Made by a program: the position numbers and the translations under genes. From Methanosarcina horonobensis HB-1 = JCM 15518 (lineage in GTDB: Archaea > Halobacteriota > Methanosarcinia > Methanosarcinales > Methanosarcinaceae), in the NCBI RefSeq assembly GCF_000970285.1, contig NZ_CP009516.1, positions 186,001 to 250,000 of the forward strand: a stretch of 64,000 bases of DNA, in the 5' to 3' direction. Under the pieces are notes generated by a model that searched no databases, was not told the DNA's origin, and was given only the letters and a program-made list of their open reading frames with translations. Position 1 is the first letter of the stretch; each line of letters starts with the position of its first letter. Positions 1 through 64,000 of this stretch are shown here, in pieces.

Positions 1-2
1 TC

Positions 3-782
3 GGCTCAACCCCTCTTGTTATAACTAATCATGGCCTGAATTCTCAGACTGCTCCGAAATGGTTTCAGGACTTTTACACTGCAACAGGTGCACGTCTAAC
101 CTTTGCAGCTGCCGATAAAATTCTCTGCTATACTGAGACCGAAAAACAGGAACTTGTTGATCTGGGGATAAAATCCGATAAAATTGGGGTAATCCACAAT
201 GGAATTGATACCGATCTATTTATCCCTGCCAGAGATCCCTGTTTTGATAAAAAGGACCTGCTCTGGGTCGGCAGATATGCAAAAGGAAAAGGCCTCGATT
301 ACCTTATAGATGCTTTCAGTATTTTGAAAACAAGACATCCTGATGTTACTCTTACTCTGGTTGGTAAAGGCCCGGAAAAAGACCACATTACCCAAAAAGT
401 ACGCGATCTGGACCTGGAAAGCAGTATTATCATGAAAGACTTTGTTCCGAATTCCGAGATCGTAAGCATGTACCAGAATTCAAGCGTTTTTGTACTTCCA
501 AGCCTTGAGGAAGGAGTTCCAAGGACGATTCTTGAAGCAATGTCCTGCGGGACCCCTGTTGTTTGTTCCAGATTACCCCAGCTTGTTGATATTGTTGAGG
601 GCTGCGGGTTGCTAGTGCCTGTAAAAGACTCTCAAGCCCTTGCAGACAGCATTTCGAAAGTGCTTTCGGACTCCTCTCTCGCAGAAGAATTCCGGGAAAA
701 CGGGAGAAGAAAGGTAGTTGAAAATCATTCGTGGAAAGACACAGTGAAGAAAACGGTCCAGCTTTACAAAGAGTTGATCTAA
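3..782 (+). CDS. GT4 family glycosyltransferase (5' end outside window)
   Basis: A GT-B fold family 4 glycosyltransferase that would add a sugar from a nucleotide donor to a lipid-linked glycan on the cytoplasmic side. The reading frame is open to the left window edge, so the N-terminal domain is missing. The visible part begins in the N-terminal domain (PLVITNHGL), continues through the linker HNGIDTD, and contains the donor-binding EX7E motif in EEGVPRTILEAMSCGTPVV. It abuts the epimerase at 783, so the two are probably co-transcribed. It is about half identical by eye to the complete gene at 16334-17518, which occupies the same place in the second cassette. Sugar specificity cannot be read from the sequence. 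Confidence 0.93.
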   Translation, partial: GSTPLVITNHGLNSQTAPKWFQDFYTATGARLTFAAADKILCYTETEKQELVDLGIKSDKIGVIHNGIDTDLFIPARDPCFDKKDLLWVGRYAKGKGLDYLIDAFSILKTRHPDVTLTLVGKGPEKDHITQKVRDLDLESSIIMKDFVPNSEIVSMYQNSSVFVLPSLEEGVPRTILEAMSCGTPVVCSRLPQLVDIVEGCGLLVPVKDSQALADSISKVLSDSSLAEEFRENGRRKVVENHSWKDTVKKTVQLYKELI

Positions 783-1847
783 ATGTCCAAAATAGTTATC
801 ACAGGCGGTGCAGGTTTTATAGGCTCACATATTGCAGAAAACTTGGCAAAAAACGGACATGAGATTGTCATTGTAGATAACCTTGATCCTTATTATTCTG
901 TTGATTTGAAAATGAAAAACGTAAAGACTGTTCTTAACAGTGGGGATGTCACTTTTGTTAATGCAGATATTACTGACCTTTCCAGGATGGGGCAGATTAT
1001 TGATAGTACAGTGGACTATGTTTATCACGAAGCTGCCCAGGCAGGGGTAAGAATTTCAGTTGAAGACCCATTTAAGCCGAATGACGTGAATGTGCTGGGC
1101 ACTTTGAATGTACTTAAGGCTTCTCTGGATGCGGGTGTAAAAAAGGTCATTAATGCTTCTTCTTCTTCTGTTTATGGAAAAGTAAAATATTTGCCTTTTG
1201 ACGAGCAGCACCCAACAGAACCGGTATCTCCATACGGTGTTAGCAAATTAGCTGCAGAACACTACTGTAGAGTATTTTACGAAGTGTATGGGCTTCCAAC
1301 TACTTCGTTACGTTATTTCACAGTATATGGACCAAGGATGAGACCTGATCTTGCAATATCAATATTCACTCGAAAAATGCTTGCGAATGAGCCTATTACT
1401 GTTTTTGGAGATGGAGAGCAAACCAGGGATTTTACATTTATTGAGGATGTCGTAGAAGCTAACAAGAGACTTCTTGACAATAAGATAACCGATGGAAAGG
1501 TTTTGAATATCGGTGGTGGAAACCGAATCAGTGTAAATTGTTTGATTGAAAACCTGAGATCGATTACCGGTTCAAAATCTGAAGTTATTTACGCAGGTAA
1601 ACAAAAAGGAGATACAGAGGATACTCTTGCAGGTGTTGATCTGGGAAACGAAATGATTGGGTACAGACCGCTATTCAACATTAATAAAGGCTTGAATAAT
1701 TTTGTAGACTGGTTTAAAACTGAGGGAGATACTCATGGGTTCGATAAACAAGTTAATGTTGCTTCACCAGGTTCGCAAAAGTCAGTGACTTCAGTTGTTC
1801 ATTTAATTGAATCTTATAAAAAACATGTTTTGTATAATTCAAACTAA
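783..1847 (+). CDS. NAD-dependent nucleotide-sugar epimerase/dehydratase
   Basis: An extended short-chain dehydrogenase acting on a nucleotide sugar, most like UDP-hexose or UDP-hexuronate 4-epimerases. The Rossmann motif GGAGFIGSH is at residues 8-16, the SSSS-VYG segment is near residue 126, and the catalytic pair is Tyr151 and Lys155 in YGVSK. The NDP-sugar-binding FGDGEQTRDF segment is present. The 354-residue protein carries about 40 extra residues after the usual family end, rich in Ser, Val and Lys, of unknown role. The gene sits between two GT4 genes with almost no spacing. A broken relative lies at 17515-17997, so this intact copy may serve both cassettes. Substrate is inferred only at family level. 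Confidence 0.93.
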   Translation: MSKIVITGGAGFIGSHIAENLAKNGHEIVIVDNLDPYYSVDLKMKNVKTVLNSGDVTFVNADITDLSRMGQIIDSTVDYVYHEAAQAGVRISVEDPFKPNDVNVLGTLNVLKASLDAGVKKVINASSSSVYGKVKYLPFDEQHPTEPVSPYGVSKLAAEHYCRVFYEVYGLPTTSLRYFTVYGPRMRPDLAISIFTRKMLANEPITVFGDGEQTRDFTFIEDVVEANKRLLDNKITDGKVLNIGGGNRISVNCLIENLRSITGSKSEVIYAGKQKGDTEDTLAGVDLGNEMIGYRPLFNINKGLNNFVDWFKTEGDTHGFDKQVNVASPGSQKSVTSVVHLIESYKKHVLYNSN

Positions 1848-1895
1848 TTTTATTGAAAAAGAGGCTTAGAAGATTAATACTGTGAATGATTTTTT

Positions 1896-3002
1896 ATGAA
1901 AGTCTTAATTTGCGCTTCAGAGTATTATCCTTATGGATCTGGGATAGCCAACGTTGCATATAATGTAGTGGAACAATTGAAAAAAATGGGTATCGAATGC
2001 AGTGTTTGCTCTCCCACTGGCCCTGATATCAAGATTCCATATTTAGAAGGACATGGACGCTTAGGCCTAATCCATTTTTGGTACAAAGTAAGTAAATATT
2101 TTAAAGATAAGGCTGATGACTATGATATAATCTGGTTGCATTATCCCTTATTTATTGGGAAGATTCCTTTTAAGAACTCTTTGGTAACTGTACATTCTAC
2201 TGCCTATGGATTTATGAATGAGAATATCTCTCCCAAGTTTTATTACAGGCTTTCTTATTTGCTTGAGAAGCATTGTTTAAATAGATTTAAAGGAGATGTT
2301 CGATTTACAGGAGTAAGTTCAAAAACCTGTAGTGAACTGAGCAAAATATTACCACAAGATCAATATATAACACGTATTTTAAATGGAGTAGATACTTCCA
2401 TTTTTAAACCAGCAGTATCAAAAGATATTTCACGAAAAAAGTTTAATATTCCTCTGGATTCGAAAGTTATTCTTTCTGTGGGAAGGTTAGTAGATCATAA
2501 AATGCCATTTCTGATGCTTGGTGTTTTTAACGAACTCCAAAAAAGGACTTCTGATAAATACACGCTCGTAATTGCGGGAAAAGGTAAGTTATTTGAGCCT
2601 TTAAAAGAGTACAGTGCCAGTCATAATATTGGTAATGTTCTTTTTCTTGGTTTTATCCCGGATAGTGATTTACCTGATCTTTATTCTTGTTCCGATTATT
2701 TCATAATCACCTCTAAATATGAGGGTGGTGAACCGGTTTTAACCATAGCAGAAGCAATGGCGTCTGGTTTACCTTGTATAGCTTCACCTATCCCGAATTT
2801 TAAAATTATAGAAAGCTCCAAAAGTGGAATATGTGTTGATTTTTCAGATAGCAAAAAAGCTGTAGAATTGATTCTTAATTTTATTCAAAAAGACAATTCT
2901 GAGTGCTCTATATATGCAAGAAATTATGTAGTCCAAAATTTGGATTGGGGTATACTTGCAGATAAATATCTGAATGAATTTAAAAGAATTGTTCCTGAGT
3001 AA
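1896..3002 (+). CDS. GT4 family glycosyltransferase
   Basis: A 368-residue GT-B glycosyltransferase. It starts MKVLICASEYYPYGSG, the typical glycine-rich first strand-loop of GT4 enzymes, and has the domain-linker signature LNGVDTSIF. The usual EX7E region reads YEGGEPVLTIAEAMASG, two residues longer than YEGLPLTLLEAMASG in its paralogue at 18007-19113, so acidic-residue spacing at the donor site is altered. It is the third gene of the first cassette. No strong ribosome binding site is seen, but the start matches that of the paralogue. Donor and acceptor are unknown. Confidence 0.92.
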   Translation: MKVLICASEYYPYGSGIANVAYNVVEQLKKMGIECSVCSPTGPDIKIPYLEGHGRLGLIHFWYKVSKYFKDKADDYDIIWLHYPLFIGKIPFKNSLVTVHSTAYGFMNENISPKFYYRLSYLLEKHCLNRFKGDVRFTGVSSKTCSELSKILPQDQYITRILNGVDTSIFKPAVSKDISRKKFNIPLDSKVILSVGRLVDHKMPFLMLGVFNELQKRTSDKYTLVIAGKGKLFEPLKEYSASHNIGNVLFLGFIPDSDLPDLYSCSDYFIITSKYEGGEPVLTIAEAMASGLPCIASPIPNFKIIESSKSGICVDFSDSKKAVELILNFIQKDNSECSIYARNYVVQNLDWGILADKYLNEFKRIVPE

Positions 3003-3039
3003 ATGCTTCATTTAACATTTTACTTTTAGGTGGGTTTGG

Positions 3040-4170
3040 ATGGATTACGTAAAATATCAGGATATTGGTTTAATAACCTCTCCAATAGCTATCGCTAATC
3101 GAAATCAATTATCAAATTTAGTATATATTATTTCTGCGATTTCAAAAAATATTTATTTCATCACTGGTAATGCCGGTTCTAATATTCTTGAAAAAGATAG
3201 TAAAATCCATACTTACCTAATAAGATATAATATCAAAAATAATTTGTTTTTGAAGGTTGTAGCACATGTTGCATTACAATTAAAAATATCATATAAATTT
3301 ATCCAAATAAATAGAAAAGCTAAAACATGGATTTTTTTTCATGGATCTGGAACTCTATTACTCCCTATATTCCTTGCAAAACTCTTAAGAAAGAAAGTAA
3401 TTCTAATGCTACCTGGTTCTTCAAAAGCACTCAAATACGCAAGAGATCCTTTTTATAGGGTTGTCAAAATCCTAGAATCTATTAACCTAGCATTATCAAC
3501 TCAAATCATTGTATATTCAAATATTTTAGTGAATGATTGGAATTTAAACAAATATAGCAACAAAATTTCTATAGCGCACGAGCATTTTCTGGATTTTTCA
3601 AGCTTTTCTCTTACGCACCCATATACGGAAAGACAAGACTTGATCGGATATGTTGGGCGTTTAAGCGAAGAGAAAGGTATTTTAAATTTAATAAAAACAG
3701 TGCCTGAAGTAATTAAGTGGAATCCTGATATAAGATTTTTAATTATAGGTGATGGAAAGCTACGTAATGAGATAGAATCGTATTTAATTAAGAGTAATAT
3801 TCTTGAGTATGTTATATTTTCTGGCTGGGTATCGCATGATGAGCTTCCAAAGTACTTTAATCAAATGAAATTAATGATTTTGCCTTCCTACTCAGAAGGA
3901 CTTCCAAATGTTATTCTTGAAGCAATGGCTTGTGGTACTCCAGTATTGACAACGCCAGTTGGAGCAGTCCCTGATTTTGTAGAAGATGGGAAAACTGGTT
4001 TCATTATTGAGACAAGCTCACCGGACTCTATTTTCAGAAATATAATTAGGGCTATGGAATCTCCGATCTTAAATGAAATTTCTAAGAATGCAGCTTTAAA
4101 AGTAAGAGCTGAATTTAGTTATGATTCTGCAGTTAAAAATTATGAAAGAGTCCTTTACCCATATAAATGA
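3040..4170 (+). CDS. GT4 family glycosyltransferase
   Basis: A 376-residue GT-B glycosyltransferase. The C-terminal domain opens with LIGYVGRLSEEKG and carries a canonical EX7E motif (SEGLPNVILEAMACGTPVL), followed by GAVPDFVEDGKTGF. The N-terminal half is a divergent Rossmann domain. The start is supported by AGGTGG a few bases upstream of the ATG. Its counterpart in the second cassette is 19186-20310, with the same length and order. This copy is AT-rich along its whole length, unlike that mosaic counterpart. It probably adds one residue of the glycan repeat unit. Confidence 0.93.
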   Translation: MDYVKYQDIGLITSPIAIANRNQLSNLVYIISAISKNIYFITGNAGSNILEKDSKIHTYLIRYNIKNNLFLKVVAHVALQLKISYKFIQINRKAKTWIFFHGSGTLLLPIFLAKLLRKKVILMLPGSSKALKYARDPFYRVVKILESINLALSTQIIVYSNILVNDWNLNKYSNKISIAHEHFLDFSSFSLTHPYTERQDLIGYVGRLSEEKGILNLIKTVPEVIKWNPDIRFLIIGDGKLRNEIESYLIKSNILEYVIFSGWVSHDELPKYFNQMKLMILPSYSEGLPNVILEAMACGTPVLTTPVGAVPDFVEDGKTGFIIETSSPDSIFRNIIRAMESPILNEISKNAALKVRAEFSYDSAVKNYERVLYPYK

Positions 4171-4259
4171 TCAAAAATAAAGTAAGTGAGTAATGAAATT
4201 ATCAAATCAATTTACTTTCTTTATGTCTAAAATATTACGTTTGGCCCAGGGATCTTAAA

Positions 4260-6248
4260 ATGAAGATTAAAGATTACATTGAAGCTGGTATGCATATTTT
4301 TTCAATTGCTTTCCCTTATATCATACCATTCATTCTTCTAGGTGCATATTTATGTATGCTGTTTATCGGCAGATCTGATTCGGCTATCAGAGGAATAGTC
4401 ATTGCAATTCCAGCAATCATTTCATGTTATTATATTATAAATCTGAAAAATGAGCAAATTGATTTAAAAAAAGATTTATATATTTTTACCTCAGAGAGCA
4501 ATGTCCTTAATTACGTATTTTGGATAATTTACCTTTTTTCAATAACGGTTTTATTTATCGGCGAAAGCAGGCCCTGGTACTATTTTCTTTTAATCTCATT
4601 TTCTTATCTGATCATATTTATACAAATATTTTCTAACATTAAAAAGCCTGCATTAATACTTACAGAGTTATTCTTTGTTATGTCAAATTTGATCTATAGC
4701 GTTACTATGAAGTATGGATCATATTTTGGAACAACCGATCTGCTTTCCCATATATTTATGTCTCAGATTACTCATATTTCAGGACATGTAATTCCAGTTT
4801 CTCTTAGCAGTTATTCTTATTTTCCTTTATATCATATCCTGCTATCGGAAACATCTTATCTTTTGAACCTTGATATTAGAATGTCTCTTTTTTTAATAGC
4901 TGCACCAATATATGCAATCACAATGGTCTTTACTTATCTTGTTTTTTTAAAAATTTCCGGTAATCAGCAAATTGCTCTCTTGTCTTCTTCGCTCTATTCA
5001 TTAAACTCAACTGTAATATATTATGGTGTAAATTTAATCACAAGAACATTGGCTTTCATTTGTTTTATTATTATATTGTACTTGGCTTATTCAGGTAGTC
5101 AGGAAAAAAAACATAGGATGAGGTTCAGAATTCTTTCCATTCTGATTTCCATATTTTTGATCCTGGTTCATCAAGTTTCAATTCCTCAAATCCTATTGTT
5201 ATTCTCAATCATATTTATTTCAGAATGGCTCACAGGTAACAAGAAATTTTTAAGTAATACTTATTATGTGCTGATGAATGTTATGTTTATTTCTTACTGG
5301 GTTTTCGTAGCCTATGTATTTGTCACAAAGGATATAAGCTCAAGACTGAACCCAAACTATCTAGATTCGGTCGTTCTGCTTAGTGGAAACTCTGGAGTAT
5401 CCCAGAGCGAATGGCTGGGTATATTAGGGCTTTTTGATAAGTCTATATTCCTATTTTTTGCTTTAATTGCAATCGGTTATTTCTTAAAAAATCATAAAAA
5501 TAATTATGCATCAGTTTTTGGACTAGTCGCATTATTTTCCCTTATCTTTTATATTCCAAACCCGTTGAACTCTGTATGGCAATTTATGGTGCTTTTTAGG
5601 TTTGATCGGCTAACGCTACTTGTTAGCCCATTTATTGCTTTTGTAATGGGCGCTGGAATTTATTTATATTTAACAACTGGCTCAAAAATTCATTCTAAAC
5701 TATTTAAACGTAAATTTATTTTAGTATTTATTTTATTTTCTGTTTTTTCATTTATCTCATTAGTTTACAGTGTCTCTGATTCGGACGATCTTTGGATAAA
5801 GTCTCAACATGAGTACTTTAATAATCAAGAACTGGACTGTTTTAACCATATTTCTAAAAAAGTTCCTTTTGGCTCTATTATCTACTCCGATTATCACACG
5901 GTGCGATATTTCCCAGGCAAATTTGAAAAATCTCAGTCATTGGGTGTTTCATATTATGGAACTAAAAAAATTAGTAATGTTACTTCTTTGTCCTCTTATA
6001 AAGGGTATATTGTAATACGCGAGCAAGAATTGGCAAGAAACGGGCTTTACTTCGGACAGGGTGAGCTTGAATCAAGGGATACGCCTAACTATCTATATGC
6101 AGGTACTCCCGAAAATCAGATTGAATTATATTCAAAATTAGAGTTAAATCATAAATTTTATTCTAACTCTGCAGTTTCTATATATCTCAATCAAAGAGAT
6201 CAATCTCAAAATATGATAACCAATGTTATTCATTCAGAGGAGAAATAA
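4260..6248 (+). CDS. large polytopic membrane protein, GT-C-like (glycosyltransferase or polymerase)
   Basis: A 662-residue membrane protein with about a dozen hydrophobic segments in the first 500 residues and a soluble C-terminal domain of about 140 residues. An early loop has Asp160-x3-His164 and, about 25 residues later, a Pro-x2-His ending at His192. The same spacing recurs in the proteins at 20393 and 49311. Acidic and histidine residues in a first extracytoplasmic loop are typical of GT-C enzymes that use lipid-phosphate sugars, so a transfer or polymerisation role outside the membrane is inferred. AGGGATC precedes the start. No oligosaccharyltransferase WWDYG motif is present. It lies among GT4 genes and may end or polymerise the chain they build. 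Confidence 0.82.
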   Translation: MKIKDYIEAGMHIFSIAFPYIIPFILLGAYLCMLFIGRSDSAIRGIVIAIPAIISCYYIINLKNEQIDLKKDLYIFTSESNVLNYVFWIIYLFSITVLFIGESRPWYYFLLISFSYLIIFIQIFSNIKKPALILTELFFVMSNLIYSVTMKYGSYFGTTDLLSHIFMSQITHISGHVIPVSLSSYSYFPLYHILLSETSYLLNLDIRMSLFLIAAPIYAITMVFTYLVFLKISGNQQIALLSSSLYSLNSTVIYYGVNLITRTLAFICFIIILYLAYSGSQEKKHRMRFRILSILISIFLILVHQVSIPQILLLFSIIFISEWLTGNKKFLSNTYYVLMNVMFISYWVFVAYVFVTKDISSRLNPNYLDSVVLLSGNSGVSQSEWLGILGLFDKSIFLFFALIAIGYFLKNHKNNYASVFGLVALFSLIFYIPNPLNSVWQFMVLFRFDRLTLLVSPFIAFVMGAGIYLYLTTGSKIHSKLFKRKFILVFILFSVFSFISLVYSVSDSDDLWIKSQHEYFNNQELDCFNHISKKVPFGSIIYSDYHTVRYFPGKFEKSQSLGVSYYGTKKISNVTSLSSYKGYIVIREQELARNGLYFGQGELESRDTPNYLYAGTPENQIELYSKLELNHKFYSNSAVSIYLNQRDQSQNMITNVIHSEEK

Positions 6249-6249
6249 T

Positions 6250-7443
6250 ATGGTAACAAAAAATTTCAGAATTTTTTTTATTCATTACAACTACCTAAAT
6301 TCTAATAATGGCTCAAATACTCATATTCTGGAGCTCTTTCACAATCTGAGCAGATATGCAGATGTTACGCTATTTGTCCCCAAAAGTAAGGCAAGGTTAG
6401 AAATGAGAAATATAAGATATATTTCTCACGTAAATAAAAAATTTTTCATAGGTATTTCCTATGAGCTTTCTTTATTTTTACATTTATTTTACGAATGCTT
6501 AAGAAATAAACCTAATGTAATTTATCTAAGACAAAATTCTTTTTCTTTCTTTCCTATTATATTATGTAAAACCTTCAAGATTCCCTGTATTATTGAAATA
6601 AATGGATTTATTCATGATGAGATATTGATGAATAGGTCATTAAAATCTGTAGCACGTAATCTAGATCATTTTTTGTGTATATCTTCAGAAAAATTCAATT
6701 ATAAATATTGCAATAGAATTGTATCTGTCACTCAAAATCTCAAAGAGAAGCTTATAGATGCGTACAATATATCAGAAGGTAAAATTGAAGTAATTAATAA
6801 CGGTGCAAACATAGATTTATTTAAACCCTTAGTCAAACAAGAAGCACTGGATAAGCTGAATCTGGACTCCTCTAATTTCCATATCTGTTTTGTTGGCAAT
6901 TTAGCTCCTTGGCAGGGAGTTGAATACCTTATTAGAGCTGCTTCTTTAATTTTAACAGAGTATCCTCAGACACGTTTTTTAGTAGTTGGAGATGGTGTTA
7001 TGAAGAAGGAGTGGTTGCAATTAGCAGAGAATTTAGGAGTGTCGGATAAATTTATTTTTACTGGTAGTGTTCCCTACAACATGGTTCCAATATATATCAA
7101 TGCTTCAGACATTTGTGTTGCTCCATTTATTCGTGAAAGAAATTCGAAGATCGGCTTATCAGCTTTAAAAACGTATGAATATTTTGCCTGTGGAAAACCG
7201 CTCGTAGCAAGCAGTATACCTGGGATAAAAGACTTGATTGAACTTTCCGGCGGTGGAATTTCGGTAACACCCGAGAATCCTGAAGAGCTAGCAAATGCTG
7301 TGATCAAGTTACTTCCTGATGAAAATACTAGAAGTTTAATGGGCGATAAGGGCCGTAAATATGTTATTGAAAATCACAGTTGGGATGGTGTTGCAAGAAA
7401 AGTATTAGGTGTGTGCAATGAAGCAAGAATTCATAATATCTAA
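6250..7443 (+). CDS. GT4 family glycosyltransferase
   Basis: A GT-B glycosyltransferase of 397 residues from the chosen start. An upstream ATG at 6223 overlaps the preceding gene, but AGAGGAGA at about 6236-6243 points to the ATG at 6250. Visible signatures are the linker INNGANIDLF, the strand FVGNLAPWQGVEYLI, and a donor-site region KTYEYFACGKPLVAS that resembles GT4 members in which the first Glu of EX7E is replaced. It is last in the conserved six-gene block and corresponds to 22301-23533. Its stop is followed by more than 500 bases without a gene, so it probably ends the transcript. Confidence 0.91.
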   Translation: MVTKNFRIFFIHYNYLNSNNGSNTHILELFHNLSRYADVTLFVPKSKARLEMRNIRYISHVNKKFFIGISYELSLFLHLFYECLRNKPNVIYLRQNSFSFFPIILCKTFKIPCIIEINGFIHDEILMNRSLKSVARNLDHFLCISSEKFNYKYCNRIVSVTQNLKEKLIDAYNISEGKIEVINNGANIDLFKPLVKQEALDKLNLDSSNFHICFVGNLAPWQGVEYLIRAASLILTEYPQTRFLVVGDGVMKKEWLQLAENLGVSDKFIFTGSVPYNMVPIYINASDICVAPFIRERNSKIGLSALKTYEYFACGKPLVASSIPGIKDLIELSGGGISVTPENPEELANAVIKLLPDENTRSLMGDKGRKYVIENHSWDGVARKVLGVCNEARIHNI

Positions 7444-8009
7444 TCTTTTGTCTGACTGAACTGTACATCTGGAGAAACTGAGAATGAATATGCTCATCTT
7501 ACTATAGGATCAATAGAAAAATAGAATAAACCCAAATTAGTTTAAAAAAAGACTAGAATATATTTATTGAGATAAGTTATGAACAATTAGGAGCTTTAAA
7601 GAGTTATTTTAGAAAATCAGACGTAATGTCTGGATATGAAACAAAAGCGAAAAATTGAAAAATTCTAAGTACGAATTTTTCATGAGTATTATTTACTGTT
7701 CTTGCAGTAATTTTTCTGTTTTCTAGGAGGGTCTAAAACAAATTTATATAATTGATAAAGTCTGCGATACATAACTCTTTTATTTTTTAATATATTTAAT
7801 ATATTTAATTGAGGTCTAAAATTGGATTCAATACAAAAAAATTGAGATGCCCTTTATGCTTTTAAAAATGTTATTTTATACAATCTTTCAAAACTTAATC
7901 ATAATATTTATTAAAGTTGGATCCTTATTTAACTAAAAATTTTTAGAGTAATAGGAAATCGGATAGTCAAGATAATACCATACCGTTTTCTAGACAAAAT
8001 GTGATACTC
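7444..8009. other. AT-rich intergenic region between glycosyltransferase block and flippase block
   Basis: No convincing gene. It holds a perfect 10-bp hairpin (listed separately), an orphan SD-like AGGAGGGT near 7730 with no start codon after it, and TATA-like AATTTATATAATTG near 7740-7755. The last may be the promoter of the block starting at 8010. The long AT-rich leader suggests a separate transcription unit begins here. Confidence 0.6.
7656..7682. terminator. hairpin, possible terminator
   Basis: A perfect 10-bp inverted repeat, TGAAAAATTC and GAATTTTTCA, is separated by a 7-base loop. It lies about 210 bases after the GT4 stop and before the TATA-like stretch. The stem is AT-rich, and archaeal terminators mostly rely on U-tracts, so the role is uncertain. 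Confidence 0.35.
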
Positions 8010-9473
8010 ATGCAATACAGCAAATTTGCAAAAGATGTAGGGATAGTAGGGATTACTCAGGCTCTTATCAGTCTTGGTAGTTTCTTTTTACTTCCAATTA
8101 TTACCAAGACTCTTGGATCTCACAGTTACGGGGTCTGGGTACAGATTAATATCACTATTTATCTCTTAACGCCACTTGCTCTAATGGGTTTATCTATGGG
8201 GATCATAAGGTTTCTTTCATCCGAAAAAGATAGAGATAAGATAAGGGAGAGTTTCTTTTCAGTCATAGCTTTCGTTATTCTAACTGGTCTGTTTATATCC
8301 TCATTAGTATTTCTATTGTCTGATCTCTTAGCAATGTATATATTCAAAGACATTACCACTTCTTATCTAATAAAAATTGGAGCTTTTTTAATTCCTCTTA
8401 GTGCAGTTACTCAAATTTCAACTTTTTATTTTAGAATATTCCGATACATTAAAACTTTTGCTTTGCTAACTTTATTTCAAACTTTTGGGCAACTCTTTCT
8501 GACACTAATTTTTCTCCTTATGGGCTTCGAATTGTTAGGTGTTATCTTCGCAGTATTAATTGTCCAAAGTCTACTGTTCTTAATTTCTATTTTTAAAATA
8601 GTATCTCAAATCGGATTTAAAGCTCCCCGGTTTAAATATATTCGTGATTATCTGAAGTATTCTGTTCCATTAACTCCAAATTCTCTTATTAGATGGGTTA
8701 CTGATTCCAGTGACAGGTATATGGTGTCTTATTTTCTAGGATTAAGTCAGGTAGGGATCTATTCAGCTTCCTATGCTATAGGAAATCTTATTCACTTATT
8801 TATTACGCCTATTCAGTTAATCTTATTTCCTGAACTTTCCAGATTATTTGATGAGGGCAAAATTGACGAAATAAAAACTTACTTAAGCTATTCTTTGAAA
8901 TATTTCCTTTTAATAACGATTCCTGCTGTTTTTGGATTATCCGCGCTTTCAAAACCAATTTTAGAAATTCTTACAACTCAGGAGTTCATTTATGGAAGTA
9001 TTGTTATACCTTTCATTGCTGTTTCAGGATTGTTAGCAGGTATTTTCCAGATAGTTATCAACATTACACACCTGGTGAAGAAAACAAAATTTAATCTATA
9101 CATTCATTCTTTTGCAGCTCTCTTAAACATAATTTTTAACTTTTTTTTAATACCTTCAATAGGGATTATAGGAGCAGCAATTGCTACTTTAATTTCTTAT
9201 TTTTTCATGACAGCAATTTGTTTGTATATTTCTTTTAAATACATAGAATTTAATATCGATTCTATTTTTATTTTAAAATGTTTGATTTCTTCCTCCATTA
9301 TGTCGGGGATTGTCCTTTTAATAGGTCCTTCCAGTATTATGGAGCTTTTAATTTCTATAATATTGGGTATATTTGTTTATTTTTCGGTAATGGTGTTGAT
9401 TGGAGGTATTAATAATTATGAATTAAACTTTATAAAAAAACTGAGCAGAAATACTATAGCTATGTTTGTTTAA
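8010..9473 (+). CDS. polysaccharide flippase, Wzx/MATE-like superfamily
   Basis: A polytopic membrane protein of about 487 residues with roughly 14 hydrophobic segments. It opens with KDVGIVGITQALISLGSFFL and LLPIITKTLGSHSYGVW, the typical first two helices of Wzx-type lipid-linked oligosaccharide flippases. Such proteins move undecaprenyl- or dolichol-linked repeat units across the membrane. A GTG at 8001 is possible, but GTGAT there serves well as the ribosome binding site for the ATG at 8010. It heads a four-gene block with CapA, GNAT and ATP-grasp proteins, so it probably exports the glycan made by the upstream GT4 block. It is one of four flippases in the window. Confidence 0.93.
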   Translation: MQYSKFAKDVGIVGITQALISLGSFFLLPIITKTLGSHSYGVWVQINITIYLLTPLALMGLSMGIIRFLSSEKDRDKIRESFFSVIAFVILTGLFISSLVFLLSDLLAMYIFKDITTSYLIKIGAFLIPLSAVTQISTFYFRIFRYIKTFALLTLFQTFGQLFLTLIFLLMGFELLGVIFAVLIVQSLLFLISIFKIVSQIGFKAPRFKYIRDYLKYSVPLTPNSLIRWVTDSSDRYMVSYFLGLSQVGIYSASYAIGNLIHLFITPIQLILFPELSRLFDEGKIDEIKTYLSYSLKYFLLITIPAVFGLSALSKPILEILTTQEFIYGSIVIPFIAVSGLLAGIFQIVINITHLVKKTKFNLYIHSFAALLNIIFNFFLIPSIGIIGAAIATLISYFFMTAICLYISFKYIEFNIDSIFILKCLISSSIMSGIVLLIGPSSIMELLISIILGIFVYFSVMVLIGGINNYELNFIKKLSRNTIAMFV

Positions 9474-9491
9474 TATGAAGGAGTCTGCCGT

Positions 9492-10628
9492 ATGAAGATT
9501 ATATTCACAGGGGATCTATTTCTTGGAGGAGATCTTCTAAATAAACCTACCAAAGAAATTGTCAAATTCACTTCATTTGAATATGCAGATAAAAGAATTG
9601 TAAATTTGGAGCAGCCAATAAGTGATAATAATCTTATTGCTGATAAGTGCACATTGTATACTGGCTCCTTTGCCGTTAATCAATTGAAACAATTAAAAAT
9701 AGATGCTGTTAATCTGGCTCATAACCATATACAAGATAAGGAAAAAGAAGGAATTAGAGATACAATTCTTCATCTAAATAGTTCTGAGATCGGGCATTTT
9801 GGTGCTGGTAAAGATATTCTTGAAGCAAAAAAGCCATACTACCTTACAGACAATTTATGTATCATAGGTTATTGTGATTTTGGCCGTTCTTATTTAAATC
9901 AAGTCCAGATAGCAACGGCCAACAAAGCTGGTGTAAATCCGTTAAGATATGAATCAGTGATAGATGATCTTGATCAATTACCAGAGGATACGAAAGTCAT
10001 TCTGTATTTTCATTGGGGCAAAGAGCATGTCTGGCTCCCAACTGCTCACGATGTTGAATTAGCAAGAAAGCTGTTAGATAATAATAAAGTTTCTTTAATT
10101 TTAGGAATGCATTGTCATAGAGTCCAAGGATATATAATCCATAACGGAAAAAGGGCATATATGAGCCTTGGAAATTTTTTATTCCCGAATTTTTTTATCA
10201 CTCCTCCAACCCAAATAGCTTATCCTGACATAATACCTGAAAAGTGTACTATTACGAGGCAATACCATAGTGTTGCCAGGTTAACTTATAAAAAATGGAA
10301 AACTGCTAACCGTGTATCGTTAACTATAGAATATGATACTGAGACGCAATCTGTAAAGCATATCCCAGTAATTCAAAGTGATAATGAGCCAAAAGTTGAG
10401 GAACTTACCGGATTTTCAAAAAAATTAGTTATTTTATGGATTCACTTTTTGACCGAAATGTATAAAATTCCGCCTAACTTATATTGTTTAATTGAGAATG
10501 TTAACTTCTTTGTTGTTTATAAGTTATGGAGATTCCAAATCTTTATGTTCTATATAAGACAGCGTGGCTTCAGACATTGTATTAAGAATTGTAGTACATT
10601 TATTCGGCAAATAATCAGTAAAATATAA
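9492..10628 (+). CDS. CapA/PgsA-like metallophosphatase-fold protein
   Basis: A 378-residue protein with the motif series of the CapA family: GDLFLGGD at residues 6-13, NLEQPIS, NLAHNHIQD, FHWGKEH, GMHCHRVQG and SLGNFLFPNF. Family members take part in poly-gamma-glutamate capsule assembly or bind metal in a phosphoesterase-like fold, but many are of unknown activity. AAGGAGT precedes the ATG. Unlike bacterial CapA or PgsA there is no N-terminal membrane anchor. The last 80 residues are aromatic and hydrophobic and may contact the membrane. It sits between the flippase and the GNAT/ATP-grasp pair, which hints at amino-acid or phosphate decoration of the glycan. Confidence 0.86.
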   Translation: MKIIFTGDLFLGGDLLNKPTKEIVKFTSFEYADKRIVNLEQPISDNNLIADKCTLYTGSFAVNQLKQLKIDAVNLAHNHIQDKEKEGIRDTILHLNSSEIGHFGAGKDILEAKKPYYLTDNLCIIGYCDFGRSYLNQVQIATANKAGVNPLRYESVIDDLDQLPEDTKVILYFHWGKEHVWLPTAHDVELARKLLDNNKVSLILGMHCHRVQGYIIHNGKRAYMSLGNFLFPNFFITPPTQIAYPDIIPEKCTITRQYHSVARLTYKKWKTANRVSLTIEYDTETQSVKHIPVIQSDNEPKVEELTGFSKKLVILWIHFLTEMYKIPPNLYCLIENVNFFVVYKLWRFQIFMFYIRQRGFRHCIKNCSTFIRQIISKI

Positions 10629-10657
10629 TTTTTTATTTTTTTAATATGGAAGGGAAT

Positions 10658-11281
10658 ATGGACTTTCATAAACTCAGTAAATTATTTTATAAAAAGAGAT
10701 TAATTTTTGCGACCAGTGCTAGATATTTTAACAATTTAAATTTTGTTGAGAAAAAAGATAACCTTTCTTTTGAATTGATATCCTCAAACAATTTCCATAA
10801 GATAGCTAGCATTTATGAGTCTTCTGAAAATGATCCAAAATTGAAAATTTTGAAGAACAGACTTAACCGCCCTGATATCTGGAAAGGTGTGATTGCTAAT
10901 TTGGACAAAAAACCTGTAGGGTGCCACTGGATATTATTGCCTTCAAAAGAAAAAATCCTCTATGACAGTTTTGAAATTAGTAATAAAGCTGCTTTATTTT
11001 GCGGGGTATTCGTAAACCCAAATTATAGAGGAAAACGCATCTACAATTCAATGCAACAATTTGCCTATAATATGTGGATTACTGACTTTCCCGATAGAAA
11101 CATAATTACAATAGTTGAGAATGAAAACAAATCTTCTTTAAAAAGTAATTTCCGAATAGGATTAGAAGTTACAGGTGTGAATCATCTTTTTAAGTTTTTT
11201 GGAAAAAATTTTCTTTCAGTCTATTACTCACCTAATCATAAAATTCAGGTCTGGTATGTATTATCTAAGAAAAAATGGTGA
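10658..11281 (+). CDS. GNAT-like N-acyltransferase
   Basis: A protein of 207 residues with a GNAT-like fold. The segment AALFCGVFVNPNYRGKRIYNSM resembles motif A, with Asn-x-x-x-Arg-Gly-Lys as the acyl-CoA pyrophosphate-binding loop. The ATG at 10658 is chosen over 10646 because GGAAGGG lies just upstream of it. Its 3' end overlaps the ATP-grasp gene by 7 bases, which indicates co-translation. It may acylate an amino-sugar or an amino acid on the glycan. The acyl donor and acceptor are not evident. Confidence 0.75.
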   Translation: MDFHKLSKLFYKKRLIFATSARYFNNLNFVEKKDNLSFELISSNNFHKIASIYESSENDPKLKILKNRLNRPDIWKGVIANLDKKPVGCHWILLPSKEKILYDSFEISNKAALFCGVFVNPNYRGKRIYNSMQQFAYNMWITDFPDRNIITIVENENKSSLKSNFRIGLEVTGVNHLFKFFGKNFLSVYYSPNHKIQVWYVLSKKKW

Positions 11282-12516
11282 ATATAGTGAAACCTTATGC
11301 AATAGTTTTTAACTGCTATTTTAATGGCCTAAGTATAATTCAGGAGTTAGGCAGAAACGGCGTAAAATGTATAGCTATGGATTATATCCATGATATAGGA
11401 ACTTTTTCAAAATATGCCACTTATCAGCAGTGCCCTAATCCACTAGAAGATGAGGATGAATTTGTTAATTTTTTATATAATTTCTGTAAAGAGTTAGAAC
11501 ATAAACCGGTTCTTTTTCCGACAAATGACCAATGGGCCGTAGCCGTCTCTAAAAATAAAAAATTATTATCTGAAGTATCACTTCCTGTTGTAGCGGATTG
11601 GGAAGTAGTAGAAGTTCTGATTAATAAAAATTTATTTTATGAGATCGGGGAGAAAATGAACTATTTGACTCCCCGGTCTTGGAGTGTTAATGATTTAAAC
11701 AACCTCAACGAAGAAAATTTTCCTATTATAGCAAAACCAGTTTTCAGAAGGATTTCTTCTAATGAAAATTTAAAATATATTACTCAAAATATGGATCGAC
11801 TAAGATTTAATGTTATAAAAAATAAAGAAGAGCTAGCTTTATTTGTCAAGAAAGAAAAGGTATTTATTGATAAACTTGTCTTTCAAGAATACGTTAATGG
11901 AATGTCAGATAGTATGTATACTGTTGGCATTTATTCAAATCGTCATTCTGAAATTTTAGGTTTATTTACAGGTCACAAGGTTAGAGGATATCCTGCAGAG
12001 AGCGGTGATTGTATTATTGGTGAGTGTGTGAAAGTTCCTGAGTATATAATTGAAAACACAAAGAGAATAGTAAAGGAACTAAAATATTCGGGAATTGCTG
12101 AATTTGAATACAAAAAAGACTTGATATCTGGTGAATTTAAGCTAATTGAAGTAAATCCCCGTTCTTGGTCCTGGATTGGAATTACTCCAGCGTGTGGAGT
12201 TAGTTTACCTCTAATAGCCTATAAAGACTTATGTGGGCAAAAAGTAGAGTATACGGAAAGTTGTTTAGAAAATAGTTCTGTGAGGTATGTGAAGATTATT
12301 CCAGATTTCTTTAACTGTCTTTTTTATTATAAAAAAGATTATCCCCAATGGGATATGTCTTTTTTCACATGGGTAAAAAATGTAAAAGCAAAAAGAATCG
12401 TTTTTGCTGAATTTAATGCCCGAGATTGGGTTATATCGATGAGACTGCTATATAGCGCTTTCCATGAATTGGCTAATATTTTCAAGGCTAAATTTTTTAA
12501 GCACCATAGGATCTAA
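11275..12516 (+). CDS. ATP-grasp ligase (carboxylate-amine ligase-like)
   Basis: A 413-residue ATP-grasp protein. The N-terminal preATP-grasp domain ends near VLFPTNDQWAVAVS. The ATP-grasp core contains FPIIAKPVFRR (ATP-binding Lys), VFQEYVNG, and the magnesium-binding Glu and Asn of FKLIEVNPRSWSWIG. This resembles ATP-grasp enzymes that join an amino acid or another amine to a carboxylate through an acyl-phosphate. A role in linking an amino acid to a uronic acid of the glycan is inferred from context. The start overlaps the GNAT stop. The block ends here, 69 bases before an IS remnant. Confidence 0.84.
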   Translation: MVNIVKPYAIVFNCYFNGLSIIQELGRNGVKCIAMDYIHDIGTFSKYATYQQCPNPLEDEDEFVNFLYNFCKELEHKPVLFPTNDQWAVAVSKNKKLLSEVSLPVVADWEVVEVLINKNLFYEIGEKMNYLTPRSWSVNDLNNLNEENFPIIAKPVFRRISSNENLKYITQNMDRLRFNVIKNKEELALFVKKEKVFIDKLVFQEYVNGMSDSMYTVGIYSNRHSEILGLFTGHKVRGYPAESGDCIIGECVKVPEYIIENTKRIVKELKYSGIAEFEYKKDLISGEFKLIEVNPRSWSWIGITPACGVSLPLIAYKDLCGQKVEYTESCLENSSVRYVKIIPDFFNCLFYYKKDYPQWDMSFFTWVKNVKAKRIVFAEFNARDWVISMRLLYSAFHELANIFKAKFFKHHRI

Positions 12517-12610
12517 AATAAATTTAGCTTTATAGCTACTTTGGTGCCTTCTTATTAAATTATTTAACTCACTTTTTTTAGATAGTGTACCGAAAGTTCT
12601 GTAAAGTATG

Positions 12611-12665
12611 ATTGACTCTGTATTCTTTTTCTTTCATCACAAAAAAAACAGGATACAGAGTCAAT
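12611..12665 (+). promoter_or_regulatory. hairpin covering the start of the transposase remnant
   Basis: The arms at 12611-12625 and 12651-12665 pair at 14 of 15 positions around a 25-base loop. The second arm runs into the ATG at 12664. In insertion sequences such stems block translation from readthrough transcripts. Here it is a relic of that control. Confidence 0.6.
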
Positions 12666-12932
12666 GGTTAATGTCATCTCATTTATAAAAGATTATCTTG
12701 TCGATCAGGAAGATGGAATTCGTCATCTAATTACCTGGTTTTTAAACCTTGTAATGGAGGAGGGCTTCCTCCAATCTGGTGCAAAACGTTATGAGAGAAC
12801 TGATTCTCGCAAAGCTAGTAGAAACGGTTACAAACCCCGTACTCTCCTTACCAAGTATGGAGAACTTGAATATTAAAACCTCAATTCCGTGAATTTCCAT
12901 TTGAAAATAAGTATTTAATAATGGAACAGTAA
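12664..12932 (+). pseudogene. IS256-family transposase, N-terminal fragment, frameshifted
   Basis: The first 70 codons encode a transposase N-terminus (KRYERTDSRKASRNGYKPRT). After ELEY a single-base loss shifts the frame, and the sequence continues in the next frame as KPQFREFPFENKY before a stop at 12930-12932. The catalytic DDE domain is absent. I recognise the KRYERTDSRKASRNGYK block from mutator/IS256-type archaeal transposases. The fragment lies inside a pair of terminal inverted repeats. Confidence 0.78.
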
Positions 12933-13603
12933 TCAAAAAAGAAGAAAAAAGGATAGAGAGAATTTTACAGAAGTTCAGACACACTGCCTTAAATCCCTAT
13001 TGATATACGTTTTTAGATAAAATAACATTTATTCGGAATTAATCTATTATTGTATAATTAAGAAGTATTCTCTAATTTCGCAAAAAGCTTTTAGATAATA
13101 ATTTTAACTGCTTCGCCTAGGTAAAACAATGTCAACGACCACCTTTGTTAAAATTCAATAAATAACTCTATCTGAATCGATTTCCACTTGCACTCCTATG
13201 GTCTTTTCTCGTAACGTCAAGAAGGTAATTTTCTTTATGCCCTTAAGGGTTAATATTTGGCACAAAAAAATTTAGGAATTATAGCGATGACTAAAAATTG
13301 AATGGTTAAAAAATTAGAAAGTTGATAATTTTCGATTTATAAATGAGTTACATATACAGATTAATTTTTTTATTACTTAACTCACGCCAAAACTAACTTT
13401 TGTTCCGTATTAATAAAGTTTCATAACTATTTTTCCAATCAAAAAACCAATTAAATGTTACATATTCAAGGTTAAGAGGCTTAATTTTTAATTTTTGGAA
13501 TCTGTTCACTCTTTACAGTATGGTTTTTAGACTTATAGTGCACAACCTTAAGCTATATTTTAACTTTTAAATATTATTTTTGTATTATTTTTACTTTGTA
13601 TAT

Positions 13604-13639
13604 TATACTATTATTTAAGTTTAAATAAATTTTTATAGT
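13604..13639 (+). promoter_or_regulatory. 36-bp conserved element, probable promoter region of GT2
   Basis: Identical except at one position to 46014-46049. The core GTTTAAATAAATTTTTATAG is TATA-box-like. Both copies lie upstream of a DPM-like GT2 on the same strand, 162 and 84 bases from the start codons. A shared promoter is the simplest reading, and a recombination relic is the alternative. Confidence 0.55.
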
Positions 13640-13714
13640 TCTTGTGCCTATTACATCGTAAGTTTAGTTTAACAGATTCGCCTGAATTAACAGCTTTGTT
13701 CTTTCCATTTGCCT

Positions 13715-13765
13715 CTCAAACTGTTCTCACCATACTGGAGGGCTAAACACTCTTTAGTGACAATT
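13715..13765 (+). repeat. leader repeat shared with 33590-33641
   Basis: About 51 bases that match 33590-33641 with a few changes, centred on TACTGGAGGGCTAAA. Both copies precede a DPM-like GT2 of the same subtype. In the other copy the repeat is the 3' end of a short open frame ending PLKLFSSILEG. Function is unknown; it may be the untranslated leader or a relic of an upstream gene end. Confidence 0.55.
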
Positions 13766-13801
13766 ATAATTAAAATTCTAATATATTTGGGGGTGTATAT
13801 T

Positions 13802-14707
13802 ATGACCTTAACTATCGCCGCAATGCCAGCCTATAATGAATCCAAATCGATCGCAAACATAATCTTGGGCTGCAGAAAATACGTTGACAAAGTAGTTGTC
13901 ATCGATGATGGTAGCCAGGATAATACCGCCGAGCTTGCAGAATCTCTTGGTGCCTATGTAGTTCGCCATGAAACCAACAAAGGCTACGGGGCAGCTCTCA
14001 AAAATTGTTTTGAAACCGCCCGCAGGCTCGATGCACAAGCAATGGTCATAATAGATTCTGATGGTCAGCATGACCCTCATGAGATCCCCAAACTCCTTGA
14101 TCCTCTGAAAAACGGTTTTGATCTGGTAATCGGCTCAAGGTTTGTTAACGGCAACGGCAAAAACGTCCCTCTCTACCGTAAGTTAGGAATGAAAGTCCTT
14201 GATGTTGCAACTATGATGGCAGGAGGTCTCAGAGTTACTGATTCTCAGAGCGGCTTCCGCGCTTATGGAAGAAAAGCTATTGAAACTATAAACTTAAGTG
14301 GTGAAGGTATGTCGGCAGGCTCTGAGATTCTCCTTCAGGCCCACGATCATTGCCTTAAGCATACCGAAGTGGAAATCCATTGCAGGTACGATGTAGAGAA
14401 TTGTTCAAGTCAAAACCCGTTTGTACATGGGCCTAAGGTTCTTTTGCGGCTTTTAAAGGATATGGAGTACAGGAGACCCTTATACTATTTTACAGCTCCT
14501 GGAATGTTTTTAGGTACAATTGGGATGTTCATGGGACTGAAATTTTTACAAAATTTTTACCTTGATGGAAATTTAAGTTTTGGGCCCACATTGTTGATGA
14601 TGTTACTGACTATTATTGGGATGTTCATGGCGTTTACAGGGGTCGTATTGCATGCTGTGTCAAGGACGATTCATCAAATTAATGGTCACAATTCTGAGAA
14701 TTTATAA
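13802..14707 (+). CDS. DPM-like GT2 glycosyltransferase (dolichyl-phosphate sugar synthase type)
   Basis: A 301-residue GT-A enzyme with the first strand AAMPAYNES, VVVIDDGSQDNT for the nucleotide, and the metal-binding DxD in IIDSDGQHDP. VTDSQSGFRAYG is characteristic of the DPM1/DPG synthase group, and two hydrophobic helices lie near the C-terminus. Such enzymes load a sugar onto dolichyl phosphate or start a lipid-linked glycan, as the archaeal AglJ does. GGGGTG precedes the ATG at 13802. Near-identical in layout to 33681-34571 and related to 46134-47105. It heads module B. Confidence 0.9.
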   Translation: MTLTIAAMPAYNESKSIANIILGCRKYVDKVVVIDDGSQDNTAELAESLGAYVVRHETNKGYGAALKNCFETARRLDAQAMVIIDSDGQHDPHEIPKLLDPLKNGFDLVIGSRFVNGNGKNVPLYRKLGMKVLDVATMMAGGLRVTDSQSGFRAYGRKAIETINLSGEGMSAGSEILLQAHDHCLKHTEVEIHCRYDVENCSSQNPFVHGPKVLLRLLKDMEYRRPLYYFTAPGMFLGTIGMFMGLKFLQNFYLDGNLSFGPTLLMMLLTIIGMFMAFTGVVLHAVSRTIHQINGHNSENL

Positions 14708-14924
14708 AACATTGAAGCATAGTTTATTAATTTCTATATAAATATAAAAATAATGTATTCTAATAACCAATATTGTCCTTGTCGTACAATCTCTTCAAAG
14801 AATTAAGCAAAAAGGAGGGCATTGAGACACCCGGGAATTAATTGGTGACATAGGATTATCTCTCAGCATCACTTCAGAGATCCTCAAAAGATGCAAAATA
14901 TGCAACTGTTGTTAGGTGAACTTT

Positions 14925-16337
14925 ATGGATAATAATGTTCTGATTCTTGGTGCAGGTCCAGCAGGGATGTCAGCTGCTTTAAGATTGCTCAATAATAACG
15001 TTAATTTTTCAGTAGTTGAAAAAGAGAATATTGTTGGGGGTCTTGCGAAAACAATAGATTTCGGACCGTTTTCTTTGGATATCGGTCCCCATATATTATG
15101 TACCAAACCCTACGTATATGATTATAATGAGAAAATATACCATTTCATCAGGGAGTTATTGGGAAAGCAACTGATCTTCTATGAAACATCGAATAGAAAA
15201 TATCTCGAAACTGTCCGTGTTGGCGGAGACGAATTTGACTACCCTATTCAAATCAAAAACGCCTTACAAAATGTCGGTTTTATTCATGCCCTGCACATGG
15301 TCTATGATTATATGGAGGCCAAATCTGCACGTAATTTGAAGGAAGATACATCATTTGAGCAGATAATAACCACCCAACTAGGGCAATCTCTTGCAGATCT
15401 TTTTATCCTTAAATACTCCGAAAAAACCTGGGGACTCAAATGCTCAGCCCTCTCTTCTGACCTGGCCTGGCGAGTTGGTGAGTTCTCAATACTGAGTGTT
15501 CTTATTGAGCAGCTATCAAACTCATGGAAGAATCTTAGGTCTACATCCGGGCACCCGGTCTGCTATCCCAAGCAGGGCATAGGATTAATCTGTGAGCAGA
15601 TTAGAGCGAACATCGAAAAGGGCAAGGTTGGCGAGATAAAGACCGAGTCCTATCCCGTACGTATTCTGCATGATAACGGACAAATTTGCGAAGTTGCAGT
15701 CTGCGAACAAGGGATCATCCAGTCATATCGTCCTGAATATGTTCTGTCGTCTATTCCGATCGGTCAGCTTATCCAGTTATTAGATCCTAGGCCACCTGAT
15801 GAGGTTATACATTCTGTTTTGAGCTTGAAATACAGATCGCATCTCTGTTTGTATTTAATTGTCAATAAAGACCGCGTGCTACGGGAACATTGTATTTACT
15901 ATCCAGATCCTGAAATCCCGTTTGCACGGATGATGGAACAGAAGAATTACAGTCGGGATACCTGCCCCGATGATATGACTGCTCTGGCGATTGAGTTTTT
16001 CTGTTGGTATGAGGATGATCTCTGGAATAATGATGACTCAGAACTTTTTAGGATTGCTATTTCTAAGTTGGAGGAACTAGGTATAGTCAAAGAGGATGAA
16101 GTCGTTGATTACTTTGTTCACAGAGAGCGATTTGCATACCCTGTATATGATCTTGGATATGCAGATCGTTTGAGAACTGTAACCACTTATTTAGAAGGCC
16201 TAAATAACCTCAAACTCATTGGACGCTCCGGGACTTTCACCTATATGGGCCAGTATCGTGCGATGGAAGCAGGCTCAAACGCCGCCGATAAAATCGTAGG
16301 TGAAATCTTTAAAGAATCTGGCGGTGATTTACCGTGA
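14925..16337 (+). CDS. FAD-dependent oxidoreductase, amine-oxidase / UDP-galactopyranose-mutase-like
   Basis: A 470-residue flavoprotein. The dinucleotide-binding GAGPAG is at residues 9-14, followed by VVEKENIVGGLAKT and DIGPHILCT, typical of the protoporphyrinogen-oxidase/UDP-galactopyranose-mutase group. In the C-terminal part FTYMGQYRAMEAGSNAA closes the FAD site. The ATG at 14925 is preferred to a GTG at 14916 because GGTGA sits just before it. The stop overlaps the start of the next GT4 by 4 bases. In glycan loci such proteins modify or isomerise nucleotide- or lipid-linked sugars; the exact reaction is not evident. Confidence 0.85.
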   Translation: MDNNVLILGAGPAGMSAALRLLNNNVNFSVVEKENIVGGLAKTIDFGPFSLDIGPHILCTKPYVYDYNEKIYHFIRELLGKQLIFYETSNRKYLETVRVGGDEFDYPIQIKNALQNVGFIHALHMVYDYMEAKSARNLKEDTSFEQIITTQLGQSLADLFILKYSEKTWGLKCSALSSDLAWRVGEFSILSVLIEQLSNSWKNLRSTSGHPVCYPKQGIGLICEQIRANIEKGKVGEIKTESYPVRILHDNGQICEVAVCEQGIIQSYRPEYVLSSIPIGQLIQLLDPRPPDEVIHSVLSLKYRSHLCLYLIVNKDRVLREHCIYYPDPEIPFARMMEQKNYSRDTCPDDMTALAIEFFCWYEDDLWNNDDSELFRIAISKLEELGIVKEDEVVDYFVHRERFAYPVYDLGYADRLRTVTTYLEGLNNLKLIGRSGTFTYMGQYRAMEAGSNAADKIVGEIFKESGGDLP

Positions 16338-17518
16338 AAATCCTGAGGGTTGCAGGTGACCTATACCCTGCTTTCGTTGGTGGGATTGCTATCCATGCCC
16401 ACGAGATGTCGAAAATGCAGGCGTCTGTGGGACATGAAGTGACAGTCTATACGTCCATCTGGGAAGACGAACCTCTGGAGGAAGTACGTGATAATTATCG
16501 CATAGTCAGGTTTAGAGGAATAACGATTTTCCGAAACCCGATATCGCCGAATCTATTTTATCGCCTGTTACGTGAGAGAAACAAATATGATGTCATTCAC
16601 GCTCACTCCCACCTGTATTCATCCACAGTATTTTGTGCCCTTATGAGGATGATAGGCTCGTCCCCCCTTGTCGTTACGAATCACGGTCTCATTTCGTCGA
16701 TCGTTCCCATGTGGCTACAGAAAATATACATCCCGACTATTGGCAGGTGGGTCTATGATACCGCTGATAGGATTATCTGTTACACAGAGACAGAGCGGGA
16801 TCAGTTAATTGATCTGGGGATCCAGCCCAAAAAGATAACGGTCATCCACAATGGAATAGATACAGAGCATTTTGCTCCTTTAACAAATATTCCTCCTAAG
16901 AAACAGATCCTCTGGATAGGAAAATATGTCCCGGGAAAGGGTGTCGAATACCTCTTGCGAGGCTTCCAGTTATTCTCAAAAAATTTCCCTGATTACACCC
17001 TTTTGATGATCGGAAGAGGACCCCGGAAGGATGATTGCCTAAGAATGCTTGAGGATCTGGGCCTCACGGAGAAGGTTATTCTCAGGGATTTTGTCGATAA
17101 TAAGGATCTCCCTGAGATCTATCAGCAATCCAGCCTGTTTGTCCTTCCAAGCCTTATGGAGGGTGTTCCAAGGGCAATCCTTGAAGCAATGGCCTGCGGC
17201 GTTCCGGTAGCCTGTACCGAACTCCCTCAGTTGGTCAAGATTGTCTCAGACTGTGGACTGTTGTTCCCGCTCAAGAATCCTGAGTCTCTGGCTGCTGCTC
17301 TTTCAACTCTGGTATCAGACACTGAGATGGCTCAAGCTTGCGGAAAGAATGGAAGGAAAAGAGCAGTCTCCATGTACTCTTGGAGCGACACTGTCTCCAA
17401 GACCTTGGATCTGTATGCCTCTCTTACCGGAGGTAAAGTGATGAATAACTCTCGCGAAAGTGAGGACGGCTATCTCAAACGCATATCTGGAGTTTCCAGT
17501 CATGATGAGGTGAGGTGA
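16334..17518 (+). CDS. GT4 family glycosyltransferase
   Basis: A 394-residue GT-B enzyme with LRVAGDLYPAFVGGIAIHAH at the N-terminus, VIHNGIDTEHF in the linker, and EX7E in MEGVPRAILEAMACGVPVA. It starts with GTG overlapping the previous stop (GTGA). The paralogue in the first cassette ends at KELI, whereas this one has about 27 additional residues (MNNSRESEDGYLKRISG and onward) before running into the broken epimerase. The tail probably arose at the deletion junction that removed the epimerase start. Base composition is higher in GC than the surrounding loci. Confidence 0.92.
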   Translation: MKILRVAGDLYPAFVGGIAIHAHEMSKMQASVGHEVTVYTSIWEDEPLEEVRDNYRIVRFRGITIFRNPISPNLFYRLLRERNKYDVIHAHSHLYSSTVFCALMRMIGSSPLVVTNHGLISSIVPMWLQKIYIPTIGRWVYDTADRIICYTETERDQLIDLGIQPKKITVIHNGIDTEHFAPLTNIPPKKQILWIGKYVPGKGVEYLLRGFQLFSKNFPDYTLLMIGRGPRKDDCLRMLEDLGLTEKVILRDFVDNKDLPEIYQQSSLFVLPSLMEGVPRAILEAMACGVPVACTELPQLVKIVSDCGLLFPLKNPESLAAALSTLVSDTEMAQACGKNGRKRAVSMYSWSDTVSKTLDLYASLTGGKVMNNSRESEDGYLKRISGVSSHDEVR

Positions 17519-17997
17519 GCCATATGCTGTTCTCCCTCCTTTATGGGACCTCAAATCTCGTCGCCGAGCACTACTCCAGGGTCTTCTATGAGGTCTACGG
17601 CCCCCGGATGCGCACGGACCTCGCGATCTCCGTTTTCACCAAAAAGATGCTCGTAAACGAACCGATCGCGGTCTTTGGGGACGGCGAACAGACCCATGAC
17701 TTCACCTATATTGACGATATCGTCTGGATGAACCGGAGGCTACTGAAGACACATCATGCCGATGGTTATGCGATGAACGTCGGCGGTGGTCACCAGATTA
17801 CAGTGAACGGCCTGATTGCTCATCTCAGAGAGATCACCGGAAGCGCTTCTGAAGTGGTGCACTCTGACAGGCAGAAGGGTGATGCGAAGCATACGCGGGA
17901 GTTGGTAGGGTACAGGTTGGAGACAACCATAAAGAATGGTTTAAAGAAATTTATGGGCGGTATACAGAATCTTCACGCTGCATGTCATAGTGACTGA
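17515..17997 (+). pseudogene. truncated NAD-dependent epimerase remnant
   Basis: Only the C-terminal half of an epimerase homologous to 783-1847 remains. The Rossmann domain is missing. The catalytic YGVSK reads YGTSN, so the essential Lys is Asn. Eleven residues between two VYG motifs are deleted (FYEVYG joined directly to PRMR), and the DTEDTLAGVD region is shortened. The short frame opens with a GTG overlapping the previous stop. It cannot bind NAD or catalyse epimerisation. GC content is high: 37 of 60 bases in 17581-17640 against 23 of 60 in the aligned part of the intact copy. Confidence 0.9.
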
Positions 17998-18006
17998 AGG
18001 ATTTCC

Positions 18007-19113
18007 ATGAAACTACTGGTCTGCACAACAGAGTATTTTCCGTACGGCGCAGGCATCGCCAACGTTGTATACAACGTCGTGGAACAGCTTAAAGGAATGG
18101 GTATTGAGTGTACGGTCTGTTCACCAACCGGTCCGGATATCAAACTAGGGAACCAAGCCCTGATACCGAAAATAGGTATCGGTGGGTTGCTCAACTACTG
18201 GCATCAGGCTTCCCGGTATTTCAAAGACAACGATTACGATGTCGTCTGGCTCCAGAATCCCTTTATTCTTACTGGAAATCCCTTCAAGCGTTGCTTGGTG
18301 ACAATGCACTCAACCTACTATGGTTCGAGCACGCATGGCGTCGGGACTTTCCCGCTTCACCTGTATAAGTCACTGGTGGCTCATATCGAACGTTATTGCC
18401 TTACTCGCATGCCTCCCGACACGCTCTTCACCGGCGTAGGCCAACCAGTCTGTGAAGAACTGGAAGAAATCGGGGTCGTACAGAATATGATAACCTGTAT
18501 CCCTAACGGGGTTAATGCCAGGCAGTTCCGCCCATTGGATGATAAGAAATCGGTGCGGAAGAAGTTCGGAATCCCAGAGGATGATATCGTTCTCCTGAGC
18601 GTCGGGCGGTTAACTCCCGCAAAACAACCCTTTACCATGATCGAGGTATTCTCGCACCTCGAGAAGAAGCTGGGCAACGTGACCCTCTGCATCGCAGGCA
18701 AAGGCGAGTTATTGGAAGAGATAAAAGGCTTTGTAAAGGAAAAAGGGTTGCGCAAAGTTCTTTTTCTTGGGCACGTAAACTATGAGTGGGATCTCCCTGA
18801 TCTCTATGCCTGTGCTGATTACTATATTATGACTTCGAAGTACGAGGGGTTGCCTCTGACACTGCTGGAAGCGATGGCTTCGGGCCTGCCATGCATAGTG
18901 TCTGATATTCCAAACCTGAGGGTTGTCGGAGATGCTGATTGCGGGATTATCCTCAATTACGGGAACATTAGTATGGCGTCCGATCAAATATTAGATTATA
19001 TCTCAAATGATCATTCTGATCATTCTCGAAATGCGAGAAAATATGCTCTTGACAAACTCGATTGGCATATTATTTCAGAGCAGTATCTTAAGGAGTTTTT
19101 AGGCTTAATGTGA
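18007..19113 (+). CDS. GT4 family glycosyltransferase
   Basis: A 368-residue GT-B enzyme, the same length as its paralogue 1896-3002. N-terminal TTEYFPYGAGIANVVYNVVE, linker CIPNGVNARQF, and canonical EX7E in YEGLPLTLLEAMASGLPC. AAGGAT precedes the ATG. The gene is GC-rich up to about 18950, after which the last 150 bases are AT-rich like the rest of the locus. This suggests a recombination edge near the 3' end. It probably uses the same donor as its paralogue. Confidence 0.92.
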   Translation: MKLLVCTTEYFPYGAGIANVVYNVVEQLKGMGIECTVCSPTGPDIKLGNQALIPKIGIGGLLNYWHQASRYFKDNDYDVVWLQNPFILTGNPFKRCLVTMHSTYYGSSTHGVGTFPLHLYKSLVAHIERYCLTRMPPDTLFTGVGQPVCEELEEIGVVQNMITCIPNGVNARQFRPLDDKKSVRKKFGIPEDDIVLLSVGRLTPAKQPFTMIEVFSHLEKKLGNVTLCIAGKGELLEEIKGFVKEKGLRKVLFLGHVNYEWDLPDLYACADYYIMTSKYEGLPLTLLEAMASGLPCIVSDIPNLRVVGDADCGIILNYGNISMASDQILDYISNDHSDHSRNARKYALDKLDWHIISEQYLKEFLGLM

Positions 19114-19185
19114 TGACATTACGTTAGACCTTTAGTTTGTCCCTGAACGATAGAATATATTGTAATCCATGAATAGGCAAGGAAT

Positions 19186-20310
19186 ATGAGATATAACACA
19201 AAAAAGCATATTGGGTTGCTAACTTTGCCCTTGGCAAGGGCTAGTGTGACACCGCTATTACATTTAGTTGAGATTTTAAATAATATCTCAACGAGATTTA
19301 CCTTAGTTACTGGTAACGAGGGTCATTTGGCGTATAAAGGAGAACATCGCTTTATCGTACATAGCGTTAATTATAAAATAGACAATTCTGTATGGAAAGT
19401 CGCGAGGTACTTGTATGGACAAGTAAAGGCATCAATACTATTGATTAAAATTTCAAGAGGAGTTGATTTTTGGTTCTTTTTTGGAGGACAACGTTCGGTT
19501 GTTCCCATAATTGCGGCAAAGTTGTTGAACAAGAAAGTTATTATTGTGATGGCCGGATCAGCCATAAGGGACTCATCATTCTCCCAAGATAACTTTCTGG
19601 AAGTTATAAAGATGTTATCGTCAACTTGTCTCTCACTAGCAGATAAAATCGTCATTTACTCACCAAATCTTATCCCGGAGTGGGACCTTGAGTCCTATCG
19701 CCACAAAATTGTCATCGCCCACCGCCACTTCCTAGATTTCGAGACCTTCACCGTCACCACTCCAATTTCCAACCGCTCTCCTCTAATCGGCTACATCGGC
19801 CGGCTGAGCGGAGAAAAAGGCATCCAGCACTTTGCCAAGGCTCTTCCCGCCATCTTCATCGACCGGCAGGATCTCCATGTGCTCATTGGTGGGGATGGGG
19901 AATTAAAGGATTCGATCGCCGTCTCCCTGCAGGAAGAAGAGCTTACCGCCCGCGTCGATCTTCCGGGCTGGATCTCACACGATGATCTCCCCAAATACCT
20001 GAACCAGCTCCACCTTCTCGTCCTCCCTTCCTACACTGAAGGGCTCCCGAATATCATGCTCGAGGCGATGGCTTGCGGGACCCCAGTGCTTGCGACACCA
20101 GTCGGGGCGATACCTGATGTTATAATAAATGGCAAGACAGGATTTTTTATGGATAATAACTCGCCCGAGTGTATCGCGGAGAATGTGATCCAGGCGCTGA
20201 ATTCCCCCGATCTGGAGCAGATCGCGGAAGCCGGGAGACGATTTGTGGAGAAGAATTTTACGTTCGGAAGTGTGGTTGAAAGGTGGAAGGAAGTGCTTGA
20301 AGAGATCTAA
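19186..20310 (+). CDS. GT4 family glycosyltransferase with mosaic base composition
   Basis: A 374-residue GT-B enzyme, counterpart of 3040-4170. AAGGA lies just before the ATG. The C-terminal domain has LIGYIGRLSGEKG and EX7E in TEGLPNIMLEAMACGTPVL. The N-terminal half is AT-rich (24 G+C of 60 in 19381-19440) and the C-terminal half GC-rich (37 of 60 in 19921-19980). The change occurs near 19670-19700, close to the boundary between the two Rossmann domains. The frame is intact, so this may be a functional hybrid with acceptor and donor domains of different origin. Confidence 0.92.
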   Translation: MRYNTKKHIGLLTLPLARASVTPLLHLVEILNNISTRFTLVTGNEGHLAYKGEHRFIVHSVNYKIDNSVWKVARYLYGQVKASILLIKISRGVDFWFFFGGQRSVVPIIAAKLLNKKVIIVMAGSAIRDSSFSQDNFLEVIKMLSSTCLSLADKIVIYSPNLIPEWDLESYRHKIVIAHRHFLDFETFTVTTPISNRSPLIGYIGRLSGEKGIQHFAKALPAIFIDRQDLHVLIGGDGELKDSIAVSLQEEELTARVDLPGWISHDDLPKYLNQLHLLVLPSYTEGLPNIMLEAMACGTPVLATPVGAIPDVIINGKTGFFMDNNSPECIAENVIQALNSPDLEQIAEAGRRFVEKNFTFGSVVERWKEVLEEI

Positions 20311-20392
20311 CTGGTATCATATAGCTAAAGCTCAAATAAATGATTACTTTCAGTAATGTGTTAATGAAATGTAACAATTTTGAGATGTTAAC

Positions 20393-22252
20393 ATGAGTCC
20401 TACTAATTATTTTTTAAATCAGAAATTTGATGATATAATTCCTATTTTAGGCGTTGCGTCTTCAATTTTACTAATTTTTGTGTGTATGTCTTTTAATCGT
20501 ACAGTATATTTATTTCCTGGAATTCTTTCACTTATTGCTTGTATGATATGGTTTGGTATGAGGAAGAAAACACTTTACAATCAGTATGCACACTTATCTT
20601 TTTCAACAGATATTATACTCAATTCTTTATATTTTATTTTTTTTTCACTTAGTATTTTATCTATCTATTTTAGACCGAATCTGTATGAAAGACCATTATT
20701 TTACTTTATTTTAGTGTCTTTAATCGTGGGGATCATGGCTCTTAGAATCTTCTGTAACAATATTTCAAATTCTCTGTTTATATTCCAAACAATATTAATT
20801 GGGATCTCTATTTCATGGTCCCAATTATTAATATTTCCAAGTCTGCTGGGCGTTGATCCTTGGTATCATCAAGCTTTGACATTAAAAATACTTGATATAC
20901 ATTTTATACCTGATGGATACAGTTACTCAAAGCTTCCATTATTCCACATATTAATTACTTTAACTTCTTTAGTCACAGGATTAGACTATAAATTTGCTAC
21001 AATGCTCTCTGTTGGTTTATCACAAATTATATGCAATGTACTTTTTATTTTCTTGCTTGGAAAGTTCCTATTTAACAATAGGATTGGCTTATTAGCATCT
21101 TTATTACTAGTTGTTGCTGACCATCATATTTATATGAGTTATTGGTCAATTCCAAATGCCTTTGCAGTCGTATTTGTTTTATTTCTATTATATCTTTTAT
21201 TTAAAGTAAAAATGAATGATTCTGTATTAATATCCATTGTTTCTATTTTACTAATGGTAGATATAATTCTCACTCATAGTGTTGTTTCAGTATTTACAGC
21301 AATTATTCTAACTTTTTACTGGCTGGGAAATTCTGTTTGTGATATATTGTATTCTAAAAAATATACCTCTATTACAAAGAATTATTCAATTTTATTTATC
21401 GTATCGATGTTTGCATGGTGGGGTTTTGCCTCTGGACATCTGTATAGTATTTCTAAGCTTCTAAAATGGGGTTTTAGTAGAGATATATTCGATAAAACAC
21501 CTACTATATTAATATCAAAACACATTGCTACAGTGTCATTTTCAGAACAATTATTTAATAATGCTGGCATGTTTTCATTTTTCGCATTATCTTTTGTTGG
21601 ATGTTTTTATATGATGTCTAAAAGGTATGGAAATCATAATACCTTTAATTTTGCATTTATTGGATTGATCCCGTTATTCTTTGGATTTTTTTCGTTAATT
21701 AGTAGTCATTCTATTGTTGAACATAGATGGTGGTATTTTGCTGAGATTTTATTATCTATTCCTCTCGCGCTCTCATTTACATTAATAACTAACTATTTTA
21801 AACAAAATTATCAAAGTTTGGGATTATTTTTTCTTTTAGTAGTTTTCATGTCATTTTTTTTAATAATGAGCCCTTTTGCAAATAGTGACAATCATATATT
21901 CTCACCAAATACTTCAATTACACACTCCTTTACAGCATCGGAACTCCAGGCTGTTAAAACAACATCAATAATCTGGGGAGGTACAATCAAAACAGATAGA
22001 TATTACGCGAACAGCCAAAAATTCGAATATAATAATTTTGAAGCTTTTTGTAATGAAATTTATCAAAAGAATCCAAATAATTTTTTACACAGCTTGGTAC
22101 TTACAAGAAAAGCGATCATTAATAAACCATTTAAATTATTTTCGTCGATTGTTAGCCTTGATTACGATCCAAGAATTCTTCTTGATGAACATGAATTCTC
22201 CAAAATATATGACTGCGGGTCTGTTGATGGCCGTCTGAAGCTCAGGTTTTAA
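20393..22252 (+). CDS. large polytopic membrane protein, GT-C-like
   Basis: A 619-residue membrane protein with about 13 hydrophobic segments and a C-terminal soluble region of roughly 100 residues. It shares with 4260-6248 the early-loop pattern Asp155-x3-His159 and a PLFH ending at His185, and the same position between two GT4 genes. This supports the pair being orthologous members of the two cassettes. A GT-C glycosyltransferase or polymerase role is inferred. The base composition returns to AT-rich here. Confidence 0.8.
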   Translation: MSPTNYFLNQKFDDIIPILGVASSILLIFVCMSFNRTVYLFPGILSLIACMIWFGMRKKTLYNQYAHLSFSTDIILNSLYFIFFSLSILSIYFRPNLYERPLFYFILVSLIVGIMALRIFCNNISNSLFIFQTILIGISISWSQLLIFPSLLGVDPWYHQALTLKILDIHFIPDGYSYSKLPLFHILITLTSLVTGLDYKFATMLSVGLSQIICNVLFIFLLGKFLFNNRIGLLASLLLVVADHHIYMSYWSIPNAFAVVFVLFLLYLLFKVKMNDSVLISIVSILLMVDIILTHSVVSVFTAIILTFYWLGNSVCDILYSKKYTSITKNYSILFIVSMFAWWGFASGHLYSISKLLKWGFSRDIFDKTPTILISKHIATVSFSEQLFNNAGMFSFFALSFVGCFYMMSKRYGNHNTFNFAFIGLIPLFFGFFSLISSHSIVEHRWWYFAEILLSIPLALSFTLITNYFKQNYQSLGLFFLLVVFMSFFLIMSPFANSDNHIFSPNTSITHSFTASELQAVKTTSIIWGGTIKTDRYYANSQKFEYNNFEAFCNEIYQKNPNNFLHSLVLTRKAIINKPFKLFSSIVSLDYDPRILLDEHEFSKIYDCGSVDGRLKLRF

Positions 22253-22300
22253 AATCCAATTTCTTTATGAGGAATCTAATTTATCAAAAAGGGAGTTAAT

Positions 22301-23533
22301 ATGGAAAAAATAAACCTTAACATATGTCTTCTATTACCTGACTATTTTAGTGAAGAGATGCCTGCCAGGCCTGCGATTACTGAAATATATGGGAAGCATC
22401 TATCCCTTAATCATAATATTACTTGGATATGTCCCTCAAAAAAATTATATACACAATTGTTCGATCTACAGAAATACGAGCAAGTTAATGTTTATTCAAT
22501 ATCTCATCCAATTTGTCTTGGATTAATGTCGAAATCTTTTAACTTTATTATGTACTATTACAAATTGTACAAGCTTATGGCTGTATTATTCACAAAAGAG
22601 AATTTTGATATTATTCAAGTAAGAAATGATGTTTTCAGTGCCTTAATTGCTATATATTTCAAAAACAAATATCGTATACCATTTGTGTTTCAATATTCAT
22701 TCCCAATAGATGCTTTCAAATTTAGAAAAAGAAACATCTATTACTTTTTTGGAATTCTTCAAAATTACCTTCAAAAGTATATACTAAAAAATGCAGATCT
22801 TATCTTTCCAATAAGCGAATGGATGGAGTTTAAGTTAATAAAAGGGGGAATCTCCAAATCGAAAATGGTGCCACTTCCAATGGGTGTGAATCCAGAACTA
22901 TTCGACTTTAATATAGATGGTTCAAAGATAAGAGAAAGATACGGTTTAACTGACTATAAAGTTCTTCTTTATGTAGGGTCCATGGATAAACTACGATCAC
23001 TTGATCCAATAATTCATGCTTTTTCACTCATTAGGAAAACAAATTTAGACACAAAGTTGTTAATGGTTGGTGATGGAAATGATAGATCTCATCTCGAAGA
23101 ATTATCTGTAAAATTTGGAGTCAGTCAATATATCATATTTACTGGAAAAGTCTCTTATTTCGAAATCCCTTATTATATTTCATCTGCAGATATATGTTTA
23201 TCGCCGATTAGACCTTTGGACATTTATAAAGTAAGTTCTCCTACAAAATTATTTGAATCAATGGTCATGCGTAAGCCTGTTGTTGCAAATAAGGAAATTC
23301 AGGAACAAAGAGAAGTTCTCGAAGTAAGTAATGGTGGAATTCTAGTTGAATTCCAGGCGGAATCTTTTGCTAGTGGAATAATCAGATTATTAAAAAATCC
23401 TGACATTGCAAAAGCTATGGGAGAAAAGGGATATAGATGGGTCATAGAAAATAGATCCTATGAATCCATGGCTTATAATGTAGAAAAAGAATACTTCAAA
23501 CTTTTAAAATCTTACGGAGTGTCACAATCTTGA
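22301..23533 (+). CDS. GT4 family glycosyltransferase
   Basis: A 410-residue GT-B enzyme with linker PLPMGVNPELF, VLLYVGSMDKLRSLDPI, and a donor-site region SSPTKLFESMVMRKPVVA in which the first Glu of EX7E is replaced, as in the counterpart 6250-7443. AGGGAG lies before the ATG. The stop overlaps the TTG start of the AsnB-like gene (TTGA), so the two are translationally coupled. It completes the conserved six-gene order. Confidence 0.91.
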   Translation: MEKINLNICLLLPDYFSEEMPARPAITEIYGKHLSLNHNITWICPSKKLYTQLFDLQKYEQVNVYSISHPICLGLMSKSFNFIMYYYKLYKLMAVLFTKENFDIIQVRNDVFSALIAIYFKNKYRIPFVFQYSFPIDAFKFRKRNIYYFFGILQNYLQKYILKNADLIFPISEWMEFKLIKGGISKSKMVPLPMGVNPELFDFNIDGSKIRERYGLTDYKVLLYVGSMDKLRSLDPIIHAFSLIRKTNLDTKLLMVGDGNDRSHLEELSVKFGVSQYIIFTGKVSYFEIPYYISSADICLSPIRPLDIYKVSSPTKLFESMVMRKPVVANKEIQEQREVLEVSNGGILVEFQAESFASGIIRLLKNPDIAKAMGEKGYRWVIENRSYESMAYNVEKEYFKLLKSYGVSQS

Positions 23534-25362
23534 GTGGAATATTTGGATTTTTTGATCAAAATTTTAATGAAAACTTAATGAATAGTTTTCTTTATTTAAT
23601 TAAGAATACAGAATATTGTATCACAGATAAGATCCTCAATCATCTATGCCTTTTAGGTGAGTTAGATATATCAGGCTCCAAAGTGAAAGAATCAACAAAA
23701 GTTGATGAGGATGACATAAGTATAGTTTGTTGTGGCGAAATATATAATGAAGGTATTAATAATCTTAAATTAGAAATACTTCGATTATATAAAGAGAAGC
23801 AATTACATTCACTTTCTAATTTTAACGGTTCATTTGCAGCTGCAATATATGACCACAAAGAGGGAAAAATTACTCTTGTAAATGATAGATATGGTTTAAT
23901 GAAATTATTTTATTATTATGATAACGATCACTTTTGCTTTAGTCCAAAAATGAAACCGCTTTTAGCAATTTGTTCTGACAAAAGTCTAAGAGATGATTCA
24001 ATTGTTGATTTTTTCACTTTTGGCTATATTTTAGGTGACAAAACATTTTTTAAAAATATCCATCAATTGCCTTCTGGTTCCATATTGGAATACTCTAGAA
24101 ATCAGTTAAAAATTACAAAATATTGGTTTTACGAATATGACGAGAATTATGACTCAAGATCCAGTGATGAATTGATTTCTGAACTTGGCACTTTATGGCA
24201 GAAAGCTATAAAGCGTAGAATACAAAAGAATGATCGGGTTCTTATCCCATTAAGTGGTGGTCTAGATTCACGTGCTATTTTAGCAGAGGTTTTACAAATA
24301 ACATCAAAAGAAAATATTATAACATTTACTTTCGGACATCCTGGTAGCTTTGATTTCGAAATTGGAAAACTTGTAGCTAAAAATGCAGGTGTAAGGAATA
24401 TCGAATTAGGTGTTGAGATGGATTCTTTTGAATCTCAATATAATATTTCAATTGAAGATATCGAAGGGCTTATTGATGCCACACCATATATTGCTCTTAG
24501 AGGATATAAAGAGATGAAAAAATATGGAGCGAATATTATTTCAGGGTATATGGGTGGAGAAATTATGGGTTCTCATATTTCTTCAGAAATGTTAGATAAA
24601 ACGCTAAAATCAGAGTTAAATTATATTGATGCTAAAAATATAATATTTAATAAAAATAGTATATATAATTTAAATGATATTAAATTATTATTTAATCAAT
24701 CTTGCATTGTTGTTGATGACCTTGAACAATCTTTTGAAAATACACTACAAGACCTAATAACAAGAAAAAATTATGATATGGCTAATTTTTGCTCTTTATG
24801 GGATTATACACAAAGACAAAACAAATATATAATGACCACTCTTTTCAGATATCGTGGATCTTTTAAGAATTTGACTCCATTCTTAGATAACGATTTAATT
24901 GATTTTATGCTCAAAATTCCGCCTGAATTGAGATTTAATAAACATTTGTATACATTAATGCTCTTGAAAACATATCCCAAATTATTTGAAATCCCCACAA
25001 AAAATAGTTTTGGACTGAAACTGAAATCTCACAAAAAATTGAAGTCTCTCAAAATGGCGATCTTATTTTCAAAAACAAAAATAAATAATGCTTCAAGTAT
25101 TTTGATTAATAAAAATATATTTCTTAATAAAAATAAAAATTATATTGATTATGATGACTTTCTACGGCGGAATTTTGAATATAATTATTACATTCGAAGT
25201 ATGGTTTTTAAAGTTAGAGAAAGAAAGTATTTTAATAAAGAATTCATTGAAAATATTTGGAAACTGCATATGAGTGGTAAAGAAAATTATTCAATGTTAT
25301 TTGGTCTATTAGTTACATTTGAGTTGTTTTATGAGTCGTATGTTGAAAATAATGATTTTTAA
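23530..25362 (+). CDS. asparagine synthetase B-like amidotransferase lacking the glutaminase Cys
   Basis: A 610-residue protein of the AsnB family: an N-terminal Ntn glutaminase-like domain (residues 2-190) and a C-terminal ATP-pyrophosphatase domain with SGGLDS at 242-247. Family members adenylate a carboxylate and transfer ammonia from glutamine. The nucleophile that should be Cys2 is Ser (MSGIFGFF, codon AGT), so glutamine-dependent activity is doubtful; the synthetase motif is intact. The start is TTG overlapping the previous TGA. In glycan loci AsnB paralogues amidate uronic acids, and that role, with free ammonia or another amine, is inferred. beta-Lactam-synthetase-like chemistry is an alternative. 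Confidence 0.86.
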   Translation: MSGIFGFFDQNFNENLMNSFLYLIKNTEYCITDKILNHLCLLGELDISGSKVKESTKVDEDDISIVCCGEIYNEGINNLKLEILRLYKEKQLHSLSNFNGSFAAAIYDHKEGKITLVNDRYGLMKLFYYYDNDHFCFSPKMKPLLAICSDKSLRDDSIVDFFTFGYILGDKTFFKNIHQLPSGSILEYSRNQLKITKYWFYEYDENYDSRSSDELISELGTLWQKAIKRRIQKNDRVLIPLSGGLDSRAILAEVLQITSKENIITFTFGHPGSFDFEIGKLVAKNAGVRNIELGVEMDSFESQYNISIEDIEGLIDATPYIALRGYKEMKKYGANIISGYMGGEIMGSHISSEMLDKTLKSELNYIDAKNIIFNKNSIYNLNDIKLLFNQSCIVVDDLEQSFENTLQDLITRKNYDMANFCSLWDYTQRQNKYIMTTLFRYRGSFKNLTPFLDNDLIDFMLKIPPELRFNKHLYTLMLLKTYPKLFEIPTKNSFGLKLKSHKKLKSLKMAILFSKTKINNASSILINKNIFLNKNKNYIDYDDFLRRNFEYNYYIRSMVFKVRERKYFNKEFIENIWKLHMSGKENYSMLFGLLVTFELFYESYVENNDF

Positions 25363-25560
25363 TTTTTTATGAATTCGTTGCAATCATTTAATTTTAGAAG
25401 TATATATCACTATTCGAGTAAGTAAATTTAAATGTTTATAAAATATAATTTTTGGGTAAGTAGACTGAAGAATCTATTATTCGCAATTAAAAATAAGAAT
25501 AATTAATATTTTAACAAATTTTTGATTAATAACCTAGAATTTTAGATTTGAGGTAAATAA

Positions 25561-26070
25561 ATGAACATATGTTTATTCTTTAACTTAATTCGAAATTTAA
25601 TACTTGAGCATCTGTTTTTATTTATTAGATACATATATTGGAAAATGCTTTTTAATGAATTGGGCAAAAATGTCAGATTCTATGGTAGTATTAAAGTACT
25701 CAGGCCAAATAATGTTTCCGTAGGAAATAATTGTGCATTCAATGATTATGTACTTCTTAATGCAAGAAATAAACTATATATTGGAGACAATGTGGTTTTT
25801 TCTTCCGGCGCGACCATTCATACGGCAGGTTTAATGTACAATGATCCTCAAAAGAGTCATCTCAGTAAAAAAATATCAATTGAAGATGACGTATGGATCG
25901 GAACAAATGCAACTATTTTGCCTGGAGTAACTATTGGAAAAAACAGTGTAATAGGTGCCGGAGCAGTAGTTAATAAAAGTATTCCTCCGAATTCAGTTGT
26001 AGTAGGAATACCTGCTAAGATTATTAAGACTATAGATTTTTTTGATCGAAACGAAGATAATTATCATTAG
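25561..26070 (+). CDS. left-handed beta-helix acetyltransferase (hexapeptide repeat)
   Basis: A 169-residue protein with the hexapeptide repeats of O- or N-acetyltransferases. VSVGNNCAFNDYVLLNARN is followed by an extended loop, then EDDVWIGTNATILPGVTIG and NSVIGAGAVVNKSIPPNSVV. His in TIHTAG is in the usual catalytic position of the loop. GAGGT precedes the ATG. A hydrophobic N-terminal helix of about 25 residues may tether it to the membrane. It would acetylate a sugar of the module B glycan. Confidence 0.9.
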   Translation: MNICLFFNLIRNLILEHLFLFIRYIYWKMLFNELGKNVRFYGSIKVLRPNNVSVGNNCAFNDYVLLNARNKLYIGDNVVFSSGATIHTAGLMYNDPQKSHLSKKISIEDDVWIGTNATILPGVTIGKNSVIGAGAVVNKSIPPNSVVVGIPAKIIKTIDFFDRNEDNYH

Positions 26071-26101
26071 CTTGAATAAATTTCTTTTTTTCATTTATCT
26101 G

Positions 26102-26347
26102 ACTTTCCGCAGATGTCTTCAAAAAAATAACATTTTTCCTGTTATCGTTTTTGGAGAATTATTCGAATATCTTTAATTATTATCCCAACTGAATCTTCGG
26201 GAAATGGCTGCTGGAGGCTTTTAATGAAGGCAAAAGGTCGAGAATTGTAGGACATTTAAAAAACACATGCTTGAGTAACCAAGGAGATTTCCAGAAAAAA
26301 CGATAGCAAGAAAAATTATGAAAATTGAAAGGACATCTGCGGAAAGT
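26102..26347. mobile_element. MITE-like element with long terminal inverted repeats
   Basis: The 246-bp element fills the gap between the acetyltransferase and the convergent flippase. Outer repeats are a perfect 16-bp pair, ACTTTCCGCAGATGTC at 26102-26117 and its inverse at 26332-26347. Imperfect pairing continues inwards for about 40 more bases on each side. There is no open frame. It is a non-autonomous element or the two ends of a deleted IS. A transcript from either side could fold into a long stem. Confidence 0.65.
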
Positions 26348-26373
26348 GAGATTTATGATTCTACTAATTTTTC

Positions 26374-27777
26374 TCAGGCTTCCGAATAGTTTTGATCAAC
26401 TGAAAAAGAGGATTTTTTCACTGCTTTTAACATTTTTTCTATGATTATAATCTCAACAATAGCCATTGATATAGAACAGAGTGCATATAAGATAATTGCA
26501 GCAATCCCTGCTCCAATAATTCCAATCGCACTTAGTAACCATTTTAATGTAATTAAATATATAATAGTTGCTACTAACTGAATCCAGAAAGATATTTTAG
26601 GTTTACCTATTGATAGCATTGCAGGTTGTAACGGGAATGAAAAAATAGCTATAACCATTGCTAACATATACATTATTGTTAGTGATTGTGCTGCAACATA
26701 GCTTGATCCAAAAAAAGTTTGGATAGCCCATGACCCAAACATTATAAAACCTATCCAAATAAAGGTCGCACTTGCTCCGGCGATAAGTCCTGAACGTATT
26801 ATCAACTTTTTAAACGCTAATATTTCTTTCTTTGCCCATAATTTTGAAAGTTCTGGATATATCGATTGATACAATGAATCAGAACACATCGCCGGTATCG
26901 AGGCAAGTTGTTTTGCGACTTTATACAGACCGGCTCCTTCCGCACCTGCTATTCCTCCTATAATTAAGGTATCAACTTCTTTTCGACCCAAACCTACTGA
27001 TCCAGTCAAGTTTGTTGTCAATACGAAGTTAAAGATCCCAGGGTTGAGGGAATTAATTTCTTTTAAAGGAACCTTAAAAACACCAGTGTAACCTTGAATC
27101 TGAAGTTCTCTCCAACCTAAGCTAAATAGTAAAATTTGTCCAATAATCGTAGTAGTTATATATAAACTAATTACCGTCCATAAATCTATGTTGAGATAGA
27201 AAATTATAGCAATTCCTGTTAGTTTTACTGTTGCAGTTATTATATGTATGATTGCGAATAACCGAAATTTATTGAATAGTCTAAGTACTCCTGTAGGAGT
27301 CCCTGATAAGTTAAAAAGAATAGTTAGACTATAGAATGTTGCCATATTTACAGTATCATTATTCCATGATAACCATGAACCAATTATTGAAACAATCAAA
27401 ATTGCTGTTATTGTCCCCACAATTGCTGTTAGCACGTCGATGAGTGTACAAAACTTAACAACACCTTTAAACCTATTAATATTCTTGTTTTCTAGAGCAT
27501 CTCCTCCATATTTTATCATGGCTTGCCAAGACTGAAAGTTAACAACGCCATCAACAAGCGTTACATATGAGATAATAAGAGTAAATAATCCAAACTGACT
27601 TGGCCCAAGGACACGGGCCATAAGTACAAAAGTAGTAAGCCCTAGAATCCATGCAATCATATTTGCGCTTAAGAGAGTGCCTGCATTCTTGAATAGCCGC
27701 TGGAATAAGTCATCTTTGAACCATATTCTAATTCTCTCGAATAAGTAATTTCGAAATATATTTTCTAAATTTTTAAT
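26374..27777 (-). CDS. polysaccharide flippase, Wzx-like, apparent ATT start
   Basis: A polytopic flippase with N-terminal segment NAGTLLSANMIAWILGLTTF and FVLMARVLGPSQFGLFTLII, the first two Wzx helices. The first in-frame ATG (27660) would cut off the conserved NAGTLLSAN lead. The frame stays open upstream for 39 codons to an ATT at 27777, seven bases after a perfect GGAGG, with no ATG, GTG or TTG between. This gives 467 residues, similar to the other flippases. Either ATT is the real start or the start codon has been lost. It is convergent to module B and probably exports its product. Confidence 0.85.
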   Translation of the reverse strand: MKNLENIFRNYLFERIRIWFKDDLFQRLFKNAGTLLSANMIAWILGLTTFVLMARVLGPSQFGLFTLIISYVTLVDGVVNFQSWQAMIKYGGDALENKNINRFKGVVKFCTLIDVLTAIVGTITAILIVSIIGSWLSWNNDTVNMATFYSLTILFNLSGTPTGVLRLFNKFRLFAIIHIITATVKLTGIAIIFYLNIDLWTVISLYITTTIIGQILLFSLGWRELQIQGYTGVFKVPLKEINSLNPGIFNFVLTTNLTGSVGLGRKEVDTLIIGGIAGAEGAGLYKVAKQLASIPAMCSDSLYQSIYPELSKLWAKKEILAFKKLIIRSGLIAGASATFIWIGFIMFGSWAIQTFFGSSYVAAQSLTIMYMLAMVIAIFSFPLQPAMLSIGKPKISFWIQLVATIIYLITLKWLLSAIGIIGAGIAAIILYALCSISMAIVEIIIIEKMLKAVKKSSFSVDQNYSEA

Positions 27778-28169
27778 CTTAGAGCCTCCATAAATTTTTC
27801 ATTTAAATGTCGTACCCATTCTTAAAACAAAAGCCAATGCTACTAATGATAGTTTATGCTCTTTTTACAGGCCATCCAAGTATTTGTTTTTCAAGTGAGT
27901 ATAAATCTGACTTTTACAGGTATCTCTCTAGTGTCGGGTCAACGATTAAATGTCGAATAAAATTGGCTACAATCATTCATAATCATTCGATCCTTTAGGA
28001 TTGATGCGACACTAGTGTTGATTTTTTAGAATACCAATTATTTATGCAATTAGTTATCTTTAAATTTCAGTTTCGTGTTACTCTTATTAACTGATTTAAC
28101 ATTTTTACTAAGGACTACAAAATTTTTTGTAAAACATTGATGACCAAGAAATCGGCCTATTAACTTCTA
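27778..28169. other. intergenic region with a 9-bp inverted repeat, possible IS relic
   Basis: No gene that I can support. CTAGTGTCG at 27928-27936 and CGACACTAG at 28007-28015 form an inverted pair about 70 bases apart. A 63-codon open frame at 27807-27998 faintly resembles the N-terminal part of an IS4-type transposase (FYRYLSS), but the match is too weak to call. The first bases include the GGAGG for the leftward flippase. Confidence 0.4.
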
Positions 28170-29183
28170 TTACACGAATTTAGATATTATTGATAACGTC
28201 AAATCAAAAAAAATCACAAGTACAATAGATACAGTTAAGCTAAATGAAATTATTATCCTTTTAGTCGTCCTCTCTTTCCCGAGCGTGCTTATTTCTTTAA
28301 TCTGTGAGTTAACATTAGTATCATATTTCTTATTTTTTGTAGTTCTGATGCATAATCTTTGGATATAATAGGAAAAAATAATTACAATAGGAATTCCTAA
28401 CAGTACTAGCAGCAATCCTTCAGCTGATTGACTTAAATCTAATGAATTTAAACATAATTTTACTACTGTTAATATTTGAAGATGGAATAGATATATAGAA
28501 TAAGAAGATTCTGAGATAAAGGATATTAATTTTGATTTTTTGAAAAATGAACCTTTGTTATCATTTCCAATTGTAAGGGCACAACTTAAGGCTCCTATAA
28601 GAAATACTAGATAATATCGGAAGAAATCCATACTTATAATATTGTATTTTATTTTTAGTACAAAAAAGATAAATAAAAATAATATCGAATACATCACAAG
28701 CTCTTGATTATTTTTTGAAAAATAAACAATAATCGAATAGGATATATAGTATAAAAAAATGATCCCGATAAACCAAAGTCCTGGCATATGAAACTGAGGA
28801 AAAAATCCTTGTAATCCAGTTAAATGAATTAAAATATTTATATAACTTATATTTAGATTAAATGGCTTTACTATTTCTGAATCTAAGCTAAGATAGCCAA
28901 ATAATATTAAAGAACATAAAATCGATACACAATAAAGTGGATAAATTCTTATTACCTTTTTTTTAAGAAAAATACTTATTTCTTTCTTTGATTTAATTCG
29001 ATCATTATATTGAAGCAAATATCCAGAAATAAAAAAGAAAATAGTTAATCCTATTATAGCAAAGTAGTAATCATACGTTTCTATAAATTGTGATTTTGCA
29101 AAGTTATCTATATGAGAAAAAATAACTAATAAAATTGCTAAAGCACGTAAATAATCTAGCTCAAATAGTTTCTTTTTTTCCAT
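28170..29183 (-). CDS. membrane acyltransferase, acyltransferase-3 family
   Basis: A protein of about 337 residues with some ten hydrophobic helices. It opens with LFELDYLRALAILLVIFSHID, the hallmark of acyltransferase-3 (OafA/NodX-like) enzymes, with the catalytic His in FSHID. Such enzymes transfer acetyl or succinyl groups to glycans from the cytoplasmic CoA pool. The ATG at 29183 is preferred because GTGAG precedes it; an ATG at 29204 is also possible. It follows the epimerase and dehydrogenase on the same strand after a 217-base gap, and may decorate the sugar they make. Confidence 0.87.
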   Translation of the reverse strand: MEKKKLFELDYLRALAILLVIFSHIDNFAKSQFIETYDYYFAIIGLTIFFFISGYLLQYNDRIKSKKEISIFLKKKVIRIYPLYCVSILCSLILFGYLSLDSEIVKPFNLNISYINILIHLTGLQGFFPQFHMPGLWFIGIIFLYYISYSIIVYFSKNNQELVMYSILFLFIFFVLKIKYNIISMDFFRYYLVFLIGALSCALTIGNDNKGSFFKKSKLISFISESSYSIYLFHLQILTVVKLCLNSLDLSQSAEGLLLVLLGIPIVIIFSYYIQRLCIRTTKNKKYDTNVNSQIKEISTLGKERTTKRIIISFSLTVSIVLVIFFDLTLSIISKFV

Positions 29184-29400
29184 ACTCTCACTGATATGTA
29201 TCATTTTTCTATTCTCTTCAAACTCAAGAATTTTTCTTCAAAAAATATGATAATTATATAGCTATAAAGATGAATTTGCCTTTTATTGTGTTCTTTTTAA
29301 ATTTGGGTAGTTTTAAACTTTTTCCACAATGTAAGACTCATTCTCCCATACTTTTTGAAGAAAATAGTTATCTTTCACAAGACTATCGGATCTCAAATGT

Positions 29401-30330
29401 TTAAACTTCTTTAAACCATGACATTGTTCCAAGCAATTCCTCTTTAAATTCATTTTTTGGAGTATATCCAATTCCTTTAGCTCTTGAAATGTCTGCAAGG
29501 GAATGTTTTATATCTCCAGGTCTCGTAGAAACATATTCAGGCTTTATTTCTTTGTTAAGTATTTCGTTGATGTTGTTTACTAGTTCATTTATTGTAATTC
29601 TCCTTCCACATGCAATATTGAAAACTCCAGTCTGATCTGACTCACAGGAGAGTATATTCGCATCAACAACATTCTGAACAAATGTAAAATCTCTACTCTG
29701 TTCCCCATCCCCGTATATCACTGGACTCTCATCATTCAAAATCGCAGTAATAAATTTAGGAATTACAGCAGCATACTGGGAATTAGGATCCTGCCTTGGA
29801 CCAAAAACATTGAAATACCTTAGACTAACTGTTGGAAGCCCATAGAGGTCTTGAAAAACCCTGCAGTACATTTCTCCGGTTGCTTTTGTAATTGCATATG
29901 GAGACATTGGATTTATGGGCATATCTTCTCTTTTTGGAAGAGTTGGAGTGTCGCCGTACACTGAAGAGGATGAAGAAAATATTACTTTCTTAACTCCAGT
30001 GTCTCTTGCAGCTATTAAAACATTCAGTGTTCCTGTTACATTGGAACTATTTGAACTGAAAGGATCCTTCACACTTCTTGGAACACTGGGAATAGCTGCA
30101 AGATGAAAGACATAATCTTTATCTTTGAAAATTTCTGTTAAATTTAAATCTACTATGCTGCCTTTTATTACAGTTAGGTTCTTGTGGTCTAGCAGATGTT
30201 TTATATTTTCAATTTTGCCTGTAGATTCGTTATCTATGACTGTTACTTTGTTGTCCTCAAGTAACTTCTCAGTAAGGTGGGAGCCGATAAAACCCATCCC
30301 GCCAGTGACTACTACTTTTTTATTTTCCAA
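29401..30330 (-). CDS. NAD-dependent UDP-sugar 4-epimerase
   Basis: A 309-residue extended short-chain dehydrogenase with GGMGFIGSH near residue 10, SSSSVYGD, the catalytic YAITK pair, and RYFNVFGPRQDP. These are characteristic of the GalE/WbpP group that epimerises C4 of UDP-glucose, UDP-GlcNAc or the uronate forms. It starts with TTG only four bases after the dehydrogenase stop, so the two are an operon. The pairing suggests C6 oxidation followed by C4 epimerisation, giving a galacturonate-type sugar. The exact substrate is inferred. Confidence 0.9.
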   Translation of the reverse strand: MENKKVVVTGGMGFIGSHLTEKLLEDNKVTVIDNESTGKIENIKHLLDHKNLTVIKGSIVDLNLTEIFKDKDYVFHLAAIPSVPRSVKDPFSSNSSNVTGTLNVLIAARDTGVKKVIFSSSSSVYGDTPTLPKREDMPINPMSPYAITKATGEMYCRVFQDLYGLPTVSLRYFNVFGPRQDPNSQYAAVIPKFITAILNDESPVIYGDGEQSRDFTFVQNVVDANILSCESDQTGVFNIACGRRITINELVNNINEILNKEIKPEYVSTRPGDIKHSLADISRAKGIGYTPKNEFKEELLGTMSWFKEV

Positions 30331-30334
30331 AAGA

Positions 30335-32110
30335 TCATCTCTTGTAAACTTGTGAAACGGTTGAAATTTTTGAAGTTTGCTTTTGAAGTTTGCTTTCCCG
30401 AACTTCTTTTTTTATCCTCTGGATGTGCCCTCTTCCAAGAGCTTTGACTTCACAGCCGAGTTCGAAATATCTTCTTATTTTTTCGTCGGGTAATATCCCG
30501 AAGCAGTCAATAACTGCAATAGGTCCGCCTGCCATTTCTACAATGGCTTCCGGCTCAAGAGTAAAATATTGATCATGTGGAACTGCAAAAATCAGAGCTT
30601 CTATGCCTTTAACAGCTGCTGGGAATTCATTTTTCATTTTCAGCTCTGTTAGACCATCCTGATTTCTAAAGAAACGTTTCCAGGACTGGCCGGATGCCGG
30701 ATATGTGTCCTGGCTTTCCATCTCGTACCAGTGGTCTACATATGGGTCGTGGACACGCATCTCAGCGCCCATTTCCGTAAGTTTCCTTACAACAATTTCG
30801 CTTCCGCTGTATCTGGTATCTCCTACATCCTGCCTGTAGCTTGCTCCACAGATCAGGACCTCTGCTCCGGCAATATACCGGTCCATATTCCGTAGAGCGT
30901 CCCTTGTGAGCTCGGCTACGTGAAGAGCCCTGGTATCGTTAACGTCGATTGATGTTGGAGTGATTTTAAACACATCATCTCCATCTTCAAAACCCAGAAT
31001 GTGCTTGTATGCCCAGTAACCCAGCCCTCCGTCTTTTGGAAGACAGTAGCCGCCTATTCCCGGACCTGGGAAAATTATATTGCTGTGGGTCGGGCGCATT
31101 TTTATTGCATTTATCACTTTTATAACGTCCACACCGTTTCTTTCGGAAAAAAGGCTCCATTCATTGAGGAATGCGAGTATTGTCGCACGATATGAATTTT
31201 CAATAATTTTTGCAGTTTCGGATTCTATTGGCCTGTCCATTACCGTCAGGGGGTGGTCTCCGGTATTGATAACTTCTTTTAAGAATTTTTCAACTTTTTC
31301 TTTTGCTTCGTTATTGCAGCCAGCGCAGACCCTCCAGAAATCGCGCACACTTGCAACATAATCTTTTCCTGGCATCACTCTTTCATAGCTGTGTGCAAGC
31401 AGAGGGGTCGAATCTATTCCACGCTTGTAAAATGCTTTTTTTAGGAGTGGAAGTGCAACGAATTCTGTAGTTCCTGGAGCAACGGTTGTCTCGATCAGGA
31501 CAAGGCAATCAGGGCGGATGTTTTCTCCAATTGTTTTCATAGAGGATTCGAGTGCAGCCATATCTGCTTCGCCGGATCTGACGTTTCCAAGCTCACACTT
31601 TATGTAATCACATTGAATATCTACCACGACAACATCTGCAAGTTTCAGGCAGTCATTTGTGTAGGTAGCTACCAATGTTTTTGTTTCAAGAACACAACGC
31701 TTTATAATCTCATCTACTTCTTTATCTTCTGATTTTACAGGAGACTGTCCTCTGTTGAGCAGAGGAATCTTCCAGTAACTGCGGATGCTTGGTCTCTGAC
31801 AGCCAATTACAAATTTACTGTAGTTACCATTTTCGTTTTTTGTATCTGCTATAATCGCAGCCATTACAGCTCCAACGAATCCGACTCCCATTACAACAAC
31901 AATTTCTTTTCCTTCTATTCGGGCTTGATTTACGAGTTTTTCAATTCTTTTGAATTCCTTTTCATACTCTTCAGGAACGGGAAGTGGAAATTTTTCTCCT
32001 TCTGGACTAACCGAATAGTCTTTAATTTGAGGAGTAAAGTCTATAAGTGAGTCCCTCTCATCTTGGAGGACTTCAGTTTCAATAAAATGGCTTTTAATTT
32101 GAGTAGACAT
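30335..32110 (-). CDS. nucleotide-sugar dehydrogenase, long form (UDP-HexNAc 6-dehydrogenase-like)
   Basis: An NAD-dependent oxidase of a UDP-hexose or UDP-HexNAc C6 hydroxyl to a carboxylate. The Rossmann motif is MGVGFVGAVMAA, the middle domain has SYERVMPGKDY, and the catalytic Cys is in PGIGGYCLPKD. The C-terminal NAD/UDP-binding domain contains GASYRQDVGDTR, the usual GxxYKxxxxDxR. At 591 residues it is about 150 longer than ordinary family members: the N-terminal 70 residues precede the Rossmann fold and insertions occur in each domain. An ATG at 32110 behind GGAGAGAAAGGT is preferred to a TTG at 32170. It heads module C. Confidence 0.9.
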   Translation of the reverse strand: MSTQIKSHFIETEVLQDERDSLIDFTPQIKDYSVSPEGEKFPLPVPEEYEKEFKRIEKLVNQARIEGKEIVVVMGVGFVGAVMAAIIADTKNENGNYSKFVIGCQRPSIRSYWKIPLLNRGQSPVKSEDKEVDEIIKRCVLETKTLVATYTNDCLKLADVVVVDIQCDYIKCELGNVRSGEADMAALESSMKTIGENIRPDCLVLIETTVAPGTTEFVALPLLKKAFYKRGIDSTPLLAHSYERVMPGKDYVASVRDFWRVCAGCNNEAKEKVEKFLKEVINTGDHPLTVMDRPIESETAKIIENSYRATILAFLNEWSLFSERNGVDVIKVINAIKMRPTHSNIIFPGPGIGGYCLPKDGGLGYWAYKHILGFEDGDDVFKITPTSIDVNDTRALHVAELTRDALRNMDRYIAGAEVLICGASYRQDVGDTRYSGSEIVVRKLTEMGAEMRVHDPYVDHWYEMESQDTYPASGQSWKRFFRNQDGLTELKMKNEFPAAVKGIEALIFAVPHDQYFTLEPEAIVEMAGGPIAVIDCFGILPDEKIRRYFELGCEVKALGRGHIQRIKKEVRESKLQKQTSKISTVSQVYKR

Positions 32111-32519
32111 ACCTTTCTCTCCAAGAATTTCAGTTAAATTATTTTTTAACTCAAATCTTTTTAAACTCAAATATATTTTTGATGAAGACTTTGTGCCGAA
32201 ATAACTGCAATTTTCATACTTTTTACCGTATCTTTGTCAAGTAAACTCTTCAGAAATACTAGTTTTTCAATATGTAACTTACTAAATTATTTTAACCTAT
32301 CGTTTCCCTTTAAACGCTCAGAGCATATCGATTTTTATAAAAAAGAATATTTACCCGAACCTTCATTTTTTTAGACAGTTTGAATTATTCTCTTATTCCA
32401 TGAGAAATCTTTAAATAGTTCTTTCTAACTAAGATCGCCTCTAACGAAAGCCAAAAACAGATTCTATTTATTGAGCAAAATTGCAGTGTAAAGAAAAGTG
32501 AAATTATAAGAATATAGAA
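32111..32519. other. AT-rich intergenic region
   Basis: About 400 bases upstream of the leftward dehydrogenase. It must contain that promoter, but I cannot point to a certain TATA box. No gene is seen. Confidence 0.5.
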
Positions 32520-32691
32520 AATTCAAAATCAAAGATTTCAGGTTTGTTTTAACATTTTCAGCTCGATAAGCTTTAGCTGCAAAATATCTTTTTTCTGTCA
32601 GGCCAGGTTCTTTGAGAATATCTGTTCCGCTTTTCGAGATCTCAAGGTTCTGATAAGCTGCGTCAACAACCGTGTTTCCTGTAACAAAGAT
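32520..32691 (-). pseudogene. internal fragment of a UDP-GlcNAc 2-epimerase (wecB) gene
   Basis: Read on the minus strand, the frame gives FVTGNTVVDAAYQNLEIS, continuing to KRYFAAKAYRAENVKT. This aligns with the middle of the intact epimerase at 57660-58733 (FVTGNTVVDAAYQNLEIS, then YIVATVHRAENVDSK). Only about 55 codons remain. The conserved VHRAEN has become AYRAEN. The fragment ends exactly where a GT2 fragment begins on the other strand. Confidence 0.85.
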
Positions 32692-32863
32692 TTAACCGTG
32701 ATTCTTCCGGCTTACAATGAAGAGGTCTCCATAGGCAGTGTTGTCCTTAGGTAGCGTTGTCCTGCTCGCCAGGCGGTACGCCGACAGGGTGATCGTGGTT
32801 GATGACGGAAGTTCGGACAGGACGGTCGAAGCTGCAGTAATGGCAGAGGCTGAGGTGGTTATG
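32689..32863 (+). pseudogene. 5' fragment of a DPM-like GT2, frameshifted
   Basis: The plus strand encodes DLTVILPAYNEEVSIGSVVL, then a stop, then continues in another frame with VLLARRYADRVIVVDDGSSD. A partial duplication of the AGTGTTGTCCTT stretch causes the break. The sequence matches the N-terminal part of the GT2 at 46134-47105. It lacks the DxD domain and everything after. Confidence 0.85.
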
Positions 32864-33295
32864 TCTTCCTTATGATTTCCTTTTCCCTTGTTAGCGCATC
32901 GTCATTATGAAAGAAATAGTCGAGCGTTAGATGGCAGGGGTATTCAGGCAGATAGAACCTGAGTAATATATTTATTCAATAACAATTAGTTAAGTTTAAT
33001 AATTAGTATCTCTATTCAGTATTAGTAGTTCAATAGAATATCCGATATTTCAATTTAATAATAGGTTATTTAATTTAATCAATTTCAATAATGAGGTCAT
33101 TAATCATTATTCAAGTTCGGCAACTGGAGCATTAAGGCAAGTTATGTACTGTTTTTATGCCTATTATGCTTTGATAGTCACACATGACCTTATTTATTCT
33201 TTTATAAATTTATTTATTCACTATATAGTTTATATAGTAAAACCTCCCATTATTTTTCATTAAATCTTTATATCTATTATTCAGGGGTTATTCGA
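32864..33295. other. decayed AT-rich region
   Basis: No gene. It contains runs of ATTTAATAAT-like sequence, and near 33200-33240 a stretch loosely resembling the TATA-like element upstream of the other GT2 heads. A short broken frame at about 32907-32972 may be another gene end. Confidence 0.4.
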
Positions 33296-33469
33296 ATGAA
33301 TGAAAAATCGTACATGGGAAAGGCTACCTATGTAATAGTCAAAAAAGAGGAAAATACGCTTACTAGAGGCTCAGACGTTAGTAGTGTAAACAGTATCGTG
33401 CCAACTTATGAAGACGCGATATCTCTCGGAAGTATCTTTTTACTTAGCAAACTTTACATTGATATCCAG
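33296..33469 (+). pseudogene. 5' fragment of a second GT2 of the 46134 type
   Basis: The first 58 codons (MNEKSYMGKATYVIVKKEEN through SLGSIFLLSKLY) align with the N-terminus of the intact GT2 at 46134-47105 (MGKSARIFIKKEE through SIGSIVLLTKY). The bases just before the ATG, TTATTCGAATGAATG, also match TAATTCGAATGAATG there. The key PALNEE motif has decayed to PTYEDA, and after LYIDI the homology stops. The open frame continues to 33622 without recognisable coding content. Confidence 0.85.
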
Positions 33470-33589
33470 CTTCTTTATCCTGTTTCGTACCCATCCGCAG
33501 TAACCCTATATACCTGGCATTTTCCGCCTTTTATTCTTCTTTCTTTTTTGTTTTTTCTCTTTCAATACTTTTTTTCTTCTTACTCTCCG

Positions 33590-33641
33590 CTCAAATTGTT
33601 TTCATCAATACTGGAGGGCTAAATATTTTTTAGTGATAATT
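33590..33641 (+). repeat. leader repeat shared with 13715-13765
   Basis: Second copy of the leader centred on TACTGGAGGGCTAAA, 40 bases before the GT2 at 33681. In module B the gap is 36 bases. Conservation in front of the same GT2 subtype suggests both were copied together. Confidence 0.55.
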
Positions 33642-33680
33642 TTTTGACTACTACCCCCACAAAATTCAGAGATGTCCCCC

Positions 33681-34571
33681 ATGACCCTAACAATTGCGGC
33701 AATGCCCGCCTATAATGAATCCGAATCAATTGCAAACGTAATCCTGGGCTGCAGGAAATACGTCGACAAAATAGTTGTCGTCGATGACGGCAGCCTTGAC
33801 AACACCGCCGAGCTCGCTGAAACCCTTGGTGCCTACGTAGTCCGCCATGAAACCAATAAAGGTTACGGAGCAGCATTGAATAATTGTTTTGAAACAGCTC
33901 GCAAGCTCGATGCACACGCAATGGTCATAATCGATTCTGACGGCCAGCACGACCCTCATGAGATTCCCAAACTTCTTGAACCCTTAAAACAGGGATTTGA
34001 CCTGGTAATAGGTTCAAGGTTCGTTAACGGCAACGGTAAAAACGTCCCTCTCTACCGGAAATTCGGAATGAAAGTTCTCGATATTGCAACTATTATGGCA
34101 GGCGGTCTTCGCGTTACGGATTCTCAAAGCGGCTACCGTGCCTACGGTAAAAAAGCTATTGAAAATATAAATCTAAGCGGCTCCGATATGTCGGCAGGCT
34201 CTGAAATTCTCCTTCAGGCTAGGGATCATCATCTGAAACATACTGAGGTGGAGATCCATTGCAGGTACGATGTAGAAGATCGTTCCAGTCAACATCCATT
34301 TTTACATGGGCCTAAGGTCCTATTTCAACTTTTAAGAGATATGGAGTACAGGAGACCCTTATACTATTTTACAGCTCCTGGAATGTTTTTAGGTACAATT
34401 GGGATGTTCATGGGACTGAAATTTTTACAAACTTTTTATCTCGGTGGAAGTCTGAGTTTTGGGCCTACATTGTTGATGATGCTACTGACTATTGTCGGAA
34501 TGTTCATGGCGTTTACGGGAATTATATTGCATGCGATCTCCAAGATGATATGCCAGATCAAATATAGCTAA
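33681..34571 (+). CDS. DPM-like GT2 glycosyltransferase (dolichyl-phosphate sugar synthase type)
   Basis: A 296-residue GT-A enzyme closely similar along its whole length to 13802-14707. Motifs are AAMPAYNESES, VVVDDGSLDNT, DxD in IIDSDGQHDP, and VTDSQSGYRAYG, with two C-terminal membrane helices (FTAPGMFLGTIGMFMG and MMLLTIVGMFMAFTGI). An ATG at 33672 is possible, but the paralogue starts at MTLTIAAMPAYN. It heads module D and probably charges the lipid carrier used there. The similarity to the module B copy is much higher than among the GT4 pairs, indicating recent copying or conversion. Confidence 0.9.
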   Translation: MTLTIAAMPAYNESESIANVILGCRKYVDKIVVVDDGSLDNTAELAETLGAYVVRHETNKGYGAALNNCFETARKLDAHAMVIIDSDGQHDPHEIPKLLEPLKQGFDLVIGSRFVNGNGKNVPLYRKFGMKVLDIATIMAGGLRVTDSQSGYRAYGKKAIENINLSGSDMSAGSEILLQARDHHLKHTEVEIHCRYDVEDRSSQHPFLHGPKVLFQLLRDMEYRRPLYYFTAPGMFLGTIGMFMGLKFLQTFYLGGSLSFGPTLLMMLLTIVGMFMAFTGIILHAISKMICQIKYS

Positions 34572-34594
34572 AATAATCACTGGGGGTCATCTTT

Positions 34595-35524
34595 TTGAAT
34601 CGTGATATCTCTGTTATAGTACCAGTAAAAAATGGCGAAAGAAATATTGGTGACTGTCTTAAAGCTATTTTTAATCAAACAATTACTCCATTAGAAGTGA
34701 TTGTTGTAGATGGTCATTCGACAGATCAAACACTCGAAATCGTGAGAAAGTTTCCAGTAAATATATTTTACGAGGATTATAGAACTGTCGGTGGAGCTCG
34801 TAAAGTTGGAGTTGAAAAGGCAACAGGGTACTATGTTGCGTTTACAGATGCTGATTGCATACCTGAAACCGATTGGCTGGAAAATTTGATTAAAGAGCTT
34901 AAAGATGATATTGTAGGTGTAGGTGGAGCAACAGTTAACATTGGTAATGGGATCTGGGAAAAATCGATTGCGTTAGCACTAGATTCATTTCTTGGAAGTG
35001 CAAACTCAGTTCAAGACAGAACTCTTGATGTCTCAAAAACTGTAAAAAGCATCAGTGGTTGTAATAGTTTGTATAGAAAGAGTGATCTTTTGGAGATTGG
35101 AAACTTTAATCCTTGTCTTGCTTTCAATGAAGATACAGAGTTAAACAAAAGGTTGCTCAGTATTGGTAAGATTCTTTATACCCCAGATGCAAAAGTTTAT
35201 CATCATCAGGATCGCGGATTGAAAGACTTTTCTAAAAGAATATTTTTGTTTGGGCAAGGTCGTGCTATAAACAAACTACCAGATTTGCAGATAGTACCAC
35301 CCATCATCGCATTAATATGTTTCTTTTTAATGTTCATATCTTTAAAAGCATTCGTTTTCATGTTAATTCTTTATTTCTCACTTATATTCATTTTTGATGT
35401 TCTAATCTTTCTAAAGCATCAGAAAATACCTTACTTGTTTTCAGTCCCCATAATATTTATCTTAGAACATTTGGCTTATACACTTGGTTTTTGGAGAGGC
35501 ATTGCAAAAATAGTTGGTGTTTAA
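34595..35524 (+). CDS. GT2 family glycosyltransferase, membrane-associated
   Basis: A 309-residue GT-A enzyme: VIVPVKNGERNIGDCL, VIVVDGHSTDQT, the DxD in FTDADCIPETDW, and an acidic FNEDTELNKRLL that serves as the catalytic ED region. Two or three hydrophobic helices near residues 235-300 anchor it. It starts with TTG about eight bases after GGGGGT. It ends directly before the ATG of the radical SAM gene (TAAATG). It likely adds a sugar in the module D glycan. Confidence 0.9.
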   Translation: MNRDISVIVPVKNGERNIGDCLKAIFNQTITPLEVIVVDGHSTDQTLEIVRKFPVNIFYEDYRTVGGARKVGVEKATGYYVAFTDADCIPETDWLENLIKELKDDIVGVGGATVNIGNGIWEKSIALALDSFLGSANSVQDRTLDVSKTVKSISGCNSLYRKSDLLEIGNFNPCLAFNEDTELNKRLLSIGKILYTPDAKVYHHQDRGLKDFSKRIFLFGQGRAINKLPDLQIVPPIIALICFFLMFISLKAFVFMLILYFSLIFIFDVLIFLKHQKIPYLFSVPIIFILEHLAYTLGFWRGIAKIVGV

Positions 35525-36976
35525 ATGAAAGTTTATTTGTTAAATCCCCCTTATTATCCACATTTCGGAAGAGGTGCCAGATGGCAGGATACCGGCAGAG
35601 GAGGTACCCTTTACTATCCGATATGGTTATCTTATGCGACGGCTCTTCTTGAAGAAGATAACGAAGTTAGATTGGTTGATGCTCCTGCATGGGGCTGGGA
35701 CAAAGAGGATGTTATAAAGGATATTGGTATATTCAAACCAAATTTACTGGTTATTGACAGCAGTTTTCCCAGTTTAAATAATGATATAAACGTTGCAGAA
35801 TCAATAAAAAGAAGCTACAATGAGATAAAAATTGTACTTGTAGGACCACCAGCTTCTCAATTTTCAGAAAAAATTCTTGAGAGTAATGGAATTGATATTG
35901 TAGCGAGATGGGAATATGATTTTACACTAAAAGAAGTTGCCGAGAAGTTTGAAAATGGAGATGACTGGTTAAAAGACATTAAAGGTATCTCTTTCAAGAA
36001 AGATGGAAAAGTTATTCATAGTTCCGATAGAGCTTTTTCAACCTCTGAAGATCTCGACAAAATACCTTTTGTTTCTAAAGTATATAAGAAGCATCTACAT
36101 ATTAATGATTATTTCTTAGGTCAATCTCTGTATCCAGAAGTTCAGATTTTTACAGGAAGGGGATGTCCAAATAGATGTACTTTCTGTTCATGGCCTCAAA
36201 CATTAATGGGTAGAAAATACAGATATCGGTCTGTTTCAAATTTACTAGATGAAGTTGAATGGATTGGGAAGAATCTTAGTGTAAAAGAGATATTTTTTGA
36301 AGATGATACCTTTACATTAAGTAAAAATAGAGTTCTTGAATTCTGTAAAGGTTATAGAGATAGAAAACTAAAGATAGTATGGGCCTGCAATGCAAGGGTA
36401 GATTCTTTAGATTTAGAAACAATGAAAGCAATGAAAAAAGCAAATTGCAGATTGCTAATTGCAGGTTATGAGTCAGGAAGCGATGTGATTTTGAAAAACG
36501 TTAAAAAAGGGATTACAGTTGACCAAATAAAAGAATTTTCTAAAAATGCTAAAAAAGCTCGTTTACTTGTTCATGGAGACATAATATTTGGTCTACCGGG
36601 TGAAACTAAAGAAACGATTAATAAGACTAAACAACTTATTCGGACTGTAAAGCCGGATATTCTTCAGGTTGCTGTAGCCTCTCCCTTTCCAGGAACGGAA
36701 TTCTATGAATATTGTAAAAATAATAGCTGTCTCTTGACAAATGATCCAAACAAATACTTGGATGAAAAAGGTCATCAAAAAGCAATAATCTCATATCCTG
36801 CATTGAGTAATGAAGACATGGTCAGTGAAGTAAACACTTTACTGAAGAACTATTATCTTTCCTTACAATATGTGCCTCTTGCATTTAATCAAATATTTCG
36901 AAAAAACGGCTTTCAAGAATTGAAAAGATTGTTGTTCTCAGCTAAAATGTTTCTAGGATATGTCAACGAAAAATAA
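35525..36976 (+). CDS. radical SAM protein with N-terminal B12-binding-type domain
   Basis: A 483-residue protein. Residues 1-150 form a cobalamin-binding-like domain (GGTLYYPIWLSYATALLEE, then VLVGPPAS), without an obvious DxHxxG. The radical SAM core has the 4Fe-4S motif CPNRCTFC with Cys at 214, 218 and 221, followed by EIFFEDDTFTL, the GGE-like strand. Relatives include methyltransferases and hopanoid-type carbon-carbon bond-forming enzymes. In this position, directly coupled to a GT2, it could methylate or rearrange a sugar or the polyprenyl carrier. Substrate is not evident. Confidence 0.88.
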   Translation: MKVYLLNPPYYPHFGRGARWQDTGRGGTLYYPIWLSYATALLEEDNEVRLVDAPAWGWDKEDVIKDIGIFKPNLLVIDSSFPSLNNDINVAESIKRSYNEIKIVLVGPPASQFSEKILESNGIDIVARWEYDFTLKEVAEKFENGDDWLKDIKGISFKKDGKVIHSSDRAFSTSEDLDKIPFVSKVYKKHLHINDYFLGQSLYPEVQIFTGRGCPNRCTFCSWPQTLMGRKYRYRSVSNLLDEVEWIGKNLSVKEIFFEDDTFTLSKNRVLEFCKGYRDRKLKIVWACNARVDSLDLETMKAMKKANCRLLIAGYESGSDVILKNVKKGITVDQIKEFSKNAKKARLLVHGDIIFGLPGETKETINKTKQLIRTVKPDILQVAVASPFPGTEFYEYCKNNSCLLTNDPNKYLDEKGHQKAIISYPALSNEDMVSEVNTLLKNYYLSLQYVPLAFNQIFRKNGFQELKRLLFSAKMFLGYVNEK

Positions 36977-37076
36977 AAAAGCAGAATACTATTTTATAAT
37001 TCTTGAATTCCTTAAAGCCATCTTATATTGTTTCCGAGATTAAGATATTATTGTGCATTTTTTAAGGGGATTTTGC

Positions 37077-38270
37077 ATGGACGACAAAAAATTGGTTTTA
37101 TTATCTGGTACTTATACAAACAAAGGTGGACTTGCAATAGTCTATGGGACTTTAAAAGTTCTTAACGAATTAGGAATAAAAACAAAATATATTGTTGATC
37201 CTGAACCTTCGTTTCCTGATTCTTTTTATAAGAAATTTAATCTAACCCCTATATATAGATGGTCTCATAAATTTGGAACTGGAGAAACAAAATCGTTAAC
37301 CTTATTAAGTTCAGTTAGACCCTTTGTGCATTTAATTAGGAATTTTTCATCAAGCCAAATAAAGCAACTACATGGTTACCCTATTTGGTACATTGGTGAC
37401 AGTTCTCTAAACGATTACGGATCTGTACTTGCTTTACTTGGTCAAATAATTAACTTGTTATCACTAAAGTTATTTACTGGAGGTAAATTGCTTGTAAATG
37501 CATCAATGGGATATATGAGAACAGAAATAGGCGAATTTTTGTTAAAATTCTTTTTAAGATATGTAAATGTCTTCCTAGTGAGAGGTACAGCCTCTTATAA
37601 GAATATCACTCAAAGAGGAGTTCCAATAAGTAAGGTCTCGATTGTAAGTGACATGGCCTTTTTTTTAGACAAAAGCCAAACATCCAATACTAAAGAAATG
37701 TCAAATATAATCTCTAAATCTGAAAAGCCACCTATTGCCCTAATTTTTAAAAATTATTCAAAAGCAGAGAATAAGAGTATGTATATACACTCAATTAAGA
37801 AACTTGCCAATAGTCTAAAAAAAGATTACTGTATTTTTTTTGTTCCTACTTCTTATGTACCATATAAATATGAGAATGATTTGGAATTTCTCAACGAAAT
37901 TGGAGTACAAAACATATTAAATATTAGTCATCTAGATCCTACCGAGATTATTGAAGTATTTACTAATTTTAAGGCTGTAATCACGTTAAGGCTTCATGGC
38001 GCTGTATATTCTACATTAGCGGGAGTACCCACTTATCATATATATGAGGCTGACAATAGCCTTGATGTCATAAGAGATACTTTTGGAGAATCAGTTCCTT
38101 TATTGCACATTTCTGATTTTATAATTGGGGATGTAGAGAAGATACATCAAGATGTTCAAAGATTAATCAATAGAAAAGATGAACTCTCATTTTCTATGAG
38201 ACAATGTATTGAAGAAAACAAAGAGAAAACAATTGAAACTATTAAAAATTCACTTAAAAGCTATTTTTAA
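37077..38270 (+). CDS. polysaccharide pyruvyl transferase family protein
   Basis: A 397-residue GT-B-like protein of the WcaK/CsaB superfamily. The N-terminal loop GTYTNKGGLAIVYGTL takes the place of the usual GxxNxGD. The C-terminal motif ITLRLHGAVYSTLAGVPTYH has the conserved Arg-x-His-Gly. The family transfers pyruvate from phosphoenolpyruvate to form ketals on sugars, though some members act as glycosyltransferase-like enzymes. The ATG at 37077 is chosen because AAGGGGA lies just before it; a GTG at 37053 is less likely. The usual Asp of the first loop is not seen, so the activity is less certain. Confidence 0.82.
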   Translation: MDDKKLVLLSGTYTNKGGLAIVYGTLKVLNELGIKTKYIVDPEPSFPDSFYKKFNLTPIYRWSHKFGTGETKSLTLLSSVRPFVHLIRNFSSSQIKQLHGYPIWYIGDSSLNDYGSVLALLGQIINLLSLKLFTGGKLLVNASMGYMRTEIGEFLLKFFLRYVNVFLVRGTASYKNITQRGVPISKVSIVSDMAFFLDKSQTSNTKEMSNIISKSEKPPIALIFKNYSKAENKSMYIHSIKKLANSLKKDYCIFFVPTSYVPYKYENDLEFLNEIGVQNILNISHLDPTEIIEVFTNFKAVITLRLHGAVYSTLAGVPTYHIYEADNSLDVIRDTFGESVPLLHISDFIIGDVEKIHQDVQRLINRKDELSFSMRQCIEENKEKTIETIKNSLKSYF

Positions 38271-38283
38271 GGTGTGGGTTCAA

Positions 38284-39426
38284 TTGAAAATATTATATGT
38301 GCTTCCATATGATTGGGGAGCAATGCCGCAGTATACAGCAGAACTTGCAAACGCTGTATCAAAGTATGAAGAGGTTACAGTAATAGGAAGCAAGGATATA
38401 AACAAAAAGTATTTCTCAGAAAGAGTTGAAATCATTAAAACTTTTGATAATTTTAATTTTTCGATGAACAATTTAAAAAATTTATTTTCATTGAAAACAT
38501 TAAAAAGTTTTTTCTCATTTAGGAGTATTAATATCATTAATACAATAAATCCTGATATTGTACATTTAACTACACCTGTTATTCCTCCACTTTCCATATA
38601 TATTTCATTATTCAAATTGGATACGAAATATAAGTTTGTTTATACAAAACATGGTATATTTTCAAACTCGGGCTTTAAGGAAAAAATACTTGAAGTATAT
38701 GTTCTCGGATTTTTTGAAAAGCTTATTAATTTCGCAAAAATTATAGTACACACTCAAAAAGATAAAGATGCATTTCTTAATTTAAAGAAAGCAAATGAAG
38801 AAACTGTAGCAGTTATACCCCATGGAACTTACTCATTCTTCAAAAATTACGGGGGGTGCTATCCTGCCGAAAAAGATTGTATTCTTTTTTTCGGTAATAT
38901 CAGAGAATATAAAGGGTTAAAATACTTAATCCAAGCTATTCCGCTTATACTAAAAGAGATTCCTGATTTGAAGGTTATAATTGCGGGAGAAGGGGACATT
39001 TCCGAATTCTCTTCATTCATAGAAAATAACAAATCTGTATTTGAAGTTTACAACGAATTCATCTCGGATGAAAAAGTATCTGAACTTTTTCAAAGAACAG
39101 AAATTGTGGTAATGCCTTATACAAAGATGAGTGGTCAAAGTGGAATTCTTAGCGTGGCACTTGCATTTAACAAACCAATTGTTTCTTCTAATGTTGGTGG
39201 GATAAACGAGGTTGTGGAAGATGGCATTACTGGGTTTCTAGTGCCACCTCAAAATTCAGAAGCTTTAGGTGATGCTATAATAAATATCCTAAAAAATGAT
39301 ACTCTTCTTAGCGATATGAAATCAAATCTTCTCGATAAATCTCAAGAACTATCATGGGATAACATCGCTAAGATACATATTGAATTATATAGCAAACTAC
39401 TCAGTGATTCTCCCAAAAATAATTAA
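38284..39426 (+). CDS. GT4 family glycosyltransferase
   Basis: A 380-residue GT-B enzyme. The TTG at 38284 with AAGGTG just before is chosen because the earlier open frame overlaps the preceding gene and the conserved strand KILYVLPYDWGAM starts here. Downstream are VIPHGTYSFF, LFFGNIREYKGLKYLI, and a donor-site region QSGILSVALAFNKPIVSSNVGGI in which the first Glu of EX7E is not conserved. It resembles GT4 members with SGV-type loops. It is the first of two consecutive GT4 genes in module D. Confidence 0.9.
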   Translation: MKILYVLPYDWGAMPQYTAELANAVSKYEEVTVIGSKDINKKYFSERVEIIKTFDNFNFSMNNLKNLFSLKTLKSFFSFRSINIINTINPDIVHLTTPVIPPLSIYISLFKLDTKYKFVYTKHGIFSNSGFKEKILEVYVLGFFEKLINFAKIIVHTQKDKDAFLNLKKANEETVAVIPHGTYSFFKNYGGCYPAEKDCILFFGNIREYKGLKYLIQAIPLILKEIPDLKVIIAGEGDISEFSSFIENNKSVFEVYNEFISDEKVSELFQRTEIVVMPYTKMSGQSGILSVALAFNKPIVSSNVGGINEVVEDGITGFLVPPQNSEALGDAIINILKNDTLLSDMKSNLLDKSQELSWDNIAKIHIELYSKLLSDSPKNN

Positions 39427-39449
39427 TTCAATATACGAGGAATATTGTC

Positions 39450-40589
39450 ATGTTAAATTCCGACTTAACAGCTAATAATTCAATAAAAAATAGCATTTCA
39501 GAACTTATCCAAGAAATGTCTCATAAATCCCAAGAAGTTAAAAAAATTGCTATCTGCATATCCATATTTTCAAGGTATGAAGGCGCTAGTAGATCAGCAG
39601 AAAATCAAGCAAAAGAACTGTCTGAACGTGGATATTCTGTAACTATTTTTACATTCTTCTCTAATATCTCTTCTGATGATTTTAAGATTAATATTATTAA
39701 ACCAGTTATTCCTATAAACGATAATTTTCTGAATCTAATATATCGAGGACTTTTTCCTTTTAATGTAATAGATTTAGTTCGATTTATTCCAAAATTTAAA
39801 GATTTTGACTTTATCATAATTCATCATAACACTTTCTCAATTTTAAGCTATTTTGCCCAAAAAATATATGGTACTAAAGTAATATTTTACAACCATCACA
39901 TCGCAGACGGATTTGAGTCTAACAAGGAATTTTTTTTTAAGAATATCTACCTAAAATGTGTTACTCCTATTCACTGGAATATTATTAGACAATTTGATCA
40001 AGTCGTTTCTGTAAGTTTATATAGCAAAAATTGTCTATTTCAGAAAACATGCTTGGAAAGTGTTGTAATTTATAATAGAATAGACTACAATCGTTTTAGT
40101 AATAATTTGGACAAGAATATTGTAAGAGAGCGATATCGAATATTTGATAGTCCATTAATTTTATTTGTTGGAAGAGTTCTTCCACATAAAGGAGTTCACA
40201 TATTAATTGATGCTTTTAAAATAGTAAAAAACGAAATCCCTAACGCGCAGTTAATTATTGTAGGAAAACACTATGAAAATGATTATTCTAATAAGTTGAA
40301 GACAAAAAAGGATAGCTCTATCTTTTTTGTAGAAAATGTTTCAGACGAAGATTTGCCGTTTTATTATGCAGCATGCGATGTTTATGCAACTTGTTCTTTG
40401 TTAGAGGGATTCAATATGCCTCTAGTTGAAGCACAAGCTTGCGGAAAACCAGTTGTAGCTTTTAACATTGGACCACACAAAGAAGTTGTAAAAAATGGTT
40501 TTTTAGTTAAAGAAAATGATACTAAAGAGTTCGGAAATACGCTAATAAAAGTTATCAATAATATTAGAGGGAACAAGAGTGTACAGTAA
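39450..40589 (+). CDS. GT4 family glycosyltransferase
   Basis: A 379-residue GT-B enzyme with ISIFSRYEGASRSAENQAKE near residue 40 as the glycine/serine-rich loop, ILFVGRVLPHKGVHIL in the C-terminal domain, and the EX7E motif in LLEGFNMPLVEAQACGKPVVA. About 35 residues of low-complexity sequence precede the first strand. GAGGAA precedes the ATG. The end overlaps the next gene by 11 bases, indicating co-translation with the large membrane protein. Confidence 0.9.
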   Translation: MLNSDLTANNSIKNSISELIQEMSHKSQEVKKIAICISIFSRYEGASRSAENQAKELSERGYSVTIFTFFSNISSDDFKINIIKPVIPINDNFLNLIYRGLFPFNVIDLVRFIPKFKDFDFIIIHHNTFSILSYFAQKIYGTKVIFYNHHIADGFESNKEFFFKNIYLKCVTPIHWNIIRQFDQVVSVSLYSKNCLFQKTCLESVVIYNRIDYNRFSNNLDKNIVRERYRIFDSPLILFVGRVLPHKGVHILIDAFKIVKNEIPNAQLIIVGKHYENDYSNKLKTKKDSSIFFVENVSDEDLPFYYAACDVYATCSLLEGFNMPLVEAQACGKPVVAFNIGPHKEVVKNGFLVKENDTKEFGNTLIKVINNIRGNKSVQ

Positions 40590-42801
40590 TCTTGGCTATA
40601 TCAGAGTAAGTAACCGAAATCTCCTAATTGTGTGTTTGTCCATTCAATTGGCTTTTCTGGGAACTGTTGGATTTGATTTGTTAAATTTAAATATTCCAGT
40701 TCTAAGACAACTAATTGGTTTCATATATCTAACATTTATACCTGGATTTTTAATTCTCGAAACACTTAGATTAAATAAATTGAGTTTAATAGAAGTCATT
40801 TTATATTCCACAGGTTTAAGTTTATGTTTTTTAATGTTTTTAGGCGTGCTAATAAACTTTTTATTCCCTTTAGTCGGAATTTCTTCCCCACTATCTGATA
40901 TTCCTCTGATAGTCACAATAAGCTTTGTAGTTATTTTATTATTTATTTTTAATATGTCTACAAAGAGTAATTCTTATTACGAGTTTGAATATAAAAATAC
41001 TTCCTTTTTATTTATACTTTTTTTATTGTTAATTCCTTTTTTAGCAATTTTTGGAACATTGTTGGTTAATTTCTATCAAAATAACTTATTATTAATGATA
41101 TCAATTCTAATAATCATTGGAGTAGTGATTTTTCTTGTTTTTAAGGATTCTATCTCTAAAAATGTTTACCCATTATCTATTTATGTCATTTCTATTTTCT
41201 TGTTGTATCACTATTCGTTGATATCTATGGATCTATGTGGATGGGATATTAATACAGAATACTATTTTTCAAGACTTACAGTACAAAATTCATTCTGGGA
41301 TCCGGACTTATCGAATAATGTCAATTCAATGATCAGTATTGGTGTATTAATGCCAGTTTATTCTATCTTGTTGAATCTAGATTTAATTTGGATCTTTAAA
41401 ATAATATGTCCGCTATTGTTTTCCTTAGTTCCTCTTTGTCTTTATAGCATATACATTAAACAAACAAATGAAAAAGTAGCACTTCTATCAGCTTATTTTT
41501 TTGTAACATTGTTTGTTTTTTACACAGAAATGTTATCTTTGGTTAGACAACAAATCGCTGAATTTTTTTTGATATTATTGATTTCTTTGATGGTAAATGG
41601 AAATCTCAGTAACTCAAAGAGATCTTTCTTATGTATTATTTTTAGTTTTTCTTTAGTTGTGTCTCACTATGGTTTGAGTTACATATATATGTTCAGTCTT
41701 ATCTTTTCAGGAATTTTATTATTTATATCTAATAATTTGTGGATAAAAAAACTTAAAAATATGTCTCACTTTATAAATATATTTGCAAGCCCAAAAAAGG
41801 TCTTTATCACTCAATCTTATATTTTGCTTTTCGTTGTATTCGCATTGGCGTATTATATATATACCTCAAATTCTTCTGCGTTTTTGTCTCTTACTAGAAT
41901 GATTAATCACACGTTTAATTCTATATTCACTGATTTTTTAGACCCTGGGAGTCCTTCTGGTTTCAGTCACATAACAAGTAGTTCAATTTCACCACTTTAT
42001 AATGTCGCTAAATATCTTCACATATTCTCACAATTTCTTATTATTGTAGGAGTTATAACCTCTTTAAAAGAAACCAAGTTTATAAATATCACAACTGAAT
42101 ACAAGTTATTTTCCATTATTTATTTACTTATTTTAGTAGTATCTATCGTCTTCCCTTTTATAGAAATATCTTTCAGTACGTCAAGAATTTATCATATATC
42201 TTTAATATTTTTATCCCCCTTTTGTGTTATTGGTGGAATTACGATTATCAAACTTACTTCTAACATACTTAATATTTCTTGGACAGAAAAGCGATTTAAG
42301 AATTCACTAAAAATATTATCTATATTCTTTTCCATACTATTATTATTTAATACTAAATTTATTTTTGTAATTGCAAACGAAAGGCCGACGTCAATTCCTC
42401 TAGGTCAAGAAAAAATTGATCTGTATGGAGATGAAGATGATATAATTAGTTTTTATTCTCAATATCATCCTGAAACTGAAATTAATGGTGCAAAATGGTT
42501 ATCACGATATAGAGAACATTCTTTTAATATTTATGCAGATAGAGCTCAAGTGTACAATAAACTTACCAGCTATATAATGCCAAAAGAGTATGGTTTGGTA
42601 GAGTTGACAAATGACACAACAATAAATGAGAATGCATATGTTTTTTTAGGTTACTCTAACGTCCATTTTGGATTGATGTTTAATAAAAAATATAGTGAAA
42701 AAAGTTGGTACGGTATTAATGAAATTTCTCAAATACTCGATACCTCATTCTTGGTTTATTCAAATAGTGGATCGGGCATATATTATAAGCCAAAAGTATA
42801 A
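40579..42801 (+). CDS. very large polytopic membrane protein, DUF2206-like
   Basis: A 740-residue protein with about 14-16 hydrophobic segments and a C-terminal soluble region of about 140 residues. It starts with GTG inside the preceding GT4 gene. A loop near residue 220 has MDLCGWDINTEYYF with clustered acidic residues. It differs from the D-x3-H signature of the other three large membrane proteins but may be functionally equivalent. It resembles the archaeal predicted membrane protein family DUF2206, an assignment made from memory and overall architecture. A GT-C-like transferase or polymerase role is inferred. It ends 16 bases before the convergent flippase stop. Confidence 0.8.
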   Translation: MYSNLGYIRVSNRNLLIVCLSIQLAFLGTVGFDLLNLNIPVLRQLIGFIYLTFIPGFLILETLRLNKLSLIEVILYSTGLSLCFLMFLGVLINFLFPLVGISSPLSDIPLIVTISFVVILLFIFNMSTKSNSYYEFEYKNTSFLFILFLLLIPFLAIFGTLLVNFYQNNLLLMISILIIIGVVIFLVFKDSISKNVYPLSIYVISIFLLYHYSLISMDLCGWDINTEYYFSRLTVQNSFWDPDLSNNVNSMISIGVLMPVYSILLNLDLIWIFKIICPLLFSLVPLCLYSIYIKQTNEKVALLSAYFFVTLFVFYTEMLSLVRQQIAEFFLILLISLMVNGNLSNSKRSFLCIIFSFSLVVSHYGLSYIYMFSLIFSGILLFISNNLWIKKLKNMSHFINIFASPKKVFITQSYILLFVVFALAYYIYTSNSSAFLSLTRMINHTFNSIFTDFLDPGSPSGFSHITSSSISPLYNVAKYLHIFSQFLIIVGVITSLKETKFINITTEYKLFSIIYLLILVVSIVFPFIEISFSTSRIYHISLIFLSPFCVIGGITIIKLTSNILNISWTEKRFKNSLKILSIFFSILLLFNTKFIFVIANERPTSIPLGQEKIDLYGDEDDIISFYSQYHPETEINGAKWLSRYREHSFNIYADRAQVYNKLTSYIMPKEYGLVELTNDTTINENAYVFLGYSNVHFGLMFNKKYSEKSWYGINEISQILDTSFLVYSNSGSGIYYKPKV

Positions 42802-42817
42802 CTATATATCATAATCT

Positions 42818-44104
42818 TTAAATCCATTTGTTTTTCCAAACAAGTACTCCTGTAATTACTGTACCAATTCCATAGCTTAATACCCATGCATATCCAATAC
42901 CAATAAGTCCAAATTTAAGCATAAATATATAACTTGATCCAATAAGGATTAAAAATATAATCCCGCTTAATATCACAATCTCATTAACATCTTTTTGAAT
43001 CCTTTTTATTGTAATATATATTGAAGTTATGGTCATAAAAATACTTGTAAAGATCATAATTTTTAACAAATCACCACCATTTTCTGAATACGTTTTTCCA
43101 AATATGTTTAAAAACCAATCGCTTTCAAAGTAAAGAATAACTAAAGCAGGAATTATGATAGAAAATACAATACTAAATGATTTTATTATCATCTTCTTCA
43201 ATTCTTTCCCATAACTTCCTTCTACAAGTAGAGACATGCTAATGGATCCTGGTATCATAAAAAGTAAAGAAGCTATAGAAAAAGCGATATAGTAATAGGC
43301 GGTTTCTTCTACACCTAGTATGTTCAACACAAGAAGTGGAAGAATATAATTTGGAGCTGTTGTAAACCATACTGCAAGATAATTTCCAACAGAAAAATTA
43401 AATGCTTCGTTTAGAAAGGTTTTATCAATTTTAAAGTTCAATTTTATTCCAAAGAGAGCGAGATATATTATTGAGAATATAGATGCAACTATAAATGAAG
43501 CTCCTATTGCGTCAAAAATACCTATGGCTTTCAGTTTTATGAATGGAAGAAGAAATAATATCCTAGTACTTACGAAAAGACTTTGAATAAATTGAAGACC
43601 AGCTTTGCGAAGCGCAACAAATGAAATTCCTGCAAGAATTGCGAAGGAGTTTGCAGATAGAAATATTAGGTATGTACATGCATTCGATGGAGACTTTAAG
43701 AAGTTTAAGTTTGGAGATAGTACATCAATTCCTATGATAAATAATATTCCAAAAACAACTGCAAAAAAAGTTGTAACTATCCAAGATGTATTGAATATAC
43801 TATTTTTGTCATATTCAGGGAAAAAACGAATAATAGAATAATCTAAACCAAATCTAGAAAACAGGACTATGAGATTCATTGATGAAAGCAACGCTGTTGC
43901 AATGCCGACGTCTAGGGGTGAGTAAAACTTTGCAGCTAAAGTCCAGAAGACAAACCCAAAACCTGCGCTCGAAATTGAGTAAAGCATCATAAAAAATGAG
44001 TTTTTGAGTAAGGGACTCTTCAAAAAGGTAACTCGGCTATTAGATATGTACTGATTCATAAACAAAAGTCCATTTTTATTTTTTATTGTTCTAAGTTTTA
44101 ACAT
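42818..44104 (-). CDS. polysaccharide flippase, Wzx-like
   Basis: A 428-residue polytopic protein. After a positively charged start comes SPLLKNSFFMMLYSISSAGF and KFYSPLDVGIATALLSSMNL, the typical first two helices of oligosaccharide flippases. About 12 hydrophobic segments are visible. An ATG at 44059 is an alternative start. It faces module D with a 16-base intergenic gap, the same convergent arrangement as the flippase at the end of module B. This suggests it exports the module D product from its own promoter. Confidence 0.91.
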   Translation of the reverse strand: MLKLRTIKNKNGLLFMNQYISNSRVTFLKSPLLKNSFFMMLYSISSAGFGFVFWTLAAKFYSPLDVGIATALLSSMNLIVLFSRFGLDYSIIRFFPEYDKNSIFNTSWIVTTFFAVVFGILFIIGIDVLSPNLNFLKSPSNACTYLIFLSANSFAILAGISFVALRKAGLQFIQSLFVSTRILFLLPFIKLKAIGIFDAIGASFIVASIFSIIYLALFGIKLNFKIDKTFLNEAFNFSVGNYLAVWFTTAPNYILPLLVLNILGVEETAYYYIAFSIASLLFMIPGSISMSLLVEGSYGKELKKMIIKSFSIVFSIIIPALVILYFESDWFLNIFGKTYSENGGDLLKIMIFTSIFMTITSIYITIKRIQKDVNEIVILSGIIFLILIGSSYIFMLKFGLIGIGYAWVLSYGIGTVITGVLVWKNKWI

Positions 44105-45169
44105 TCCAAGTTTTTCTATTATTTATGGATTTTTGATTTAAGATAACTGAAAAGAAGTATTAAGCTCAATTTTCCTATTTTTTTATGCTCTTAAGCATAT
44201 ATCCATTCTCAATTTTTAGTACTTATCCTGCATTAACTTCAAGTTCACGCTAGTTGGAGCTGTAGAATTTTATCCATTCTCAAGACTAATAATGCGAGTC
44301 ACTTCAAGAAGCCTAATGTTCCAAGGATATCCAAGTTTGCAGTAGTATACCCAGGAGTTTGAAAAGAGACCTACATATGACTCTAGTATACAAGGTTGTA
44401 AATTTCTTCAGGCTAAAATTTCTTGATTATTTTGTCTTGTTTGTTGGGATAGCTAGGGTATTCATAACGCATGAAATTTTATCTCTTTGTAGGAGTCTCT
44501 ACAAAGGCGATCCATTCTTATAAAATCGAATGAAGAAGGTCTTCTTTTAATCCCATGAACATTCCTTTATCAAATAAAAGTTCAGCTAAATAAACTCGAG
44601 TATCTATAATTCCTATTTCTATATAACTTTAGGCAATTTTCCACTTCATTACTATTACAGGTTTTAAACGGGTTATGAATGAGCCTATCCCAAAACCAAT
44701 TTTGTTCCCAAATAGTGAGAGTTTAAAATCATTTTTCATTACTGAGAACTCGGGTGATTATCCCAAATTCGAGATTTGAGACGCAATTTTGAGTTTTGGG
44801 GTCAGCTCAATAAGTAAGGATCAGATTTAGTAAACTCCCTTAAATAGTACATGTTGTGATCTCAGCTCTTATGCCGAGAATAATTGATTTTTACATTCTT
44901 AAGCACCTTTGTCGGGATTTCTCTAACTTTCTTAAGTTTTAATGAATTACACTTTGCAGTTATTTAAGTTATTTGATTCATATTTATACTTTACCCGTTT
45001 TTCTGTTTTTATTCTCTTGCAATTAATATTTTTTTACTGTAACTGAAAAATTCTTATGATGCTTTAATGTAATTTCTCAAATAAAGGCTAGCTTTGAGGT
45101 CATCAGAGGTGCGGTATACTTAAAGGTTGAGCTAAATAGTAAATTGGAATCATTATTTGAATGTCTATG
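44105..45169. other. long non-coding, decayed region
   Basis: More than 1 kb without a recognisable gene. It contains a MITE-like inverted repeat pair at 44681-44808 and, at its right edge, the start of a GT2 remnant. The first bases must hold the promoter of the leftward flippase. No other structure stands out. Confidence 0.55.
44681..44808. mobile_element. possible 128-bp MITE
   Basis: The ends GAGCCTATCCCAAAAC (44681-44696) and the inverse of GAGCTGACCCCAAAAC (44793-44808) agree at 13 of 16 positions. AAT flanks both sides, as a short target duplication would. There is no open frame inside. The CCCAAAA-type end is seen in several insertion sequence families, but I cannot name one. Confidence 0.45.
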
Positions 45170-45714
45170 CCAATACACGCCTGCGTACTGGCGCATAGGT
45201 CAGACTATTCTTGACAAGGCAACGGTCCTGAACTCCGGCGTCGAAATTACCGACTCCCAGAGCGGGTTCTGTGCCTTCTCAGCCTCCAAAAAAGATATTT
45301 TCCGCTTCAATGCGAAGGAGGATGGCAATAGAGAGCGAAATGCTTGCAGACGCAGGCAGGTACGGATTAAGGGTAAAAGAGGTGCCCATCGGAGTCAGGT
45401 ACGATGTCGACGGCTCAACCGAAAATCCGGTACGGCACAGGCTGGCTGTTTTGTTAAAGATTATTAAGGATATAGAACATAACAAACCTCTGTACTCCTT
45501 TACTCTACCGGGTTCCATCCTCAGGATGGTAGGGTTATACATGGGGCTCATTTTTTTACGCACTTTTTACCCTGGCAAAGGTCTGGAATTCGGGCCTACT
45601 ATGCTGATGATCCTGTTAACTCTGGTTGGGGTTTTTATGTTTTTTGCCGGAATTCTTCTGCACTCGATAGCTGGACTAATCACGCATTTAGGGCATTTGA
45701 AGCCCGAAAATTAG
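45170..45714 (+). pseudogene. C-terminal half of a DPM-like GT2, frameshifted
   Basis: Homology to the intact neighbour 46134-47105 starts at YTPAYWRIGQTILDKAT and runs through ITDSQSGFCAFSASKKDIFR. A one-base insertion just before 45322 then shifts the frame, and the rest (MAIESEMLADAGRYGL to the C-terminal helices and LGHLKPEN) continues in the other frame. The nucleotide- and metal-binding N-terminal half is missing. It lies on the same strand about 420 bases upstream of the intact gene, so the two look like a former tandem pair. Confidence 0.9.
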
Positions 45715-46133
45715 TTTAAGCAGAAACATTGAGGAAGATTGTTGAGATCGACTCATAAGGATTATTATGTTCTCCATATGGTTAAAAGTTGGTTTGATTT
45801 ATTTATGCAGTTATAAATGTCTTTTTTGAGGCATATTTCTAATTTAGAATCTATTAATCATTGTATCTATTTCTTGCATGTAGGTAGTTTGAGAGAGGAC
45901 AATTCTTCATATCTTTCTGGCAATGTGGTCGTTAAGATCTGAGATAAATCAACGAAATTCCATATTTTTTTCTAGCTTTAAATATATATTAATAATATTA
46001 TTTCTCAAACATTTATACTATTATTTATGTTTAAATAAATTTTTATAGTAGCCTCTACATTACTTTATCAGTATAATGTTAGAGAAATCTGCACTAATAA
46101 TCTTATTAAACTATTCTGTTTGGGGTAATTCGA
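45715..46133. other. intergenic region upstream of the module E GT2
   Basis: Contains the 36-bp element at 46014-46049 and a GGGGTAA ribosome binding site shortly before 46134. No gene is seen. The sequence immediately before the ATG (AATTCGAATGAATG) is shared with the GT2 remnant at 33296. Confidence 0.55.
46014..46049 (+). promoter_or_regulatory. 36-bp conserved element, second copy
   Basis: One mismatch from 13604-13639. TATA-like core with the start codon of a DPM-like GT2 84 bases downstream. The two GT2 genes are of different subtypes, so the element is more conserved than the genes it precedes. Confidence 0.55.
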
Positions 46134-47105
46134 ATGAATGGTGAACTGCTCATGGGCAAAAGTGCCCGGATATTTATAAAAAAAGAGGAAATTTCAGATG
46201 TAAGGGGTACATCTCCTCAAAATGTAACCGTGGTTCTCCCTGCCCTCAACGAGGAAGTATCTATTGGCAGCATAGTGCTTCTTACAAAGTATTTCTCCGA
46301 CAACGTTATCGTGGTCGATGACGGTAGCACTGATCGCACAGCTGAAATTGCCAGAAATGCAGGAGCTTATGTGGTTGTTCACGAGGTTAATAAAGGCAAA
46401 GGTGCAGCTCTCAGGACCGGATTTAAGGCCGCAGCAGACTTCGGTGCGGATATTATAGTTACAATGGATTCTGATGGTCAGCACAACCCTGCAGATATCC
46501 CAAAACTTGTAGCCCCCATTATTGACGGTTATGCAGAAATGGTGAATGGTAGCCGTTATCTTAGCCACAGGGATAAAAATACCCCGATTTACCGCCGTGT
46601 CGGCCAGACTATTCTTGATACAGCCACAAATATGAATTCCGGCCTCAAGATTACAGATTCTCAGAGTGGTTTTCGCGCTTTTGCAGCTTCAACAAAAGAT
46701 ATCTTTCGCTTCAGTGCACAGGGTATGGCAATAGAGAGTGAAATGCTCGCAGATGCAGGCAAATCGGGCCTCCGCATAAAAGAAGTAGAAATCGGAGTCC
46801 GTTATGACGTTGACTGCTCAACCGTAAACCCGATAAAACATGGTTTAGGCGTCCTTGTCATGGTTTTAAAGGATATCGAGTTTTACAGGCCTCTCTATTA
46901 CTTCACAGCCCCCGGAATTGCTCTTGGAGCAGGCGGTCTGATTATGGGTGCCCATTTTCTGCATGAATTTATTCTTGGTAGAGGGCTGGATTTCGGGCCT
47001 ACGATGCTTATGATCCTGTTTATCATGATAGGGACTTTTATGGCATTGACCGGAATATTGCTGCATTCGGTGTCTGCGATTATGAGGGAGACGAAGGCGG
47101 TTTAA
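46134..47105 (+). CDS. DPM-like GT2 glycosyltransferase, longer subtype
   Basis: A 323-residue GT-A enzyme with an additional N-terminal segment of about 25 residues (MGKSARIFIKKEEISD) before VVLPALNEEVSIGS. Motifs are VVDDGSTDRT, DxD in TMDSDGQHNP, and ITDSQSGFRAFA, with two C-terminal helices. It belongs with dolichyl-phosphate sugar synthases and AglJ-like enzymes that start lipid-linked glycans. It is less similar to the pair at 13802/33681 than those are to each other. Three broken copies of this subtype lie elsewhere (32689, 33296, 45170). It heads module E. Confidence 0.9.
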   Translation: MNGELLMGKSARIFIKKEEISDVRGTSPQNVTVVLPALNEEVSIGSIVLLTKYFSDNVIVVDDGSTDRTAEIARNAGAYVVVHEVNKGKGAALRTGFKAAADFGADIIVTMDSDGQHNPADIPKLVAPIIDGYAEMVNGSRYLSHRDKNTPIYRRVGQTILDTATNMNSGLKITDSQSGFRAFAASTKDIFRFSAQGMAIESEMLADAGKSGLRIKEVEIGVRYDVDCSTVNPIKHGLGVLVMVLKDIEFYRPLYYFTAPGIALGAGGLIMGAHFLHEFILGRGLDFGPTMLMILFIMIGTFMALTGILLHSVSAIMRETKAV

Positions 47106-47309
47106 ATTTAAGAAAAAATTCTGTATAACAGCAATCATAGGTTGTATTTTTTTGTTATACTCCTTTACAAAGGTGCTCTTTATTTGGACTCTGTGTTTAA
47201 GGATTGATTTGTGAATACATGCATGTTACAGCACACTGGGAATTAATAACAACTACGGAATAGTCAGAAATTTAATCTTCACATTTATCTAGCACAAAGG
47301 AAAAGAACA

Positions 47310-48326
47310 ATGACCCGAATATGGATAGATATTATAAACCCTTCTCATGCCCTTTTTTTCAACTCATTGATTCCTGAACTATCCTCCCATCAGCTTGATA
47401 TTACCATAAGAGATAGAGCAGAAACAGTGAAACTATGCAAATCTTTTGGAATAAATGGTCGAGTTATAGGGACAGATTATGTCGATCCTTTGAAAAAATC
47501 AGTAAACATGGTTTATAGAACTCTAAAACTCTCTACATCTATACCTAAATTTGATATATCACTTTCCTTTGAGAATGGGATGTGTGTATTCGGTTCAAAA
47601 GTTAGAGGAAATCCTTCAATTCTGTTCTGTGACAACGACCTGAAGTTTTCCCAAAAAAAGTCTTTTTTGCAGGATCTGGAATCAGACATAAAGAGCCTTG
47701 CAAGTTATGTATTTATTCCCAGGGTTTGTAGAGAAAATTTCAGTATAATGTTTGATGATACTCAATTAATAACATATAACGGATGTAAAGAAGATATCTA
47801 TATTGCAGATTATATCCCCGATCCCGATTTTCTGGACAAAATTCCTTTCAATGATTTTGTAGTAGTACGTCCGGAAGCACTCGGATCTTTCTATGTTAAA
47901 GAAAATAAGACTATCGTACCTGAAATTCTGAAAAGGTTTGAAAAGGAAAATGTTAATGTAATCTATCTTCCCAGAGAAAAAGAAGATATAAAATATGCTG
48001 AAGGATGCAAATTTTATACTCCTGATAACCCGCTAAATGGCCTTGACCTTTGTTATTATGCAAATGCGGTACTAACTGGTTCGGGAACACTTGCAAGAGA
48101 GGCTGCTTGTATGGGTACTACTTCGATTTCTTTTTTTCCAAGTTCTAAGCTTCTTTCAGTTGACCAATACTTTGTTGATCAGGGTAGAATTCTACATTCC
48201 AGGGATGTGAATGAAATTATGGATTACATAAATAAAAATATACAAAATGGCAAAAGGAGAGATCTCAAGAAGTGCAAAGCTATTAAAAAAGATTTTTTAT
48301 CTAAATTACAAAAAAATCTTAACTAA
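47310..48326 (+). CDS. DUF354 family protein, glycosyltransferase-like
   Basis: A 338-residue protein of the DUF354 family, which has a GT-B-like fold. It starts RIWIDIINPSHALFFNSLIP, as family members do, followed by FDISLSFENGMCVFGSKVRG. GSGTLAREAACMGTTSISFF in the C-terminal domain corresponds to the nucleotide-sugar-binding loop of UDP-GlcNAc-2-epimerase-like and MurG-like proteins. AAAGGAAAAG precedes the ATG. Members of this family occur in archaeal glycan clusters, but their reaction has not been assigned as far as I know. It follows the GT2 head of module E by about 200 bases. Confidence 0.85.
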   Translation: MTRIWIDIINPSHALFFNSLIPELSSHQLDITIRDRAETVKLCKSFGINGRVIGTDYVDPLKKSVNMVYRTLKLSTSIPKFDISLSFENGMCVFGSKVRGNPSILFCDNDLKFSQKKSFLQDLESDIKSLASYVFIPRVCRENFSIMFDDTQLITYNGCKEDIYIADYIPDPDFLDKIPFNDFVVVRPEALGSFYVKENKTIVPEILKRFEKENVNVIYLPREKEDIKYAEGCKFYTPDNPLNGLDLCYYANAVLTGSGTLAREAACMGTTSISFFPSSKLLSVDQYFVDQGRILHSRDVNEIMDYINKNIQNGKRRDLKKCKAIKKDFLSKLQKNLN

Positions 48327-48376
48327 ATATTGAAGACAAGCGATCTATCATTCTATTGTGGTTATTTGTGGTCAAC

Positions 48377-49249
48377 ATGTATATTCTTGTTACGCCTGCA
48401 AAAAATGAAGCTGAAAACTTACCGGACCTCATTAAATCTATACTCAGTCAAACAGTGAAGCCTAATTTATGGGTTATTGTTGACGATGGTAGTACGGATG
48501 CTACTCCTGAAATATTGGCAAATAATGAGTTTGGTGACTGGATCAAAACTATAAGACTTCAACCTCATCCAAGGGATATAACTTTTCATTATAGTTTTGT
48601 GTGTAAAAACGGTTTTGATTATGCTATTGATTTTTGTACACAAATGCAAATAGAATATGAATTCATTGGATTAATTGATGCCGATACTCTTCTGGAAAAT
48701 CAATATTTTGAAAAATTAATCGATGAGTTTAAGACTGATCCGTATATCGGAATCGCTAGTGGTGGTATTTATTATGATAATGAAGGAAAACTCGAATTGG
48801 ACTCTGTTAACAAGGAGTATCCGAGAGGTACCGGAAGGCTATGGAGAAAAACATGCTTTATGGAAACTGAAGGTTACCTCATTGAACCCTCTCCGGATTC
48901 GATTTCAAACATTAAAGCTTTATTAATAGGATGGAAAGTTAAACAATTTAAAAATATAATCGCTATTCAAAAAAGAATGACAAGTAGTGCGGATGGATTG
49001 TGGAAAGGGTACAAATCAAACGGATTTATAGCTTACTATTTGAATAAGCATCCGTTACTTGTTTTTCTCAATACGATTTTTTATAGCACCAGAAATCCGT
49101 ACTATGTTGGAATTCCGTATTTGTACGGATACCTGTTATCTATTATTAAAAGGAAATCTAAAATTAGGGATAAAGAAATTAAGGATTTTTTCTGGAATAC
49201 CAGGTTAAAAGAATTAATTTCGATTAATATTATCAATATTATTAGATGA
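48377..49249 (+). CDS. GT2 family glycosyltransferase
   Basis: A 290-residue GT-A enzyme: ILVTPAKNEAENLPDLIKSI, WVIVDDGSTDATPE, and GLIDADTLLENQYF as DxD. A later segment PRGTGRLWRKTCFMETEGYL is typical of the acceptor side. The ATG at 48377 matches the first strand; the upstream TTG at 48356 has no better support. There is no clear C-terminal membrane domain, but several hydrophobic stretches near residues 220-260 could associate with the membrane. It lies between a DUF354 protein and a GT-C-like protein in module E. Confidence 0.88.
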   Translation: MYILVTPAKNEAENLPDLIKSILSQTVKPNLWVIVDDGSTDATPEILANNEFGDWIKTIRLQPHPRDITFHYSFVCKNGFDYAIDFCTQMQIEYEFIGLIDADTLLENQYFEKLIDEFKTDPYIGIASGGIYYDNEGKLELDSVNKEYPRGTGRLWRKTCFMETEGYLIEPSPDSISNIKALLIGWKVKQFKNIIAIQKRMTSSADGLWKGYKSNGFIAYYLNKHPLLVFLNTIFYSTRNPYYVGIPYLYGYLLSIIKRKSKIRDKEIKDFFWNTRLKELISINIINIIR

Positions 49250-49252
49250 AAC

Positions 49253-49284
49253 ACTACTAGAACTAAACATTACTAGAACTAAAC
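49253..49284 (+). repeat. 16-bp tandem duplication
   Basis: Two adjacent units, ACTACTAGAACTAAAC and ATTACTAGAACTAAAC, differ at one base. They fall directly after the GT2 stop and before the start of the membrane protein gene. Confidence 0.7.
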
Positions 49285-49310
49285 CGTTTTCTTTGAGTGG
49301 GAGATCAAAA

Positions 49311-51119
49311 TTGGCAGATACTATTAAAGAAAGATCGTTTAAACTGACATTGATCTTTTGTTTAGTTTTTACTATCTTAGCATATCTTACAGCCTATCAT
49401 GCCCCTTCTACAGGTTATGAGTTATCAATATATACCTCAACTCCGGTTCTTACATGGGTTTTTTTACTATTGAGCATTCTTGGTAGTCTATATATAGTTA
49501 TAACTAATGTCTGTACAAACGAATCTGAAAGAAGTAACTTATGGTTAATAGGTATTTTTATATTATTTATGAACAGGTTATTATTGCTCTACATCCCTTT
49601 TATTAGAGGCTACTATACCTGGAACGGAGATAATATTTCTCATATTGGACACATAAAAGATCTCATTTTTACAGGTTTTATTTCTCCAGATAATCCCTAT
49701 CCTATAACTCATATTTTACTCAGTGAAGTTTTATCTATCTCTGGAATGGAAATTAGTTTCATAATAAATCATAGCACTGCTTTATTATCTGGTTTTTATG
49801 TAATTTTCATCTATTTACTTAGTAGAGTCGTCTTCCCTGGCGAGAAAAGAATACATTTATTCTCTATAGCTTCCGTATTAGTAGTCTTATTTGATGGATA
49901 TAACGTCTATTTAATGCCAAATGGATGGTCTATCTTTTACTTACCTTGTCTTTTCTTTCTTTATTTTAAATCAATTGGAAATAAGTTTTCCTTCCAGTAC
50001 CGTTTTCTTTTCGCTATTATACTAATTTTATATCCTTTTTTCCATCCGCTTACATCGGTTATAATTATTATTTTGTTATTTATTGATGGAATTACCAGGT
50101 TAATTGTGTACTATACGTCAAATAAAAAAATTTTTTCAGGAATTATTAATGAACTTATCCCTTTTAACTCGATATTTATTATGTCAGTAATTTTTGTTCC
50201 ATGGGTACTATCTTTCAAGATTTTTCATCCCAATTTGAAGAAATTTTATTTAGCGATTACGACCGGGAAAAGTTTTGATGTGATTGCAGACATGAGTAAT
50301 ACTTTAAATAAAATAAATCTTCATGGGTCTGAGTTACTTCTTTATATTTTTAAAGTAATGGGGGATCAAATAATATTTTTAGTTTTATCCATCGTCTCTT
50401 CAATTATATTTTTTACGAAATATGATTTTAAAAAATATAATAATTTTACGTCTTTGATCTCAATTACTTTTTTCATTGGATTTTTGTACTTGTCATATTT
50501 ATTAAACTTACTACCGGGTCTCGAAAATATAGGCTCTGACAGATTGGTATCTTATCTCGTCATTTTTACACCCATTATGGTAGGTTTTATTTTTAATCAT
50601 TTCACAAATACAAAAGGTATCAGTAGAGCAAATCTAAATGCGTTAATTATTATACTTCTGATAATAATTCCCTCAATTATCGGCCTATTCAGTTTATACC
50701 CTTCTCCTTATACTATAAAACCGAATTCACAAGTTACACAGATGGATATCCATGGTGCAAGATGGCTGTTTGTAGGTTGTAATAATTCGGAAATAGAAAC
50801 TACAGATATCTTAGGCACAACACCAAGATTAGCGGATGGAGTTTTGGGAGTCAGCGAACGTCGTAAAAGATCAATATCTCGTGACTTTATACCTGAGCAC
50901 TTTAATTATTCTCAACATATGTATCTGGGAAATTCATATATGGGTGATAAATTTTCTATGATTTCCAAACTCGATGAGCGTATTTACATTGATGTGTGGA
51001 GTCCCGTTGGGAGATTTAACGAAAAGGATTTTGAGAAGCTTAAAGCTGATTGCACTGTGGATAAAGTCTATTGTAACGGAGAATCTTATGTCTGCTGCAT
51101 ACATGGAAACCAAAAGTGA
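49311..51119 (+). CDS. large polytopic membrane protein, GT-C-like
   Basis: A protein of about 602 residues with around a dozen hydrophobic segments and a C-terminal soluble region of about 120 residues. The early-loop pattern NGDNISH (Asp-x3-His) followed about 22 residues later by YPITH matches the signature in 4260-6248 and 20393-22252. The TTG at 49311 is preferred because GGGAGAT lies before it; an upstream TTG at 49293 remains possible. It overlaps the following GT4 by 32 bases. A GT-C transferase or polymerase role is inferred. Confidence 0.8.
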   Translation: MADTIKERSFKLTLIFCLVFTILAYLTAYHAPSTGYELSIYTSTPVLTWVFLLLSILGSLYIVITNVCTNESERSNLWLIGIFILFMNRLLLLYIPFIRGYYTWNGDNISHIGHIKDLIFTGFISPDNPYPITHILLSEVLSISGMEISFIINHSTALLSGFYVIFIYLLSRVVFPGEKRIHLFSIASVLVVLFDGYNVYLMPNGWSIFYLPCLFFLYFKSIGNKFSFQYRFLFAIILILYPFFHPLTSVIIIILLFIDGITRLIVYYTSNKKIFSGIINELIPFNSIFIMSVIFVPWVLSFKIFHPNLKKFYLAITTGKSFDVIADMSNTLNKINLHGSELLLYIFKVMGDQIIFLVLSIVSSIIFFTKYDFKKYNNFTSLISITFFIGFLYLSYLLNLLPGLENIGSDRLVSYLVIFTPIMVGFIFNHFTNTKGISRANLNALIIILLIIIPSIIGLFSLYPSPYTIKPNSQVTQMDIHGARWLFVGCNNSEIETTDILGTTPRLADGVLGVSERRKRSISRDFIPEHFNYSQHMYLGNSYMGDKFSMISKLDERIYIDVWSPVGRFNEKDFEKLKADCTVDKVYCNGESYVCCIHGNQK

Positions 51120-52296
51120 TATTCTTAAAAGTAATATCTCGATTGTAAGAGTTGTATCCAGCTTTTATCCTAAAATAGGGGGTTCGATCACTCATACTAT
51201 AGAACTAGCTCAAAAAATCAATCCATATCTCACTGACCAATTAATTTTAGCTCCAAAAACTAGTCTGGATTGTTCCGAATTTGACAAAAGCCTGGGAGTT
51301 CGTATTCTAAGGATTAAATACCCTGCACTCAAAAAAATCCCTTTAATACCAATGGAACCTTTAATACAAGTTCTATATTCGATCAGTGTATATTCTTCGT
51401 TGAGAGCCCTAAAAAAGCCTGATATTATTCATACTCATGATATCTCTCAAGCTGTATATTGCAGTATTGTAGGTAAAATATTTAAAATTCCCGTCGTTGG
51501 AATGTTACACGGTTCTACAAGCGCTTATTCTCCTGTCAATGGAATGTACGAGACTATACTTGCTAAACTCTCAAGTCCCAGCCATGCATTTGTTTTAGAT
51601 GACGGATCTGAAGCTCCTTATAAGTTTAAGAAACTATGGGGAGATAAAGTATCAATTGTATATCATGCAATAGATACGGAGTTATTTAATAAATTACCCA
51701 CTAACAAAGGTATACTAAAAAAATTAAAGATTGAGAATGCAGAATTTATCGTTCTGTCAACGAGCTCACTGATTACTGTAAAAAATATAGAGCTAGCGAT
51801 TGAAGCTTTCAAATTATTTTTTGAGTCAGTTAGATCAAATAACATATACTTTTTAATAGCTGGAGATGGGGACCAAAAGACCTTTTTAATTAATTTAGTA
51901 AAAAGTTATCAACTGGAAAATAACGTTAAGTTTCTTGGCGAGGTTTCTTCCTCTGAAGTGGTAGAACTTCTATCAATAGCTGACGTAGTCGTAGCAACTA
52001 GCTTATATAGTAATATGAATCGGTCAGTTCAAGAAGCAATGTCTTGTGAAAAAGCTGTAATTGCTTTTGATAGTGGAGGGACAGGTAAATTAATCAAACA
52101 TATGGAAAATGGAATACTGGTAAAAAAGAATGATGTAGCTAACCTTGCAAAAAGTATTCAACTTTTTTATAATTCTCAAGATCTAAAATTCTCAATTGGT
52201 ACCAGGGCCAGGAATTTCATAATCAGTGAGCGAAGTTGGGATAAACGAATTAAACAAGAGTTAGAAATTTACGATAAGTTATTAACTAGAAAATAA
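51088..52296 (+). CDS. GT4 family glycosyltransferase
   Basis: A protein of about 402 residues. The open frame begins further upstream, inside the membrane protein gene, but GGAG precedes the ATG at 51088 and the conserved strand VRVVSSFYPKIGGSITHTIE starts soon after. Linker VYHAIDTELF, AGDGDQKTF, and the donor-site region LYSNMNRSVQEAMSCEKAVIAF, in which the first Glu is replaced by Ser or Asn but the second is kept. The 32-base overlap indicates tight coupling to the membrane protein. It closes module E. Confidence 0.89.
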   Translation: MSAAYMETKSDILKSNISIVRVVSSFYPKIGGSITHTIELAQKINPYLTDQLILAPKTSLDCSEFDKSLGVRILRIKYPALKKIPLIPMEPLIQVLYSISVYSSLRALKKPDIIHTHDISQAVYCSIVGKIFKIPVVGMLHGSTSAYSPVNGMYETILAKLSSPSHAFVLDDGSEAPYKFKKLWGDKVSIVYHAIDTELFNKLPTNKGILKKLKIENAEFIVLSTSSLITVKNIELAIEAFKLFFESVRSNNIYFLIAGDGDQKTFLINLVKSYQLENNVKFLGEVSSSEVVELLSIADVVVATSLYSNMNRSVQEAMSCEKAVIAFDSGGTGKLIKHMENGILVKKNDVANLAKSIQLFYNSQDLKFSIGTRARNFIISERSWDKRIKQELEIYDKLLTRK

Positions 52297-52502
52297 CTGT
52301 CCGGAGCATCTACTCCATTTATTCTCAATAAAAATCGGGATAAAATTTCTAAAAAAGTATAATCCTCAGATTAAATGTATGAACAGGAATAAAAATTTGA
52401 TTTTTCTGGCAGGCACATGAATTGAATTCTTACTCATTGAGAAGTCATGCCATGTCTAAACACTGTCAGAAGCTAAAAAATCAATCTATAAACTGTTACA
52501 CC

Positions 52503-53756
52503 TCATCTAGTTCCGATAATTTTTATTTTATAACCTGATTTCTCCAATAAATCTTTGTTAATGATATTTCTTGTATCTATAATATTCGGCTTTCTCATTT
52601 TATTATGTAAATTTTCAGGATCCACATTCCTAAACTCCGAATGATCCGTCAACACAACAATACAGTCACTTCCCTCAACAGCCTCTTCCAATCCCAGAAT
52701 CGGATAGTTCCATTCTTTCACAAACGGATCATAAATCTTAATCTTGAAGCCTTCCTTTTCTGCAAGTTTGATAAACTTCTTGGCCGGAGTAGCTCTTGTA
52801 TCTGCAATGTCTCCTTTATATGCAATTCCAAAAACTGTAATTATCGGATTTTCAATACCTGTAAGCATTTCTTTTACCATTTTTAAAACATACTGAGGCA
52901 TGGAATCGTTTATTTGCCTGGACATCATAATGAGGCTGCTGTTGTTTGCGTTTTCTGTCAAGAACCAGGGATCAATTGCTATGCAATGTCCGCCTACTCC
53001 TGGACCAGGCTTTAGAATGTTTACACGAGGATGCTTATTTGCTATTTCGATAGCTTTCCAGACATCTATGCCGTAGTCGTCTGCTATCTGGGCGAATTCG
53101 TTGGCAAGCGCGATGTTGACGTCTCGGAAGGTATTTTCCATCAGTTTTATCATTTCTGCGGTTGTGCTGGTTGTGAGGTGGAGGTTGCCTTTTACAAAGG
53201 AAGAATAAAGGTCGGCTGTAAGCTGGGTAGATTTTTCATCTACGCCGCCGATTACGCGATCGTTGTAAACCATTTCGTGAAGGGTATTTCCGGGAATTGC
53301 CCTCTCCGGGCAGTGGGAGACACAGAAGTCTTCACACATTTTGAGGGTGGATTTTTCCAGGATTTGTTTTACCTGCTTTTCACAGGTGTTGGGTGGAATT
53401 GTAGATTCTATAATTACGAGATTACCTTTTTTCAGGTAGGGAACAATCATTTCGCAGGCAGATACCACATATTTGAGGTCTGCCATCCTCATTTCCGAAT
53501 CGAAGGGTGTTGGAACGGCTACAAGGAAAACATCGGCTTCTTCCACAAGAGATTCTGCTCGGAAAGCTTTTCTGGCAACGGCTCCGTCCAGAAGTTCCTG
53601 GAAGCCTTTCTCTTCAAAAGGCATCTTGCCTGCTTTGAGAGTGTCAACAACACGTTTATTTACATCAATGCCCACGACTTCATGACCATTGTTCGCAAAA
53701 AGAAGAGCTGTTGGTAGGCCAATATATCCTTGACCGAGTACACAGATTTTTGACAA
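52503..53756 (-). CDS. wecC: UDP-N-acetyl-D-mannosamine 6-dehydrogenase
   Basis: Oxidises UDP-ManNAc to UDP-ManNAcA with two NAD. The 417-residue length is normal for the family. Rossmann motif GQGYIGLPTALLFANNGHEV, PERAIPGNTLHEM in the first domain, ENTFRDVNIALANEFA in the central helix, the catalytic Cys in GVGGHCIAIDPWFL, and GIAYKGDIADTR in the C-terminal domain. The TTG at 53756 behind GGCGGGAT is chosen because the Rossmann strand begins immediately after it. It shares module F with the 2-epimerase at 57660 that would supply its substrate. Confidence 0.92.
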   Translation of the reverse strand: MSKICVLGQGYIGLPTALLFANNGHEVVGIDVNKRVVDTLKAGKMPFEEKGFQELLDGAVARKAFRAESLVEEADVFLVAVPTPFDSEMRMADLKYVVSACEMIVPYLKKGNLVIIESTIPPNTCEKQVKQILEKSTLKMCEDFCVSHCPERAIPGNTLHEMVYNDRVIGGVDEKSTQLTADLYSSFVKGNLHLTTSTTAEMIKLMENTFRDVNIALANEFAQIADDYGIDVWKAIEIANKHPRVNILKPGPGVGGHCIAIDPWFLTENANNSSLIMMSRQINDSMPQYVLKMVKEMLTGIENPIITVFGIAYKGDIADTRATPAKKFIKLAEKEGFKIKIYDPFVKEWNYPILGLEEAVEGSDCIVVLTDHSEFRNVDPENLHNKMRKPNIIDTRNIINKDLLEKSGYKIKIIGTR

Positions 53757-53864
53757 CCTTATCCCGCCTTTCTTCAAATTATTTCCTATTTGAAAACCTA
53801 TTAAATTTAAGAAAATACGAAATGAGAACAATTTTGAGGCTCATTCTGATGTAGAAACTAAAGC

Positions 53865-54794
53865 TCAGTTGTTATTATACATTTCAATTAACTTTTTTAT
53901 TACCACTCTGGAATCATGAACTTCTTCAACATATTTTCGACTTTTAACTCCAAATTTAGCTCTCTCTTCTGGATTTTCGATTAACTTAGTTAAATTTTCA
54001 TACATAAACTCCGGATATGTATTCAATATAGGCAAGTTTGTATAGTATTTATCTACCAAATCTTTTTTGATGAAGCATAAAACCGGTTTTCCCATACACA
54101 TAGCTTCAATTGAAAACACTCCATATATTCCAAAACTAGGGTTAATCCAATCTACGACTATATCGGCAATTCTAAGTTGCCTTATAACTTCATCATGGGG
54201 TACATTTTCTAATAGGATAAATTCAACATCATATCCATCTTTTTTTAATTTATCTATTGCCTGTACCACATACTCGGTGCCCTTTATTTCTCTGGAACTT
54301 GGAGCGTGTAAAATCCTTAATTTGTGGGTCTGATAATTAAACTCTGTGAACTTGTATTCCCTTGTATCTGCTGGGTTTGGTAACCATATTCCTTTAGGAG
54401 ACCATTCAAGAAGATCGGGGGTTGAAACAAGGATTTTATTTGCAAACCTGGAGTAAAGATATTTTTCACCTTTAAATCGAAGTTCAGAGCCATGGTGGTG
54501 TACAATTGTTTTTTTGTTCAATATTCTCCACAAGACTAGATCAATACCTTTTGGAAGAATAGTTCCGCTGTGAAAATGATATACATCGTATTTCTTAACA
54601 AATTTTAAAAAAATAAAAAACATTTTTATGTAATTATATGGAAACTTAGATGTTATAGGATAACAAAAGTCCGTTTTATACCTGAAAGGATGTTTTTTAT
54701 ACGAAAGGACATCACTTTTATAACCTAATTCTCTTTGTGCTTGGGCTATATTTTGAGGCACTCCAGCTACATCTCCAATATGTAATATCTTCAT
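53865..54794 (-). CDS. GT4-like glycosyltransferase, short form
   Basis: A 309-residue GT-B-like enzyme, shorter than usual. It starts MKILHIGDVAGVPQNIAQAQ and contains VHHHGSELRFKGE, VSTPDLLEWSPKG, and LRILHAPSSREIKGTEYVV. The donor-site region PSFGIYGVFSIEAMCMGKPVL keeps the second Glu. The ATG at 54794 follows GGGTGAG; 54812 is a weaker alternative. Neighbours are WecC and a flippase. It may transfer ManNAcA or a related residue. Confidence 0.87.
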   Translation of the reverse strand: MKILHIGDVAGVPQNIAQAQRELGYKSDVLSYKKHPFRYKTDFCYPITSKFPYNYIKMFFIFLKFVKKYDVYHFHSGTILPKGIDLVLWRILNKKTIVHHHGSELRFKGEKYLYSRFANKILVSTPDLLEWSPKGIWLPNPADTREYKFTEFNYQTHKLRILHAPSSREIKGTEYVVQAIDKLKKDGYDVEFILLENVPHDEVIRQLRIADIVVDWINPSFGIYGVFSIEAMCMGKPVLCFIKKDLVDKYYTNLPILNTYPEFMYENLTKLIENPEERAKFGVKSRKYVEEVHDSRVVIKKLIEMYNNN

Positions 54795-54854
54795 AATATG
54801 CTCACCCAACACATTTTACCGATTTTAAAGAAATAATATTGAGTTTTGGTCTTA

Positions 54855-56213
54855 TTATCTGAATATTGACTTTTTCAATATACTAAGCCCTTCCTGAAAT
54901 AGTAATTTGTCACTGGAGCTGAATACAATTGTTTTCCACCACGGATTTTCACTTAACTGGGAATATAACCACAATTTGATAATTGCATTCAAACCATAGG
55001 CGATAGTTGTTGCCATAGCTCCCCCTTCTATACCATATTTCGGGATCATAATTATATTCGCGATTATATTTACAAAAACCACTAGTATTGAAGTATAGAG
55101 ATTTAGCTCTGGTCTGCCTCTAGCTGCAAGGTCATTTGCTAAAATCTTCGAGCCACTACCTACAACTATACCTGGAAGTAGCCATAGAAATGCGCCAACG
55201 GCCGGAGCAAATTCTCTACCAAATAAAAAATTAATAAGAAATGATGCCAATGGTGTTAATACTAATGCGAAAAATGTTGAAATTAGCAAGACCCAACGAG
55301 AAATTAAAGGAGTAAGTACCTTGCGTTTTTCTTCATCATTATGTAGTTCCGAAAGGCGGGGTAAAAGCACTGTACTTATTGCCTGTGACAATATCCATAT
55401 TTTTTCAGCAATTTGCACAGCAATTAAATAAATACCTGTAGCTGCTGGTGTAAGAAAGAAATTAACTAAAAAGAGATCGGCTCTGTAGTTTACAAAAGCG
55501 AGGATATTACTCAAATGGGCCTTCCAGCCATATCCAAGGCACTCTTTTGTATAATTCTTTAAAATGTTATCCTCATGATTTGTATTATGTTTTTTGAGGT
55601 AAGGTTTTAAAATAATCAATGTAACAATCAATCCGCATAAATTGCCAATGATGAAAGATAACAAAGCTCCAAATACACCAAGTTTTAATATCCCGACCAG
55701 AAACGCTACAAGCAGGAGTGTAATACAGGGTGTTATTAACGAAATATAGTTGTAATTTTTAAAATCCTGTAACCCCTGAAATAGACTGCTCATAAATTCC
55801 TGAAGTAATGATAATGGAAATGCCAGAATACCAAGCCAGAGAATAGATAAAGGTATGCCTGGAAACCAGGTCTCACCTTGAGTTTCAACTACTGATATAG
55901 CAATTGAAATACCTATGATACATAAAATAAACCAAAGCCTAATATTAGTTTTAAATGCAGAATTAATATTAATTTTATTCGAAGCAATGAAGTAAACATT
56001 AGCAGGAGATACTCCAAGATTCAGGAAGCTAACAAGCATTGTTGGTAAGAGAATACCCATAGCGTATTGACCGTTACCCAGCGGACCTAATGAGCGAGCC
56101 AAAGTAATTGAAATAGCTAATCCGACAGCTATTCCAACGCTTTGACGAATAATTGTGAGAATAATATTATTACTTAGTTTTTTGAGTGAAAGACCTTCAT
56201 AGTCTGACCCCAT
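54855..56213 (-). CDS. polysaccharide flippase, Wzx-like
   Basis: A 452-residue polytopic protein with ILTIIRQSVGIAVGLAISIT and LARSLGPLGNGQYAMGILLP at the N-terminus and about 12-14 hydrophobic segments. GAGGTC before the ATG supports the start. It is the fourth flippase in the window and belongs to the ManNAcA module by strand and order. Confidence 0.92.
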   Translation of the reverse strand: MGSDYEGLSLKKLSNNIILTIIRQSVGIAVGLAISITLARSLGPLGNGQYAMGILLPTMLVSFLNLGVSPANVYFIASNKININSAFKTNIRLWFILCIIGISIAISVVETQGETWFPGIPLSILWLGILAFPLSLLQEFMSSLFQGLQDFKNYNYISLITPCITLLLVAFLVGILKLGVFGALLSFIIGNLCGLIVTLIILKPYLKKHNTNHEDNILKNYTKECLGYGWKAHLSNILAFVNYRADLFLVNFFLTPAATGIYLIAVQIAEKIWILSQAISTVLLPRLSELHNDEEKRKVLTPLISRWVLLISTFFALVLTPLASFLINFLFGREFAPAVGAFLWLLPGIVVGSGSKILANDLAARGRPELNLYTSILVVFVNIIANIIMIPKYGIEGGAMATTIAYGLNAIIKLWLYSQLSENPWWKTIVFSSSDKLLFQEGLSILKKSIFR

Positions 56214-56369
56214 TTTTTGACCTCTGGTGTTTTAATTTCTCCGGTTATTTGCTGAAAAGTATTTCACAATTTAACTTTGATTCGCAAACAATGTTAAAAT
56301 AGTAGTCAATTTGTATATTTGCATGAAAACAGGCCTTCTTTGAATTTTTGAATTATTAACTTTGCAGTA

Positions 56370-57518
56370 TTAATTAGCTTTTAATAAACTTTCAGCTACT
56401 TCTGCGTTATAAATTGCCTGCCGTTCCAATTTTTCTGCACTGATAGCTAAATTTTTTTTGATTTCATTTCGATTTTCCCAAACATAGTTTATTTTTTCAA
56501 ACATATCTGGTAATTCTATTTCTTTATAATTTAATGACCATTTATCCTGCTCGACCATTTTTAAAAATTCATCAACTTTCCCGCTATATGTAATTCCTAT
56601 CATAGGCACATTCATTCTTGCCGAAAATATGAGAGAATGCAACCTCATACCAATAACCATCTCCATTTTTCCAAAAATTCCCATCATTTCTTGTGGTGTG
56701 TAAACACCTCTTACAATTCTGGCTTCTTGTTTACATTTCATCATCTGATGGATTGGATCCATTATTCTGATATCACATGTTGGTCTTGGTGGAAATTGCA
56801 TAGGAATGAAAACTAAATTTACATTTAAATTCTCTATTATATAATCCGAAATTTTAGCTATTTTTTCAATGAAATTTTCCACAAATTCTGAGTCAAAACG
56901 GTATTCATAAGGATTCCATCTGACAGAAATTCCAACAAGTGGTTTCTCTGTGCAAATTCCTTCTCTATCCAATATCTCTTCAACTCTTCTTGAATTCGCA
57001 GGGGTTAGTGCCATCACAGGATCAGAAGTAACTTGAATAAGAGATTCATTTACTCCACTCGAGACTAATACTTCTTTAGATAATTTATTTCTAACATGTA
57101 TGGCTTCTACTGAGCTCAAAGTGTGTTTTGTAAGCATTTTTCCAAATGTGGTTTTTATAGGACCCACTCCTGGTGCATACAAAACTATTGGCTTACGGAA
57201 CATTTCTCCGATTACAATTTTGTTAAGCCAAAACTTAAAATTTTTATATGTAAGGTCATGTATAATTCCTCCTCCTCCGATAATCAATAAGTCTGCACCA
57301 TATACTGTTTTTAGTATTGAGTGTAGATTGCGTAATTCGCTGATATAAACCGCGTTTACGCCGTGTTTTTCGATAGTTTCCTTTGGATTACCAGAAAATA
57401 CTGTTATTTCTACGTCACATCTCTCTTTGATAGATTGGATAATAGCAGCGAGAATTGCTTCATCTCCAGTATTTCCGTATCCGTAATATCCGCAAATTGC
57501 AACTTTTTTTGTTGACAT
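56370..57518 (-). CDS. polysaccharide pyruvyl transferase, CsaB-like
   Basis: A 382-residue GT-B-like protein. The N-terminal GYYGYGNTGDEAILAAII is the CsaB signature loop, IIGGGGIIHD follows, and VIGMRLHSLIFSARMNVPMI with GKVDEFL lies in the C-terminal domain. CsaB transfers pyruvate from phosphoenolpyruvate to a secondary cell wall polysaccharide, giving a ketal that S-layer proteins recognise in bacteria. GGTGAGC precedes the ATG. In the ManNAcA module it could pyruvylate that sugar or a neighbour. Confidence 0.9.
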   Translation of the reverse strand: MSTKKVAICGYYGYGNTGDEAILAAIIQSIKERCDVEITVFSGNPKETIEKHGVNAVYISELRNLHSILKTVYGADLLIIGGGGIIHDLTYKNFKFWLNKIVIGEMFRKPIVLYAPGVGPIKTTFGKMLTKHTLSSVEAIHVRNKLSKEVLVSSGVNESLIQVTSDPVMALTPANSRRVEEILDREGICTEKPLVGISVRWNPYEYRFDSEFVENFIEKIAKISDYIIENLNVNLVFIPMQFPPRPTCDIRIMDPIHQMMKCKQEARIVRGVYTPQEMMGIFGKMEMVIGMRLHSLIFSARMNVPMIGITYSGKVDEFLKMVEQDKWSLNYKEIELPDMFEKINYVWENRNEIKKNLAISAEKLERQAIYNAEVAESLLKAN

Positions 57519-57659
57519 AACAGCTCACCAGGATCAATACACTAATTCACTTCCCCAATTCGCTACCTTTTATCTCACTCTCGTTTTTATCCGGTTATCC
57601 TTTATTACTGAATTTATTCAGGACTATCTATGATCTTCTATTCTACTGCATTTTACGCT

Positions 57660-58733
57660 TCAACCAGTCACTGTATTCTGAATAGTCAATTCTGCAGCAT
57701 TTCCTTTTCCATATGGATTTTCCCACTCGCAATCCGACTCCATCATTTTTCTTGCGTATTCGATAATCTTTTCTCCTGCTCCTGCAACTAAATTTGCGCC
57801 TACCTCTACCGTTTCCGGCCTTTCGGTGTTGTCACGAAGGGTTACGCAGGGGATTCTGAAGATACAGCTTTCTTCCTGTACGCCTCCGCTGTCGGTAAGG
57901 ATCAGCCTGGCTGAGCTTTCCAGTTGCAGGAATTCAAGGTAGCCAAGGGGTTTTATCAGCCGGGTTCCTTCCGGAAACTTTAAACCAAACTCTCCTATCA
58001 TTTTCGCAGTTCTGGGATGAATCGGAAATATAATTGGAAGGCCAAACTCCTTATAAATGTGCGAAAAGGCGTTCAGAATTCCGCTGAGACGCTCTTTACT
58101 GTCCACATTTTCGGCTCGGTGGACTGTGGCTACAATATACTTTTTTTCTTCTATGCTTAATTTTGTAAGTATGTTAGTTTCGTATTTAGAAATCTCAAGG
58201 TTCTGGTAAGCTGCATCTACAACCGTATTTCCTGTAACGAAGATTTTCTCTTTGGGAATGCCTTCGTTTAGCAGATATCTTTTTGAAGTTTCGGTTGAAG
58301 CGAAGAGATAATCGGAAGTGTGATCTGCAATAACTCTGTTCGTTTCTTCGGGCATTGTCCTGTCAAAGGATCTAAGACCGGCTTCAACATGCCCGATTTT
58401 GATCTGAAGTTTGGATGCTGCAAGGGTGCCTGCAAGAACAGTATTTGTATCTCCCTGCACAAGAATAACATCCGGTCTGTCTTTTACCAGAATTTCTTCA
58501 ATTCCGGCAAGCATTTTTGCAGTCTGTTCTCCATGTTTGCCAGAACCTACATCGAGGTTGTACTTTGCCTGCGGGAGTTTCAGTTGTTCAAAAAAGATTT
58601 TGTCCATTTCATAGCTGTAGTGCTGACCTGTATGCAGTATATAGTACTCTATGCCCTGTTTTTCACATTCTCTTATTATAGGGCTCATTTTTATGATTTC
58701 AGGCCTTGTGCCGAGAATGATTGCAATCTTCAT
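57660..58733 (-). CDS. wecB: UDP-N-acetylglucosamine 2-epimerase (non-hydrolysing)
   Basis: Converts UDP-GlcNAc to UDP-ManNAc. Motifs are IILGTRPEIIKMSP at the start, HTGQHYSYEMD, VQGDTNTVLAG, HVEAGLRSFDRTMPEETNR, VTGNTVVDAAYQNL, VHRAENV and LTDSGGVQEES. Length (357 residues) is normal. An upstream ATG at 58745 is possible, but the family starts at 58733. It is the first gene of module F and supplies WecC. A fragment of a second copy is at 32520-32691. Confidence 0.95.
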   Translation of the reverse strand: MKIAIILGTRPEIIKMSPIIRECEKQGIEYYILHTGQHYSYEMDKIFFEQLKLPQAKYNLDVGSGKHGEQTAKMLAGIEEILVKDRPDVILVQGDTNTVLAGTLAASKLQIKIGHVEAGLRSFDRTMPEETNRVIADHTSDYLFASTETSKRYLLNEGIPKEKIFVTGNTVVDAAYQNLEISKYETNILTKLSIEEKKYIVATVHRAENVDSKERLSGILNAFSHIYKEFGLPIIFPIHPRTAKMIGEFGLKFPEGTRLIKPLGYLEFLQLESSARLILTDSGGVQEESCIFRIPCVTLRDNTERPETVEVGANLVAGAGEKIIEYARKMMESDCEWENPYGKGNAAELTIQNTVTG

Positions 58734-58745
58734 ATTTTTTATCAT

Positions 58746-59093
58746 GTCCGTTCAAAGGAAAGTTTCCAGAAGTGTTAATATTAGGTAATACTCAATAAGT
58801 TATTTAACCCATTTGGTATGTTCTAAATCGCCAAACAGACATGTATTTTTAGAAAAAAATATTATTAATTATTATTTTTTTAATTCTTATATTTTAGGCG
58901 CATATACTAATACAAAAGTATGTTCAGTCAATTGATTATGTTTTGATATTGTAACTTTAGTTTATGCTTAAGCTAAAGAACATAATTCGTATGAATAGAC
59001 CCTGCGAGCTAAAAGAAACAAAAATTGGAGTATTCGGATTTTTACTCTTTCCCCTGCAAAATTCGACAGAGACAAATTACTTTGTATTTTCCA
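58746..59093. other. AT-rich intergenic region upstream of wecB
   Basis: Carries the leftward wecB promoter by position. AT-rich runs occur near 58860-58890, but I cannot fix a TATA box. A short rightward open frame from 58964 overlaps the end of the next gene antisense and is not convincing. Confidence 0.45.
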
Positions 59094-60239
59094 TTAGCAA
59101 ACATTTTGTAATGTTGCGTACGAAGCGTTTGTATAACCGATTTTCCATTCATTTTGAGTATTTACTCCCACATACCACATGTGTATTGTGTCAGTATAAG
59201 GATCATATGTGATAGATGACTTATATAAGCTTGAATTATCAAATTTTCTTGTATTACTATCTGGTTTAAGAATTTTATCCGGATAATATTTCCACACTAT
59301 CCCATCATTACTTTCCGCCCATGACAGGCTTTTATCAACATCAGAATATTGAATCATGAAAAATAGTTTATATTCGGGAATGTATTTTACTTCAATATGC
59401 CAGACATCTTTATTATAAATGTCATCTTCAAAAACGCAGTCTTCAGGTTCTGACCATTGAAAACCATCAGTTGAAGTTCGATATATTATTGAACATTCGG
59501 AATCCCACTTTTGTGCCCACATCATCCACGATCCATCTGGAAGTTGAACAATCGCATTCGATCTTTCTATATTTGTCGCGCCGTGTTGTAAATCTTTATG
59601 AATCACATTCAGTATCTTTATGCACATTCTTCTACATACTTGTTCTAATTTTGATCGGTTACAAAATGTAATTTTATTTGAAGGTATATTATAAAGTAAT
59701 ACAGGATTTGACCACGAAACCCCATCATATGTTTTTACAATTAAATATTTAGTCTCCTGACTGGTAGAATTATAGTCTCGATAAATGCAGTAAAGTTCGT
59801 CTGAGGTTTTGTTATGTGCCAGGCAAGGGTCAGAGTTAAATCCTACGGAAGGTCCTGGAATCACAGGATTGGTAAGTCCTTGTGGAACGGACCAATTTTC
59901 ATAAGGCACATCAAAGCAGTAAATTGATGGGTTTTCATATTTATTATCCGAATTCGGATATGGTGTTGCTGCAGCCCAATATTTGTGCCCGTTCCAACCA
60001 TCCGAGAAATATAATACTGATGGATGTGTTAGTTGCCCGCTGCCATCGTAAGTTGGAATCTCCAGAGGTTCATTTGAATTTTCAAATATGTCATTTGACC
60101 TCAAACTCACATTCGGAAAATTAAAATTTTGAACTCCATTATATTTTTCAGCTGTAGCTGGTATAATTAAACATAATATCAAATATGACACTAATACGAG
60201 TTTTAGCATTCTTTTCACGATCTCACTTATTTTATCCAA
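59094..60239 (-). CDS. secreted beta-propeller-like protein, possible glycoside hydrolase relative
   Basis: A 381-residue protein with a signal sequence (MLKLVLVSYLILCLIIPATA). The mature part resembles five-bladed propeller hydrolases of the GH43/sialidase-like type: HPSVLYFSDGWNGHKYWAAA, NPSIYCFD, FNSDPCLAHN, SNAIVQLPDGSWMMWAQKW, YRTSTDGFQWSEPEDCVF and DPYTDTIHMWYVGV. No catalytic set can be assigned with confidence. A segment near residues 190-230 (SKLEQVCRRMCIKILNVIHK) looks unlike a propeller blade. Starts TTG 60239 and GTG 60218 are both possible. It may bind or trim the surface glycan. Confidence 0.75.
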   Translation of the reverse strand: MDKISEIVKRMLKLVLVSYLILCLIIPATAEKYNGVQNFNFPNVSLRSNDIFENSNEPLEIPTYDGSGQLTHPSVLYFSDGWNGHKYWAAATPYPNSDNKYENPSIYCFDVPYENWSVPQGLTNPVIPGPSVGFNSDPCLAHNKTSDELYCIYRDYNSTSQETKYLIVKTYDGVSWSNPVLLYNIPSNKITFCNRSKLEQVCRRMCIKILNVIHKDLQHGATNIERSNAIVQLPDGSWMMWAQKWDSECSIIYRTSTDGFQWSEPEDCVFEDDIYNKDVWHIEVKYIPEYKLFFMIQYSDVDKSLSWAESNDGIVWKYYPDKILKPDSNTRKFDNSSLYKSSITYDPYTDTIHMWYVGVNTQNEWKIGYTNASYATLQNVC

Positions 60240-60644
60240 TCACCTGTTCCTATATTAATTATAGAGAATTTAGATAAGTCCTCAATGTTTTAATATCTCA
60301 GGTAGATTTGTCAAAGTCAGGATAGAATGGTTTACAGGAATAAAGAATTTGATACAAAATCAAAATTTTATGACGCGGCAATAAAACAGCAACAAAAGAG
60401 CGTTTTTTGGGGATCAGGAATATAATTACAAACTTTCGGGTTAGCCTTGTTTTTGGCCTGGTAAATCCTTATAACAGTTTTTATCGTTTTTATCTGAGTT
60501 CTGTTTCACTTGCAGTATAGCTTTCAGAAAATCTTTGCTTTTTGTACTCCCGGGAGAAAGACTCGAGCCGATAGTCGCAGTTCGGGTGCTTTGAGAGCGA
60601 ACAGAGAATAAGGTTTATCTTATGTTAATGAAAATAGATCTCAT
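60240..60644. other. divergent intergenic region
   Basis: About 400 bases between the leftward propeller gene and the rightward acylphosphatase-like gene. It must hold two promoters. A GC-richer stretch around 60550-60600 (CCCGGGAGAAAGACTCGAGC) has no recognisable coding content. Confidence 0.45.
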
Positions 60645-61325
60645 ATGGAGAAACGTGCCGAGATCAAAGTACATGGTCGAGTCCAAAAAGCAGGTTTCAA
60701 AGACTTCATTGACGAGATTGCTTTTAATTTGAATCTCAATGGATACGTTAAAAATCTCGATGACGGGACAGTGCAGGTTGTTTGCGAGGGAGACGAAGCT
60801 GCTATTGCGGAATTGCTCGAAAAGATTAACATCACTCAATATCCCATCAGGGTAGAAAATATTGAAGTGACTTACAAAAAGCCAACAGGCGAGTATAAAG
60901 CATTTGAGGTTATCAGAGACGAAGACCTGACCACTGCAACTTATGAAAGAATGGATGCAGCTGCGCGGTATATTCGAGAAATGAATTCAAACCTCTGCCA
61001 GAAGGTGGATCTTCTTGGGGGGAAAATTGATGTCCTGGGTGGAAAAATGGATTCCCTTGGGGGAAAGATGGATTCTCTCGGCGGAAAAATCGATACACTG
61101 GGAGGGAAAATTGATTTTCTCGGAGGGAAGATTGATGTGCTTGGCGGAAAAGTGGATTCTTTCGGCGGGAAAATTGATGTACTGGGCAATAAAATCGATC
61201 ACGCCCGTGTAGAAATCACATCAGAAATCCGGTTAAGCCGGAATAACTTCAGGTCTCACATTGACGAAAGGATTTCAACTATAGAACGCGAGTTAGCTCT
61301 CATTAAGTCTAAAGTCATTCCCTGA
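60645..61325 (+). CDS. acylphosphatase-domain protein with heptad-repeat tail
   Basis: A 226-residue protein. Residues 5-93 form an acylphosphatase fold with GRVQKAGFKDF and GYVKNLDDGTVQVV. The catalytic Asn (position 37) is present, but the Arg that normally ends the GVGFR loop is Lys19, so phosphatase activity is doubtful. Residues 121-185 contain nine heptads of the type LGGKIDV, likely a coiled or fibrous oligomerising rod. About 40 charged residues follow, with ISTIERELALIKSK as a second coiled-coil stretch. The protein has no signal peptide. Role unknown; the domain may serve as a ligand-binding or structural unit. Confidence 0.85.
   Translation: MEKRAEIKVHGRVQKAGFKDFIDEIAFNLNLNGYVKNLDDGTVQVVCEGDEAAIAELLEKINITQYPIRVENIEVTYKKPTGEYKAFEVIRDEDLTTATYERMDAAARYIREMNSNLCQKVDLLGGKIDVLGGKMDSLGGKMDSLGGKIDTLGGKIDFLGGKIDVLGGKVDSFGGKIDVLGNKIDHARVEITSEIRLSRNNFRSHIDERISTIERELALIKSKVIP
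61011..61199 (+). repeat. nine 21-bp tandem coding repeats
   Basis: Each unit encodes a heptad of the form (L/F)GG(or N)K(I/M/V)D plus one variable residue. The third bases vary (GGGGGGAAA, GGTGGAAAA, GGCGGAAAA), so the units are kept at protein level and are not very recent copies. Confidence 0.85.
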
Positions 61326-61612
61326 AGCACTTCTGCAAAAATAGTAACCGAAAGCAAGAGCTTTCGGAGAGGTGCTGATAAATCAGAACTTTGAAAGGCA
61401 GGACTAAGGATGTTTTTGTATAGCTTTTCGGGCCCATGTAAGCGGTTCGCTATGCTGGAGTATCTCTAAGTTAATCTGCAGAAAGTAAACCATGAAAGTT
61501 CCGGAACCGGAAAGTTAAAGTGAGAGTTAAACCGATAGGCTTCCGGGTAAATAACCGGTATTTTCCAGTCACTCTCTCCGGTCTCGAGCTTTTTTCCTGC
61601 TTTTATCCTTCT
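61326..61612. other. convergent intergenic region with short inverted repeats
   Basis: Between convergent genes. Contains small palindromic stretches such as TTCCGGAACCGGAA near 61500 that could act in termination. No gene seen. Confidence 0.4.
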
Positions 61613-63046
61613 TTAACGCCTTTTACTCATTATTGTAATCCCTATAAGGAGCGTTCCCACAAAACCTATGAGGAAAGAAGCCAGCTTAGGGGGATTTTTT
61701 ATTATCTCTGCTGCCTGGAGTGCTTCTCCTCTAATCTGGGGTTCGAGATCTCCAAATCCGAGTGAACTTGCTGTATCAAGAATGGACTTATCGGTTTCCA
61801 GAGTGGAAGGATTCTCATTCTCAGTTGATAGGTCAGTGTTTGATTTTTGCTTTTTATCCGGTCCGTTTGATTTTTTGACTTCACGAATGGATACCTCTGT
61901 CTGCGCTATACCCACAAGACCTCTACCTTTTTCATAGGCACCCGCAAAGAGAAGATAATCTCCTGGAGGAAGATCGAAGGTTGTCAGGGAGAGGGTGCTC
62001 TGGTTTTCTTCACCTATGCTTATCGTACCGTTGCCTTCTCCTATAAGGGTCTGGATTTCAGTTGTTAGCTCATCTTTGTTGAACTTGGATTCGTAGTTTG
62101 TTGAGTTGATATCGAACTCATTTATGATATCTATCCCGTTCACAAATATATCTGTCCCGGCTCTCGTTCCATTGGAACTGACATTTACTTCTGCACGATA
62201 GGCGTCCTCACTTATTAGCAGGGCTCCGTATGTGTAGCTTCCCTGGGCCGGAGCTTTTTTCAGATCCAGACTGACATCAAGGTTCTCGTGCTCTTTAAGG
62301 TTATTTGGAGCTTTTATTTTAAGTTCGTACTCCACAACTTCAAAACAGGTTGCTGAAAGAACCTTCCTCGACTCGGGGTTTTCATCGCCTTCAAGCATTA
62401 TGAGTATTCCATAGCTTCCAGCCTGAAGAGGGTCAAGAGTCAGGGTGGAAGGGAGATCCCCGTTTTCGTCCAGGGTCACAGCAGTTACCAGGGTCGTAGA
62501 ATTTGTACTGTTATCAAAGACTTCCTTCAGGTTCACGGCGTTTCCGTCCCTAATGTCCGTGAAAGCCTCACCAAGGGAACTCAGGTTAAGCCCCTGAACA
62601 AGATAAACATTTACATTCTGCTGTCCGAAAGCTGCAGGGCCTTTGTAGTCTACCTTCACTTTGTCTTTTTCAGCGTAAAAAGGATGAGTAGTGTACGGGT
62701 ATGCAAGAACTATTTCAGTACCATCCCCGTACTCCCCTGGTTTCAGTTCAAGGGCAGCTCCTTCACTATTCAGGCTGTCTGTCCCTTTGTATGTGAAATT
62801 AAGAGGCTGTGGGAGCCGGATCTCATCTCCTCCACTGAGAAGGATCCAGCCTCCTTCCGTAAGGCTTTCATTATGGTCTGCAAAATAAATACTATCTCCG
62901 TTTTTCTCGATAACTGCAACCCATGGATCATCTTCAGAAATTGCTGCTGATGCCGAACTGAGTAGAAAAATCAGAGTTAAAACCATCAGGGTTAACTTGA
63001 ACATTCCACTATAAACTCCGTTATACATTCCTGTTCTTTTCTTCAA
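61613..63046 (-). CDS. anchored extracellular protein, Methanosarcina surface-protein type
   Basis: A 477-residue protein with a signal sequence (LTLMVLTLIFLLSSASA), a large extracellular beta-rich part with many Asn-x-Ser/Thr sequons (NES, NFT, NLS, NST, NVS, NGT), a charged Lys/Asn/Ser-rich linker near residue 395 and a C-terminal helix FLIGFVGTLLIGITIMSKRR. It starts with TTG behind AAGGGGTG; an ATG at 63028 is an alternative. The sequons make it a possible target of the archaeal N-glycosylation machinery. It resembles methanogen-specific surface proteins, but I cannot assign a named domain with certainty. Confidence 0.82.
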   Translation of the reverse strand: MKKRTGMYNGVYSGMFKLTLMVLTLIFLLSSASAAISEDDPWVAVIEKNGDSIYFADHNESLTEGGWILLSGGDEIRLPQPLNFTYKGTDSLNSEGAALELKPGEYGDGTEIVLAYPYTTHPFYAEKDKVKVDYKGPAAFGQQNVNVYLVQGLNLSSLGEAFTDIRDGNAVNLKEVFDNSTNSTTLVTAVTLDENGDLPSTLTLDPLQAGSYGILIMLEGDENPESRKVLSATCFEVVEYELKIKAPNNLKEHENLDVSLDLKKAPAQGSYTYGALLISEDAYRAEVNVSSNGTRAGTDIFVNGIDIINEFDINSTNYESKFNKDELTTEIQTLIGEGNGTISIGEENQSTLSLTTFDLPPGDYLLFAGAYEKGRGLVGIAQTEVSIREVKKSNGPDKKQKSNTDLSTENENPSTLETDKSILDTASSLGFGDLEPQIRGEALQAAEIIKNPPKLASFLIGFVGTLLIGITIMSKRR

Positions 63047-63253
63047 TTATAGCACCCCTTAATGATGTTTTTCTTCTTAATTCCGGTTTTTTTCCTTTTT
63101 TAAGGAATTTAACCGTAAATATTATTCTAATCTAATGTCATTAGTGCTCATATATTTATTTAAACCGCTTGTTCGCCGTTAAAGACATCTGTAAAGGCTC
63201 TTCTAAACTTAAAGAGTTTAAAGGCTTTTTTTGCCTTGGAAACTTCCATAATT

Positions 63254-63946
63254 TTAATGCTTTTTAATCCTTGAATAAAGCAGGACCAATAACATTCCGG
63301 CCAGAATTCCTCCAATCCATATGCTCCAGGCTTTCCAATTTTTGGAAAAGTCCTTTTTTGATTCCTTTGTTTGATCTGATGAGAGTATTACATCTGAAGA
63401 CAGGTTTTCTGCCGGATGCAGGGTAACCTGCTTTGTAACGTCCTCGACCTTTATTTCAAAATTGCCTGCAGGTATGGATTTTGTGTTGTACTTATAGCTG
63501 AAATTTCCTGAGTCGACTTTTACCTGCTGAAGACCTGTGATCTTGAGTTTTACTTCAGGAGCACTTGACTTTCCATCGATCCTGATTCTGTAAGTCCCGG
63601 GGGGAACAGCAGACTGTGAAACTCTTGCAATTCCTCCTTCTGCTTTTGCAGTTCTGGATATCCACAGGATCATTTTTACCCTAACGTTCAGGTCGTCGGC
63701 TCCTTTTGCCTCTACACTAAAACGGTTATTGAACCCTGAGGGAATTTCCACGCCTTCAAGCAGATACTCGTATCTGCCGTCCGAGACCTGAACGTCTTTT
63801 TCAAAGGATACCAGCACTTTTGCTGTCTCTCCCGTGAAATTAGCTCCTTTTATCTCTATCACATTCCCAACCGCCGGGTTTTCAGGAACAAGTTCCCAAC
63901 TGCTGGCTGCGGCAGGAGGGAGGGCAGTCAGAGATATAAATAACAT
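63254..63946 (-). CDS. anchored extracellular protein; start uncertain
   Basis: A 230-residue protein in the same layout as its neighbour: an extracellular beta-rich part (WELVPENPAVGNVIEIKGAN, and VPPGTYRIRIDGKSSAPEVK), a charged linker, then WIGGILAGMLLVLLYSRIKKH as a C-terminal membrane anchor. The first ATG gives a short hydrophobic leader without basic residues. Just upstream in the same frame lie codons for KKRLKPLS, a TAG, then LCVF, which would complete a normal signal peptide. So either the start is upstream with TAG read through, or the leader is damaged. No start codon is visible before the window edge. Confidence 0.75.
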   Translation of the reverse strand: MLFISLTALPPAAASSWELVPENPAVGNVIEIKGANFTGETAKVLVSFEKDVQVSDGRYEYLLEGVEIPSGFNNRFSVEAKGADDLNVRVKMILWISRTAKAEGGIARVSQSAVPPGTYRIRIDGKSSAPEVKLKITGLQQVKVDSGNFSYKYNTKSIPAGNFEIKVEDVTKQVTLHPAENLSSDVILSSDQTKESKKDFSKNWKAWSIWIGGILAGMLLVLLYSRIKKH

Positions 63947-64000
63947 AAATACACAAAGCTAAGACAGAGGTTTCAGCCTTTTTTTACTCCCCTGGTTCTG

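Follow-up and report, generated by a model that had tools for sequence, protein, structure and literature searches.

Do the DPM-like glycosyltransferase (GT2) genes that open the glycan modules of this locus, and the broken copies of them found at module borders, serve as joints at which whole modules are exchanged? The window, a stretch of 64,000 nucleotides (G000:C1:186001-250000) from a Methanosarcina genome assembled as a single 5.02-Mb contig, takes in most of a glycosylation superlocus with GT4 and GT2 genes, epimerases, UDP-sugar dehydrogenases, flippases, pyruvyl transferases, and a DUF2206 protein. It was compared across Methanosarcina species, with one genome per species; 31 genomes were searched, and 17 of these were read in detail. 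GT2 matches were recovered in all 31 genomes, mostly in multiple copies; those in G022 are weak (4e-44) and probably represent another GT2 family. The window covers that part of the large glycosylation locus which varies between genomes; the conserved flanks reach up to G000 172.7 kb on the left and begin at G000 246.6/250.4 kb on the right, where a conserved gene with an acylphosphatase domain (60645..61325, plus strand) anchors the variable region.

A sequence-only reading of this DNA had placed intact GT2 heads at the start of modules B, D, and E, and all three were recovered on the plus strand, at 13802-14707 (module B), 33672/33681-34571 (module D), and 46134-47105 (module E). The first of these, placed by a tree, and the second are of the T1 type, and the third is of the T2 type. 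Each carries the PF00535 catalytic domain (E values of 1e-23 to 9e-26); their best NCBIfam match is the AglJ equivalog TIGR04182 (140-159 bits, below the curated cut-off of 325), and their nearest solved relative is the dolichol monophosphate mannose synthase 5mlz (E values of 2e-19 and 2e-12). Judging by these matches, the heads are likely to be enzymes that load the first sugar onto dolichol phosphate. Their position is characteristic of the family: across the genus, 83% of the 65 GT2 genes of the head family are first in their run, compared with 32% of GT4 genes, and 58% lead a tight co-directional run, compared with 6% of GT4 genes.

Besides the fragments, seven intact genes of the DPM/AglJ-like GT2 family are present in the genome, with the T1 type found at window positions 13802 and 33681 and at G000 262830, and the T2 type at G000 183473, G000 184677, window position 46134, and G000 4274198. 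The T2-type genes at G000 183473-184444 and 184677-185648 are the heads of module A (1..12516, plus strand; syntenic with G018 and G009) and lie 2.5 and 1.3 kb left of the window. The sequence-only reading had missed an IS copy with an internal deletion, situated between modules A and B (12560..12996), which has nine more genomic copies at about 93%. Heads B and E are further preceded by an AT-rich, promoter-like leader element (13603..13639 and 46013..46049, both on the plus strand) that is identical at 36 of 37 nt. As a genus-wide regulatory signal this 37-nt element was rejected, given that only its AT-rich, TATA-like part recurs.

The heads at 13802 and 33681 had been described as nearly identical and far closer than the GT4 pairs. 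The former is an overstatement, as they share 83.7% identity in DNA and 87% in protein, and the distant genome G030 has a copy that comes about as near (82-85% at the amino acid level); the latter holds, with the GT4 pairs being only 43-49% identical in amino acids. The head at 46134 belongs to a second GT2 subfamily, with about 50% amino acid identity to 13802 and 82% to the T2b head that lies outside the window on its left. Within the 13802/33681 pair there is a tract of perfect identity of 94 nt (14459..14552 and 34338..34431, plus strand), with a permutation p of 0.0002. This length was reached by just 1 of 76 identity-matched between-genome pairs, namely, the G006/G029 case considered below. 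The tract is one of gene conversion between the two T1 heads. The recombination signal in the window's own heads is confined to these 94 nt. Chimerism between T1 and T2 types in the window heads was considered and rejected, the window-by-window identities being flat at about 43-67% in nucleotides, and an apparent blastn link between a T2 head and a T1 head turned out to reflect ordinary cross-homology.

The GT2 fragments are real and do lie at module borders, but all three in the window belong to the T2 kind and are not broken copies of the T1 type seen at 13802 and 33681. Nor are they scars of a crossover between those two heads, as had been suggested, because no fragment is left behind when direct repeats cross over. 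One fragment (32687..32881, plus strand) corresponds to the 5' part of a T2var gene, at about nt 35-192, and another (45115..45722, plus strand) to the complementary 3' part, at about nt 336-909; the two match non-overlapping parts of the T2var genes in G008, G010, G020, and G023 at 71-78%. On the simplest reading, they are apparently the halves of one T2var gene split by a block of about 12 kb, which carries a T1 head and module D. The orthologue of the right anchor gene at 60645 has an intact T2var gene directly 5' of it in both G010 and G020. The third fragment (33044/33190..33353, plus strand) comprises a T2 leader and the first 58 nt of the gene and is the weakest match (61-66% in nucleotides; E values of 1e-10 to 1e-13). 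The border before module D also holds a remnant of a UDP-GlcNAc 2-epimerase-like gene (32503..32691, minus strand). The regions examined across the genus contain 11 GT2 fragments, of which 8 are less than 1 kb from an intact GT2 gene, a zone that makes up 14% of the intergenic sequence (binomial p of 2e-5). Such scars fit insertion beside or into an older head, followed by decay.

The modules themselves are variable rather than fixed, as the sequence-only reading had anticipated. Six genomes (G002, G004, G005, G006, G029, and G030) have no module between the conserved flanks, and differing modules occupy the site in G000, G008, G009, G010, G011, G018, G020, G023, and G024, with the draft contigs of G010 and G011 covering part of it. 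Eight genomes carry a T2b head, and in 26 of the 28 pairs compared among them the point at which homology stops falls at -39..+3 nt from the T2b stop codon, with different modules beyond it; the two exceptions are G000/G009, which have the start of module A in common, and G010/G024 (+122). Since intergenic DNA diverges, such a stop where a gene ends is to some extent expected, and the informative part of this result is the absence of a homologous module downstream. The same module genes are also found behind different heads. In G000 and G009 the head in front of module A is a T2b gene, and in G018 it is a T1 gene. Similarly, G010, G007, G003, and G004 have a first module gene in common at 91-94% amino acid identity, with their heads being 70-75% identical in nucleotides, except for the G003/G004 pair (81%); G024, G030, G011, and G003 present a similar case. 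The cross-species comparison supports a change of module content at GT2 heads, but other breakpoints lie in leaders (in G006/G029, 0.95 kb upstream of a head) or inside modules, after the first one to four genes, and one breakpoint site (G007 3707.7-3727.9 kb) is without a GT2 gene.

Several genomes preserve traces of recombination inside the heads. In G008, two core-T1 heads flank a 14.7-kb glycan insert and are identical without a difference over 576 nt (-160 to +416). Differences appear on both sides of this repeat, with the left copy being joined to native upstream DNA and the right copy to native downstream DNA, which is the pattern that a donor-DNA crossover at the head would leave. The sister genomes G006 and G029 have a median identity of 94.5% over 260 kb, in which kilobase windows of at least 99.7% are confined to one 9-kb tract over the T2a/T2b pair. 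At a second locus, these genomes have tracts of 100% identity that stop 0.95 kb short of a head, followed by a 795-nt tract with one difference that begins at nt 574 of a head and extends into the gene behind it; from there on, the modules are different. In G007, a 0.64-kb direct repeat, made up of a T2a 3' tip, the leader, and the start of T2b, flanks a 16.8-kb insert, and the first gene of this insert is a T2b start fused to another GT2.

Chimeric heads, found in two species, provide a further line of evidence. The T2b head of G018, at 42023, falls with T2b when its catalytic part is analysed (support of 0.96) and with T2a when the membrane part is used (0.999). More generally, the T2a genes form one clade by their membrane part and are scattered among T2b genes by their catalytic part. 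The T2a catalytic part is closer to the T2b gene of the same genome (p of 0.0007, versus 0.17 for the 3' part, related genomes not being independent), and the catalytic parts of T2a and T2b evolve in concert. A 3SEQ-like site-permutation screen gave many hits; it ignores rate differences along the gene and was used only to see where breakpoints pile up, which they do near codon 200. The cases reported here are supported by trees, by runs of identity, and by synteny. Tandem copies also gave exact matches of 250-380 nt, which were discarded, as they represent the same DNA counted twice.

Taking these findings together, we propose that homologous recombination at the leader, inside the GT2 head, or in nearby shared genes probably inserts, replaces, and stacks glycan modules downstream of GT2 heads. 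Each glycan module is an operon with a DPM/AglJ-like GT2 as its first gene, and the modules, the resident site, and the core pathway all possess related GT2 heads with related leaders. Because all of them carry such heads and leaders, incoming and resident DNA could pair there. A crossover inside the head would often fall near codon 200-215, between the catalytic and membrane parts, and superseded heads would persist as fragments. The recombination tracts and chimeras in heads, the GT2 direct repeats around inserts, the turnover at GT2 3' ends, and the small conversion tract of the window are direct observations; that crossovers at GT2 heads caused the module insertions in G000 itself is something we infer from its relatives and the one 94-nt tract. 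The idea that recombination at GT2 heads exchanges modules is retained from the sequence-only reading, but GT2 genes are frequent joints and not exclusive anchors, because breakpoints also occur 0.95 kb upstream of a head and inside modules. AglB-like paralogues likewise carry conversion tracts, and GT2 genes are therefore not unique substrates.

A more far-reaching version, which we offer tentatively and consider rather doubtful, is that the initiating GT2 genes are dedicated recombination hubs, in which crossovers where the catalytic part meets the membrane part exchange whole modules and at the same time create chimeric initiators, resulting in a diversification akin to capsule switching under selection from viruses or mating. 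If this were the case, a single event would alter both the glycan and its starting enzyme. At the other extreme, the heads could be mere markers of the borders, with the initiating enzyme and its promoter simply coming first in the operon and the modules moving through homologous recombination in conserved flanks or through illegitimate recombination. Head position is indeed a strong operon feature, the GT2 pair of G006/G029 sits in the middle of the 9-kb identical tract and not at its edges, one tract there ends 0.95 kb before a head, and such islands are already known to be exchanged by way of their flanks (PMC4033161). We nevertheless regard this as unlikely, as it is already weakened by the perfect tracts with edges inside heads, the chimeric heads, and the GT2 tips repeated around inserts.

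Exchange jointed at the heads invites comparison with several known systems. In pneumococcal capsule switching, recombination takes place in the common DNA around the type-specific cps genes. There is usually one cps locus in that case, and its flanks are not glycan genes, whereas in Methanosarcina the shared DNA is a repeated initiator gene in a multi-module array. Bacteroides genomes have several capsular polysaccharide operons, each starting with genes of the upxY/upxZ family. However, those conserved heads are regulators, unlike the Methanosarcina heads, which are initiating GT2 genes used as recombination joints. Surface-glycan islands are swapped between lineages by homologous recombination in both bacteria and archaea (PMC4033161). 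Like these replacement flexible genomic islands, in which different gene sets for glycans fill the same role and recent events leave tracts of identity between genomes that are otherwise divergent (PMC4033161), the Methanosarcina site combines conserved flanks and the same role with different gene content, and G006/G029 have 100% tracts against the 94.5% median. The difference is that replacement islands are described as undergoing whole-cluster exchange via conserved flanks (PMC4033161), while Methanosarcina has stacked modules with repeated head genes as internal joints and breakpoints within the gene. In Haloferax, aglJ borders a variable N-glycosylation cluster, with one within-gene recombination event in aglJ (PMC5867893). 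AglJ, the first-sugar transferase, is also the closest named family to the Methanosarcina heads; however, Haloferax has one aglJ per cluster, which is mostly vertically inherited, and multi-copy heads, stacked modules, GT2 fragments, and chimeras are not reported there (PMC5867893).

No description of GT2-headed modules in Methanosarcina was found in the open-access papers searched. Homologous-recombination exchange of glycan islands is already known, archaea included, and what is new here is the stack of modules jointed at initiator genes. In archaea, surface glycans can determine susceptibility to viruses and the choice of mating partners, but few accounts exist of how methanogens exchange whole glycan gene sets. 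In Methanosarcina, the exchange is traceable to one particular repeated gene, and chimeras, tracts of perfect identity, and scars are preserved. It would account for the several seemingly redundant DPM-like genes and fragments in each Methanosarcina genome and offers an archaeal parallel to capsule switching in bacteria that can be put to the test, since genetic tools exist for the genus.

Mobile elements might instead underlie the rearrangements, with IS elements or small repeats driving them and the GT2 fragments being bystanders. IS remnants do occur at borders, as in the deleted copy at 12560-12996; a short dispersed repeat is present at 44678-44811, and identical IS-like ORFs lie near modules in G003 and G009. 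However, the C/D border and the G008 and G006/G029 junctions have no IS, and the repeats that flank inserts there are GT2 sequence, making this explanation very improbable. Least credible of all is site-specific integration at GT2 3' ends in the manner of tyrosine recombinases at tRNA genes, which would suit the 112-nt GT2 3' tip of G008 (94.6%, running to the stop codon and present on both sides of a HepT/nucleotidyltransferase pair), the repeated tip of G007, and an orphan tip in G003, but against which stand the absence of integrase or recombinase domains among the window module proteins scanned with Pfam and the repeats themselves, which vary from 112 nt to 1.4 kb in length and cover different parts of the gene.

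A gene pair encoding an epimerase and a UDP-sugar dehydrogenase lies at window positions 29401-32170, on the minus strand and in the orientation opposite to the module. These genes show 85-89% identity to module-end genes in three other Methanosarcina genomes (G004, G030, and G007), and the pair could possibly constitute a second border element common to modules. The border between modules A and B is occupied at 12560-12996 by an internally deleted copy of an IS, nine further copies of which (~93% identity) are found elsewhere in the window's own genome (G000); the intact transposase relative, of 375 aa, is carried by G030. Further, a repeat of roughly 134 bp at 44678-44811, which looks like a MITE or an IS end, is matched at 97% at G000 2696487 and has about a dozen additional, more diverged copies.

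Distant from the glycan locus, an orphan ORF (G000:C1:2370486-2370785, locus L012) comprises only the C-terminal part of a GT2 (44% at the amino acid level). In G008, a HepT-like/nucleotidyltransferase toxin-antitoxin pair (C1:169454-170103) is flanked on one side by a GT2 gene and on the other by a repeat of the last 112 nt of that gene (94.6% identity).

Strong conversion tracts are seen in large paralogues related to G000 270.6 kb, and putatively AglB-like from their position, in the core loci of G002, G004, G005, and G008 (e.g., a perfect run of 185 nt in G008). At the syntenic site of G001 (C1:5508-5517 kb), which we take to be M. acetivorans, the entire block corresponding to G000 174-274 kb is absent, including the core T1 GT2, a head-subfamily member present in nearly all other genomes searched.
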